Assembly: GCA_015178975.1 (NCBI GenBank)
Contig: WHVD01000037.1
Span: 434,001 to 498,000 of the forward strand
Source: Hysterangium stoloniferum
Lineage: Eukaryota; Basidiomycota; Agaricomycetes; Hysterangiales; Hysterangiaceae
Length of the DNA stretch: 64,000 nt
Reading direction: 5' to 3'
Notes under the pieces: generated by a model
What the model was told of the DNA's origin: nothing
The model's database searches: none
What the model saw: only the letters and a program-made list of their open reading frames with translations
Shown: one piece after another, positions 1 to 64,000 of the stretch
How positions within the stretch are numbered: position 1 is the stretch's first letter
How the letters are laid out: each line of letters starts with the position of its first letter
Position numbers and translations under genes: made by a program

Positions 1-2784
1 GTTCTGTTAGGGTCCATTCTAATTTATAATCTTCTCTTAATAGACACCTCCCCGATAGCTTGCAACACCTCGCAGTTATCAAAGGACATGGAGGAATCAG
101 AACCGGTTATATCGTAAACAATTCTATACTTGCATCTTGTTGTATGATCTCATTATCTCCTGGGGCAGTATTAGTAACCCTTCCGTTGCATGTGTTGAGA
201 TTATTGCCATGGATACCTCTCTCACACCCTCAACACCCGTTGTAAAGACGTCCGAACCGTAAGCGCCTATGTTTTCTTCTCGTGTAGGGACATTAACCAC
301 GGTGGGAACACCCCATAGGATCGCCGTCGTCGATAGCGTATGTACGGATTCTGGGTCCAAAGGTGCCGAGGCACAAGACCCATTTATAGAGAATGAGTGT
401 AATGCGCCGGTGAAAACATCCCCACGGTAAGTGATCACGCCTTTGTTCTGTGGAACAAAACTTGAACAGTTTTTGCTCCTCTAGCATCCAGGTGGCCCCT
501 CAGGTTGCTTCTCCCATCACCACCAGCAAGGGTCAGTCATCGCCGCCCACCACATGCCTACACGTCCCAGTGACGGAGACTGAAAGGTAGGAGACAAAGT
601 TTTTTTCCAGACAGTGGGCTTGATTACTTTATTCGATCGGACAGTTTCCCACCTGAGGGTAGCGTGGAACGACCAGGGATGGTCCAAATGAAGATGGATG
701 ACAATGGAACGAATGGGGTTGTCGCTGCCGGAGAGGAGAAACTTGTTGTGGAAGTAAGTCCCGCGAGTCTCATAACATGTCCCGTACTTAGCACGTCCGG
801 CAAACACAGACAATTACATCCGAAAGTCAATGTGGGAAAGACAGTCTACCGGCGACAGGGTCTTCACAGTCTGCCGAAACCCCTGTCCGTTCAACCAAGA
901 CAAAACGGTCTAGAAAGGAGAGGCTGCGTGCCCCAGGTGAAATAGATTTTGATGCGCTTAATAATTAGTATCTGATTTATATCGTAGCTAAGCAAGGGAA
1001 AGAAGGGAAAGTCAATGCAGAGTCATCTGAAATGTATGGAAATTATGCTGTTCTCCTTCGTCTGTTGCTCACGCTAACGGGATTCGCCTAGTGTCAAACC
1101 TTCCAGCGCTCAGGAAGACGTCAAGCCAAGATCTCCACGCCAATCGAACCCTGAGGACAGAGAAACCCTCCCTGTGTCCATTGCACAACCCGAAGAGTCG
1201 ACGCCAGGGGCACTGACACCCCTTGAACAGAAACATGTGGACATTGCCCTGGGTTTATTGGCCAAAGAAGACTCCCGTTATCCATTGAACTTCACTAGAA
1301 CATTCTTGGAGCACATGCTGCACAGACGCCTGCCACCGGAGAACAGCTCTCCTAGTTCAGAGACGACGAAACCTGTGTCCACTGGGTCATCTGCGGCGCC
1401 ACAATGGATCGACACAATGACTGCTGGCGAGGAAACGACTACGGGAAGTGGCGGGATAGTAGAGTCGGAAGTTCGGGCGAACAGCTCTCCTGGTCCAGAG
1501 AAGACGAAACCTGTGTCCACTGGGTCATCTGTGGTGCGACAATCGATCGACACATTGACTGCTGGGGAGGAAGCGGCTACAGGAAGCGGCGGGATAGTAG
1601 AGTCGGAAGTTCGGGTGTGTATAAAGATTTCAACATGCATTGAAATTAACTGATTTTGTGCATTAAATGGAAAGGCCGGTCCCAGAGACAACGCTGTCGC
1701 ACCTCTTTCGCCGGTATCACTCCTAGACACGGTGCAGGCGGGCTCCACTGCAACGGAGGCGCAGGAAGGGAACATTGCGTCGGTAACTTGTTCTACCAAT
1801 ACAATCTACGAAGCGCCTCCCCTAGACATCCCTACTTCACTTGCCTCGCCAGAATTACTTCTAGAGGTGGCGCCTCCCCTAGACATCCCTACTTCACTTG
1901 CCTCGCCAGAATTACTTCTAGAGGTGGCGCCTCCCCTAGACATTTCTACTTCACTTGCCTCGCCAGAATTACTTCTAGAGGTGGCGCCTCCCCTAGACAT
2001 CCCTACTTCACTTGCCTCGCCAGAATTACTTCTAGAGGTGGCGCCTCCCCTAGACATCCCTACTTCACTTGCCTCGCCAGAATTACTTCCAGAGGTGGCG
2101 CCTCCCCTAGACATCCCTACTTCACTTGCCTTGCCAGAATTACTTCTAGAGGTGGTGGAGACAACTGCTTGTATTGGCACGCCTTCCCGATCAGAGTTTG
2201 AATGCGATTCATTTTCACAACTCGCTACAGTGCATGTGGTGATCGACGAGGATATCGAAATGTTGGACGCATATCCGTCTGATGCCTCAGTTGAGCCAGA
2301 GAGTGCTCCCGAAGATGAATACGTATACATGGACGTTGACCCTGAACCATTGGTGAACCATTACTACGATTTGAACCCTCCAAACCACTCTTACGTATAC
2401 ATGGACGTTGACCCTGAACCGTTGGTGAACCATTACTACGATTTGAACCCTCCGAACCACTCGAACCCCCAAAACCAATTTTCACCATCGGGGTCCACAT
2501 CAAGTTACGCTCCGTATGCTGCCCAGCATTCCTTACAAACTTTTTATCCAAATTCCAATTTTGGCTGCAGTGTAAATGGTGATCCACAGTACTCGGTTCA
2601 ATATCAGCATCCCTCACATTCTTGTTATCCAAATTCCCATTTTGGATATGGCGTAAATGGTGATCCACAGTGCTTGGCTCAGTACCAGCATCCCCCACAA
2701 TCTTGGTATCCAAATCCCCATTTTGGCCATGGCGTAAATGGTGATCCACAGTACTTGGCTCCATATCAAACACAACTCTGGTAA
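1..2784 (+). CDS. Repeat-rich hypothetical protein, left copy, 5' end outside the window
   Basis: I do not recognise the family. Likely exons lie near 60-113, 171-259, 331-430, 484-586, 629-753, 810-954, 1091-1614 and 1675-2784, joined in one frame through GT-AG introns, with a TAA stop at 2782-2784. The protein is Ser/Thr/Pro-rich and built of internal repeats. They are a roughly 45-residue unit twice (SSETTKPVSTGSS type), a 19-residue APPLDIPTSLASPELLLEV unit six times, a 24-residue unit beginning YVYMDVDPEPL twice, and a roughly 27-residue unit with NGDPQY three times near the C-terminus. A basic stretch (TKTKRSRKERLR) could be a nuclear signal, which is inference. The first exons seen in the right copy fall outside this window. 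No catalytic motif is visible. Confidence 0.6.
1813..2154 (+). repeat. 57-bp coding tandem repeat, six units
   Basis: Six nearly identical 57-bp units each encode APPLDIPTSLASPELLLEV with only a few base changes. Since 57 is a multiple of three, copy-number change keeps the reading frame. The mirror copy at 21160-21330 has only three units. Confidence 0.95.
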
Positions 2785-4866
2785 TACCCGAGCTGGACTA
2801 TGTATATATCATTACAATTTCAAGCGAGAACTAATGTCCAATCCGCACCTATCCGTGGTCATATTAACAGGCTTTGGTGATGGCAGTCTGTGGCTGCCAT
2901 GATCACTAGGTCACCATTGAGGTACAAACACAATCTACATTCAATGTCCCTGGCATATTGCTAATGTGGCTCCTAGACTTTTTTCTCATATAGGCGTTGG
3001 TTGATCCATCTATCCTTACCTTATAGCGTTAAAAAAGAGTTGCCGGTCAACTAGCATCTATTCACCATTGAGGTACTAACATCCCAATCTTCGGCTTTCC
3101 CAATTTTCCTCATTCATATTTAATTACAATTCCACAGGGCCTGCAACCCTGCAATAAATGGGATTGCAGTCACTCACGCCAACCATCGACGGGTTAGGCA
3201 TGACAGCCTGGGGCTGTCATGATCAAACAGTTGTTATCCAGGTTCACTACATTTTTTTATTGGTATAGCTTTCAAAGTATCTGATTGTCTGTAATAGATC
3301 AGGACTACCTCATGCTGGAATGGCGAACTGTCGATAAGTTTAGGCATGGCAGCAGGGGGCTGCCATGATCACGTATTTGATAAAAAGGTTTTGTCATATA
3401 TTGGATTCATGTGTGAGAAAACGTCTAACGTACAATGGTAGCATATACGTTTCTAAAATCATCGAGGTGTAGCACAGCCAGGCAGCATATCAGTAGGGCT
3501 GTCACGATCAGTCGCTCATCAGTGAGGTATTTCCGTGTCATTGTATGCTTTGACAAATTTACCTACCTGCTTTATCAGGTTAATATACCAAGCTTTAACC
3601 CCCCGGAAAGTGGCGAAGAGGGGACTGAGTTCGGTCGGTCAGAGCCTGCCAGAGCCATGTTTTGGGAGTGAAGCGGGTTGGATCAGATGCCAGGATTGGA
3701 GGTGAGACTGAATCTTATATGACCAGATTTGGATCTTTGCCTCAGCTAAGAGATTTTTTGTAAAGGACGATCACAATGCTATCACCACATCGCACTCGTT
3801 CTCAGTTATGCCACCATCATTTCTTCCCATGCCCATCCATTCCTCCCCATAGTCGACGAATGGATCCCCGACGGCAACCACATGACGCATAACTGGCCTT
3901 GACCATGGGCTGCTATTCTCCTACTGAGGACAGCTTTACGTTTGCCCACTGGCACATTATCCCATCTGTGTGACCTTGTCGCTACCAATGACGCGGTGAT
4001 GTGACAAATCGGTTCGTGTCAGTCACTCCATCAGGCGTTAATCAGTGAACTTCCGAATTCGCACGGGAGGTCTTACGTCTACGATGAGGAATGGTTTATT
4101 TATTGTCGCCAATGTAGGTTATGGCGCCCTTACCGCCACAAACAGAAGGTGCTGAGGAGAGTCCTCTGACGCTTGAACACCGATTGTGACATATTGTGAT
4201 CCTTGTTTCTTGATGTACATGCAATTGTATTATGTCATTTATCTCGTTTCTTTTTCCTTTTTCAACTATATAATTCCTTGGGGTATCCTTCTCCAATTCT
4301 TTTGATCAATATCATATCTTTCACCGCATGTTTCCATCGTCTTACTGGCGATTTCCCTTGTGCTAGGCTAGTGTTTACGTTATGAACCAGATGGCGAGGG
4401 AGCTTAATATCACTTCAACTGGAGAAGCGTGGAAGGCCCGAAACAATACACATTGTATACATGGGGTGATTCACGGAGGTTATATCACACTCAGCCTCCA
4501 CCAAGGATCCTTTGAGATTTCGGATGGGCTTTTGGGGGTCAATACAACTGGAAACATCCCATTTTGGTATTTTTCTGCATGGTTATCCAGTCATACCCAT
4601 ACCCAATCCCAACTTGAACAGACGCCATCACTTATATACTACATGCCAACGTAGCACTGCAAGTATTTCTTTCACTCCCTTCAATACCATGACATCCAAA
4701 TGTGATCGCATGATGCAGAGGACATCGCTCATAGAATGTAGGCGTACGTGAAATCTCGGAGTCTATGAACATCAAAATATGCTGAAGCTGTTCTATAGAG
4801 CGGCTCGTCGCTCGTAATCGTCTAAGGTCACTCTACACACGACCATGATGCTCCGATATGATAATA
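2785..4866. other. Non-coding spacer between the hypothetical gene and the REI1 piece
   Basis: About 2.1 kb with only short, frame-incoherent open stretches. It contains the four hairpin motifs and, from about 3640 to 4520, the segment that recurs inverted at 7842-8645. Its mirror is 18463-20529. The A/T-rich sequence and lack of splice-compatible frames argue against a gene. Confidence 0.6.
2878..3513. repeat. Series of four GGCAGC...GCTGCC hairpin motifs ending in ATGATCA
   Basis: Four imperfect palindromes occur near 2878-2908, 3199-3225, 3343-3371 and 3476-3513. The cleanest reads GGCAGCAGGGGGCTGCC followed by ATGATCA. The others swap G/A and C/T at paired positions (GACAGC with GCTGTC), so the stem pairing is kept while the sequence varies. 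Two units are followed by an AGGTAC- or GAGGTA-type stretch. The region lies between the stop of the hypothetical gene and the convergent REI1 piece and has no convincing reading frame. Confidence 0.75.
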
Positions 4867-5632
4867 TCATGTGCATATCTAGAAAAAAGAAAGAAAAAGC
4901 GATCCAATTACTGGTAAAGAAAATTTATTTAGACTAAATTCATCCCGAGAATAAACAATATAAATTACCTGTAATAATGGATCACGGAAGTGCTTTTGGT
5001 GGTTATGCACGAATGCGACACGGGTCTTATAATCCTCTTTCCGCTTTTGGTCACGGAACTCTCTGATATGTCGCCCAGCCTCCTTCGCTTCTCCCCGATT
5101 GCGCGCCTTGATAACTTGCGTGCCACTTCCAAAGGCTCCGAAACCACCTTTCACCGGGACAAGGTCTGATCGCTTGTCGGCGAGCAACTTTCTCACTATA
5201 GCTGTGCCAGAATTGGGACCCTCCTGAGCAAGACGCGATGTCCTGAATGACTGGGCGTAGTATCGTCGCGTGGCTCTGTGACCTATTCGTGCACCAGAAG
5301 GTAGCACTAGTTCGTACTGTGTCACCATAGGTAATCTGGGCCCCGGGCAAGTCTTCCAGGTCATCTTCCGACAAATCTTCTTCATCGACGAGTTCGTCAG
5401 CTTCTTCCCCATCGTCATTGATATCTTCCTATTCATCTTGTCCAACTTCCACAGTAAGCTTCTTCTTGGGTTTGGTCACCTTCTTGCCTTGAATGACGGC
5501 GTTCGAATAACTCGAGGAGAAATCATAAAAGTCCGAAATTTCCAGGCGGTCTCGTTCTGAGTCGTAAGCAATTTTGCAGTGGCCCTTGTCGTTCATGTGT
5601 TTCCAAACCGCCCCGATGGCCAAATTCGCGCC
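4867..5632 (-). pseudogene. Truncated, decayed copy of the REI1 3' half
   Basis: The minus strand matches residues from about the middle of REI1 (VWKHMNDKGHCKIAYD) to its C-terminus (HFRDPLLQ, intron, short last exon). The 5' half, including the first zinc fingers, is absent. Against the intact gene at 16777-18462, a tryptophan codon has become TAG (TGG to TAG after GQDE). Two bases are also lost after the GDT codons (GACACAGAGTAC versus GACACAGTAC), which shifts the frame. The intron is retained, so the copy arose from DNA, not mRNA. The 5' break lies at about 5632, where RdRP upstream DNA begins within a few bases. Confidence 0.9.
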
Positions 5633-5639
5633 CGTGTAT

Positions 5640-7842
5640 TAAGCGCCTGTTCAGCTGCACGACACCTGCATATTTACGTTTTCGCGAACCGGCTGGTGAA
5701 GCCAACATTTTTTGAAGATCTATCCCATGTGTATCTAGATGCAAATACATAAGTTAATGCCCACACATGTGTTCAGATCGTGGCAAACCTTGCTTGCTAT
5801 TTAAGCATCCTCCACCTCATCATCATTAATATGAAACCTTTATCCTTTTTTCTAGATCGGTATTAAGGTCATAATGTCCAACCTTGTACCCGCCAATAGC
5901 AGATATTTTGGGAACTGTAAGAGATAGCACATACCAACTGTCACTCCTTCTGACTTTTATAACAGCAACAGCAGCCTCAGAAAATGCGGACTACAAAGAT
6001 TCAAGCACCACCTGTGAGCCACCCCGTGTCCTTATTTACCTATGTTGCTCCTAATAGCCCGTTCCAGGTTACCCCGGCTTAGATAGCGAAAACCCTTTTA
6101 TCTCACATCCTTACCATACCTCCAGCGCCTCATCAGTGCACTATGAGTGAGTCTCACCTTTCACGTGTAAGTTTCTCTCTACCAGTCAGAGTCGATTTAA
6201 ACGATAGGCCCACCATGTATCATAGGGATCTTCACAATTCTATGACGAATTCCCTGACCCGACCGAGGAAATTAATATAGATAGTAAAGTGCAAGAATAT
6301 GAATCTGAGACTCGTGAGTGGGTATTGTAATGCATATAAGGTGGCAGGAAGCCCTTAATGACTCTCCGAGCAAATGGGGTTCCGCTGACACGACAGCGAT
6401 CGAAGTAAACAACGAGGCGTGTTCCCTGGGCAAAAGAAAATAAAGTCAAATTAGCGATTTTGCTATCTCTTACGCGAACGCTCCACGACTTAAGCTGGGC
6501 CCACCAGCATCCCCGGAACGGAAGCCATCGCACATAGTGACATTCATCAAATATATTTTGATAAACATCTTTCATGGGGTTGTCAATGGGAAATCGTCGG
6601 GTTAACTTCCTCAGGGCGTACACAGAGCTATGAAGACATCACCTTGTCCAGTTTGAAGGATCTTCATGGAAAATCCAACGAAGTTGGTGCTCCAATGGTG
6701 GAAAACCTTCTGTGTGCCCGAGCTCAGAGCTTCATACACCGTGAAGTCTACGAAGAGGCCCATGCAAAGGAACCTACCTGCCAACAAGGCATGGAATTAT
6801 TAATGATGATGTATACGACCATCAATCAACGTATTGGGTAGAAGGATGCACGGGTAGAACTTGACAGGGAGGAAGAACATCTCAAAGAAGACACCCTTAG
6901 TGGTCTTGGCGGTAAAAAATGCTCCAGATGAATGGTACGGTGGGAAGATTGCTTTTATCGCCAAGCTTCGATAGAAAGAAGCCAAAAAGCCCCTGTATCA
7001 CCTTGAGTTACAGCCTCCAAAAATAAGTACTTCTACGTGCATCTCGCGACGCAGGGAATGTTTTCGATTAATGCGCATCTCTATCCCCGATTCTAAACTG
7101 TATCAGAGTAATAACGGTGAGTACGATGATGTTCGGAAGGTAAAGAAAGTTAACTGCTTTACAGGCGTTCTCGCCTATTTCAAGAATGATTTTATAATTA
7201 ATGGACGCATTTTTCGGCCATTTTATGCCAAAGAGCATGCTGTGTTTCTAATCCAGCTTGATTACATCTATAAAGATGGTGTCGCGGTGCATCACCCTCC
7301 ATTTGGAATGATTTCCTTTGATGAATTCCTGAAGTGGCATAATTCAATGCCACTAAATAAAGATTAGGCAAGTGCACGTTCTTCGCATTTCTCATCACCA
7401 GATCCATCAATTCCTTTTATTGGGGGGGGGGAAGGGATGGCACTGACCGCTCCTTGTTTCCGTTGGGTTTTTGCGCTTATACTCACATCCCCACAGCCAC
7501 TCTCCAAGTCGTGTGCTCGGGTGGTGCTCGGGCTATCCAATTCTGCTCCAGGACCAGAGTTGCCACGAGAAAACATGAAGTTCATAGACGCCAATATCTC
7601 TCTACCTAGATGTCTGCCAATTCTTCATAGATTCACTGGCTGGACAACGGGCGATTGAGCATGCACACAAACCAGAATCTAAAGATATCGTCACCGATGG
7701 TGCAGGGTTTGCTAGTTATTCGGTATTCACCGCCAGTAGATACAAATTCAAATGCCGTGCGCTATTCAATTTAGGATGTTCGGTGCCAAGGTTTGATCCA
7801 GCGCTGTTATGAGTTAACACCGTTCTTTGGTGGAGGCTGAGT
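5640..7842 (+). pseudogene. Inverted, decayed copy of the RdRP promoter and 5' half
   Basis: This block is the reverse complement of about 38940-41245. It contains roughly 230 bases of upstream DNA, the start codon (5874-5876, MSNLVPA), several exons with their introns, and ends in the exon encoding YKFK...FRMFGAK. It stops before the GGDYDGD catalytic motif. Small indels break the frame. One example is about 45-50 bases missing near 6530, where the parent encodes HATILYEGKNLPM; another is a shortened stretch near 6115. Introns are retained, so copying was DNA-mediated. It could still be transcribed from the copied upstream region, but no functional polymerase can result. Confidence 0.9.
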
Positions 7843-8645
7843 GTGATATAACCTCCGTGAATCACCCCATGTATACATTGTGTATTGTTTCACGCCCCCC
7901 AAGCTTCTCCAGTTAAAGTGATATTAGGCTCCCTCGCCATCTGGTTCATAACGTAAACAATAGCCTAGCACAAGGGAAATCGTCAGTAAGAGGAGGGAAA
8001 CATGCAATGAAAGATATGAGATTGATCAAAAGAACCGGAGAAGCAGACCCCAAGGAATTATATAATTGAAAACGGAAAAAGAAACGAGATAAATGACACA
8101 ATACAATTGCATATACATAAAGAAACAAGGATCACTACAAGTCACGATCGGTATTCAAGGGTCAGAGGATTCCCCTTAGCACCTTCTATTTGTGGCGGTG
8201 GGGGCGCCATACCCTACGTTGAAGACAATAAACCATTGCTCGCCATAGACCCAAGACCTCAACGCCTGATGGAATGACTGACACGAACCGATTTGTCACA
8301 TCACCGCGTCATCGACAAGGTCATGGATGGGATAATGCGACCAGTGGGTAAACGTAAAGCTGTCCTCAGTAGGAGAATAGCAGCCCGTGGCCAGTTATGC
8401 GTCATGTGGTTGGCGTTGGGGATCCATTCGTCGACAATGGGGAGGAATGGATGGGCATGGGAAGAAATGATGGCGGCATAACTGAGAAGGAGTGCAATGT
8501 GGTGATAGCATTGTGATCGTCCTATACAAAAAATCTCCTGGCTGAGGAAAAGATTCAGTCTCACCTCCAACCCTTGCATCTGATCCAATCTCCCGAAACA
8601 TGGCTCCGGCGGCGTCTGACCGACCTCTTCGCCACCTTGGGGTTG
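7842..8645 (-). repeat. Third-generation partial copy of the duplicated spacer
   Basis: The sequence from GGTGGAGGCTGAGTG to CTCTTCGCCACCTT matches 18825-19705 in the same orientation, and therefore 3640-4510 inverted. It carries its own substitutions and small deletions (for example near 8260, where a stretch of about 25 bases is missing). It directly abuts the RdRP fragment on its left. Homology ends at about 8645. Confidence 0.88.
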
Positions 8646-9048
8646 AGTTGCAATCATTCCAAACGTACGGGCCTTCCCGGGAACCAGGATACTGGTGGCT
8701 TCTTGTAAACTCTCGGTTTCATTTTTTTCATGATAATGTAGATCAACAGATATCTACGCAGTGTGACATCTTGTAAGCCAGAATTCAGCGAAGCGTTGCT
8801 TGACACGTACACTGACGAGGAAGTCATATATCATATCAACAATCACCTGCTCTAATTACCACGCGCACGGAATCAATTCGAATTCTTTCACATCTGGTGA
8901 CGACGTCGATTCAATGGCCCCAGAATTACCGTGACGAAATTAGTGCGATGGAGAAGGCACGCGGTTGGTGCCAATGTGCCCACCGTACGCCCCATAGTAC
9001 CTCTTCCAGAAGAATTGTCATGGAACACATGGAGAGACTCCCTCCACC

Positions 9049-9261
9049 TACGACGCTCTGGTTCATCAAGACCTAGCCCCACGAAACATGATTCTTGATT
9101 CAAGTGGCCATTTATGGCTTGTTGACTGCGGTCGTTCAGGCTTCTATCCTGTTTGGATGGAATACTCGGAGATGGAAGACATGAGTCGGCGATGCCATAG
9201 CTGGCTGCTGGAAGTCTCACGGCGTGGTGGGATCGCATGGGCTGGTCTCTATTTTGTTTGA
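9049..9261 (+). pseudogene. Fragment of an aminoglycoside-phosphotransferase-like kinase
   Basis: An open frame of about 70 codons encodes HQDLAPRNMILDSSG followed by LWLVDCGRSGFYPVWMEY. This matches the catalytic-loop and following aspartate region of the APH/choline-kinase-like family common in fungi, whose usual form is HGDLxPRNI...DWxxAGxYP. Upstream, from about 8930, family-like pieces (VGANVPTVRPIVP, RIVMEHM) occur in different frames, with no clean splice to connect them. The N-terminal lobe and the C-terminus are not found. I read it as a relic; a short multi-exon gene cannot be fully excluded. Confidence 0.5.
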
Positions 9262-10230
9262 TTGCTTGTGACTACTCTCGCCTGCATTCCAAAGGGCAAA
9301 CTGCGCTTCCCGTTGTACGACAACTCTCACTGAGATACAGGCTGGAGAAGCCGGTGCACTCTGCGCGCTATTGACCCAACTTATATGTTATATCCGGTTC
9401 TTTGTGGACGTGGATTTATCCAGTATATTCCTCATATTTGCTTTTTGCAAGCTTCTTAACCAGATATGCCATGCCAATACTCCATTCAGCTCACGAAAAT
9501 TATCAATGTATACCCACTACAACCTGGCACCTGGCACTTCTCTGGTGATCTCTCTTTTTCTGGATGATGATATTGAGCATGTGTGCAACGCTAATGGGTG
9601 CTTTGATTGAACCTCTTTTTGTAATCCTGGTAGAGTTTTTGCTCTCGACATGGCATGACCATACGTTCTTCCCACCGAAGCACAGATATTATGACACTCA
9701 CTTGACATTCAGGTTGCTCTGGTTGCTAGTTTGATCTTCCGTCAGGCTCGCCAGGATCATTGGCGGCGACCTCCACTCGAATTGAAAAGTTGGAACTTGT
9801 CGTCAAAAAGAGAAACCAATGGTTGGTCGGCGGCAATGTCTTTCCGCCGACCTTGCCACCGTCGTTGTCCAAATTGTGGTGGCTAACAAAATTGAATTGG
9901 GCGACGACTGCTGAAAGATCTGACAATCAGAACATGTATGTGCTCAATTATCATTACTCGTGATGTGCTTCTTGACAGCTTCAACTTCAGCACTAGTATT
10001 GTCACTCATTTCTAAAATATGGGTGGTGACCCGCTTCAGAGTATAAACAATACAAGTGCAAGTGAACTGCGCGTGTGGGTGCCTTGTCAATTACATCATT
10101 TTGATCAACCACCACCTAGCTCAGTTTATCTCTCTTTTCCTTTACGCTTCCCATCAATAGAATATCAGGATACATGTATCAACGGTTAGTCGCTGGATTT
10201 ACTCTACCCTGCCTTTATTCCATCAGCTTT
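9262..10230. other. Intergenic stretch, nothing recognised
   Basis: About 1 kb between the APH-like relic and the 3' end of the signal peptide peptidase gene. Short open frames are present, but none has a recognisable domain or splice logic. A pyrimidine-rich run lies near 10125-10150. Confidence 0.5.
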
Positions 10231-11855
10231 CTAATTTTTTGTATTTTCTACCATGTCCTCGTTATCATTATGATATTCCGCTGTATTTGGTGCGGTTACG
10301 CCAGCAAGTTGGGTATCCTCGGCTTCAGCTTCTGCCTTGGTTGGATGTAAAACGAAGGTAGTCTGCTTGTCAGTCGAATTCTCTTTGATTTGCTCTGCCT
10401 CGTCTTTCCATCTCCAAACTTGTTTTAGCTCCCCGCGAAGAAGGCCAGTAAGTAAGAATGACAGCATGCAGGCAGGGCTAATAAGACCGATTCTCGGTGG
10501 TCAATTCTTGCAACGACTTGTAAGGACGTACCTGAGATATAATAGTGCTGGCTGTGCTGCCTTCCAGGTATGCATAACTGCCATTGTGGTAACGAGCCCT
10601 AGTATGTATGATACAAGTGCTGCGGTGAAATATGGTTTGCCAAACGAGCGGTACGGGTTTTTGTGAGAAGACGCGAAAAGGTCACGACGAAGGGCCAGGG
10701 TAATGAATGCACCAGGAATCACGATATCGCCCAAACCAAGCATGGTATACCCTTTCGATGAGGAAAAGTCACTTGATTTTGGCCATAGTATTTTAATCGG
10801 TGCGTCCAGTGTTGTGGCTACTTTAACCATCTAGAAAGAGAATACTTTAGCTTGACTAAGTTAAGACTAAGAGTAAACTTACCACATCCGTTCCAAAAAC
10901 CCACCAGACGTCATATATGAATAAGCCGGCTAGCAGGATGGTCGCGGTCTGGAAACTATCTAGTTTGAGAAGGCAGAGTGCATTAAACGAGAAAGAAAGG
11001 CCCAGGATGTTCGTGATTAGTGCAGGCTTGGTCTCTGCACTGGATATCATGTATAGCGCTGAGGGCATTACCGCGAAGGGTAAAAGGAAAGGAACGGGGG
11101 TCCGAAAAGAGAGAGACAGGAGTTCTGTAATGTCTTGAATGTGAAGTCAGATCGAACTTTCAAAAGATAATCCACCTCTTTGATTTTTGGTTATCAATAT
11201 GTTCAGTTTCTCAAATGACCTCCAGATGTTCTGACCGAGGATGGTTCGTAGTAAAGCCGTTGACGTCTGTTTCCTTCGGGAATTAGCCTCAGTTTATACT
11301 GGTAGGTCTTTAACATTAATCACCTTCCAGACACTTCCGATACCTATCAGAGCAAAGTACCAGCCTGGCGAGAGTTGTTATGTTGATACATGTACAACGC
11401 GGCCGGGCCTTGTAACGAACCAAGAATCCAATTAACCCATTCCTAATCCAGCTTTGTGAGAATAGTAGCGAAGACACAAAAAATAAGAAAAGACAGACTG
11501 CGCCAAGATATTTGAAGATCAGATACATCCCAAATAATGCTACAGAGGCCAATACGGGGAAAAGATAGGCGTCTGACGAGGAAAGCCTAGTCGACAGATA
11601 AACAGAAGCGACCACAAACATGCAATATTGTACTAGCACCTCTCATCTTCATCCCTCTCATCTTCGTATTCATCTTTCTCTGGGGACTGGCCTTGAGGCA
11701 CCGCTTTTTTAGGAGGAGGCTGCATATTGAGCGTTCTAAGGAGGCATCAAAGAGATATATTATTGACTAACTGGTAATGAGCCCCATGCACCGGCATAAA
11801 TAGAAAGAGTCGCCAAAGATAATAATCCAGCGTATGCAAGGAATATCTCTTCCAT
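10231..11855 (-). CDS. Signal peptide peptidase (intramembrane aspartyl protease)
   Basis: This ER-membrane aspartyl protease cleaves remnant signal peptides and tail-anchored substrates within the membrane. The two active-site motifs are visible, YD in LFIYDVWWVFG and GLGD in MLGLGDIVIPGAF, as is the family PAL signature in QPALLYLSPAC after joining two exons. The N-terminus (MEEIFLAYAGLLSL) is followed by an acidic loop (EKDEYEDERDEDER), then by membrane segments DAYLFPVLASVALFGMYLIF, EWVNWILG, WYFALIGIGSVWK and FRTPVPFLLPFAVM. The C-terminal tail is hydrophilic and glutamate-rich (KAEAEAEDTQ). At least eight exons with about 50-nt introns are needed. The start was chosen as the first ATG before a clean membrane segment. 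Its right neighbour RPS18 is on the same strand. Confidence 0.92.
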
Positions 11856-11997
11856 GCCGCTACACTAGAATGTTGCTAACTTGGTATAAAGGGACGTGTC
11901 ACTGACCAACAGTTTGGACTTGCGAGTTATGTAAGTACCGCTAAGAATATACTCAGAAAGACCTAGTGTAGCACACATGTGAGAAACAGATTAGAAT

Positions 11998-12022
11998 ATA
12001 GATAGATAGATAGATAGATAGA
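11998..12022. repeat. GATA microsatellite
   Basis: About six GATA units in tandem in the spacer between the signal peptide peptidase start and the RPS18 stop. The rest of this 470-base spacer shows no gene. Confidence 0.9.
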
Positions 12023-12323
12023 CCGGTAAAAATATATTCTAGATGTGTGGAATTCAGACAGCACTGGCATTGGAGGGACCTTGTCTACACTTTAGAGTCT
12101 TTCAAAATTCATATAATTATTCAGGAAACAGATCTTAGACATAAAATACCATAAAACTGGCTTATCACCCGGAAGTTAATACGTGATCATACGTCCTATT
12201 GCATAGCGAAAAGACATGTTCATGATTTTGTAGGTAAACAAGTTTGCAATGCATATTAATGTATGTGGATGTTCTCGGCCAGTAACATGTGCCACGGTAC
12301 TGATATCAGACACATCGAGGCAT

Positions 12324-12957
12324 CTAACCACGCTTCTTCGACACACCAACGGTTTTGCCACGACGACCTGGATATAATCGTAAGCAGCAAGTCCCACGAA
12401 CAACGCAGAACTACATACCAGTTGTCTTCGTGTGCTGACCCCTGACACGGACACCCCAGAAATGACGCAGACCTCTGTGTGCCCGAATTTTCTTCAACCG
12501 CTCCAAATCCTCACGTAATTTCGAGTCAAGAGCGTTTGAGAGGATTTGTGAGTCCTTGCCATCTACGATGTCCTTTTGTCTGTTCAAGAACCAGGTGGGG
12601 ATTTTAAACTGAGTGGGATTTTGGATAATGGTGACGATACGCTCTAACTCATCGGAGTTGAGGTCACCAGCACTAGTAAGCAACAGATTAATGTACATAG
12701 CAAAACTTGGCCAAGGAAGTACGACCTACCGCTTTTTGAGATCAACATCTGCTTTCTTGCAGACGATGTTGGCATACCGCCGACCGACACCTTTGATTTC
12801 CGTCAAGGCGTACATGATTTTACGTTTGCCATCCACGTTAGTGTTGAGCAAACGCAAGATGTGCTGATGGGTTAAATTTCAATGACAAAGTGTGATATTG
12901 ATATAACGCTAAGCATACTTGAAATTGTTGATGGGCTTCGGGTACAACGAGAGACAT
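12324..12957 (-). CDS. RPS18: 40S ribosomal protein S18
   Basis: Component of the small-subunit head (uS13 family) that contacts the decoding region and the B1 bridges. Exons join to give [13 protein letters not shown], then [56 protein letters not shown] and [17 protein letters not shown], ending [13 protein letters not shown]. These are the diagnostic helix-two-turn-helix and basic C-terminal segments of eukaryotic S18. Expected length is about 155 residues, as usual. Several short introns interrupt it, one before the last 13 codons. The start ATG fits the conserved N-terminus. Confidence 0.97.
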
Positions 12958-13479
12958 GGCGTTGAGAGAAAGGGGCTGTTTACCTGTCGAAGCATTCCGA
13001 ATCAGCGTCTTCCAGAGGTCATCCAAATGACAAGGTGTCCATCCATCCCCACTTTAACGCAACATATCCCATATAACAGCCTAATGCAATATACCACGCA
13101 ATGCACTCCAGAGATGGTAAAAATTCTCACCTTTCTTTATTGAACAAGGGCGTCGTCGCAGTCACCAGTGAGTAGAACAAGTACGGGGGTTGCCGAATCT
13201 GCTCCCGCACCGAAAAGTCCACCAGCGCCAATTGAATTATTATTATTACTGTACTATGTACTTTAAGATTTCATATTATGTAGCAATGGGATTCAACAAA
13301 TTGATCATTAATGAGCATCAAATTCTACCTAGATACAGAAATAATCGCCCAAGCAGAGCGTAACAAGAGCTTCGGTACAAAAACATTTCCAAGCTATACT
13401 TTCAAACCAAGAGACAGCTGAAAAAAGAGATGGATGGCATAATGTTGACATTTTTTGTTGAAAATGGCGTGCCAGTATT

Positions 13480-14212
13480 TTAGTCCACTAGTTGTCCCCC
13501 AGCGCCGTCTCCTCTACGGAGCCTGGAAATGCCCCGCCAAATTACAACTAACAGTAATATCGTGGTGATAATCCAGCACGCCCAAGCAAAACCTGAGATA
13601 ATATCAACAAAAACAATGAAAATCTAAAAGCCAACATGCCTTCAAGTGCGTTGAGCTGATTGCAGTAAGTCAGAGGAAAGGCTATGCGGCTGTCGATCCT
13701 AATTAATCTGCGATGAAAAGAAGACGCAAGGAAGCTTACGAGCAGTTGTGACCACCTCCGAGGGTCACTGTGATCGCAATGGCACCTGAAAGCCAAAGTA
13801 TCCATGTCAGGGACAGGCTGGGGCAGGCATTCAGTCCATGTGGTGTGACCAAAAAATAATAACAAAAACAGGAAAATCAAGCACATACAAGATTCCGTGG
13901 CTTGCGACACTTGTCATAACACTGCCATTATTCGGGGAATGAAGGAACAAGAGCATATAGATCGTGGCTCCAAGTACAGTCCACCAAGAGACGAACACCA
14001 AGAAGTACGTCCTCTGGCGTAGCGCACTCCATGCCCTGGATGGAACTGAGCTATACCTGGCTGCCAACCACGAAGATATACACCCTTCGACAATTGCAAA
14101 AAGGATGAGAAAACCGAACAAAACTGTATGAGGTAAGTCTCTAGATATTTGTTCAGGAGAATTGCCTGAACTGACTTGAATGACCTTTACGGATGTGAGT
14201 ATCGGGATTCAT
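13480..14212 (-). CDS. Four-helix membrane protein, MARVEL-like
   Basis: Spliced exons give MNPDTHILLFGFLILFAIVE at the N-terminus, then a helix TYFLVFVSWWTVLGATIYML, a third around LSLTWILWLSGAIAITVTLG, a luminal or extracellular HNC/YCNQL region, and a last helix WIITTILLLVVIW followed by a short basic tail (RGISRLRRGDGAGGQLVD). Four hydrophobic segments, short loops and conserved cysteines resemble fungal MARVEL-type proteins, but I assign no function. The last intron appears to use a GC-AG donor (GAAG|GCATGT). It is divergent from the carrier gene, with 190 bases between the starts. Confidence 0.7.
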
Positions 14213-14399
14213 CCTGTGGCTTCGAGTAAGAATCGGTATACGTTATGTATCGTTGCAAGTTTAACGTGAAAAGTCGTAAGTTGCGTCCAGAAAAGGCTGT
14301 CGTCTCAGTAATAACGCGGTGACGTCACATCGTTCATCACGCAGCTCCCGCAGTCCACAGCGCAGGATCAACTCACATTGGACTGACACAAACCACATC

Positions 14400-15664
14400 A
14401 TGAAGTTTTTCGCCGTTTTGTTTGCAGTTATCTTTGGCACTCTCGCTATATGTCTCGCTGAAATTATTACTTTGCCCTTCGGTGCGTATCTCGGTCAGAG
14501 CCTCTGAAAGGTTGAGGCTCATGCCTTCTTAGTTGGTGTTCTTGTACGATTCCGGGCCAACTATTCCCCCAAGGTTCGTACCTGTCGTTTAGCAGCAACG
14601 AAATAATAAGCCAAGGCTCCTGAAACGTCTAGGGCCTTCAACTGGATGCTGAAGGTGGTGCACAGCCTCATGCTGGCCCAGTGGTGACTTCTTATTTTGC
14701 CATGTTTAAGAGAGTGCTTCAGTTGGAGGTGGGCAGCAAGACTACTTTTTTTATGGCCTTTTCTCATTGATTCTAGGGCTGGAAAGGCTTGTACAAAGGC
14801 TTGAGTAAGCCAGTATCGAATCCCGTTGCAGAATGTGTCTAAAAATGCTCTTAGTGCCCAGTGCCATCTCAACTTTCGTCGTGTCAGCTTTCCTATGGGC
14901 GTACATAGGAACAATGGTCCCTCGTGGTACTGGTCGTTATAGTGCCCCAGCTGGTTCTCCCCTGGAAATATTTGTGTACAGTGTTTTCATAACATTGCTT
15001 GGACTACCTGTCACCATCCTCATTAACCGGTAAGCCCCCTTTTAAGACTTATACCTTGCTAGTGTTCGTCAATTATGATTTTAAAAGTGCCATAACGACG
15101 CCATATTATCTTCCTTGGTTCAACGTCAAATATGCCCTCGGACGACTTTTCACACCAACCGAGTTGCGCAAGCCGTGGTTGTTATATCTTACCCCTGGGC
15201 TTCTCGGTGCCAAGGTGATGCATGTAGGCTACATAGTTCTCATTTTGAGAACCTTCAGATCCCTGCTTCTTCCTTCGGTCGACAAGATTTCCTCTGGGGA
15301 CATGGAGCGTGGCTCTGGAATGGTCATTCCTCCGGACTTTACCCCTTTTCGTATTATCACATATCTGGTCATTGCGGGCCTTAGCACCGTTATTCTGTGC
15401 CCCCTGGAAGTCATTACCACACGACTCTCACTCCAGCGAAATCATCCGTCATCGACTGCATTCGAAGCAGTACCACAAGAGGAGCAGGAGCCTGAGAACC
15501 AATATGCCGGAAGCGAGGATGTGATTGGTTTGCGCAATGAATTTGACCCTTATGTAGGATTTACCGATGCTGCGAAGCGCATGGTTGATGAGGAAGGATG
15601 GAGGGCTTTGTATCGGGGCTGGTGGATCACTATGTTTGCAGGTCTGATGAGTGCCTTTACATGA
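14400..15664 (+). CDS. Mitochondrial carrier family protein
   Basis: Six exons (14400-14481, 14533-14573, 14633-14728, 14777-14804, 14855-15029, 15088-15664) join in frame to about 332 residues. Carrier features are a first repeat with PFVGVLVRFRANY and GWKGLYKGLMP, and a later repeat with PLEVITTRLSLQR, matching the Px[DE]xx[KR]x[KR] signature, followed by EEGWRALYRGWW. The N-terminus (MKFFAVLFAVIFGTLAICLA) is one hydrophobic helix. An in-frame ATG at 14319 would add 27 residues. The substrate cannot be told. Signatures are weaker than in classical transporters, so a structural outer-membrane relative such as the Ugo1 type is an alternative. Confidence 0.82.
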
Positions 15665-15873
15665 TCGACGAAAACAATTTTTTGTGGAGTATGTATTCCG
15701 CAGATAGGCTATATCCGTGTTTCCATATTATCACATTATCCAAGGGTTTATTTATATCAATATTATGTCTTTCCGGTAGTTAAAACAAAAAATATATATT
15801 GGAACAAAGAATATATAGTAGATACAAAGTATGGATGGGGCGCTTATTTGGCATCTTTCTTTTGAGCTGCACC

Positions 15874-16621
15874 ATGGCGTCCCCGTCCCCAGTACCGACG
15901 ACTTCTGGTGTTACCTCCAATGGCGATGCACCCCAAACGAACAGACACGCCCTTACACCCCTTGAACGTCAAAGAGCGCAACTAACAAAGTTGCTGAAAG
16001 ACCCCTCGAAGCCTGTATATATTCCTCCACCACCAAAAGAGAAGACTATTCGCCCGCCCCGGGAAATGATGAAGAATGTACAAGGAAGTAGTGCAGGGGC
16101 GGGAAGCGGGGAGTTTCACGTATACAAGGCCAATAGGCGCAGAGAATATGAGCGACTGAAACTAATGGAGGAAGAGACGAGAAGAGTGAGCACTTGACGC
16201 ACTTTACTGTGGCGGTGCTGAGAATTTTTGCCAGGAAACTGAAGGCGAGGCATTTGCAAGGAAACAGAGAGAACGGGAGGCGTTGGCTGAGGCGAAGACT
16301 TTCAAGAACCGAGCGAAACGCATGAAGAAGAAAGAACGGGCGAAGGGCAAGGGGACCCAAGGCGGTGCTGGTGCTGCAGAACCAACAAGTTTGAAGGATG
16401 ACAATGAAGGTGCCCCTATAAAGAAGCGACGGCTTGTGAACGGGAGTGAGATCGTGTTTCGGTTACGTGACGAAGAGAGTGATGAGGACGACGAGAATGG
16501 GCTTTCCACAAGTCGAGGAGAGTGTGAGGGATTACACTTGGCCGAAGAATCAAGGGAAACTGCTCCGGTGGTCCCAGTTGCTATTGTTGACCAGAAGATC
16601 ACCATTCATGATTCGGACTAA
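15874..16621 (+). CDS. PRKRIP1-like spliceosomal protein (DUF1168)
   Basis: Two exons (15874-16185, 16235-16621) give about 232 residues. The family signature is clear: PVYIPPPPKEKTIRPPREMM, then KNVQGSSAGAGSGEFHVYKA, then the RRREYERLKLMEE helix and a lysine-rich segment (FKNRAKRMKKKERAKGKG). PRKRIP1 homologues bind double-stranded RNA and sit in the catalytic spliceosome; that role is family knowledge. The C-terminal third is acidic and low in complexity (DEESDEDDENG). The ATG at 15874 starts the protein directly before the conserved part; in-frame codons upstream look like leader sequence. Confidence 0.92.
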
Positions 16622-16776
16622 CCACGTTCTGTAGCTCTGGTTGTGTTATATTGATATTACTATGAAGCAACTATTATCCAAATTGATAACAATTCCTGGA
16701 AGACTAAACGTATTTCGCGCCGCGTGGGAAAAGAAAAGAATGCTTGATAAGCTTGCACACCCTCATCGAAACAACC

Positions 16777-18462
16777 ATGTCTGTTGCCACACAAATAATC
16801 ACTGAGAATGGTCAACCTCTTTTTACATGCATGTCGTGCTCTATTGGCTTTTCAACAGCTGAAGATCAACGTGAGTCCCCGCCCAAGCCGCCAATGTCTC
16901 TGGCGAGCCTAATACATCCTAGGCATTCACTATCGCTCTGACCATCATCGTTACAATATGAAGGTGACCTTTCTGTTAGCAAAGGAATGCTGGATATCTA
17001 ATATGATGTGTTTCAGCGGCGGGTTGCTTCATTACCACCCATTAGTGCTGCAGTTTTCAACCAAAAGGTTCTCCAACGGCGAGCGGAAACCGCCGTTACC
17101 ACATCGCCGAAAGGTGCGACGTGCGAGATATGCAGGTAAGGGCTTATTATTTGGACTGTATGTATCATCGAATCTCACAAGGCTGCTCCAAACAGTAAAG
17201 TGTACACGACTGAAAATGCATACCGTTCGCATGTGAATTCAAAGAAACATAAGGAGAGTGAGCTGAAAGCAAGCATGAAGCCCAAATCTGTGGATTCTCC
17301 CGTCCCGACAGAAGTCAATGGATATGTTGACCCCGTAGACGCTCCAAAGCCACAGTCCCTTCCACCAGCTGAGGTCGCCGAATCGTCTTCGTCTTCAGTC
17401 GTCAAAAAACCTGCGGCTCCAGCTTTGACTGTCGATGAAGACGCAGACGAGGATGAAATCAATGATACTATTGATGCCAAGATTGCTGCAGCACGATCAA
17501 GACTTACTCCGAGTTCTTGTCTATTCTGCCCCCATCAGTCGTCGTCGATTGAAAGTTCACTAGGTCACATGGCCGTCAGGCATTCATTTTTTGTACCAGA
17601 TATGGAGTATATGGACGATTTGCCTGGGTTACTGGCCTATCTTGGCGAGAAAGTGGCCGTGGGGAACGTATGTCTCTTCTGCAACGGCAAAGGGCGCGAA
17701 TTTCGCACCATCGAGGCGGTTTGGAAACACATGAACGACAAGGGCCACTGCAAAATTGCTTACGACTCAGAACGAGACCGCCTGGAAATTTCGGACTTTT
17801 ATGATTTCTCCTCGAGTTATCCGGACGCCGTCATGCAAGGCAAGAAGGTGACCAAACCCAAGAAGAAGCCTACTGAGGAAGTTGAACAAGATGAATGGGA
17901 GGATATCGATGACGATGGGGAAGAAGCTGACGAAGTCGTCGATGAAGAAGATTTGTCGGAAGAAGATTTGGAAGACTTACCCGGGGCCCAGATTACCTAT
18001 GGTGACACAGAGTACGAACTAGTGCTACCTTCTGGTGCACGAATAGGTCACAGAGCCATGCGACGATACTACGCCCAGTCATTCCGGACGTCGCGCCTTG
18101 CTCAGGAGGATCCCAAATCCGGCGCAGCTATCGTGAGGAAGTTGCTCGCCGACAAGCGATCAGACCTTGTCCCGGTGAAAGGTGGTTTCGGAGCCTTTGG
18201 AAGTGGCACGCAAGTTATCAAGGCGCGCAATCGGGGAGAAGCGAAGGAGGCTGGGCGACATATCAGAGAGTTCCGTGACCAAAAGCGGAAAGAGGATTAT
18301 AAGACCCGTGTCGCATTCGTGCATAACCACCAAAAGCACTTCCGTGATCCATTATTACAGGTAATTTATATTGTTTATTCTCGTGATGAATTTAGTCTAA
18401 ATAAATTTTCTTTCCCAGTAATTGGATCGCTTTTTCTTTCTTTTTTCTAGATATGCACATGA
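16777..18462 (+). CDS. REI1: REI1/ZNF622-type cytosolic 60S maturation factor
   Basis: Five exons (16777-16870, 16923-16963, 17017-17135, 17196-18360, 18451-18462) give about 476 residues. The N-terminal C2H2 finger is CMSCSIGF...HYRSDHHRYNMK. A second is CEICSKVYTTENAYRSHVNS. Later fingers are CLFCPHQSSS...HMAVRHSFF and CLFCNGKGREF...HMNDKGHC. An acidic stretch (about residues 300-325) precedes the conserved tail KKRKEDYKTRVAFVHNH-like and HFRDPLLQ, with a tiny last exon adding ICT. The family recycles Arx1/Alb1 and inspects the exit tunnel of pre-60S particles in the cytoplasm. The 3' half from about 17690 lies inside the right arm of the inverted duplication, so this is the parental, intact copy. 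Confidence 0.95.
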
Positions 18463-20529
18463 TATTATCATATCGGAGCATCATGGTCGTGTGTAGAGTG
18501 ACCTTAGACGATTACGAGCGACGAGCCGCTCTATAGAACAGCTTCAGCATATTTTGATGTTCATAGACTCCGAGATTTCACGTACGCCTACATTCTATGA
18601 GCGATGTCCTCTGCATCATGCGATCACATTTGGATGTCATGGTATTGAAGGGAGTGAAAGAAATACTTGCAGTGCTACGTTGGCATGTAGTATATAAGTG
18701 ATGGCGTCTGTTCAAGTTGGGATTGGGTTTGGGTATGACTGGATAACCATGCAGAAAAATACCAAAATGGGATGTTTCCAGTATTGACCCCCAAAAGCCC
18801 ATCCGAAATCTCAAAGGATCCTTGGTGGAGGCTGAGTGTGATATAACCTCCGTGAATCACCCCATGTATACAATGTGTATTGTTTCGGGCCTTCCACGCT
18901 TCTCCAGTTGAAGTGATATTAAGCTCCCTCGCCATCTGGTTCATAACGTAAACACTAGCCTAGCACAAGGGAAATCGCCAGTAAGACGATGGAAACATGC
19001 GGTGAAAGATATGATATTGATCAAAAGAATTGGAGAAGGATACCCCAAGGAATTATATAGTTGAAAACGGAAAAAGAAACGAGATAAATGACATAATACA
19101 ATTGCATGTACATCAAGAAACAAGGATCACTATATGTCACAATCGGTGTTCAAGCGTCAGAGGACTCTCCTCAGCACCTTCTGTTTGTGGCGGTAAGCGC
19201 GCCATAACCTACATTGGCGACAATAAATAAACCATTCCTCATCGTAGACGTAAGACCTCCCGTGCGAATTCGGAAGTTCACTGATTAACGCCTGATGGAG
19301 TGACTGACACGAACCGATTTGTCACATCACCGCGTTATTGGTAACGACAAGGTCACACAGATGCCAGTGGGCAAACGTAAAGCTGTCCTCAGTAGGAGAA
19401 TAGCAGCCCATGGTCAAGGCCAGTTATGCGTCATGTGGTTGCCGTCGGGGATCCATTCGTCGACGATGGGGAGGAATGGATGGGCATGGGAAGAAATGAT
19501 GGCGGCATAACTGAGAACGAGTGCGATGTGGTGATAGCATTGTGATCGTCCTTTACAAAAAATCTCTTAGCTGAGGCAAAGATCCAAATGTGGTCATATA
19601 AGATTCAGTCTCACCTCCAATCCTGGCATCTGATCCAACCCGCTTCACTCCCAAAACATGGCTCTGGCAAGCTCTGACCGACTGAACTCAGTCCCCTCTT
19701 CGCCACCTTCCGGGGGTTAAAGCTTGGTATATTAAGCTGATAAAGCAGGTAGGTGAATTTATCAAAGCATACAACGACACGGAAATACCTCACTGATGAG
19801 CGACTGATCGTGACAGCCCTACTGATATGCTGCCTGGCTGTGCTACACCTCGATGATTTTAGAAACGTATATGCTACCATTGTACGTTAGACGTTTTCTC
19901 ACACATGAATCCAATATATGACAAAACCTTTTTATCAAATACGTGATCATGGCAGCCCCTGCTGCCATGCCTAAACTTATCGACAGTTCGCCATTCCAGC
20001 ATGAGGTAGTCCTGATCTATTACAGACAATCAGACACTTTGAAAGCTATACCAATAAAAAAATGTAGTGAACCTGGATAACAACTGTTTGATCATGACAG
20101 CCCCAGGCTGTCATGCCTAACCCGTCAATGGTTGGCGTGAGTGACTGCAATCCCATTTATTGCAGGGTTGCAGGCCCTGTGGAATTGTAATTAAATATCA
20201 ATGAGGAAAATTGGGAAAGCCGAAGATTGGGATGTTAGTACCTCAATGGTGAATAGATGCTAGTTGACCGGCAACTCTTTTTTAACGCTATAAGGTAAGG
20301 ATAGATGGATCAACCAACGCCTATATGAGAAAAAAGTCTAGGAGCCACATTAGCAATATGCCAGGGACATTGAATGTAGATTGTGTTTGTACCTCAATGG
20401 TGACCTAGTGATCATGGCAGCCACAGACTGCCATCACCAAAGCCTGTTAATATGACCACGGATAGGTGCGGATTGGACATTAGTTCTTGCTTGAAATTGT
20501 AATGATATATACATAGTCCAGCTCGGGTA
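18463..20529. other. Non-coding spacer between convergent REI1 and the hypothetical gene
   Basis: Mirror of 2785-4866. It contains the four hairpin motifs (listed separately) and the segment that recurs at 7842-8645. REI1 ends into it from the left and the hypothetical gene from the right, so both transcripts converge here. No coherent coding frame was seen. Confidence 0.6.
19804..20436. repeat. Hairpin motif series, right copy
   Basis: Four palindromes mirror those at 2878-3513, at about 19804-19835, 19943-19970, 20090-20117 and 20408-20436, each preceded on this strand by TGATCATG or TGATCGTG. One loop differs from the left copy (GCAGCCCCTGCTGC here, one base longer loop there) while the stem remains paired. 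Confidence 0.75.
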
Positions 20530-23516
20530 TTACCAGAGTTGTGTTTGATATGGAGCCAAGTACTGTGGATCACCATTTACGCCATGGCCAAAATGGGGAT
20601 TTGGATACCAAGATTGTGGGGGATGCTGGTACTGAGCCAAGCACTGTGGATCACCATTTACGCCATATCCAAAATGGGAATTTGGATAACAAGAATGTGA
20701 GGGATGCTGATATTGAACCGAGTACTGTGGATCACCATTTACACTGCAGCCAAAATTGGAATTTGGATACGAAGTTTGTAAGGAATGCTGGGCAGCATAG
20801 GGAGCGTAACTTGATGTGGACCCCGATGGTGAAAATTGGTTTTGGGGGTTCGAGTGGTTCGGAGGGTTCAAATCGTAGTAATGGTTCACCAACGGTTCAG
20901 GGTCAACGTCCATGTATACGTAAGAGTGGTTTGGAGGGTTCAAATCGTAGTAATGGTTCACCAATGGTTCAGGGTCAACGTCCATGTATACGTATTCATC
21001 TTCGGGAGCACTCTCTGGCTCAACTGAGGCATCAGACGGATATGCGTCCAACATTTCGATATCCTCGTCGATCACCACATGCACTGTAGCGAGTTGTGAA
21101 AATGAATCGCATTCAAACTCTGATCGGGAAGGCGTGCCAATACAAGCAGTTGTCTCCACCACCTCTAGAAGTAATTCTGGCGAGGCAAGTGAAGTAGGGA
21201 TGTCTAGGGGAGGCGCCACCTCTAGAAGTAATTCTGGCGAGGCAAGTGAAGTAGGGATGTCTAGGGGAGGCGCCACCTCTAGAAGTAATTCTGACGAGGC
21301 AAGTGAAGTAGGGATGTCTAGGGGAGGCGCTTCGTAGATTGTATTGGTAGAACAAGTTACCGACGCAATGTTCCCTTCCTGCGCCTCCGTTGCAGTGGAG
21401 CCCGCCTGCACCGTGTCTAGGAGTGATACCGGCGAAAGAGGTGCGACAGCGTTGTCTCTGGGACCGGCCTTTCCATTTTATGCACAAAATCAGTTAATTT
21501 CAATGCATGTTGAAATCTTTATACACACCCGAACTTCCGACTCTACTATCCCGCCGCTTCCTGTAGCCGCTTCCTCCCCAGCAGTCAATGTGTCGATCGA
21601 TTGTCGCACCACAGATGACCCAGTGGACACAGGTTTCGTCTTCTCTGGACCAGGAGAGCTGTTCGCCCGAACTTCCGACTCTACTATCCCGCCGCTTCCC
21701 GTAGTCGTTTCCTCGCCAGCAGTCATTGTGTCGATCCATTGTGGCGCCGCAGATGACCCAGTGGACACAGGTTTCGTCGTCTCTGAACTAGGAGAGCTGT
21801 TCTCCGGTGGCAGGCGTCTGTGCAGCATGTGCTCCAAGAATGTTCTAGTGAAGTTCAATGGATAACGGGAGTCTTCTTTGGCCAATAAACCCAGGGCAAT
21901 GTCCACATGTTTCTGTTCAAGGGGTGTCAGTGCCCCTGCCGTCGACTCTTCGGGTTGTGCAATGGACACAGGGAGGGTTTCTCTGTCCTCAGGGTTCGAT
22001 TGGCGTGGGGATCTTGGCTTGACGTCTTCCTGAGCGCTGGAAGGTTTGACACTAGGCGAATCCCGTTAGCGTGAGCAACAGACGAAGGAGAACAGCATAA
22101 TTTCCATACATTTCAGATGGCTCTGCATTGACTTTCCCTTCTTTCCCTTGCTTAGCTACGATATAAATCAGATACCAATTATTAAGCGCATCAAAATCTA
22201 TTTCACCTGGGGCACGCAGCCTCTCCTTTCTAGACCGTTTTGTCTTGGTTGAACGGACAGGGGTTTCGGCAGACTGTGAAGACCCTGTCGCCGGTAGACT
22301 GTCTTTCCCACATTGACTTTCGGATGTAATTGTCTGTGTTTGCCGGACGTGCTAAGTACGGGACATGTTATGAGACTCGCGGGACTTACTTCCACAACAA
22401 GTTTCTCCTCTCCGGCAGCGACAACCCCATTCGTTCCATTGTCATCCATCTTCATTTGGACCATCCCTGGTCGTTCCACGCTACCCTCAGGTGGGAAACT
22501 GTCCGATCGAATAAAGTAATCAAGCCCACTGTCTGGAAAAAAACTTTGTCTCCTACCTTTCAGTCTCCGTCACTGGGACGTGTAGGCATGTGGTGGGCGG
22601 CGATGACCCACCCTTGCTGGTGGTGATGGGAGAAGCAACCTGAGGGGCCACCTGGATGCTAGAGGAGCAAAAACTGTTCAAGTTTTGTTCCACAGAACAA
22701 AGGCGTGATCACTTACCGTGGGGATGTTTTCACCGGCGCATTACACTCATTCTCTATAAATGGGTCTTGTGCCTCGGCACCTTTGGACCCAGAATCCGTA
22801 CAGACGCTATCGACGACGGCGATCCTATGGGGTGTTCCCACCGTGGTTAATGTCCCTACACGAGAAGAAAACATAGGCGCTTACGGTTCGGACGTCTTTA
22901 CAACGGGTGTTGAGGGTGTGAGAGAGGTATCCATGGCAATAATCTCAACACATGCAACGGAAGGGTTACTAATACTGCCCCAGGAGATAATGAGATCATA
23001 CAACAAGATGCAAGTATAGAATTGTTTACGATATAACCGGTTCTGATTCCTCCATGTCCTTTGATAACTGCGAGGTGTTGCAAGCTATCGGGGAGGTGTC
23101 TATTAAGAGAAGATTATAAATTAGAATGGACCCTAACAGAACGTCACATACCTTCCTGCTTACTGGCCGAGGTGTCCGAGGCAACGCCACCTGATGCGCC
23201 ATCAACTTCGATCTTCCCGGTCCCAGCTCCCAGCTCACATTCACGAGGAACTGATTTGACAATAGTATTTACACCTTTAGGGAAAATCTACCAGGTGTTT
23301 GTCAGGCACTGTGACTTATCATAAAGTATATGGAACGAACATGCATCCGGGAGGCCGGCAATCTTCTCTGGACATTCAAGGTCTAAAAAAGATATATTAC
23401 AGATTCAATATTTAGTATGTGGAATGAAGGGTATTGAAACTCACGCTCGTGACTCCTTCTTGACTGACACCGATATTGACATCCGCAAAAACAGCAGCCA
23501 CGTCGTCAACTGACAT
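20530..23516 (-). CDS. Repeat-rich hypothetical protein, right copy
   Basis: Same gene as the left-edge copy, here with its 5' part. The probable start is the ATG at 23516 (MSVDDVAAVFADVNIGVSQE). The next exons, around 23290-23390 and 23155-23275 (KSVPRECELGAGTGKIEVDG), could not be joined without doubt: the two most natural frames disagree at the first two introns. From about 23085 downward the exon chain matches the left copy. This copy has three, not six, APPLDIPTSLASPELLLEV units; the 24-residue and 27-residue repeats are unchanged. Function is unknown; the protein is long, Ser/Pro-rich, probably disordered, with a basic KTKRSRKERLR patch. It converges with REI1. Confidence 0.6.
21160..21330 (-). 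repeat. 57-bp coding tandem repeat, three units
   Basis: Mirror of the six-unit array at 1813-2154, with three units. Single-base differences (LASSELLL in one unit) make it distinguishable from the left array. Confidence 0.95.
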
Positions 23517-23667
23517 GGTGATCTAAGGAGATATGCACTGAGAATCGACGGCTCTTAGGAATGTTTGGGATGACGAACATCATTATTTTTACTTCGCTCC
23601 TTGGGTTGGGGTAATGCCTAGAGTGGGTAATGCGTAAGTCCACTGCAAAACCCAGTGAGGAAGAGTA

Positions 23668-24026
23668 TCAATTAGGCACATTGATTTCCGGTCCCATAGA
23701 GGCATTATCCTGAGGAACAGTCCTCTCTTGCGCAATCTATAGGAACAGTGATCAGCCTAAACATCAGCCGAATCTTGTAGCAACTGACCGCGTTGCGAAT
23801 ACGCGCTCCATGTTGTTGTATATATTGCTGCACGAATATTGTAAGATGCTTAGATCTACTAATATGGAAATGAAGTTGAGCTGACCTTAGCCTCGTTATA
23901 ACTTTTTATCGCGCTAGTCATCTTTTGCTCTCTCAAATATCGAAGCCCGCCAAGCATATTATATGCCCTGACAGTCGCTTCGCATTCTTTAAGTTGTAGG
24001 TCTTCGGGGAGGGCAGTATCGAGCAT
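23668..24026 (-). CDS. Small conserved-looking protein of 89 residues
   Basis: Three exons (24026-23886, 23848-23789, 23736-23668), all in phase 0 with good GT-AG borders, give MLDTALPEDLQLKECEATVR through YNMLGGLRYLREQKMTSAIK, a middle exon HLTIFVQQYIQQHGARIRNA and the tail IAQERTVPQDNASMGPEINV, ending in TGA. The protein is mostly helical and amphipathic, with no signal peptide or zinc motif. I do not recognise it; small subunits of multi-protein complexes look like this. Its start is about 500 bases upstream of the hypothetical gene, on the same strand. Confidence 0.6.
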
Positions 24027-24648
24027 CTTGGGTGGCAGGATGGGGGAAGAGAACAAAAGGCGAACTAGCTTGCCAAGTTAAAATGGCGTTCATTTTAATG
24101 GAATGGGTTGAGCATTGAGTCTTTCAAAGTCAGACTCGCAACGCCACCGCCTAATGGCCTGCTGACTGGATTCGGGGAAATCTGAAAATCTGGTCTAATC
24201 TGATTTTCGGAACAAAGTTGGGAAAAAGTACCGAGGAAAATGCTTAAAATGCGATCTCGCTTCTAACTTATTTTTTTCCACTCGCGACTTCATGCTTATA
24301 CTCACGCGGAGAACTTCCATTAGGTAGTGATCCCCAGGATGTACAACTCAAGTTGAGCTATAGATTCTAAACAGGAAATTGTTCGATGACAGCGTAAGGA
24401 AAACGGACAAGGTTTTATTTACGATGACTAAGCTACTGTAAAGTATGAAATAGCCGAGCGTAAAACGCTTGCAATACAACGTATTCTAACAGAAATACCG
24501 CTCTCTATATAATCGTATCTTAGAAGAAAATGATTGGCAATTTTTGATTTAATTGCATTGCGAAATGTTATAGAGCATACATGTGCGGGTGACGTTGCCG
24601 TAAAAATGCAGAGATGCAAATGAAGGAAATAGCATCTTTGCCTCCCGA
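24027..24648. other. Intergenic stretch, nothing recognised
   Basis: A/T-rich DNA between the small gene and the third copy of the hairpin module. No open frame with recognisable content was found. It presumably holds the promoter of the small gene. Confidence 0.5.
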
Positions 24649-25126
24649 CTTTTCTCATTCACATTTAATCACAATTCCATAAGGTCTGCAACCCTGCAAT
24701 AAATGGGATTGCAGTCATTCCCGCCAACCATCGACGACAGCCTGGTGCTGTCATGATCAAACATTTGTTATCCAGGTTCATTATATTTTTTTATTGGCAT
24801 ACCTTTCAAAAGCGTCTGAGTGTCTGAAATAGGCTAGGACTACGTCATACTGGGATGGCCAACTGTCGACAAGTTTAGGCATGGCAGCAGTTGGGCTGCT
24901 ATGATCACGTATTTGATGAAAAGGTGTTGTCATATATTGGATTCATATTTTTGAGAAAACGTCTAACGTGCAATGGTAGCATGTACGATTCTAGAATCAC
25001 CGAGGTGTAGCACAGCCAGGCAGCATATCAGTAGGGCTGTCACGATCAGTTGTTCATCAGTGAGGTATTTCCGTGTCGTTGCATGCTTCGACAAATTTAC
25101 CCACCAGCTTTATTAGGTTAATATAT
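24649..25126 (+). repeat. Third partial copy of the hairpin module
   Basis: Matches about 3106-3585 in the same direction (and about 19770-20200 inverted) with more substitutions than the two arms show against each other. It includes three hairpins, near 24729-24758, 24876-24907 and 25015-25050, two of them with altered loops. It ends about 115 bases before the SNAPC3 start, so it may form part of that promoter region. Confidence 0.85.
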
Positions 25127-25240
25127 AAAGCAGACCAGCGCCTAACGTGGGTAGATTGACTAGATTATGTGAGATTCCTATATAAATAATCTAAATTTAG
25201 CTTCACTTGTAACTTTTTTGCAGGTTTTAATCCTCGAACA

Positions 25241-26959
25241 ATGTCAACCCGACCCCCTGTTTTCACCTGGAACGAGGATTTGCATTTTGGACCCCCCTCT
25301 GAGATGATAGATGTCCAGAAATTCCTTGATGAAGCGGCTAGGCTTGAACGAAGCGGACTATGGCCATGGCTTGACTTTGATTCACAGGGCGTAACTAAAG
25401 ACGACGCGTTGGATAAATTGTCGGGCTGGAAATTATGGAGAGAGGCCTCCGAAGATATGAAGGCTTCTGTGGAAGATGATTGCAAGTGTGTTTATGTTTT
25501 TCAAATCAGCCCATGATGCTGAATCTTACAACTGAATAGTTTGGATGACCTGAAATCATCGTTGTTCGAAACGGTGATATCTCAGAAAAAGTTCTCATAT
25601 ATCCAGAAGCTCCATGCATCTGCAGCAGTCGAGCTTGCCCATACTCAACTATCATCCAGAAGGCAGAGTCATCTGTCGCGACCCATTCAAGATGCAGACA
25701 CTGAGATATTTAGCCGGTCCATTGCCAATGCCTCTTTAAAGATGTGGGAGTGTGTAGATTTTTGCTTCATCCTCAGTATATCATCTTTTGACCTACCGTA
25801 TACAATCAGGCTAAAGCCAGCAGCTGGACCATACATCCGCACAGGACACATCTCTGATCAAAACGCCATAGTAGCTCCGGTATGTTAGCCATTAATTGAC
25901 CCACTTATTCGATTAGTCATTGAATAAATGCCAAATACCTAGCAATTTAACCAGAACATTTTAGGAGACAATCCGCGTATAAATCACGAAGTCCTTATTA
26001 CGCTGACGACTTACACGAGGAATCGATGGTACCCTTACGGATTCTCTAGAGCCTCTCAACATATTCTCCCATCCAGCAGTACACTGGCAGATGTCTGGAA
26101 CTGCATCCCGTGCGATCTCAAGGGCGACGGTAGAATACCTACTGAAATCATTGAATCTGAGCCTTTGGATCCTTCACTCGAACCTCATCCTGGGATGCCA
26201 ATGAAATCGAGGGTTGTAGGATATAGTGAAGGCCTTGGTGAAGATTCGGAACCAGATTACATGGTTATGGTCATAGAAAACAAGGCATACTGTGACGGCC
26301 GTGGGTCGCCGGATTATGCTGAGTATGTCAGTGATTTCTTCGCTGTGTTCGTCATATTCAAGCGCTCCTAGCAAGCTCTTTTCGCATCTTCAAGCGTCGA
26401 TAAGAGCCCAGCCAACCGATAGCGACATTGACCAACAACTGCTCCTTGCCCCCTATGAAAGGCCCAAACGAACCGCTCGTCTTCATAAAGGCAGCCCCAT
26501 TCACGAGACAACTCTACGCTCACTATCAATGCGTATTAATGAACCCTATTGGATTTTGCACCGTGGCGACTGCGAACATTGGTTTGTCATTGACGAAATA
26601 AGGCGAGATATCTCTTCCTTTGGCACGGCTAGGTTTGCTGATACACAAGCTTACAGGTTACAAAATCCCCGTGATCCAAGTTATGGTTATCCGATTGCAA
26701 TTCAACGGACACCTACCGTACGACCTCTTTGTCGAATATGCTCCAAGGTACCCGCTACCTTATCAATTCTCAACGATATTCGGTTAGGTATGATGCCCGA
26801 AATTTTGCCTTAAATCCATCTAATCAAGGCACTTTATCAGGAGAATCGCCATGCATTGTTTGTAAAATGTGCTGGGAACTCTTTGGCGGCCCGCCTCCCC
26901 TGAAGGAAGATGACGACCTTGATGACCGTGTAGTGGTCGTACCAATGCCGTTTCCATAG
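25241..26959 (+). CDS. snRNA-activating protein complex subunit 3-like protein
   Basis: SNAPC3/SNAP50 homologues bind the proximal sequence element and drive snRNA gene transcription. The start MSTRPPVFTWNEDLHFGPPS is followed by a helical middle part. Then come the family core: EVLITLTTYT, SSSTLADVWNCIPCD, YMVMVIENKAYCDGRGSPDY, and the hallmark EPYWILHRGDCEHWFVIDEI. The C-terminal zinc-type cysteines are CRICSKVPATLSILNDIRL and CIVCKMCWELFGG. The tail is acidic (KEDDDLDD). Several short introns are needed; near 26620-26800 two overlapping frames are open, and I chose the one with the CxxC pair. The stop is at 26957-26959. A hairpin-module copy lies just upstream. Confidence 0.85.
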
Positions 26960-27045
26960 CCAACTTTATTTGGGGAAATAATAATGAAGACAGATAAATT
27001 CTAGGCTATGACATATTGCCACTTGACACTCGAAATACCACACCT

Positions 27046-29575
<2,530 letters not shown>

Positions 29576-30136
29576 CTTAACTTTACGATGCGTAGAAGAT
29601 TTGCGGTAGATACATCCTCTTATAAATTGTAATTGCAACTTTGGCGATGACGTGATAATGTGCAAGAGTCACATGATCAATATTTGGTCGGTTGCTTACA
29701 GTAATTCAAAAGCTTTCTATGATAAGTCAGAATATTGTGTACTATAATAAATATGATCCACCAGGTGTTTGATAACTAAAACTCGTCGCCATGGTCCACC
29801 AAATATGTCATAGGTCTCGAGCCAAGTACTATCAATTGACATTCTATTATAAAATAGCATAGTTATAGTTAATCTATAGGCTGTGTTCCTATGAGCAAAA
29901 AAAGAAAAAAGAATGAAGACAAGAAAAAAAGGGGGGAATTCCCGAAAAAGCAACAAAAATCTCCGATGAGATGTGGCCAACGCACAGCGAACGATTTGCA
30001 CACCATCGACGTGTGCAAATCTTAAAGTTTCGCCCGCGGGCCACCTCATTGACCAAAGTTTACAAATTGTCTTAAGTTAGTAGTGACAGTATGATACAGC
30101 AGTTATTTATGTGATAATATCCAATAATATCCCATC
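29576..30136. other. Intergenic stretch, probably the MET3 promoter and ERO1 3' end
   Basis: About 560 bases between the MET3 start and the ERO1 stop. It contains a purine-rich run (GAAAAAAGAATGAAGAC type) near 29895-29945. No gene and no clear terminator were seen. Confidence 0.5.
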
Positions 30137-32271
30137 CTACAACTCACTCTTTGGCCCCTCGCTCTTGCTTGCCAGGCTGAACATCGACCCGAAGGCAGCC
30201 AAAATACTTCCAACTACTTTTACACACAACTGCGCACAATCCGTCGTGGACTGTCGACATGCCTCCAGTATTCTTTTAATCTGCGCTGGTAAAGTCCGGT
30301 TGTTGCCTTCTCTACGCTGTGGTGAGCCTGAAGGCGATGGCCTCTTGCTCCGCTGTGTGCCGTGAACATTTCATACTGATAAACGTAACATTAAACTCAC
30401 CTGTGTATTATGAGCTGCTGGTACTTCTAACCCTATAGAACGTAATAGTTCTTCTTTAGCGTGGGGACTCTCTTTTGACCACAACTGCCGGAACTCGTCG
30501 ACGTAGACAAGGGACTCTGTAAACCGATTCAGTGTGTTGATCAATGCGACAACTTCTGAACGCTGTAATAAATTAGGATTAATTTCGGGACTATATAAAT
30601 AATTAATCTGAGACGATGTTGATTGAGGATCAAAAGAGGGACATACTCTAATGCCTTCTCATCTAACTCGAAAAGGACCTTGAGGGCAGTACCTAGTCCC
30701 GATACCTGCACTTTTCCCCACAAGCGGCACTTGTCACAACCAACACAGTCCATGATTCTGGACACGTTGCGGAAGTGATCTTTGAACTCGTCTTTCAATA
30801 CCTTTGGAGAATAAATTTAGATTTTTCAAACCATATCCAAGGTAAACAGCTCCAATATACCGCCGAATTTTCGCCTTTGAATAAGACATTCTCGTCAAAC
30901 CGTCCAACATCTTTTGCAATGTTCATAGCATCTTCTAGCAGCTGCTTCGTACGGATATTACCACCGTCGTGTTCATGGACGCCTTCTGGCGTAGTACAAT
31001 AGTCATATGCGCTCAAGTAACGCGAGAGTCGTGCCACTGCCCGAAGAAGCAAGACGGTATTGAAATAGATATTCTTTAGTCGTTCAGGATAAGCTGCTAC
31101 CCGTTCCACAAAGCAGCGCAAATTAGGCCCCTGAAGTATGTCAGCTTTTCGCTTGACGAAAAACTCAAGTGGCGTGGCTTACCCATTTTCCAGTATTTTG
31201 GTCAAAGTCATCCCGACATATATGCATAGAAATCGATGCATGGAGCCCTATTATCAGTATTATATGGGATGATCACACGTATACACTTCAAGTGGGTATT
31301 TTCTCACCTGAAATAATCCTATAATACACCCGCTTTTCTTCACAGATATAACCATCACCAGCCTCATTGGCATCTAGCCCTAATAAATTTTTTTCTGACA
31401 AAGGCCGATGAAGGCTTCGTTCAGAAATGCCGAAGCAGTTCTCTTCATAAATGGAATCCCAAACACGGTGAGCAGAAGGACCGCTGTAACCAGTGAAACG
31501 CTCGGGATTCTCCGTGAGGTCGATATAATCGCCGTCCGCTGTGGAAATATTAGTCCGAAGTCACATGCACAAAGAAAGAGCTCACAAGAGGTATCGTCAT
31601 GAAAGCAAAAGTCAGAATCGGCGTAATAGCATCCTGGAAGCTCTGATATCTGCATCATAGGGAAGATCAATTGATAATTTTGGGAACGTTGCAACTGATC
31701 CACCTGTTCTGGTGTTGGTATCTCTACTTTGCTCAACTCTGCTGCTCTCCATGACACGGGAATCTCGCTCTATTGACATGTTACTATGATATCGGTGTGT
31801 TTCCAACTGCAAACATGCCTCATCTACAGTAGTAATGCCGCATTCGCGGTTCATACAGAAGCCATTCTCTTGCCAGAATGGACACTCGCGATATAAATCA
31901 GTCCGGAAATATTTGAAGAAGGGGGCCCTGACGAGTTCTGACAGATGTCCATGTAGTGTATGAGTAACAGACTCCACAGATTCGTAATCACATAATGTAG
32001 TCTCTATTGGACCAGTGGGCTAGAAAATTATAAATAGACGCATACGACCTGAAGAGCTATTTCTTACCCTGCTCCCGCAGACAGCACGCTGAACAGGGTG
32101 GTACTCGAGGACATCTTGAACAATAGTCTCCGAATTATCTGTTTCGGCTAAGAAGGATCGCCTTGTACTGGGCTCATGAGATGCTTGTGACTTCCCTGGG
32201 TATGGACAAGTGACGAGATAGACCAACAGAAATGCAGGAAGACAATGTAGTCGAAGATGTTCTAGCCGCAT
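30137..32271 (-). CDS. ERO1: ERO1-type endoplasmic reticulum oxidoreductin
   Basis: Flavoenzyme that reoxidises protein disulfide isomerase in the ER lumen. A signal peptide is present at the start ([18 protein letters not shown]). Family features follow in order: [37 protein letters not shown] with the shuttle cysteines, [46 protein letters not shown], and the active-site [14 protein letters not shown] motif followed by [10 protein letters not shown]. The C-terminal part is basic and serine-rich ([20 protein letters not shown]) and ends with a hydrophobic stretch [16 protein letters not shown], which may serve as membrane association. At least seven exons. Divergent from the ARF-like fusion gene. 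Confidence 0.95.
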
Positions 32272-32787
32272 AATGTAGTGCAGAATAGGAAGGAGGATAC
32301 GGGTGTGAAGTTGGGATATAAATTGAAAAGATTATTAGTAAGTACTGAGTATGCTGACGATGCGGGTAATACTGTAAATACACCAATCGTGGCATTTGGC
32401 CCTTGCCCGCACGTGACTAGGAAGCCTTGTGTCGTGTGACACGTGGTCCTCTTAGAGGCCTGCCTTCACTCATGTGCATAAACTAAGAGGATAGCCTAAG
32501 TGTTGGACATGCATTGAATTTCCTGATTCTGAATATATGATCTCCCTGCCAACGTTGGTCATGTGAAGGCTTGTTAGTATTACTTTCAATCTACATATTA
32601 GTGGTTTTTTACTCAGGTTCGAGTGTTGTGGCGATTACATATATGTCACTCCTTGCGTGTCAAAGGAAAATTCGAGTCAACTATGCAGCAGCGTACTTCA
32701 CTGACGTGTTTCTGACGCAGTGATTAAGTGACTGGGGCCATATAACTATCTAGGCTGTAGATGAACATATTATAACGAACCCCTTCC
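32272..32787. promoter_or_regulatory. Shared promoter region of ERO1 and the ARF-like gene
   Basis: About 515 bases between divergent starts. Two CACGTG cores lie near 32409 and 32438, the second in a TGACACGTGG context close to the ERO1 side. Such bZIP or bHLH sites resemble elements used by fungal unfolded-protein-response factors, and ERO1 is a classical target of that response in other fungi. The link here is inference. Confidence 0.45.
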
Positions 32788-34242
32788 ATGTCGGTTTTCC
32801 AACAGTTGTTCAGCCGCTTATTCCCTACTAAGACTAGGAAAATTGTCATATACGGTCTGGTAAATATTAACACTCCACTTTAAAAAATCTGACCCCCACT
32901 TATAATTATTTGATATTTTGAATAGCCATCTGGTGGGAAAACCACTTTTCTCTATCAACTTAAGCTGGGACAGACGGTCACCACAATCCCGAGCATCGGC
33001 TTCAATGTCGAAACTATATCCATCTCCACAGCTTCAGGCACTTTCAATGCCGAAATGTGGTAAGCCTATTTCAGTGAAGTGGGTAGGCGAGGCGTTTCTG
33101 ATATGTTAACCCAAAGGGACGTCAGTGGAGGTTGCGGAAAACTAGGCAACCTGATTTACCACTACTTACTTAACACAGATGCTTTGATATGGGTAGTTGA
33201 TTCCGCGAATCATGACTACCTTGACGAGAGCATTGAAGAGCTCGTCAATGTTCTTAAACTAATGGACAACGAATTGGAGAACAAAGGTGCTTTGGGCAGA
33301 CCCATCTTAGTGTAAGGGCAATGTACTACTAACACGATACATTTCTCATCGGAACATGTATTATCTGGTTCTCTAGACTGGCTAACAAGCAAGATCTGCC
33401 CGACGCCATGAGTTTGGACAGTCTGAAGGCGAGATTTACCACCGTGTTTAAAGACAAGGGATTGGTTGAAAGGCCTTATCACATTTTCCCTTTGGTATCA
33501 ACACGATCTGTCCCGATATCCGGAATGCCTGAGGCCTTAGGTTGGTTAAGGGATCGATTGAATCGTTCGAACGTTGATATCCAGACGAATAATGATGCCG
33601 AGGCTCAATCGTCTTCGTCTATGGAGTCCGATCTTCGGGCAATCGTTCAGCAATTCCCCTCCCAACCGAATGCTCGATATACTCCTCAGCAAAAATTTAT
33701 GTCTTATCTTGCAAGGTCAGAACTCGATGTCCCTCCGGAAGAGTTTTATGACAAGTTCACGAAATTCGTTCTGCCAACCTGGGATCACTATGCACATCTC
33801 CGTGTGGCATACGTTGCCTTGACCATGTTTGGTCGCCAAAAGGGTGAGTTAGTTCTCCCTACCTGGAAGTCTGATTTCACGAGTTCATATAGGGAAAAAT
33901 ATTATATTTGACGGTATTCAGAAATATATTGCAGAGAGCACACAATCAGCTGGTCGCACCTTTCATATGACGATGACATATTTCTGGATTCAAATTGTGC
34001 ATTTTGGGATTAGGAGCATGTCCGCCTCCTTGCGGCAAGACGCCCAGTCAAACGACATGACCCCTGGTCCAAATGACTTCTCGAAATTTCTGCTTTTCAA
34101 CCCATATGTCACGAATGGGCTACTTTGGTCTGATTACTATTCCAAGGGTGTGATGATCTCTCCTGCCGCAAAATCGGAGATGGTACTCCCAGACAAAAAA
34201 AGTCTGCCAAACCTAGTCATGAAGGAGACCATTCGAGCATAA
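32788..34242 (+). CDS. ARF-like GTPase fused to a C-terminal domain of unknown function
   Basis: Five exons (32788-32859, 32926-33059, 33117-33311, 33377-33843, 33893-34242) sum to 1218 bases, 405 residues. Residues 1-175 follow [23 protein letters not shown], a P-loop [10 protein letters not shown], switch [16 protein letters not shown], switch II WDVSGG, and NKQD in [13 protein letters not shown]. Three positions are unusual. Residue 2 is Ser, not the myristoylated Gly. The P-loop has Ser-Gly for Ala-Gly. The switch II Gln (WDVGGQ in ARF) is replaced by Gly. After a linker ([14 protein letters not shown]) comes a helical domain of about 200 residues with [35 protein letters not shown] and [20 protein letters not shown], which I do not recognise. 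Confidence 0.85.
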
Positions 34243-34436
34243 TGCTGTTTATATATCAGCCATTGCATATAATTGTATATATATATAAGGTGCATTTTGA
34301 GTAGCCTAACAGGCTGATTATATGTATCAGGAAAGAAACAAGAACAAAGAAATCTGGTTATAAATTTCAAGCTGTGATATACAAATTTGGCAATTATGAC
34401 ATACACATATATCCAGGAATGAATTTAGCAAGCTTG

Positions 34437-35784
34437 TCATTTGACTGTCTTCTTAAAAAACGAAGAAATTTTTGCCATTCCACTTGTATTCACCTAAGTG
34501 CGGATATTTCACTTTTCATGGTAGAAATAGGACATTGTTGACAACTACCTTCATCAATTTAGAAACCCCCTTTGAGAGTTGTGCAACGGCCTTGCGCTTC
34601 TTGTCATCAGTGGCCTCTTTGGCATTTCCCGCAGAGCGCGCGGAAGTTAATACACTGGTTTCCTCAGCTAACTTCCGCAAGTATTCATCAAGAGCTGCTA
34701 ATCTTGAGCATATTAAGTTAGCCACATTCAAACTCTAAAAGATAAACCATACTCGTATGACGCTATAAGTTCTTGATGGAGATCTGGTGGAAGATACTGC
34801 GAAACAATTTCGCAAGCTACGCGAAGGCGACCAGCTTTGATGTAAACACGTGAGAAATCCCAATTAAATATTAAAACAATCTGAAGCAACCTTGTCGTAG
34901 TGCCTCCCTTTCTTGATCTAATAATCCATCTTTCGCAAGGTGGCGTTGCAGGGACGGATACGTTTCGAAAACGACTGGCTGAGCTAGATGCGCAACTTTT
35001 GAAGATAGATATTGTAACAGTTTAACTCGGGAGTAGCGATAAACAGTAAGTTCATCGGTGAGGTCTATCGGAATGAAAGATTAGACATCATAGTCAACAT
35101 AAATGCAAATAATCATAACCTTGATACTCGCACATCCTCTTGAGAGCATCATGCACACAATCTAGAGCAGTAAATTGGCTAAGATCTGCCGATTTTACAA
35201 AAGAAAACCGTTCTTGTGCGCAAAGTTTAAGTGTCGACTCTTCAAAGATGTCATCAATAGGGCGAAATTTTCCTAGAGTACCATCGACCTATAGAGTAAT
35301 TTAATGAAGTCCAAAATTAGAGGTCAACACGCTCACAGGTTGTGCCGCACGTAGAATAGGTATTAGTAAGAATACAGGATCCACCGGAGTCATAAACAGC
35401 AATTTCCCGTCTTAACAAATGTCACAAGGTAGCTAAAGAGAGAACATTGCGTAAATCACCTGAGATTACTCGATCATTTTTCAAGAACCACGATCGTTTC
35501 GAATGAGGTGAAATCGATTGTACTTCTAGAATGAATGTTGTAACTTCATTGACACCTGGCGACTTCTTGCAGGAAAGATATAACGATGGTGCATCTGGAA
35601 AGCTCCTCGGTGAGCCCCTGAACAGGTAGACAGTCCATAGATGCATACCAGTCCTAGGATGCGGCAATCTCATGAACTGTTGATTGGGGATTCCCTTGGT
35701 TTTGGGAAGTTCTTGACTAGCTTCCAATGCGCTTAAAAGCTCTGAACTCTGTTTAGAGCACTGATTGGAAGGATGTTTGAGCAT
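34437..35784 (-). CDS. Ribonuclease H2 subunit B
   Basis: Non-catalytic subunit of the trimeric RNase H2, which removes ribonucleotides and RNA:DNA hybrids. The exon set gives MLKHPSNQCSKQSSELLSAL, LPHPRTGMHLWTVYLFRG, the diagnostic TPVDPVFLLIPILRAAQ, GKFRPIDDIFEES and a helical region ending AVAQLSKGVSKLMK. A last exon adds VNTSGMAKISSFFKKTVK, a PIP-box-like segment (xxxISSFF) expected for PCNA binding. TGA is at 34437-34439. About six short introns. It lies downstream of, and on the same strand as, the RdRP gene, with 610 bases between them. Confidence 0.88.
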
Positions 35785-36397
35785 TCACCTATAGGCAGAA
35801 CTGTAATTAAGGGTGCAGTCATGTGTGCAAGTACTAAGGCGTGTCTTCGGCGCGTCGTGGTCGTGGACGCGTTGTTTGGGTGTATTTGCATCATGAGAAA
35901 GCTGACTTTGTGGCTACTTGTTCTAAATGCTTTTTTTTTTTTAAATACAGAAATAATAGACTACTTTGCTACATCCATATCATGGGTAATTTACAATTGG
36001 ACTGTGAGTAAAAGAATGGTGAATCCCACCATTAGCTAAAGGCATTTAATTAATTAATGCAATGCTCCTAATGAGCTTAGTATACGACTAAAGTTTTATA
36101 GTAATAAGCCTCTACGAAACGCTAAACGCTTTCGTTTCGTGGAGATGAAAATCGATCTTTCTGCTGGATTAATCAACTAACTGGATATCGGTAATTCCTT
36201 GTCACGCGAAATGGCAAGTATGAATACTCCACCCCACATAGCCAGATATTGACTAGCCATGAACACATTAAATTAAGCTTAGCAGAAGAATCTTCGTCCA
36301 AATACAAAATACGAGATGTGCGCAAGGTACACAAACAGAGCGAAACCTAAATAAACACAGCCATTTCTCTGTGTGAACCTGGAAAATAAAATCAACG
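35785..36397. other. Intergenic stretch between RNase H2B and the RdRP
   Basis: About 610 A/T-rich bases with a T11 run near 35930. It presumably contains the RNase H2B promoter and the RdRP 3' end. No gene was seen. Confidence 0.5.
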
Positions 36398-39300
36398 TCA
36401 AACGGTGTAAGAAGAGTTGGTAACTTCTGGGAAGCGGAATGCTTGAATCGCTCCCACAACGTTGAATACAGAATAAAAGGTAGAGGTTACTGTTTTATGC
36501 CCCCCACACGATGCTGCTTTAATCTTGCATAACTCCCGCATAGCCATATCAAATGGGAACCGAGAAAATCCGCCGTATCTTTTCTCCCTTTCCTCTGTTT
36601 CCGTGATATAAGCTCATAATTGTGCTGAAGTGAGTCACTCAATTTTTAGAAAGAGGGTGGGTTGACTCACCGTAAGAGGCCTTATAACGCTGTGTATCTT
36701 CCGGACTCAACGTTATGAATGCGATATCCGGCATCTGGTTAAACTCAAGGGAGAGTTGACGAAGAATATCTTGTCGTTCCTCGATTGGCCTGCTAGTGAA
36801 AGATGTGTTGTCCTTTCGTAGAGGACTACGAACTTTGTTATTTCCTTGTTTTCGTTCCCTATATTTCTTGCGCATATTGTCGACATGATTCTTTATTACT
36901 TCGAGCTCTTGTTTCATTAGGGATTGACCTGTCGTATCCAGCAGCAACTGGGCACGTCTTTGTGCAGCTTCCCAAGGTGTCATGAGTGCAGAATCTACAT
37001 AAGTTCCTTCCGATTGAATGCCCTTCGAAACTTTGAAGGATCCCTGAGCATCAGAAAGAAACTTTTCAAACTTTGCCATGTGTCCGTGATACTGTCTCAT
37101 CCCCCCTTCTTTTAGATGGTCCATGATGAATTTTATCTGCCCCAACTTGCCCTGCCGCCGAGGAGCCTCATTTGAAGGAGGTAAAGCAATCTTGTCATCA
37201 ATAGCCCTTCCCTTCCAGTCAGGGGCTCGGCCTGGTCATTGCATTTTTCAGATGATCTAAATGGACACACGACAGAAAAATTCTTACCCCCATATTTCTT
37301 ACGATCATGTTGTAAATACTGAGGTTTTATAATCTTCCCAGTTTTACTACTGTCTAATATAGCACAGAACCTACGAACACAGCATGTTTGAGATATTATT
37401 TTCGCTATAATCAGATGGAGTTCACTCACATGTATGCCATGCGCCACGCTTCATCATGATCATAACCCAGTTTGTATACTGCTACATCGTGCCAGTTTGA
37501 GTATTGCCCTACTAATGACACGTCTTTTAAGGCTGCTAAAAGATGGTCATGGAGACGGGACATTTGTGATAGCGTGATATGTTCCCTGTGGTCGCTGAGA
37601 TACTGTGATACAGTCAGAGTATTTTTCTCAAAAGCATTCTCTACAGCTTGCGGGGGATCGGCAAATTTAGCACTAGGCTGATGAAAGGCGTCCACGATTA
37701 AAGGCTCCCAGATTATGTGACCGCAGTCTGAATTAGCGTTAGAAATTTAAAGAGCTCTTTGCCTCCTTAGCGACTCACCACCATCGTAGTCTCCCCCACC
37801 AAGCATGGAAGCAAGCGATCGTTCCCCTTTAACGCTAAAAATGATGACGTCGCAGTATTTCCGAAGCTCGTCTTTCCAAACGGCACGGACCTGATCATAA
37901 GTATTAGATCACAAAAAAACGAAAAAAGAAAAAAACCTGGTTCCACCTTTTGTATATCGGATGGTACACGGCATGGATGGCGGGTGACCTAAATTCAGGT
38001 GATCAGTATCATACTACCAGGATCAATGGAATAACGCACAAGCACATCCCCCAGTAAATGGTCACGGCTAATGCCATCCCGCCCTGATATGTTGATAGAT
38101 GTCTTAAGAAAAATCTCATCAGGCTCTAAAACGCCACATGGGTCTATCTTTGCTTTCAGGTCGGAGGAATATAGATCTTGCATTTCAGACACACCTGGCA
38201 CAATCCATGCCTCTGCTGAACGGGGAACAGTAATTTTATATTTTTCGATGTACCTTTTTAATGCCTTGTTTGACGTTTAATGAGGAGGGCCAGGTTTATC
38301 TGGGATAGACCTACTTTCTTAAAGACCTCTTTGAGCTTCGCTGCCAGTAGCGCACACGAATGAGGCTGAAATCCGGCATCAAGGAGCACTAACACGGCTT
38401 CCTCCAAAGTGGATGGACAACCAGATATTTCGTCAGCCCACCATGCCTTCGATCCAGCTCGAAATGACCCTATTGCATCGTCGTCTTCTTCCTCCTCTTC
38501 CTCGTTTTCGCCTTCTTCCCGTTCTCTATCATATGATGTGAATCCCATTAGTCGGGAGGATCCCGCGGCTTCCCTGGCCATTCTTGACCTTATCACACTT
38601 CCATTGACACGAGCTACGGCAGCCCACAAATTTTCCATGGCAAAAGGACCAGACCAATTAGTTAAACTCGCGACGACTCCTTCTAGTCCATCGTCCATTA
38701 ATGTCTGAAAGGTCTCATAGGAGATGCCATTCTCGGCTAGATTGACAATTATCTCAACGGACAATCTGGCAGGATATTTTAGTTGTGAGCGTCGCAAAAC
38801 GTCCATAATAAGATGTGCACGATCGGGAAATTCGTATACGATCTTTCGCTGTGAATTCCTGATCCATACACGAGGCTCATTGTCCGAGTTACCATCCTCG
38901 TCTGGGTCCAAGAGAAACAAACCCTAAAGGGACTTCCTGTAGACAGCGTTGACTCATAACAGCGCTGGATCATACCTTGGCACCGAACATCCTAAATTGA
39001 ATAGCGCATGGCACTAAATCCCATTTGAATTTGTATCTACTGGCGGTGAATACCGAATAACTAGCAAACCCTGAACCATCAGTGACGATATCTTTAGATT
39101 CTGGCTTGTGTCCATGTTCGATCGCCCGTTGTCCAGCCAGTGAATCTATGAAAGAATTGGCAGGCATCTAAGTAGAGAGATATTAGCACTGACATAAATC
39201 GTCTATGAACTTTATATTTTCTCGTGGCAACTCTAGTCCTGGAGCAGAATTGGATAACCCGAGTGCCATCCGAGCACACCACTTGGAGAGCGACTGTGAC

Positions 39301-41001
39301 GATGTGAGTATAAGCACAAAAACCCAACGGAAACAAGGAGCGGTAAATGCCCCCCCCCCCCAATAAAAAGAATATTAGTTTCAAAAGGAATTGATGGATC
39401 CGGTGATGAGAAATGCGAAGAATGCGCACTTACCTGATCTTTATTTAGTGGCATTGGATTATGCCACTTCAGGAATTCATCAAAGGAAATCATTCCAAAT
39501 GGAGGGTGATGCACCGCGACACCATCTTTATAGATGTAATCAAGCTGGATTAGAAACACAGCATGCTCTTTGGCATAAAATGGCCGAAAAATGCGTCCAT
39601 GAATTATAAAATCATTCTTGAAATAGGTGAGAACGCCTATAAAGCATTTAATTTCTTCACTCTCAGAACATCATCGTACTCACCATTATTACTCTGATAC
39701 AGTATAGAATCGGGGATAGAGATGCGTATTAATCGGGAACTTCCCCAGCGTCGCGAGATGCGCGTAGAAGTACTTATTTCTGGAGCCTGTAACTCAAGGT
39801 GATACACGGGCTTTTTGGCTTCTTTCTGTCGAAGCTTGGCGATAAAAGCGATCTTCCCACCGTACCATTCATCTGGAGCGTTTTTACCGCCAAGACCACT
39901 AAGGGTGTCCTCTTTGAGATGTTCTTCCTCCCTGTCAAGTTCTACCCATGCATCCTTCTACCCAATATGTTGATTGATGGTTGTATACGTGCATCATTAA
40001 TAACCCAATACCTTGTTAGCAAGTTCCTTTGCATGAGCCTCTTCGTAGACTTCACGGTGTATGAAGCTCTGAGTTCGGGCACACAGAAGGGTTTCCACCA
40101 TTGGAGCACCAACTTCGTTGGATTTTCCATGGAGATCCTTCAAACTAGGCAAGGCGATGTCTTCATAGCTTTTAATACGCCCCGAGGAAGTTAACCTGGC
40201 GATTTCCCATTGACAACCCCATGAAAGATGTTTATCAAAATATATTTGATGATTGTCACTATGAGCGATGATCATCGGTAGGTTTTTTCCTTCATAGAGG
40301 ATCGTAGCATGTTTGGGCAATGGCTTCCGTTCCGGGGACGCTGGTGGGCCAAGCTTAAGGCGTAGGGCGTTGGCGCAAGAGATAGCAACATCGCTAATTT
40401 GACTTAATTTTCTTTTGCCCAGGGAACACGCCTTGTTGTTTACTTCGATCGCTGTCGTGTCAGCGGAACGCCATTTGCTCGGAGAGCCATTAAGGGCTAT
40501 TCAACAGATCATTCCTGCCGGCTTATATGCATCACAACACTCACTCACTCGTCTCAGGTTCAGATTCTTGCAGTTTACCATCTATATTGATAAGATCTTC
40601 CTCGGTTGGGTCAGGGAATTCGTCGTAGAATTGTGAAGATCCCTATGATACATGGTGGGCTATCGTTCAAATCGACTCTGACTGATAGAGAGAAACTCAC
40701 ACGTGAAAGGTGAGACTCAGAGTGCACTGATGAGGCGCTGGAGGGTACTCTTTTTAGTAAGGAAGGATGTGAGATAAAAGGGTTTTCGCTATCTAAGCTG
40801 GGGTAACCTGGAACGGGCTATTAGGACCAACATAGGTAAATAAGGGCACGGCGTGGCTCACTGGTGATGCTTGAATCATTGTAGTCCGCATTATCTGAGG
40901 CTGCTGCTGCTGCTATAAAAGTCAGGAGGAGTGGCAGTTGGTGTGTGCTATCTCTTACAGTTCTCAAAATATCTGCTATCGGCGGGTACAAGGTTGGACA
41001 T
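36398..41001 (-). CDS. Cellular RNA-dependent RNA polymerase (RNAi pathway, QDE-1/RDR type)
   Basis: Makes double-stranded RNA from single-stranded templates for silencing. The start MSNLVPADSRYFEN and short 5' exons lead to a serine-rich leader, then LGPPASPERKPLPKHATILY and CQWEIARLTSSGR. The RdRP core follows: IVTDGSGFASYSVFTASRYK, PCAIQFRMFGAK, then EPRVWIRNSQRKIVYEF (the RxS-xKF-like step), CGVLEPDEIFLK, and LRKYCDVIIFSVKG followed by GGGDYDGD with the three metal-binding aspartates. The last of these is split by an intron (37728-37778). An acidic run (EGENEEEEEEDDDA) lies before it. The C-terminus includes DMAMRELCKIKAASCGGHKT and ends EVTNSSYTV. More than ten introns. Part of the gene (38940-41245) is duplicated, inverted and broken at 5640-7842. 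Confidence 0.93.
39348..39361 (+). repeat. Poly-C run in an RdRP intron
   Basis: A C run of about 12 bases inside an intron of the RdRP gene. Its duplicated counterpart at about 7423-7432 is a G run of about 10, so the tract length has changed since duplication. Confidence 0.85.
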
Positions 41002-41474
41002 TATGACTTCAATGTTGATCTAGAAAAAAGAGCAAAGGTTTCATATTAATGAGATACAGGATGCTTAAATAGCAGAGGCATCCAAGCAAGCCTTGCCACG
41101 ATCTGAACACATGTCTGGACATTAACTTATGTATTTACATCTAGATACACATGGGATAGATCTTCGAAAAATGTTGGCTTCACCAGCCGGTTCACGAAAA
41201 CGTAAATATGCAGGTGTTGTCGAACTGCAGCTGAACAGGCGCTTAATACACTATCAATTGCATAATGGAGAAAAAAATATTCTTGTCCAATAAGAAAAGA
41301 GACCAATAAGAGAAGCATTACAGGATAAGGTGACACAAACAGTAATTGTATAGGAGGTAGCAGAGTCGAGATATGAGGACAAGAAAACAATAATACAGGG
41401 AGGTAGACCAAATGGTATCACACGACAGCACGAGAGGAGCCGCAAAAGTGAGATAGGATAGTAAGTAGGTTAGG

Positions 41475-44400
41475 TTATCGGCTATATCGACCATTCTTAG
41501 TAACAATGTTCGAAGTGCCATTTGTTTTGTTGACGGAAGCTGGGCGTTTCTTTGACGAGGAGGAATTTCCATCCGTCGAAGTTCTAGGGGTAGAGGCGCT
41601 CTCTTTAGTGACCATTTTGGCATGGATCTCTTCTAATTTTGCAGCTTTAACCTTTTTAGGCCAAAATAGCGTGACGAACCTACACAATTGGCGGTTAGTT
41701 GAGTCTATTGATGTTAATATGTTGTGTACTCACGCCCAAAGGTGGCGTCGCCATCGATCAACATCTTCTCCACTTTCTCGTTTGCCGTCCAATACCTCTT
41801 GTATACGTCTACCAATGGCTGCGAGAGACTCTTTAAGAATGGCGACCTTTTCTTCTCGAGGCATATCGCCGCCAGAAAGTTTGAGCTGTTTCTGGAGAGT
41901 TACTTAGCAATAGGATATAGTAGTTATGATGGATGTGCTCACGAGATGTTTTTTGACTGAACGCAATTCATTCTTTGTAGCGCCCTCATCCATGGACGGA
42001 CTAGTCGCTCACTGATTAGCAACAAGGATACGTGTAAACAGGTTGGATGCATACCATTCGTCTTCCGATGATGAATCTGTGAAAGTTGGAGTTGGACGTC
42101 GTTTCTTCTTCTTTGGCCCGTCGTCTGCTGCTGAAACTAGAGGGCTGTCCGCACGGCGTTTGTTGAAACCTGACGACGGACCCGCCAAGGGGGGTGACAT
42201 CGACACGCTGTACTTGTTCGATTTAAAGTGCGTCTCGATCGACTTGACTTTTTCGAAGTGGTCACGAATAAGGCCAAGAAGGAAATCTCCACGCCGAACA
42301 AGGTGGATGGCATTAGGTATTGGTTTACTGGCTGTATCTTCACCCTTCTTAGTCTCGTCCAAAAAGAATTTGTCAGTGAGGCCGAGTTTAGGATCTGATG
42401 CAATCTTATCCCAACTCCCAAAACCGTATAGGAATGCGCCAACCAGAAGCATAGCATCTTCACGAGGACCCCAGCGTCCCGACCAGTTGAGAGTGGGACG
42501 GATGTTATCCACAGGAATGACCCAATTGTACACATCATCACCCAGATCCTTCAATTGGTCAAAAAGCACCTTGAGATCCCGTGTTCTCGAAAGCAGCGTC
42601 TCGGCATTAATGTTGCCCACATTGCGGAATGTCACTAAGACGGCTTTGCTCTTTTGTGCAGGGGTCAATGCCTGGCCATTACTAGCCTTCGCGCGTTTCT
42701 CGGCTTCATTAGCCTTGACGGCTTGTTCACACGTCTCCACGATATCATCAGCAATGTCGATCATCATGCCCTTATTCTTGTCTTGGAGCTTGGCATCCTG
42801 GACCTGGAAGAACAATAATCAACACAAGAAAACCAGAGTACATCAATAACGGAGCAACTCACGATGACATCATACCGTTGGCGGATATCACCCCACTTTT
42901 GTAGACTACGAACGAGAACCCGCACGTCTCGCTCCTTCATCTCCATCGCCTTTTGTGCGGCCGACTTCCGCTGCGGTCCAGGAGCCTTTGCCTTCTTTGT
43001 CGTCGCCGCCGCCGCTGGTTGTTCGACATCCATACCCTCATATGAAATTTGCGGCTGATTACGCTTCCTCGACTGCTGCGCCTCCTGTTCTGCCTCTTTA
43101 TCACGCTCCTCTTTCTCGAATCGTTCGCGTTCTTCCAAAGGGATAATATCGTCCCAACTCATGTCGTTTTTGACATCGCTGACAGCTGCGAACTGTTGTA
43201 AGAAACCTTCGCCACCAAGAGATGTGCCGGCGGCCTCGCCGCCAGTGGCAACGGTTTCGTGGTCCTCGGCGACCTTGAGGATTTCGTCGAGGTCCATTTC
43301 ATCGAGCTTTTTGTTCTGCATGCTGTCATCCTTGTTGAACCTGTAGCAAAGAGGCATGTTAGTCGTGCACACCTAATATAACGAATAACAGAACCAAATA
43401 GACTCACATCTTCTGCGCCCCGTATTTGAGGACAGCGGTAAGCTCGTCCTTGCTCAAATTATCAGGCTTAGGGGCTTCTTTCTTCTCCGCTCCCTTTGAG
43501 CTCAGATGCGCTTGGCTAGTGTCCATCTGGTTAATGACTGGTAAAGATAACAGAAGTTGGTAAGTGGAAATCAGATAACAAGCCGTGAATAACGACGTAC
43601 TTGCGTACTCCAGGACCATCTTCTTCTTCGCGCGTTCAAGAACATCCTCTTCCATGGTGTCCTTACTAACGAACCTATAGACGTTGACATGTGATTTTTG
43701 TCCGATACGATGAGCTCGCGCCATAGCTTGCAGGTCATTCTGTGGGTTCCAGTCGCTCTGCAGACAGGCCAATGTGAGTTCCGCAGATTATGAAGCACCC
43801 AATTATTAATAGTACAACGCACATCAAAGATAATAACTGTATCCGCAGTCTCAAGATTAATGCCGAGGCCGCCAGCACGTGTTGAGAGAAGGAAGGCAAA
43901 ATCCGGGGACCCCTCCGAATTAAAATGTGCGATGGACTTCTTCCGCACTTCTGATGCCACCGTGCCTAACACAGTACCACGACATCAACACGGGGAACAT
44001 GGATGCAAAGACCACGAGTACATACCATCTAGGCGTTGATGAAGATAGCCTCGCAGTGACATGTAGTCGCTGAGAATATCTAACATGCGCACCATTTGAC
44101 TGAAGATAAGCACGCGGTGCCCATCGGCTTTGAGCTTGGCAAGCAGCTTGTCCAGAAGCACCATCTTCCCGCTGCTCATTACGAGACCTTTGAGGGTGTC
44201 CTCGGTGTTGTCCGACCTTACCTCTGCACCCTCGAATAGATACGGATGATTAGCGGCTTTCTTGAGCTCCATTGCTGTAAAGTATATTAGTACAAAATTT
44301 GGACAATAAACATATGTAATCTGAATGGCAACGAACCGATATTTAGCAGACTGATATTGGTATTCCCTTGAGCACTCTTGATCAGGCCTTGATAGTTCTG

Positions 44401-46894
44401 CAAATATCATCAGTCTCGATATCAAGCGACGCCCATAAAGCAGCGTACCTTGGTCAAAATGTTTTTATAGAAGAGCGTCTGAAGATTGCTCATCTCGACA
44501 CGCAAAATCCGCTCACTCTTGGTGGGCAATGATTTCACGACATCACGCTTCAAGCGACGAAGCATCAACTCTCCGAGTTGGGTGTGAAGATCTTTGATTT
44601 TTGCTTCATGATCAGTATCATTGAGGTCAAACTGATCGGTTAAAGTGACTAAAACAGGTTTCAGCGATCTGAGTTGCGCTACAGCAATTTGCAGCCACGT
44701 ACACTTTTCCGGCATTAGGAAATGCATAAGAGCAAGTAACTCTGCAGCACAATTGAGATTCAGCCATGCGTCAGGGGGAGAAGAAACGAAACGCTCACCC
44801 TTGACATTATTCTGCAGCGGGGTGCCTGTGATGAGCAATTTTGATGCAGCCGGGAACACCTTCAACGCCTCATAAAGCTGGCTCTCTGAATTTTTCAACC
44901 TATGCGCCTCATCGACCGCCAAAACTTGCCATTTAATGGCGCCGAGTTCTGTCGAATCTCGCAACGTCAGTTCATATGTCGTCAAAAGTACATTGAACTT
45001 GAGCTTTTTCGGTGAGCCGAATTCGTACAAGCGGATGGTCTCACGGGCGGCGGCGTTGCCCGAGTAGCAGATGACATTGAGATCGGGTGCCCACGCTGCG
45101 AACTGGGCTTGCCAGGCGGTGATAGTGGAGAGAGGCACGATGACGAGGAATGGCCCGTATTGCTTGTGGGTGTGAAAGAGATAGGATAAAAAGGCAACAG
45201 TCTGGACAGTTTTACCAAGACCCATTTCATCGGCGAGAATGCCATTGTCACCTATAGACCAGAGGTAAGCAAGCCAGTTAAGGCCTGTGAGCTGGAAATC
45301 CTTGAGTTGGCCGCCCGTTTCGACAATGTAAGGGGGGTCGACAAGCATCTGTTTAAAGTGGGGTCGTTTGTCTCGGGGGTAGTAGTCAGAGCGGTAGGGG
45401 AATTGGGCGCGCTGCTCGCGGGTCACATATGCATCGATTTGTGGCCGGGCAATTGAGCGCAAGTCTTCAAGACTTTCCCAAGTCCCTTGATCATAGTTGA
45501 GGCTCTGCCACTTTACGAAGTACTGGATGTTACCCCCGATCTCACGTTGACTGACGATGCGTTCAACGATCTTGTATGTTTCCAGGTCCTGCTTCTCGCG
45601 TTCTTTGTCAATTTGAATGGCTTCCAGGTCTTCCCGAGAGTTGCCTGCAGCAGCAAGCTTCTGCTGGTAACCTTTGTAGTTCTTAATATAATTATCTACA
45701 CGCTTGAGTCCCTTGTAACGCTTCAAGAATTCATAGGTTTCGTCGGTGTTGTGCAAGTGAGAGAATCCCTTCCATTTTATGTGGAAACGCTGTGACGTGG
45801 CTTAGGAGAGCATATATAGTAAAAAAGAAACCAAATACAATATTATCATGCCAAACATCATCTGGGTCATCTTCTCGTCCTTCATCTCGCATGTGATTCA
45901 AAACGGCCTCTATCTCGTGGTCGTCCTCTGTGGTCCCATAATCCTTTTCGGGAACATAGTAGCCCTGGTCGTCCTCATACAGCATAGACATGTCTTCTGC
46001 ATCTTCGCGATAGTTAGGTACTTTGCTGCCACGACTTGTGAGGCGGACGTCTTCGTTTGTGGCAACGCTGCTGTACCCATTGGTGTGGCGTGGGGCAGTG
46101 GCACGACGCTTCTTGCGAGCGCGGCCGCCATACTCGGAGTCGGAATCCGAGCCAGAGGGACGCTGCGGCGGGAGCGCTGAGGTGGAACGTGAGGAAGGAG
46201 TGCAAGGTGGCTAACAGGGGAAACGTACTTTTGGGCTTTGTTGGTTTCTTGCGTTTATTCGAGGCTTTCCTTCTTGCGAATTCCTCGTCTGCATACGTTC
46301 CATCCTCATCCGATGACTTTGACAAGTCATCATAACCCTGGGGAGAGAGTGAGAGGGAAGGTGGTAGTAGGGAGGACATGTACGCACGGAATTTACGGAA
46401 CCATTGTCTCTGCTTCTGCTCTGTACCACCATGTATAAAACAAGATCGATATTAGAAAGGAGGGTACTTACGGAACGTCTGAGACCATAGAGGTCGGGAT
46501 TAACCTGAGCGTGGAGGATGGCACTTGTGGACGGATGAGGATGTGAATGGCCTTGGGGATCGTTGTCCTCGTTATCGTCGTCGTCTTCGTCGTCGTCAGC
46601 GGCGTTGACGAACTCGCCGTCTGCGTCCGCGTCAGCATCTGGGTCGGTGTCACGGTGAGGTGTCATAGTGTGATTGTCGAGGGCGTCCTCAGAGTCAGAT
46701 AGGTCCATATCGCTTGTTTGTCTATGGTTGCGCGATGGAGCAGGATGAGTGAGTTGGTCGACGTTCATAGGCTGTGGGTGGTGGTGGAGGACAGAGGGCA
46801 AAGGGTGATGCGGATGCGGATGTCTGAAGCGGCCACCGTGCGAAGACGAGTGTGCGGCGCTGACCTGACCAGTTGGCGCCATCGCCGTCCACAT
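41475..46894 (-). CDS. CHD1: CHD1-type chromatin remodeling ATPase
   Basis: Nucleosome-spacing SNF2-family enzyme. The N-terminus is low-complexity and histidine/aspartate-rich (HHPHHP-like, [10 protein letters not shown]). It is followed by KQRQWFRKF, a basic nuclear segment ([13 protein letters not shown]) and two chromodomains ([37 protein letters not shown]). The ATPase has [20 protein letters not shown], the DEAH box in [10 protein letters not shown] and [14 protein letters not shown]. The C-terminal helicase lobe has [40 protein letters not shown] and [30 protein letters not shown]-like DNA-binding part follows ([20 protein letters not shown]). The tail is basic and serine-rich. I placed the start at the first ATG of the long first exon; an ATG 12 bases downstream is also possible. 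Confidence 0.95.
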
Positions 46895-47688
46895 CGCCAC
46901 TAGTCCAGATTGATTATTATCATTATTTCTTTTTTATTTCTAAGTTAATTATTTGCGTAAAACATGTATATTAACGATGGCAGGTCGTATCTAGGATGTA
47001 GAAGCTTCAAGTCAGAGACTTAACCGCTTTAGCTTCGACGGCTGTGGCGGAGTGGAATTTCGGTACAATGGCGGTAAGTCATGTATTCTGAAGGTATTCA
47101 CATTTATAACCACGCCAAAGACAATAGCTGTTCACGGCGAGTTAAGGGTATCGAAATGACTGCTATACCGTGACGACATTATAGGGGTTCAGCTTCAACT
47201 TCACCGCGTTCACATTCGGACCCACACTTGGCCACACCGCTCGTCGCCAACGAGGCATTTGGGAACGGCCACAGGGGCAAACGTCGACCACACGTGTGAT
47301 AACACGACTGGTAGCGAGGGTATAAAAAGGGCAGGCATCTGATGAGACGAGATGTTACGATAATGCTTCCTGCCATTGTTGCCATCATATGACATGCCGT
47401 TGATGAGCCAGCAGGATCTCCTCAACGGCAGTCCTTTCTCCTTTATTGTCCTGCTGGCCTGTTCCGCCCGAGCAACAGCGACAGGGCATCACATTGAAGT
47501 CTTTTTCATTACTACTTCCTTTATTTACTTTGATATCTTGTCTCACTCATGTAAATGTACATCGTGCACGAAGTAACAGGATCGTCTATGTGTGCTACTT
47601 GCCGTGAGCGTCACCTCAACAACGTTTATGGGCAACAGTGATCATAATAACGCCCATGCGGAACCAAACTATCCCAGTCAACATCATC
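46895..47688. other. Divergent intergenic region
   Basis: About 790 bases between the CHD1 start and the start of the 94-residue gene. Short open frames are present but none is convincing. Presumably both promoters. Confidence 0.5.
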
Positions 47689-48029
47689 ATGTCCTCCGCA
47701 GCCGCAGTGTCCACCAAGAAACGCAGTTCTACATCCACACGTGTATCGGCCGTCAAAGACAAAGACACCCGCCCCGTCCCCACCATCAAGCGCAAATCTA
47801 AGAAATGGTCCAAGGACAAGGCCCGCCAAAAGCAGAAAGAGCTAGACGGTCAGGTGAATGACCTGTACGCGGTGAGCGGCTTCCTCGTCTTCTATGCATC
47901 GCCGCCCATTTCATTTCTTCTTGCAAGGCTATGACCCCTGTTTCATCCCAACCTATTGATGTCGTCCCAACCCATCCAGACAGTGCGAATGACATGATAG
48001 CGTTGGAGAACACATTGCGTTCGCTGTGA
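47689..48029 (+). CDS. Small basic protein of 94 residues, function unknown
   Basis: Two exons (47689-47871 and 47928-48029) with clean GCG|GTGAGC and TTGCAAG|GCT borders join in phase 0. The N-terminal half is Ser/Lys-rich (STKKRSSTSTR, KRKSKKWSKDKARQKQKELD), and the C-terminal half is acidic-neutral (MIALENTLRSL). The lysine pattern suggests a nucleolar or ribosome-associated protein, but I see no family motif that proves it. In-frame upstream ATGs exist at 47638 and 47656; the chosen one starts the MSSAAAVS segment typical of processed N-termini. Confidence 0.6.
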
Positions 48030-48612
48030 AGATGCCCCAAGGGGAAGTGCATACATCCAAGCTAGCCTCACAGTTTACCCCTGTCAGCATCCTGGTGAGC
48101 GCCATTGAGGTTTTGTACGCCGTCATCTCGACGTGAAGCCTAATTGCTCTACCTTGAAGATTAAAATGCCAATTTCGCACAGTGCTTTACGTTTTGCTAT
48201 CGGTTGCCATTAATGTCATCCACGGAACCACGCCCAACAGCAACTGTCCAGGAACATCACACGTTTCTCGTTCATTGCCCTCAAACTTTACCTTTATACT
48301 CACGAGAAACGGCACATAGAAACGTTATTATATTCATGACCACATCACGTCCGTAAAGACCCGTATCTGACTACTTATACGTACATGAGGGGTTTAATAA
48401 ATTGGTAGAGACGACAGTTGACACGTAAAAGCCAACAAAAGTAAAAATCTTGCAGGAAATATCAAGAGTATCGCATGAAGCAAGAATTCATCCAGATCCG
48501 GCGTTACATAGCGTTATCCCTCCATGGCCGATTGCAACGTCACCGGGAGCCGCAGCGTGGAAGGGAGCGAAGAATAGACATGGTGTTTAGGTACCAAAAA
48601 AACAATCATGCC
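48030..48612. other. Intergenic stretch between convergent genes
   Basis: About 580 bases between the stop of the small gene and the stop of the HAPS-repeat gene. No gene or strong hairpin was recognised. Confidence 0.5.
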
Positions 48613-51600
48613 TCATGGCATGTCTTCCCAATTGGGTCTCTGAGGCCCCACCGACAATTTGCCCATATCCTTCCTCTGTCTAAGATTCTTGACCTCCGTG
48701 TTGATAAGGTCTCGTAACCGCTCCAGATCGATACTTCGTTCTGCCTTGGACCCCATGATCAGATTGCGCCAGATTCCCGCCGTGGCGAGCGAATTGTCAA
48801 TTCCAAGCTGCATGGGCCGGTGAATTCTCACCATGCGTTGGGCCAGTTGGTCGGGACTGGGGTATAAAGCGTGTGGCCAGGCAATTCGGATAGCGAACCA
48901 CCAGCCGAGAGGCTATGTAAACATAGTTAGTGTCTCGTGGCCTGAACAGAGATGAAGACTCTTACTCGTCCGTCAGGCAGAGAACGTTCGGGGTATGTAT
49001 CATAAGTAGTCAGTGAACCGTCAGGGAGAGAAAACCTATCAAAATATCAGTACAGCGTAGTCAAACGTGGATACGTCAATAACATACCTGTGAGCGACCC
49101 AATGATTCTCCTCACGCCTATGCTTCGAAAGCACAAGTAAAAGCCTTGGCATACCATCTAACCCAAGCGGGGCCCACATGTCGCGTAACATTCCACAAGC
49201 ATCTCCATGCCGTCCATTGTAAACTGCACTATTGATGGCATCCGCAACATTAGGGGGGATAAACAGTCTGTCAACTCTGCTTGGCGGGTGCTCCGTCAGT
49301 CTCGCGCGCACATAACGTTTATATGTCTGAGTTGACCAAATAGTCAATGCAACCTCGTCGACTTGATGCCCGCGCGTAGTACTGTTGAGTGCTTGGTCGA
49401 GCTCAGTCATGGGCCATGCGAGAGCCCAGCCCAAAAGACGTTGGTGGATTCGCTGCCATGGAGGTGGAGCTGGGGGTTCACCTACAACATACTCGCCACC
49501 TTGAGTGTACGGCTGTATACCGGATCCACGATGGTCGGGGATTGTTGGTAAAGGCGGCGAGGTCTTCCGCTCCAGTACTTCCGTGTTCGTGCCCTCAATG
49601 TCGGGAATCTCGGGCATCAACTCAGACTCTGTTACAAATGGCGGATGGCCAGGGTCGTCGTCTTGCTGAATTTCCCAGGTACGATGTGAATGTTCTGAAC
49701 GGGAAGCTTTGACACGGAGTTTGTAAATTTCCTCCTCGAGGACTTGCTTCCCCGGCGAATCTTCACGCTCTGGTTCAGAGTTTAAACGATTCAGCTCCTG
49801 CTGCGATTTGACCTCCCCATCTTGCGTGGGAGGCGTATGATTGGCGGACTCACGGAGTCTTGTGCCCATCTCGTATTCTTCCGCGTATTCCGCGTCTATT
49901 ACTTCACCGTCTGCACGCTCCGATTCTTCAACGTGATGATGTTCAGATGCCCCCATCATCGTGTGCCCTCGCTCAGAATCAGCGCGCGTGAATTCAGTTT
50001 CGCCCGGCTGAAGGACGGACTCTTCCATTATCGTACCAGTTCGGCCAGGCGTATTCATCGCCATCGTGACAGTGATTGGACTTGCATTATCCAATTCATT
50101 GTTGATACTCTCTCCGCCGTTCCGCCGTCGGGAACCTCGCACAGTACCTTCATTGTCAACTTGAGATTCTGTTGGCACATACGAGCGGCCTGACTTTTTC
50201 ATGCGCTCTAAATCGTCAAGTCGCAAACGCGTGTCTTGCATCATCATCATCATATCTTTTACCCAGACAGGGGGCTCCTAATTTACCAAAACAGTCAAAA
50301 TCTGCGACTGGGCGTGTTTATGTACCTACTTGGTCTTGCTGCATTGCAATGGCCCGTTCCGAAGGAGGGCTCGGAGGTTGTATAATCGGTTGTGGTACAT
50401 GGTGATGGTGAGGTCGATGTTGGCTGCCATCGGGGCTACGAAAGCGTTGTAACTAACAATCAAGTCAGCAGATATGTACACCAGAAGTGAATATACCAAC
50501 AATGGCTTCGTTTTCATGCTTGACACCTAGCCTCCTCACTCTGCCCCGGATGGCTTTACGGACAGCCTTCTTGACAACATCATGTAGGGTGTCGTCGTCC
50601 GCAGCATGCAGTAAAACGCAAAGGTCTTCATCATGGAAACTCGAATTGTGCACTTCGGCAGCCAAAGCGCTAGGGGTAACCGTGTGAGAAGTTCTTGGTG
50701 TTCGTACGAGTATTTCATCGACCATCTGTTGCTGCTCATCATCCAAATCATCCCGATTATCATCACGCAATTGACTCTGCGATTCCCTATACTCCTGACT
50801 ATAATGATGATTTTGGTGTATAAATGCCTGAGTGAATGGGGGTGGCGGTAGTCCATGTGGGTTAGAAGGTGTAGGCGACACAGCTACAGCACGACTACGG
50901 ATGCCAGCGTGGATCATATCTTCAGCGGTGTGAGGCGGGATGTAAGGCGATTGTGATTGCGTGTGACTGAGACGGGAATAAGTTCGATGGCTGCCATGAG
51001 GGTGCGCTTGAAGATGTTGGGTGAGAGGGTGGAGAGAAGGCGGCTGCCCTTGGCCACCTTGTTGAGACCCGGCGTATTTAGATCCCCCATAATGTGATCC
51101 TTGATACAAGCTACCACCTTGGTGATTCGATAATGGGTGGAGCGAAGTTTCTCTTTTTTCTTGTTTAGGAGCAGTAGAACCATGCAGTGAAGGGACTGCC
51201 TGGGATGCTTCTTTTGAGTTCGTTGTTCGGACAGTCCCAGAAGTCGGTGCTTTAGATGGGGCATGGTGCGATGGTGCGTGTTGAGAAGGTGCGTGCTGAG
51301 AAGGTGCGTGTTGAGAAGGTGCGTGTTGAGAAGGTGCATGGTGCGATGGTGCATGGTGCGATGGCGCATGCTGTGACGGCGCATGCTGAGAAGGTGCATG
51401 GTTGGAAGCACGTTGTGATTGAGCGTAGGTTTGTAAAGGGACGGTACGCTGTGTCTGAGTCGGAGTTGCGTCGTAGATGGAACCTTCAAAAGAAGAGGGC
51501 AAGGGCATCTGAGAAGGATGCATTGATGCACCAGACTTCGCATGCGATTTTACACTTTGAGGCGGGGGAGAGATAGCCGATGCACGAGATTTTGGCTTAG

Positions 51601-52705
51601 CGGACGCCTGTGAAGTAGGTCTTCCCCGCTCGGATGGCTGGTGAGATGCAACCGACCGACTTTTGTGGGACGCGGCCAGCCGCTACATTCCAAAATTCAA
51701 TCAAGATAACTAATATCACCGAAACTAAAGACATACCACAGTCTCAACTGGAACTGTCCGTGCATCTCCTTCATCCCGAACAGTATCGTTATCATCAGTA
51801 TCGTGCACCGAACCTATCCTCAGATTGGACATTCTAGAAGGGGCTCGCGAATGCCTAGATCCTCGCAAGGAATGTTCGTGATCACTGGTGGTCGGGGCCT
51901 GAATGTCAATTTTGGGAGTTTGGGATCCCATTGGAAGCGACGGGGGTACAGCGGGGCCGGAGGTACTCTCCTGAACAATAATATTTAGCACATCACAATA
52001 GTATAACATCAGTATTTTTTCCCACCTTGTTCGGTTCAAATGCACTAGCATCTAAATTTCCAAACGATGGAACTGTATCCTGCGACAAATGCTTTGGCCG
52101 ACGGGACGGCGTGGGCTGCTCATCCAGATGCTTGAGAAGATAACATCAATAATCAATAACGATGAGAGTAAAATGGAAAACGGACCATGCTCTTAATATT
52201 AATACTGCTTCGCCTGCTATGTACTTGGGACTTCTCCTGCACGTTAGATTCAACCTCCTCAACTTCGGCCACGCCAGCATAATCAACACCGGACTTGCTC
52301 GCCGCAAGTTCTTCCAAGATTTTGGCAGAATTAGGAGAGGATTCGGAGCGAGCGGTTGGAGCATGGGTGTAGAGCTGCGGGTGCTGAAATGGCTCGGGCT
52401 CCCAAGTGGTCCGGTCGGGCGGCGTAGTATCGGGTTCACTCTGGTCCTGATCCCGTTCCGGAGGTAGAGGTTCTTCCTCTTGCATCCTCTGGTGCCATAT
52501 GAGGACTGTGACGATAGATTGAGGTTACATAGCGAATGTGCGCAAAGTGGCGGTCATAATTACCTTTCTCCGATACGACTGGAGAATGGGATAGGAATAA
52601 ATAATCTGTTGCAGCAATGAGAGGTACCTTTCGACGATACATACCTGGCGTCGTCGATCTGAGGAGCATAGGAAGCGCAGCAAAGACCTCGTTCTGGTTA
52701 GACAT
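48613..52705 (-). CDS. Large disordered protein with HAPS[QH] repeats
   Basis: The start MSNQNEVFAALPMLLRSTTP and a short ordered region (RRKVPLIAATDYLFLS) are followed by several exons rich in Ser, Pro, Gln and His (for example SRHSRAPSRMSNLRIGSVHD). Ten HAPSQ/HAPSH units lie at 51261-51402. Later comes a more ordered part (DEQQQMVDEILVRTP, DDDTLHDVVKKAVRKAIRGR, LTIWSTQTYKRYVRARLTEH) and a C-terminal domain with WWFAIRIAWPHALYPSPDQL and ERLRDLINTEVKNLRQRKDM. TGA is at 48613-48615. I do not recognise the family. The tryptophan-rich C-terminus and the helix DDTLHDVVKKAVRKAIRGRV look like folded domains within a scaffold protein. Confidence 0.7.
51261..51402 (-). repeat. 15-bp coding tandem repeat, ten HAPSx units
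   Basis: About ten 15-bp units encoding HAPSQ or HAPSH with a final HAPSK. Length change in steps of 15 keeps the frame, so the number of units may vary between strains. Confidence 0.92.
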
Positions 52706-53090
52706 AAAACCCTAGCCAATTCTTCTGAACGAGTTGGAAGGGAAAGGCTTTAGGATTTATCAATATACAAAGATGTTCGTAAGAATATATTATAGAAAAC
52801 AGGAAAGCGTGTAGAACGTGCCGCAAGAAGCGGGAAAGGGTGAGTGTTAAGAGTTAAACCAAGGCAGGATACGATACGGTAAACACGAGGCGCGCAACCC
52901 GCAACCAAACACGGGACCACGTGACCCTAGCTTTACCTTGCCGCCCTGCATCCTCGTGTATCACTCACTCTTGCTTCTATGCACCTTAAGCACCGAACGT
53001 TTCATTGCTTGCTGAGTCGTTGCAAAGGTTGGTTTTCATATGATTGCTCGCGATTAGCACCAGTTTTCATTAAGGTGCATATAGTATAGT
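52706..53090. other. Intergenic stretch upstream of the HAPS-repeat gene
   Basis: About 385 bases containing a CACGTG core at 52919 (ACCACGTGACC) and the 3' flank of the pantothenate synthase gene. No gene seen. Confidence 0.5.
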
Positions 53091-54165
53091 TCAGCACAAA
53101 GTTCCCGAAGTGTCACCTAACATGATATTGTCAATGAGCCTCGTCTTTCCAACCCACAGTGCTCCACTCAGAATCACAGGATTCTTCCCATCATTTCCAG
53201 CCACCACTTCGAACGTCTCCGAATCACTCACCTCCACGTAGTCTAATCTGAGCTCTACCTGAGCCGCTTCTGCCTGTTCTTGTTTACGTTCAACCAGCTC
53301 TTTCGCTCGATCCACCACATCATCATGGCTAAGCCCCGACTCCCACGCCTTTCCGCCTTCAACAAGGGCTTCATAGAGCGTGACGGCAAAAGGAAGTTCC
53401 CTATCGCTTAAATAACTATTTCGTGAAGAAAGCGCTAGTCCAGAGGGTGCCCTAGCCGTGGGAATAATATGGACGTTTTGAGGTGTGGGATGCGAGAGCA
53501 AAAGATCGGCGCACATCCGCCGCAGCAAAAGGGCCTGTTGGATATCTTTCTGGCCGAAATATGCCCTTGTGGGCTGTCTGACACATCAGGGTATAGTTTG
53601 TATTCAGGTAACAATATATACCTCAATGACGTTAAAGAGTTTTGTGACCACTGTCGCTACTCCCCGGAAAAAATGCGGTCGACTCGACCCCTCCATCTGA
53701 TGGCTGTAGCCCTTGACTTCCACAAAGGTGCCCTTTTGTTGATCGGTGCTTCTTTCGATGCCATTAGGATACATTTCTGTGACTGTGGGGGCGAAGACAG
53801 CACTTGTCACTTTTGAGACTGAATCTCCTGTAGATACCCCAGTTTTCGACAACTTTACAAGATCGGCAGGAAGTGTGCGGGGATATGACTCCAAATCTTC
53901 ATGGGGAGCGAATTGTGCAGGATTGACAAATATCGATACCACAGTGCGATCATTATCTCGCAAAGAGTGCTCCACTTAAACCTTCATTGAGTGTACTCCT
54001 TCCCAGACAGTATATTTTCATACCTAGTGAAAGATGTCCTTCGTGGAATGCTCCCATCGTAGCCACGTAGCCCACAGATAATCCTGCCTGTCTAGCCTCT
54101 TCTCTCCATCTTCGAAATGAAGATATGGTGTGAAACACAGGGATTGAGGTTGACCCGGTAGTCAT
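53091..54165 (-). CDS. Pantoate-beta-alanine ligase (pantothenate synthase)
   Basis: Forms pantothenate from pantoate, beta-alanine and ATP, on the route to coenzyme A. The start [20 protein letters not shown] leads to the nucleotidyl-transferase HxGH motif in [67 protein letters not shown] and [17 protein letters not shown] follow, all characteristic. The C-terminal dimerisation-lid part contains [15 protein letters not shown] and [17 protein letters not shown]. An in-frame ATG at 54327 would add 54 residues that look like a weak mitochondrial leader. The shorter start leaves 177 bases to the divergent Vma16 gene and is preferred. Two or three short introns. Confidence 0.95.
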
Positions 54166-54342
54166 GGACCTAAATAGACCTTGTCTTGCACAAATTAAGG
54201 AACGCCTACCCGTCTGTCCAACAACTAGAAGCATAAACTCGCAGCTAGGAAAGACGGCCGTAGAAAATAACCAAGATGAGCGGTTCGATGCTAATAATAG
54301 ACGCCCGCAGCCTTTTCCGGCAGACAACTTGCATTCCTAACC

Positions 54343-55251
54343 ATGAGCTACGCTACTTATTCCCTTGCTGCCCCAACTTCAGTAATTATAGTAGTCGGCC
54401 TATACCTATTATTCACAGGTTTGCATGCCACCCCTTGTCATTCTATCGTGTTCACGTGTATTTCTCTGCGAAACTGCGTACAGGTTCAGGAGAGTCGTTC
54501 AATGTCGGACGGTTTCTGGAAGAGTCCAGCCCGTATGTATGGGCCATGACTGGAATAGGTTTATGTATAGGCCTAAGTGTACTTGGTGCTGGATGGTGTG
54601 TTACAAGATATTCTGTGCGGCATGTCGTTGTTGATGCCATTTGTCTAGGGGAATCTTCGTAACTGGTGCTTCAATTCTAGGCGGCGGTGTGCGCGCACCA
54701 CGAATAAGAACGAAGAATCTTATCAGGTAGGTACATTCCACGTTTTAATTGTAACAATCTATCTTCATGAAACTGGCCAGCATCATCTTTTGTGAAGTGG
54801 TGGCAATTTATGGCGTGGTGCGTCTGACCAACTACCTTGACGTTCTATATCTCATGGCTGATGTGCTTATGTTGGGACAAATAGATAATGGCCATTGTTT
54901 TCTCCTCCAAAATTCAGCATGTACCGGAGGCCCAATTATACACAGCTAGCAACTACTACACAGGGTTTTCCTTGTTTTGGGGTGGCCTTACAGTCGGATT
55001 GTGCAACCTACTGTGTGGCGTTGCTGTCGGTATTACCGGATCCAACGCCGCACTTGCTGACGCTGCCGATCCAAATCTATTTGTCAAAATATTGATTGTG
55101 GAAGTGTTTAGTAGCATTATGGGATTGTTTGGGCTAATCGTCGGTCTACTAATGGTAAGTTCACGCCCTCTTTACTTGTTCCATACCAGATCTAATGACA
55201 CGGGTGATATAAAAGTCAGGAAAAGCACAGGCCTTTGAAGCTGCATCATAA
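54343..55251 (+). CDS. VMA16: V-ATPase proteolipid subunit c''
   Basis: Integral ring subunit of the vacuolar proton pump. Exons join to give [120 protein letters not shown] and [20 protein letters not shown], ending KAQAFEAAS. Five hydrophobic helices and the buried glutamate in [11 protein letters not shown] are as expected. [20 protein letters not shown] carries the second conserved acidic position. About 210 residues from five or six exons. Confidence 0.95.
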
Positions 55252-55403
55252 TCTGAACATCGTTTCTGCTCGTATTGTACAGCATCGAGTATCACGATTG
55301 GACCCCCTACTGATAATAAATACCATCGTCCATGAGTGCTAATTAATCTAAAACAAGTGATATATCAATAATAAAAATGAGTTGGATGTCGCCGGGTCGC
55401 ACT

Positions 55404-56935
55404 TCAACGACGGTTGTTTTCTTCAAAGGGATTCTCGACATATTCCAGGTCTAGAATACCTGGACATTAATGGGCAGATTTAGGCGTTAACGGAGTTACT
55501 CACCATCGTCATCTGCAGCGTTTCTAGGTTGCGGTGAGGAGCCTAATGTTACAGGACGTTTGGGTAAGAGTCCTATCTTTGCTATAGTACGAACTCCAGC
55601 GACATATGCGAATTTGTAATCATATAAACACTTACAAGGGTCAACTCCACCGGCCGTGGGTGCGACGGTGGCTGATGGTTCGATCTCAGTGATAATACGG
55701 GAGTCTCCTGCAATTGCAGCAGGGGGGGACTGAGCATAGGACGATTGGATGTGTGCTATATGTCTTGTCAACTCATTTCTCGAATAAGAGATACAAAAAC
55801 ATACATGGAGTGTCTACATCATAACCTCGAGGATTTGGATCATAATATGGCTGAGAAGGTGCCGGCGTGTGAGGATAATTGCTCGATGAGGGATCGGCAG
55901 ACGTCGAGGAGTATGGGTTTTGACTACAAGTGAATCAATTTACCATCCGTCAATTTACTTGCTGAAATAATTACGTAGGAGGATTATCAAATTCTTGAAT
56001 CTTCGCTTTAACCTTGGAGAATAGACTCGTGAAGGTTTTCTTGCCAGCTATTTGTACATTAAATTGGATTCTACGATCGATCACAAGTGCACGGATACGT
56101 ACTCTCTGCAATCTTTCCTATTTGTTCTTGGAATTGTGCTATGCTATCCCCTTCAGCAGGACGTTGATCCACTTGGGCAGTAGCTCTATGTTGCCGATAC
56201 ACGGCGGGAGACTCCCGTGGCCGCCATGCAGCATGCTGCTGAGATTGCGATTCTTCAAGCAATAGATTGCGCGCATATTGTGCATCCAACTCCGTTTGAG
56301 TCTGTATTGTATTTAAAATGTCATATTAGGGATCATGGACACGATTACACCCAGAAAAGACGCACAAGGTCGGCGCGAACGGGAGGCACATATGATGGAT
56401 CACTCATTCCCAAAAGAACATCCACAGCCTGATCCTGGTCGCCACCAACAGACTCTAACACTGATTGAAGTAGAGAAATATCGAAGTCGGGGAACATTCC
56501 GAGAAGCGTAGCAACTTTAGGGTCAGGATGTACACCTTCCTCACCGACATTGCCCTCGACATTTGGGTCTGTGACAGTCGGAGGTGTTTGGACTTCAAAT
56601 GGTTCTGCTCCTGGCAGAGTTACACTACCAGTAGCAGGGGACGCCGAAATATTCTGCATACTGCGTTGTATACTTGGTTGCGACAGGTTGCTGGTTGCCG
56701 TTGTGGTTGGAAGAGTGCTTGCAAGGGGATCCTGCCTTTGCCACCGAACTTGTACTGCGCCTTGCTGCGTGACGTAAGCGCTTTTGTCAGCAGCCCCTAA
56801 CTGATCGAAATCTGCTGCTCCGGAGGACCCAAATAATGTTTCTGGACTGAAACTCTATTTAAGAGACATTTGTATGGATACCTACGAATGGTAATCAGTC
56901 CAGGGTGGCAAGTACAGTCTCAAGTGTTAGAGTTT
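55404..56935 (-). CDS. CUE-domain ubiquitin-binding protein (Cue5/Tollip-like)
   Basis: The CUE domain is plain: PKVATLLGMFPDFDISLLQS followed by VLESVGGDQDQAVDVLLGMS, with the MFP and di-leucine ubiquitin-contact motifs. Behind it come DPSYVPP, ELDAQYARNLLLEESQSQQ and SPAVYRQHRATAQVDQRPAE, and the short last exon DLEYVENPFEENNRR (stop 55404-55406). This order is that of fungal Cue5-type receptors, which link ubiquitinated cargo to autophagy in yeast (family knowledge). N-terminal to the CUE domain is a Ser/Thr/Gln-rich stretch with GSSGAADFDQLGAADKSAYV. The first exon is not resolved; an exon with LPPWTDYHS near 56900-56925 splices in frame. Confidence 0.8.
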
Positions 56936-57521
56936 TCTTATGATAAACAGAGCGAAACATAGAATAAATCGCAGATTGTAACTGGTACCATTATTGCAAG
57001 TCGACATCATGATTCCTTGAGGCAGCCATCACTTACATAAAGACAATTCCAAGAGAGAATGGTAACATTTCACACAAGTTGGATACGGGGGACGACCTAA
57101 ATTGTAAGGGTAGAACCGCACGAGCCTCTGAATAAAGCTGCCCACATGTTCATAAAACTGCGCATTTGCCAGCAAGGGCTGCGCAATTTTACGTCACAAC
57201 TCACAAAAGTTATGTGAGACGCGGCCGACGTCTCGGGAAATCCGAAGATGGAAGGCAGTTGTTAACTTGGCCCTCCTTACATCACGCGAAATCGACATGC
57301 CTCGGACGTGCCATGTTCTTCCAATTTCCTCATCAACTTCGAAGATATGTGATATATTGTTAGGACCAACAGGGAGTGACTATTCACTCTGCTTTTGGAC
57401 CAGTCGTTCAGCGCAGGCCGCTTAATAACTCTCATGTCAAGGATCTCACCCTCCAATCCCAATGTCAATTAAACTGATGAAATAAATATGCATAGAAACA
57501 CATACATACATCTGTCGATAT
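56936..57521. other. Intergenic stretch, may hold the first exon of the CUE gene
   Basis: About 585 bases with no clear gene. The CUE-domain gene probably begins here, but I could not decide which ATG starts it. Confidence 0.45.
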
Positions 57522-59500
57522 CATTGTCGTTTCTTTTTATTAATCTTCACTGTCTCGTCATCTTCTGCCCGCTTCCTTTTTGCACCAGTATCAACAGTGC
57601 GAAGTTTGTTTTCGACCTCTTTAAGGGCATCTTTCAATATTCTCTTTTCCCCTAGCCGTACCACAAGAGCCATGTACTTGTTGCTGTCGATGTCGGTCCA
57701 GCCGAGGATCTGCTCATCCGCCTGTAAAAATGACCCTCAAAATAATGATAGGCAAAGCATAATTGTTTGCAAGCGAACCTCTATTGATGTTTCATACTCG
57801 TTTAATCGTCTTTCCAGAATCGTAGTAGCGATCTGTAAAATATCCTTCTCCGCCATGGGCTTGGGGAGTTTGTTTCTTCGCTTCACCTTGTCCCACTCGT
57901 TTCTGTGCAACATTAGAAGACGAATGAAGGACAGAAGTCCATCAGGCAGTACAAGATCCGTCTCCAGAACGAACCCACTGCATGCTAGCCGTCAGATCGA
58001 GCCCTTGAAATAGTATGATGCGGCCTTAACTCGTCGCCTCCTTGTTCCAGCCACCAGTCAACTTTTTCTACCAAGTAGGGTTCAGTCTCGAGACTTTGTG
58101 AACGGAGAACATCCACTATGAGATCTGCGCGAATTTCTACAACATCTGCTGGATTGCCTTGCAGGCCGTTGGGCATACATACGACGTCAACATGTCCATG
58201 TCGACGGAGTAGATCCGAGTTGGGGGGATCACCGTAAGTATTCCACTTTAACGAAACATAGGGTGAAAATTAAACTGGACCGAAGGACGAGAACTCACTA
58301 TTTGTTCGCCGGCTGTTATATCACGGATACAGATCATCTGTAGATGTTCAGAATCATAACACAATCTAGCCTGTACAATCAATAACGGGGTGGAAATTAG
58401 CGGGGTAAACAGATAAATGAGAAAATCACATGCGTTTTCAGATTTATACCGCGCATTTAACATGTCAGCTAACGGCACCATGGCTACATCCGAAGGATCG
58501 TCTTCATCATCCTCATCATCCATGCTCTCACTATTTTCACCAACATCGACAGGCTCATTTGCATCGTCTGAATGATGTTCAACGGTATCGACATCCATGC
58601 CGTCGACTTGATTTGTCATAGGTTCCATGGCTGGATGGTCAGCATCGCTCCCTTCTTCTTCGCCAGACCATCTCTCAACGCGAAAACTGCGAGATAATAT
58701 CCTGCTGCCCATTAAGTGATACTTCTTCAAATTATACTGCGTCTCTAATTTATCCTTTGGAAATAGATCGGGACGACTCTTTAAATCAAGAATCGGATCA
58801 GTTTGAGCTCCTTGAGGGCATATGTTGAAAATAAGCACCTGCATAGCTGGTAGAAGCTTCTCATGATAATCCTGTTCGACCTCCGCTTTACCTATTTTAT
58901 CTAAACAAAAAATAGAGCTAGGGTGCAGGACCAGGCATATTGCGAAGGAAAATTACCATAAATCGAAGTGCCCTTGAGCTCAAGCAGATCGTCGTTGCTC
59001 CAAAACATTGGGGTTTGGAACTGCTTGGGGAGTGTACCTGGACCACGCTTGAGCTGATTCCAGAATGTCCACGTTTAAATTGCATAGCACGCACGGAGAT
59101 AGTCCCCCCATTTCCCATTTGATTCAGCTGCGTCCTCCCACAGCATACAGAGGATGAGACCTATCCAACCTTTGTGAAGCTGGTAGTATTTCCATTCTTT
59201 TTCTCCAAACTTTTTAGGCAGTAGTGAGGTGCGCGTAGAAAGGGTTAGTGAGCGCGGCAAAGAAAAAATAATAGTATCTTTCTGGAGCAATAACGCGCAA
59301 CCCGGAAAATCAGATGAATGACTTGAGCAGTAAAAGGGAAAAATGCTCAGTACCTGGATAGCCTCTGTTGCAATTGCGCCTCGTCCCATATTGGGAAACG
59401 TCGTAATTCCAACAGCGGGATGAACAGTCCCACCATTCCGTTTGAACCAGTCAAAAAGAGCATTAGATGTTTCTACCGGAGAGATGTTACCTGTCGCCAT
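57522..59500 (-). CDS. RKM4/SETD6-like SET-domain lysine methyltransferase
   Basis: The start is MATGNISPVETSNALFDWFK with RNGGTVHPAVGITTFPNMGR, the G-rich N-terminal motif of split-SET enzymes, then FSLPRSLTLSTRTSLL. The middle contains LADMLNARYKSENA (the LADMxNH-like SET motif, here NAR) inside an acidic insertion (ESMDDEDDEDDPSD). The SET C-terminal motif is WNTYGDPPNSDLLRRHGHVD. The rubisco-type substrate domain follows (DEQILGWTDIDSNKYMALVV) and a basic tail ending KINKKKRQ. RKM4 in yeast methylates ribosomal protein L42; the substrate here is inferred. About ten exons. Confidence 0.88.
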
Positions 59501-59861
59501 CTGTTTGTCACACTAGGCTAGTTACTTTAATTTTGGCGGTGGACCAAATAAATGGACTATGACGCGTTATGATGGAAATCGATAAGAAGTTTATAATACA
59601 TGTCAAGCTCTCCGAAGACGAATCGCCTCGTGCTTTCCGAAATCGTACAACCACAGAGTACATTCTTCGGTGGGTAAAACTAAGAGATGTAAATGAAGTA
59701 TTTAGCTTGTGACTCGAGTCTTCAGCACATCTCGTTCCAATTAAACATAATCAATCAGTCCAATTGACGAGACCAAGTATCCGACGTTGGGGGGCTCTCA
59801 ACAGCGTGAATCGGGCGATTGCCTCTCGCGGGATGTATGAAAATGCTACAGCGTAAAACAA
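59501..59861. other. Intergenic stretch, nothing recognised
   Basis: About 360 bases upstream of the SET-domain gene and downstream of the membrane-protein gene. No coding frame seen. Confidence 0.5.
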
Positions 59862-60916
59862 TTAAAACGTAGTCCTGCTGAATCAATCACTATAGGAAAC
59901 TCACCTAGGAGGATTAACATGCATGCCCGTTTTTTGTCGGGAAATCTCAGTTTTTGATATTGTTGTACGGCTGGCCAGGTGTGGCCTACGGGACTCCCTA
60001 AGGTGTTTATCTTCATCCTTGTCATATTCATAGATATCGTGTCCTCCCTCGACAACAACCTGTACAAATGGTGCTGGTGCTGTGGATTCGGATTTGAAGC
60101 TTTGATCTACAGGATGCGGCAATACTGGCACACGTCTAGTGGCTCTATCCGCTAAAATGTTGAGTTGCTTTTAGAGATTCAATGAAGTCGGAAAATAGTC
60201 ATAATAGCCGGCTTACCTTCGATTAGCCTTTGATCGGCTTCTCGCGTGTAGCTCACTGCTAATGCATGATATTTCTTGACTTGCCAGCGTAGCTGGAATG
60301 CTCTAGCAAGGTTACCTTGCGATAATGCCCACTTCCTCTCCTCGCGAAACTTTCTTTCTTGGCCAGCAGCATGTAAGGCTTTCGCTCGTAATCGAGCAAC
60401 CTCCTTGTCAGGCTCGGAAAGATCCTCGTTCCCAGCGCGGGATTGCGAATCTATGCTGGATAATTCTTCATAAACCGCAGGAAGTTCTTCAATGCGACGA
60501 GGTTCACTGAGGCGTCGACGTGTGAATGGGCGATGCGAGTGCTCTCCTTGTACATTCGTTATGTCATCAATAAAGGTCAGAGCATTCCATTCCCTGTCCC
60601 CGTAAAGATATGACACCACATCGGCCATGAGAACGCCGAAGGCGATGCCTAGAAGTGTGATAGCCGTCTTCCAGCTATCGCGTCTCGTGACAAAATCGCT
60701 CACAAGTCGGCCACATATTCCGAGAAACAATGCACCGGTGATAGCTTGGTTGGTGGATAAGACTGCATGGTACATGAGGACGCCTTGAAGGAGTCCTTTG
60801 AGGAGGTTGTCCGCATTACGATTTCCAAGCCCAGTTTGGAAAATGACGACCATAATAAAGCGAACGGAGAGCACAAACACCACTGGCACGGCCAGGGCTG
60901 CTGCAACACCACGCAT
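59862..60916 (-). CDS. Membrane protein with a DUF1771-like helical region
   Basis: The first exon encodes an N-terminal hydrophobic segment (LAVPVVFVLSVRFIMVVIF) and at least three more membrane stretches (LLQGVLMYHAVLSTNQAITG, ALFLGICGRLVSDFV, LLGIAFGVLMADVVSYLYG). A soluble helical region follows, with LRAKALHAAGQERKFREERK, ALSQGNLARAFQLRWQVKKY and HALAVSYTREADQRL. The last part resembles DUF1771, the helical region usually found next to Smr nuclease domains. A second exon adds an acidic-basic tail (GGHDIYEYDKDEDKHLR). The final short exon (ending about 59862) is uncertain. No Smr domain was found, so function is open. Confidence 0.7.
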
Positions 60917-61353
60917 GTTAGGGTTTGTGAGAGAGACTTCTATGTGTTTTCATAGCGCCGATTCGCAAACACAAACTTCGCGTCCATTGTCATAAAGGCG
61001 TACACAATTGTACATAACGATCCACATCGGCCTCAAGTGTTACGCCCCGTTATCCACATAGCTGAGCTTCTCAAGATGTAACAGCAGGAGCCATGCCCGT
61101 TGTGAGATCATGAAACGACCTACAAATTACTGTATGGTACTAATTAGTGCTAAGCTGAAAGAATTAATAAATCCCTTTGACAACTTGACCTTGACCAGTA
61201 TAAGTATCAAACATCTCTCCTGTTTGACTTTTTTTTTAAAGAAGGTCTTTTCGAATGCCTTGTAGATATACCGTATCTAGCAAAAATCCAACTTCGTTTG
61301 TATGCTAAGTTATTCTTATATTCGCGGTGAAAATTTCACGGCCGGGGGTGGGC
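60917..61353. other. Intergenic stretch, nothing recognised
   Basis: About 440 bases, probably the promoter of the membrane-protein gene and the 3' end of the possible small gene. A T9 run lies near 61229. Confidence 0.5.
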
Positions 61354-61696
61354 TTATTCCGTGCCGCCCAGGCAAAAAGTCAAATGTCGACGGCGGAGAA
61401 TCTCATTTTGTTGTATAACCTGCATCAACGCTGTACCAGCCTTAGAAGTAGCATCAAGGTCTTTCTGGTACCGGAATTCTTCACGGTTTTTCCAGTCGCC
61501 ATGACAAGTATCAAAAATATTAATGAGCTGGGAAAATAATGTACTTCTAGCCTGCAAATTCAGTTACCCCCGCTGACATAATTATGCATAACGCGATTGG
61601 ACAAGGGTCACTTAGCTCGCTAATCTCACGTAAGCATTCCATTCCCTCCATCGCTGCACTACAGCTATTCTCCTTTGATCTTGCTGTGTTTTCCAT
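61354..61696 (-). CDS. Possible small gene, about 100 residues
   Basis: The minus strand has MENTARSKENSCSAAMEGME followed by CLREISELSDPCPIALCIIM, then after a short intron a frame with LINIFDTCHGDWKNREEFRY, QKDLDATSKAGTALMQVIQQ and NEILRRRHLTFCLGGTE before TAA. The composition (acidic-basic mix, regular hydrophobic spacing) looks coding and is better than the neighbouring shadow frames. The intron border is unsure: a 40-nt intron from GGGG|GTAACT fits best. No family recognised. Its start lies only 15 bases from the divergent neighbour. Confidence 0.42.
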
Positions 61697-61711
61697 GTTC
61701 CATCATAAGCA

Positions 61712-63787
61712 ATGATTATTATAGAAACACCAGATCCTCAGAAGAGTCACTCAGTTTCATCCTTGTCGGACATCGTGTCTGTTGGAAGCAGTCAGCGTCC
61801 CCCAAGCTATCGTAGTGCGGGCTCGCGGCGTTCCCTCCAGCCTATGCTCGATGCCGACCCTCCATGTAACCCAGATCCTCCCTTAAAACCCAAGAAGGTA
61901 CTATTTTACCCATCACACCACTTTCTTATATTAACCTTTTCCCAATTTCAATCTTAGCTGAAACTACAGGACCGTCGATGTCGGAGAGCAGCATTATATA
62001 TCTTATCTTTATATGCCGTTCTTTCCATCGCAGTCGCAATACCGTATATTGTCACGCATGTTGTAAGAACTATTTACCTTTGTCTTTACTTGACTTCATA
62101 TCGGTGGTCTTTATCATAGAAAAATGAATCAAGTTCACCTACTCCTTACCAACGCATGCGACCGCCAGATAGTGGGATGGATCCCAGTGATGCCGGCACT
62201 ATACCTGTTATTCCAGTAGGTGTTCCAGTAGCTGACGGCAAGGTCCTCGGCTGCAACATATGGGATTACACATACCCATATGGATATCCCGATAACTTAA
62301 AATATTCAAGGTGCGTCGATCCTTATTCACCTCCCATCTCGTTTACCTGAATGACCACAGATTAACGTATTGCATCCCTCACACTGCCACTGATATATGG
62401 TTCCATGCCCTTAACGGACCAGAAGGACTTGTTTCGGGCCAGTTTACTGTCATGCTTAACCCCGATGATGACGAGTTGGATTATATGGTAGATGTTATGG
62501 TCACATACCCCATGGATGATTATCAGGCTAGAAATAGTACTGCCGTTTGCTTGATGCAGGCGAGCGATACATGGGGCATAGGATTTTATGTGAGTAGCAA
62601 CATGCGTTCGCGTTTGAAATTAGCTGATCAGATTACCCAAAGACACCCCCAAATACACCACACCATGACGTTACCTATCAAATCACATTTTATGTGCCGC
62701 ACGCCAGCAACCCACTGAACCTACTACAATTCACTACCTTTTTACCTCACTTTGAACACTCGTTTCGAGACCTCAACAAATCTCTCATATTCGGCGACGT
62801 TGAAATCGGTGGCGTTGCTTCTCCAGTTAATGGGGTATGTCGTTAAAAGCCCTTTTGCTTATTTCTGCTTTAATTGCTTTTGTATAGGCGATAGCAGGGA
62901 CAACAGTAAACATCACTACCTCCCAAGCTCCAATCACAGGCGACTATCACGCTTCAAAATCCCTGGTGTTACAAACAAGTTCCGCGTGAGTATCCCCATA
63001 GTGTTTTGAACTTCATGTATCAATAAACCTGTTCAAAGGAAAATCGACACCAATATTACGTTGGGCAGCATTATGGGACAGGACTTTCCTACAAGCCTGT
63101 TCATGAATTCTGATGGAGGGTAGATGACAAGCTTCATAGACAACTAGGCTTGTTCTAACCAAGTGCCTGCAGGACATTTTCAGCGACCATCAATCTGACT
63201 GCATCGGCCGGAACTGGCAGCCCGGGCTTTCTAGCTGATACTGGTACACGGCCACAATTCAAGACTCAGTTTGTTGGCCAGGATAGCCCAGTGTATGTAG
63301 TTGAGTTTGGTTTTGTAGAAAACGAACCACTGAAACCACTTCCAGAACACTCATCTTCCACCATGATGATAGTGTTGAATTTTCCGATCTCACTATCCAG
63401 ATCAATACAACGCTAAACCGTGCCATTATCATACTTGACGATAAGTTTGAGGGCCAGTTCTTTCTTGATTCAACCAATGGCACAGTCTTAGTGTCTGACC
63501 TAGACGGGGATGCTCGCATCCATGGACCGACCTTCCATGAAGTATTCCCAGATTCCAATCCAGGCCAAAATCCAGACCAAGATCCATATCGTCGAAGCCT
63601 AAAATTTGAACATCTTTCAACTTCGCATGCCAGAGGCATTGTAAAAAGAGGCAGCTTACCTCCGTTGCCACCAGATAATGGCAAGGTGAATCTCCAAATA
63701 CAGAACCATTTGGCCTTGATCGCACTAGGTTTCGTCTCTTCTGGGCAAACAAGCCCACCCAGTTTTGCTTCATTCGGTGTACCGTAG
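61712..63787 (+). CDS. Single-pass membrane protein with large extracytoplasmic domain
   Basis: The start MIIIETPDPQKSHSVSSLSD gives a Ser/Pro-rich cytosolic N-terminus. A single membrane helix (AALYILSLYAVLSIAVAIPY) lies in the third exon, so a type II orientation is likely. Outside follow VLGCNIWDYTYPYGYPDNLK, DIWFHALNGPEGLVSGQFTV, DDDELDYMVDVMVTYPMDDY and several exons with beta-rich sequence (GEVEIGGVASP-like). The C-terminal part contains LDDKFEGQFFLDSTNGTVLV, SDLDGDARIHGPTFHEVF and NGKVNLQIQNHLALIALGFV. The stop is at 63785-63787. The pattern resembles fungal cell-surface proteins of unknown function; no catalytic motif was seen. At least ten exons, not all fixed. Confidence 0.7.
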
Positions 63788-64000
63788 CCGTCGAGAGGAT
63801 GTTGCATTTCAGGAGATGGATGGAGTGTACATTCGCGGTTTGGAAGAGGACGTTATATCGCTTTTATTTGCTTTCAGGGATCTCGGCTGTATTTGTAGTT
63901 TTTATGACATGAAAGATTGATCGCGCAGTACCCAGGGGGAGCTGCGTTGTTGTAATCTAAGGTGATGCTGACGGCGCAGCTTGCCGCAGCAAAAGTACTG
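63788..64000. other. Right end of window, 3' flank
   Basis: About 210 bases after the membrane-protein stop with no gene recognised. Confidence 0.5.

Follow-up and report, generated by a model that had tools for sequence, protein, structure and literature searches.

Origin of a large inverted duplication that encloses housekeeping genes in Hysterangium stoloniferum

Two long, closely similar segments lie in opposite orientation on either side of a block of housekeeping genes in Hysterangium stoloniferum. This arrangement raises the question of whether the inverted repeat is the cause or the product of the present gene order, and whether the similarity of its arms says anything about its age. 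We analysed a window of 64,000 nucleotides (C301:434001-498000) together with its left flank, fetched from the same contig, whose bases carry negative coordinates counted leftwards from the window start. A single assembly (111 Mb in 554 contigs) was used throughout, and the copy numbers obtained by searching it are lower bounds. L and R denote the left and the right arm, P the arm segment 3098-4507, and P' a second, diverged copy of P (Table 1).

The arms and their contents

Self-BLASTN of the window pairs 1-1984 with 23142-21159 (99.4%, no gaps) and 1984-5633 with 21330-17692 (98.0%), both in inverted orientation. The large inverted duplication around housekeeping genes, proposed in the initial annotation, is therefore real, and it is longer than first noted: the outer edge given there was that of the window. 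With the left flank added, the match extends to -1235/24378, and it resumes past a dispersed repeat present only in R to reach -1379/24635. The full arms measure about 7.0 kb (L -1379..5633, R 24635..17692), with L protruding 1,379 bases to the left of the window (about C301:432622-434000), and at such lengths a chance match is not an issue. The sole large difference in their length, attributed from the start to a tandem-repeat change, amounts to 171 bases, i.e. three units of 57 bp. The dispersed repeat has at least 31 further matches in the assembly, at 87-92% identity.

Pfam matches in the spacer (Peptidase_A22B, Ribosomal_S13, Mito_carr and DUF1168) agree with the contents listed earlier, namely SPP, RPS18, a mitochondrial carrier and PRKRIP1, the last being the name that we presume for the DUF1168 gene. 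Near RPS18, a 43-bp stretch (12239-12281) recurs at many sites of contig C525, with 86-91% identity. The outer end of L adjoins the 3' end of an ERT1-like gene (PAS_13). The repeat-rich open frames of the arms, which we call gene X, gave nothing above the curated Pfam cut-off when they and the other arm frames were searched, and three weak hits below it. An X frame of 191 codons, compared between L and its counterpart on contig C551, has 3 silent and 11 changed codons; no constraint is visible, on a small count.

REI1 was identified through a PDB sequence match. Since the inner edge of R falls inside the uninterrupted REI1 frame and L holds 3' pieces only, it is R that still has its original neighbour on the REI1 side; on the ERT1 side this would be L. 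The piece in L is indeed damaged, as had been noticed: compared with the right copy, it has a stop in frame and has lost 2 bp at each of two places. The stop and one of the deletions are common to L and C551, and the other deletion occurs in L only.

Table 1. Coordinates of the features discussed, in window positions
Feature	Position	Strand	Remarks
Left arm L	1..5633 in window	+	gene X, P (3098-4507), truncated 3' REI1 piece
Truncated 3' REI1 piece in L	4879-5633	-	pieces of frame only
RdRP 5' piece beyond L	5634..7831	+	inverted copy of 38948-41251; frame 6975-7367 matches PF05183 below curated cut-off
P'-left	7824..8642	-	part of P', broken at G-run
Inverted segment, 16.5 kb	8643..25131	.	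APH-like remnant, SPP, RPS18, carrier, PRKRIP1-like, REI1, R, P'-right
APH-like remnant	8718-9532		APH hit below curated cut-off
REI1 open frame	17140..18450	+	uninterrupted, 436 aa, crosses R inner edge (17692)
Right arm R	17692..24635	-	about 98-99% identical to L
Dispersed repeat, 104 bp	24380..24483	.	inserted in R only; site empty in L, C551, C59
P'-right	24643..25131	+	remaining part of P'
RdRP (PF05183) gene	37429..41251	-	matches 37429-39311 plus upstream sequence; 38948-41251 akin to captured piece

Related copies on other contigs

The initial annotation presented the arms as a pair. The pair stands, but its members are not the only copies: parts of a rearranged unit occur on C551 and C59, and more distant relatives of its pieces (71-81%), mainly of P, of the stretch just before P and of one short piece further up, occur on C212. 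At the inner edge of L the REI1 piece is joined to a 5' piece of an RdRP gene, and this joint (5633|5634) is also present in C551, where positions 152798-161972 carry parts of the unit with changes of their own. C59:15859-21081 contains, in a row, the end of ERT1, the outer end of unit 1, the RdRP piece, P' and the outer end of unit 2; because of its internal losses (most of X and part of ERT1), it is an incomplete witness to the earlier order. As regards replication template switching, which predicts microhomology at the joints, those scored show none that is obvious at 5633|5634 and a short shared TTGTT at the ERT1 deletion in C59.

The shared joint also bears on the suggestion that the left arm is an artefact of assembly, against which the point changes between the arms had already been held to argue. 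An assembly in 554 contigs invites such a suspicion, but the 100 substitutions between L and R form a structured pattern and the joint recurs in C551, which has changes of its own; the arm is probably genuine, and we give hardly any credence to an artefact. The notion that C551 and C59 are allelic (second-nucleus) copies was rejected, as no near-identical second copy of either the spacer or 23143-42000 was found among the best matches scored, with shared pieces, repeats and short stretches set aside.

The RdRP pieces of L, C551 and C59 are 1.9-2.3% apart and differ by 7.3-7.7% from the RdRP gene, which is distinguished from its captured pieces by 131 sites of its own. This pattern argues for a single capture that preceded dispersal. 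About 145 bases of P' in L (7832-7979) are missing at that place in C551 and C59; a simple tree does not account for this stretch. Further RdRP (PF05183) matches lie on C29, C157 and C107, in addition to C301; on C107 three such genes apparently follow one another. None was found in 14 control genomes.

The C551 copy starts and finishes within P', and the two ends are separated by a gap of about 1 kb in P'. Its outer end is unit-2-like and further in it is mostly unit-1-like, as expected if recombination between the two direct X copies had yielded either a circle or a fragment of a longer array. C551 resembles a single circularly permuted unit, and an end-to-start joint is present; a fragment of a tandem array would have the same appearance. 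Transport of the unit to C301, C551 and C59 by a transposable element, such as a gene-capturing Helitron or a Pack-type element, would explain why pieces of several genes travel in one dispersed cassette. However, the copies in C551 and C59 are bounded at different points of the unit, no target-site duplication is evident in the alignments and one host-side comparison (a small sample), and the subset of open frames scanned gave no transposase hits; we regard such an element as quite unlikely.

Contig C59 also carries, at about 16970-17531, a short palindrome with 18 bases between its sides, both of which match arm positions -745..-1004 (95% for the left side, which has the longer match, and 89% for the right).

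The divided P' copy and the inversion

In L and R, and likewise in C551 and C59, P runs through the split point unbroken. The P' of the window, on the other hand, is divided at a G-run into one part beside the RdRP piece of L and another outside R, in opposite orientation. P'-right differs from the contiguous P' of C59 at 6/495 positions and from the P of L at 56/491; P'-left differs from the C59 P' at 51/710 (96% over 647 bases by BLAST) and from L at 81/822. The divergence of P' from P, about 10-13%, exceeds that of the arm ends, so that P' may be older than the arm ends suggest and the pieces of the unit may not share one date.

The breakpoints thus defined (8642/8643 and 25131/25132) lie one inward of L, 3.0 kb from its inner edge, and the other 0.5 kb outside R. 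Reversal of 8643-25131 recovers the order of C59, relative to which about 13 bases are missing at the inversion joint, and both X copies then become direct repeats. Since the arms appear as direct repeats in the earlier order and the breakpoints lie outside them, they could not have caused the inversion, and the inverted repeat is most likely its product. Direct repeats do not give inversions; together with the position of the breakpoints, this makes breakage with end joining the likeliest mechanism.

Recombination between the two arms was considered as the cause: inverted repeats of such length and similarity commonly serve as its substrate, and the arms as they now stand could turn the spacer round. 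Yet it predicts both breakpoints within the arms and a whole P', whereas P' is split and the turned segment leaves one arm outside and takes the other inside, which renders this origin very improbable. Staggered breaks, by which the duplication and the inversion would arise in one event with inverted copies at both breakpoints, find an analogy in the model of PMC3355041, and inverted copies of DNA do lie near both ends of the inverted segment. However, the breakpoints fall in P' and just past it, outside the arms, and in C59 the two outer ends are in direct order and nothing interrupts P' at the split point, which argues that the duplication preceded the inversion. A one-event origin is thus unlikely, and we continue to favour an inversion of pre-existing direct repeats.

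The APH-like remnant near one breakpoint has a relative at C35:896810-897835 (72-84%), compared with which the window copy is short of roughly 270 bases. We considered whether the inversion had cut this gene and rejected the idea: the match of the relative begins 75 bases inside the breakpoint, hence the break was probably intergenic.

Gene conversion and the proposed order of events

L and R differ by 100 substitutions in 6826 sites (98.5% alike by substitutions). Transitions account for 62 of the 100, and 33 fall in a CpG of either copy; we make no claim of RIP-like mutation from these counts. The differences are unevenly distributed, with 35/628 at the outer end, 39/5564 in -750..4999 and 26/634 at the inner end. 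The best-scoring tract of low divergence, -759..5191, has 39/5763 (0.68% over about 5.8 kb); its score is reached in 0/200 permutations, while the arm ends differ by about 4% or more on both sides. Eleven of the outer-end differences (-1250..-1236) sit in a badly aligned repeat stretch; without them there are 89 differences and 24/614 at the outer end, the tract is unchanged, and the permutations again give 0/200. The clustering of the differences shows homogenisation of the central tract by gene conversion from arm to arm.

Given such conversion, the similarity of the arms cannot date the duplication, which undercuts the moderate age that had been read from it. The REI1 stop and frameshifts, which had seemed at odds with so high a similarity, are located in an unconverted arm end, and therefore very similar arms can coexist with a broken REI1 piece.

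When an outgroup copy is compared with the unconverted ends, C551 sides with L at the inner end and the outer end is mixed. In 5200-5633, L and R differ at 24/431 sites and L and C551 at 7/432; C551 equals L at 13/13 of the L/R difference sites in 5250-5499 and at 5/8 in 5000-5249. In -1354..-1023, C551 equals R at 8/8 such sites; C59a equals L at 5 of these 8, and there R, C551 and C59b agree. Further in (-976..-759), C551 equals L at 11/17 and R at 6/17 sites; in 4 of the latter, R is matched by C59a as well, which means that L alone changed there. The outer half of X has 11/2301 differences between L and R, 39/2300 between L and C551 and 36/2300 between R and C551. As C551 is 1.6-1.7% off in this region and 6% from both L and R in P, a single simple conversion is insufficient, and several directions or further exchange are needed.

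On the strength of these comparisons, we consider it highly probable that a tandem duplication was followed by an inversion, and that gene conversion took place between the copies. We infer an ancestral order ERT1-X-REI1-PRKRIP1-... and, up to the inversion, adjacency of 8643 and 25132. A tandem duplication, into which further pieces were copied, would have turned the ancestral order into ERT1-[X-REI1 3' piece-RdRP 5' piece-P']-[X-REI1-...]. Copies of the tandem arrangement would then have reached C59 and C551, common descent being shown by the shared joints and C301 being the presumed source. Subsequently, inversion of 8643-25131, joined at the G-run of P', flipped the second copy together with the housekeeping block, as shown by the P' that is split in the window and unbroken in C59. 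Conversion between the X copies evened about 5.8 kb per arm and spared about 0.4-0.6 kb at both ends; we infer the direction of each conversion. By divergence, formation of the unit (arm ends about 4-6%, RdRP piece 7-8%) would come first and dispersal (about 2%) second, with the inversion and the last conversion (tract 0.7%) following in no stated mutual order and with no clock applied. More tentatively, it is possible that the tandem unit shed circles by X-X recombination, one of which inserted at C551, and that the inversion put an end to the circles and brought conversion between the arms; if true, a switch of orientation alters the fate of a duplication.

Comparable cases have been described. 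In wine yeasts, a 17-kb Z. bailii segment spread via circles (Galeote 2011, PMC3053389); it resembles our unit in its differing arrangements at unrelated sites and in breakpoints of insertion that share hardly any sequence, if any, but our case consists of two partial copies within a single assembly, for which a fragment of a longer tandem array is no less possible. For the Drosophila mojavensis inversions 2h and 2q, which likewise have duplicated DNA on the flanks of an inverted segment, PMC3355041 proposes a one-event origin by staggered breaks, and it also reports breakpoints between pre-existing duplicates; in our case, by contrast, duplication came before inversion, and neither breakpoint falls within an arm. 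The human Y palindrome P6, with conversion tracts of 2,068 bp on average and over 9 kb at most (PMC3723533), is similar in that inverted arms are kept alike by multi-kilobase tracts. However, the arms of Y palindromes are over 99.9% similar according to the same source, whereas those described here are 98.5% similar, retain unconverted ends and were most likely direct repeats at first.

The class of event is thus ordinary, and its history is unusually readable: the locus gives a legible order of duplication, dispersal, and then inversion and conversion. It illustrates that arm similarity is a poor clock and that an inverted repeat beside an inversion need not have caused it. It is plausible that the present arms may still flip the housekeeping spacer, of which the one assembly shows no flipped form, and a putative hairpin RNA would require a 12-kb read-through across several genes.

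Two tandem repeats were encountered in addition to the 57-bp units: a 21-bp array of about 36 nearly identical units at C59:23556-24321, and a 15/45-bp repeat at 51254-51402 of the window, within an open frame of 405 aa.
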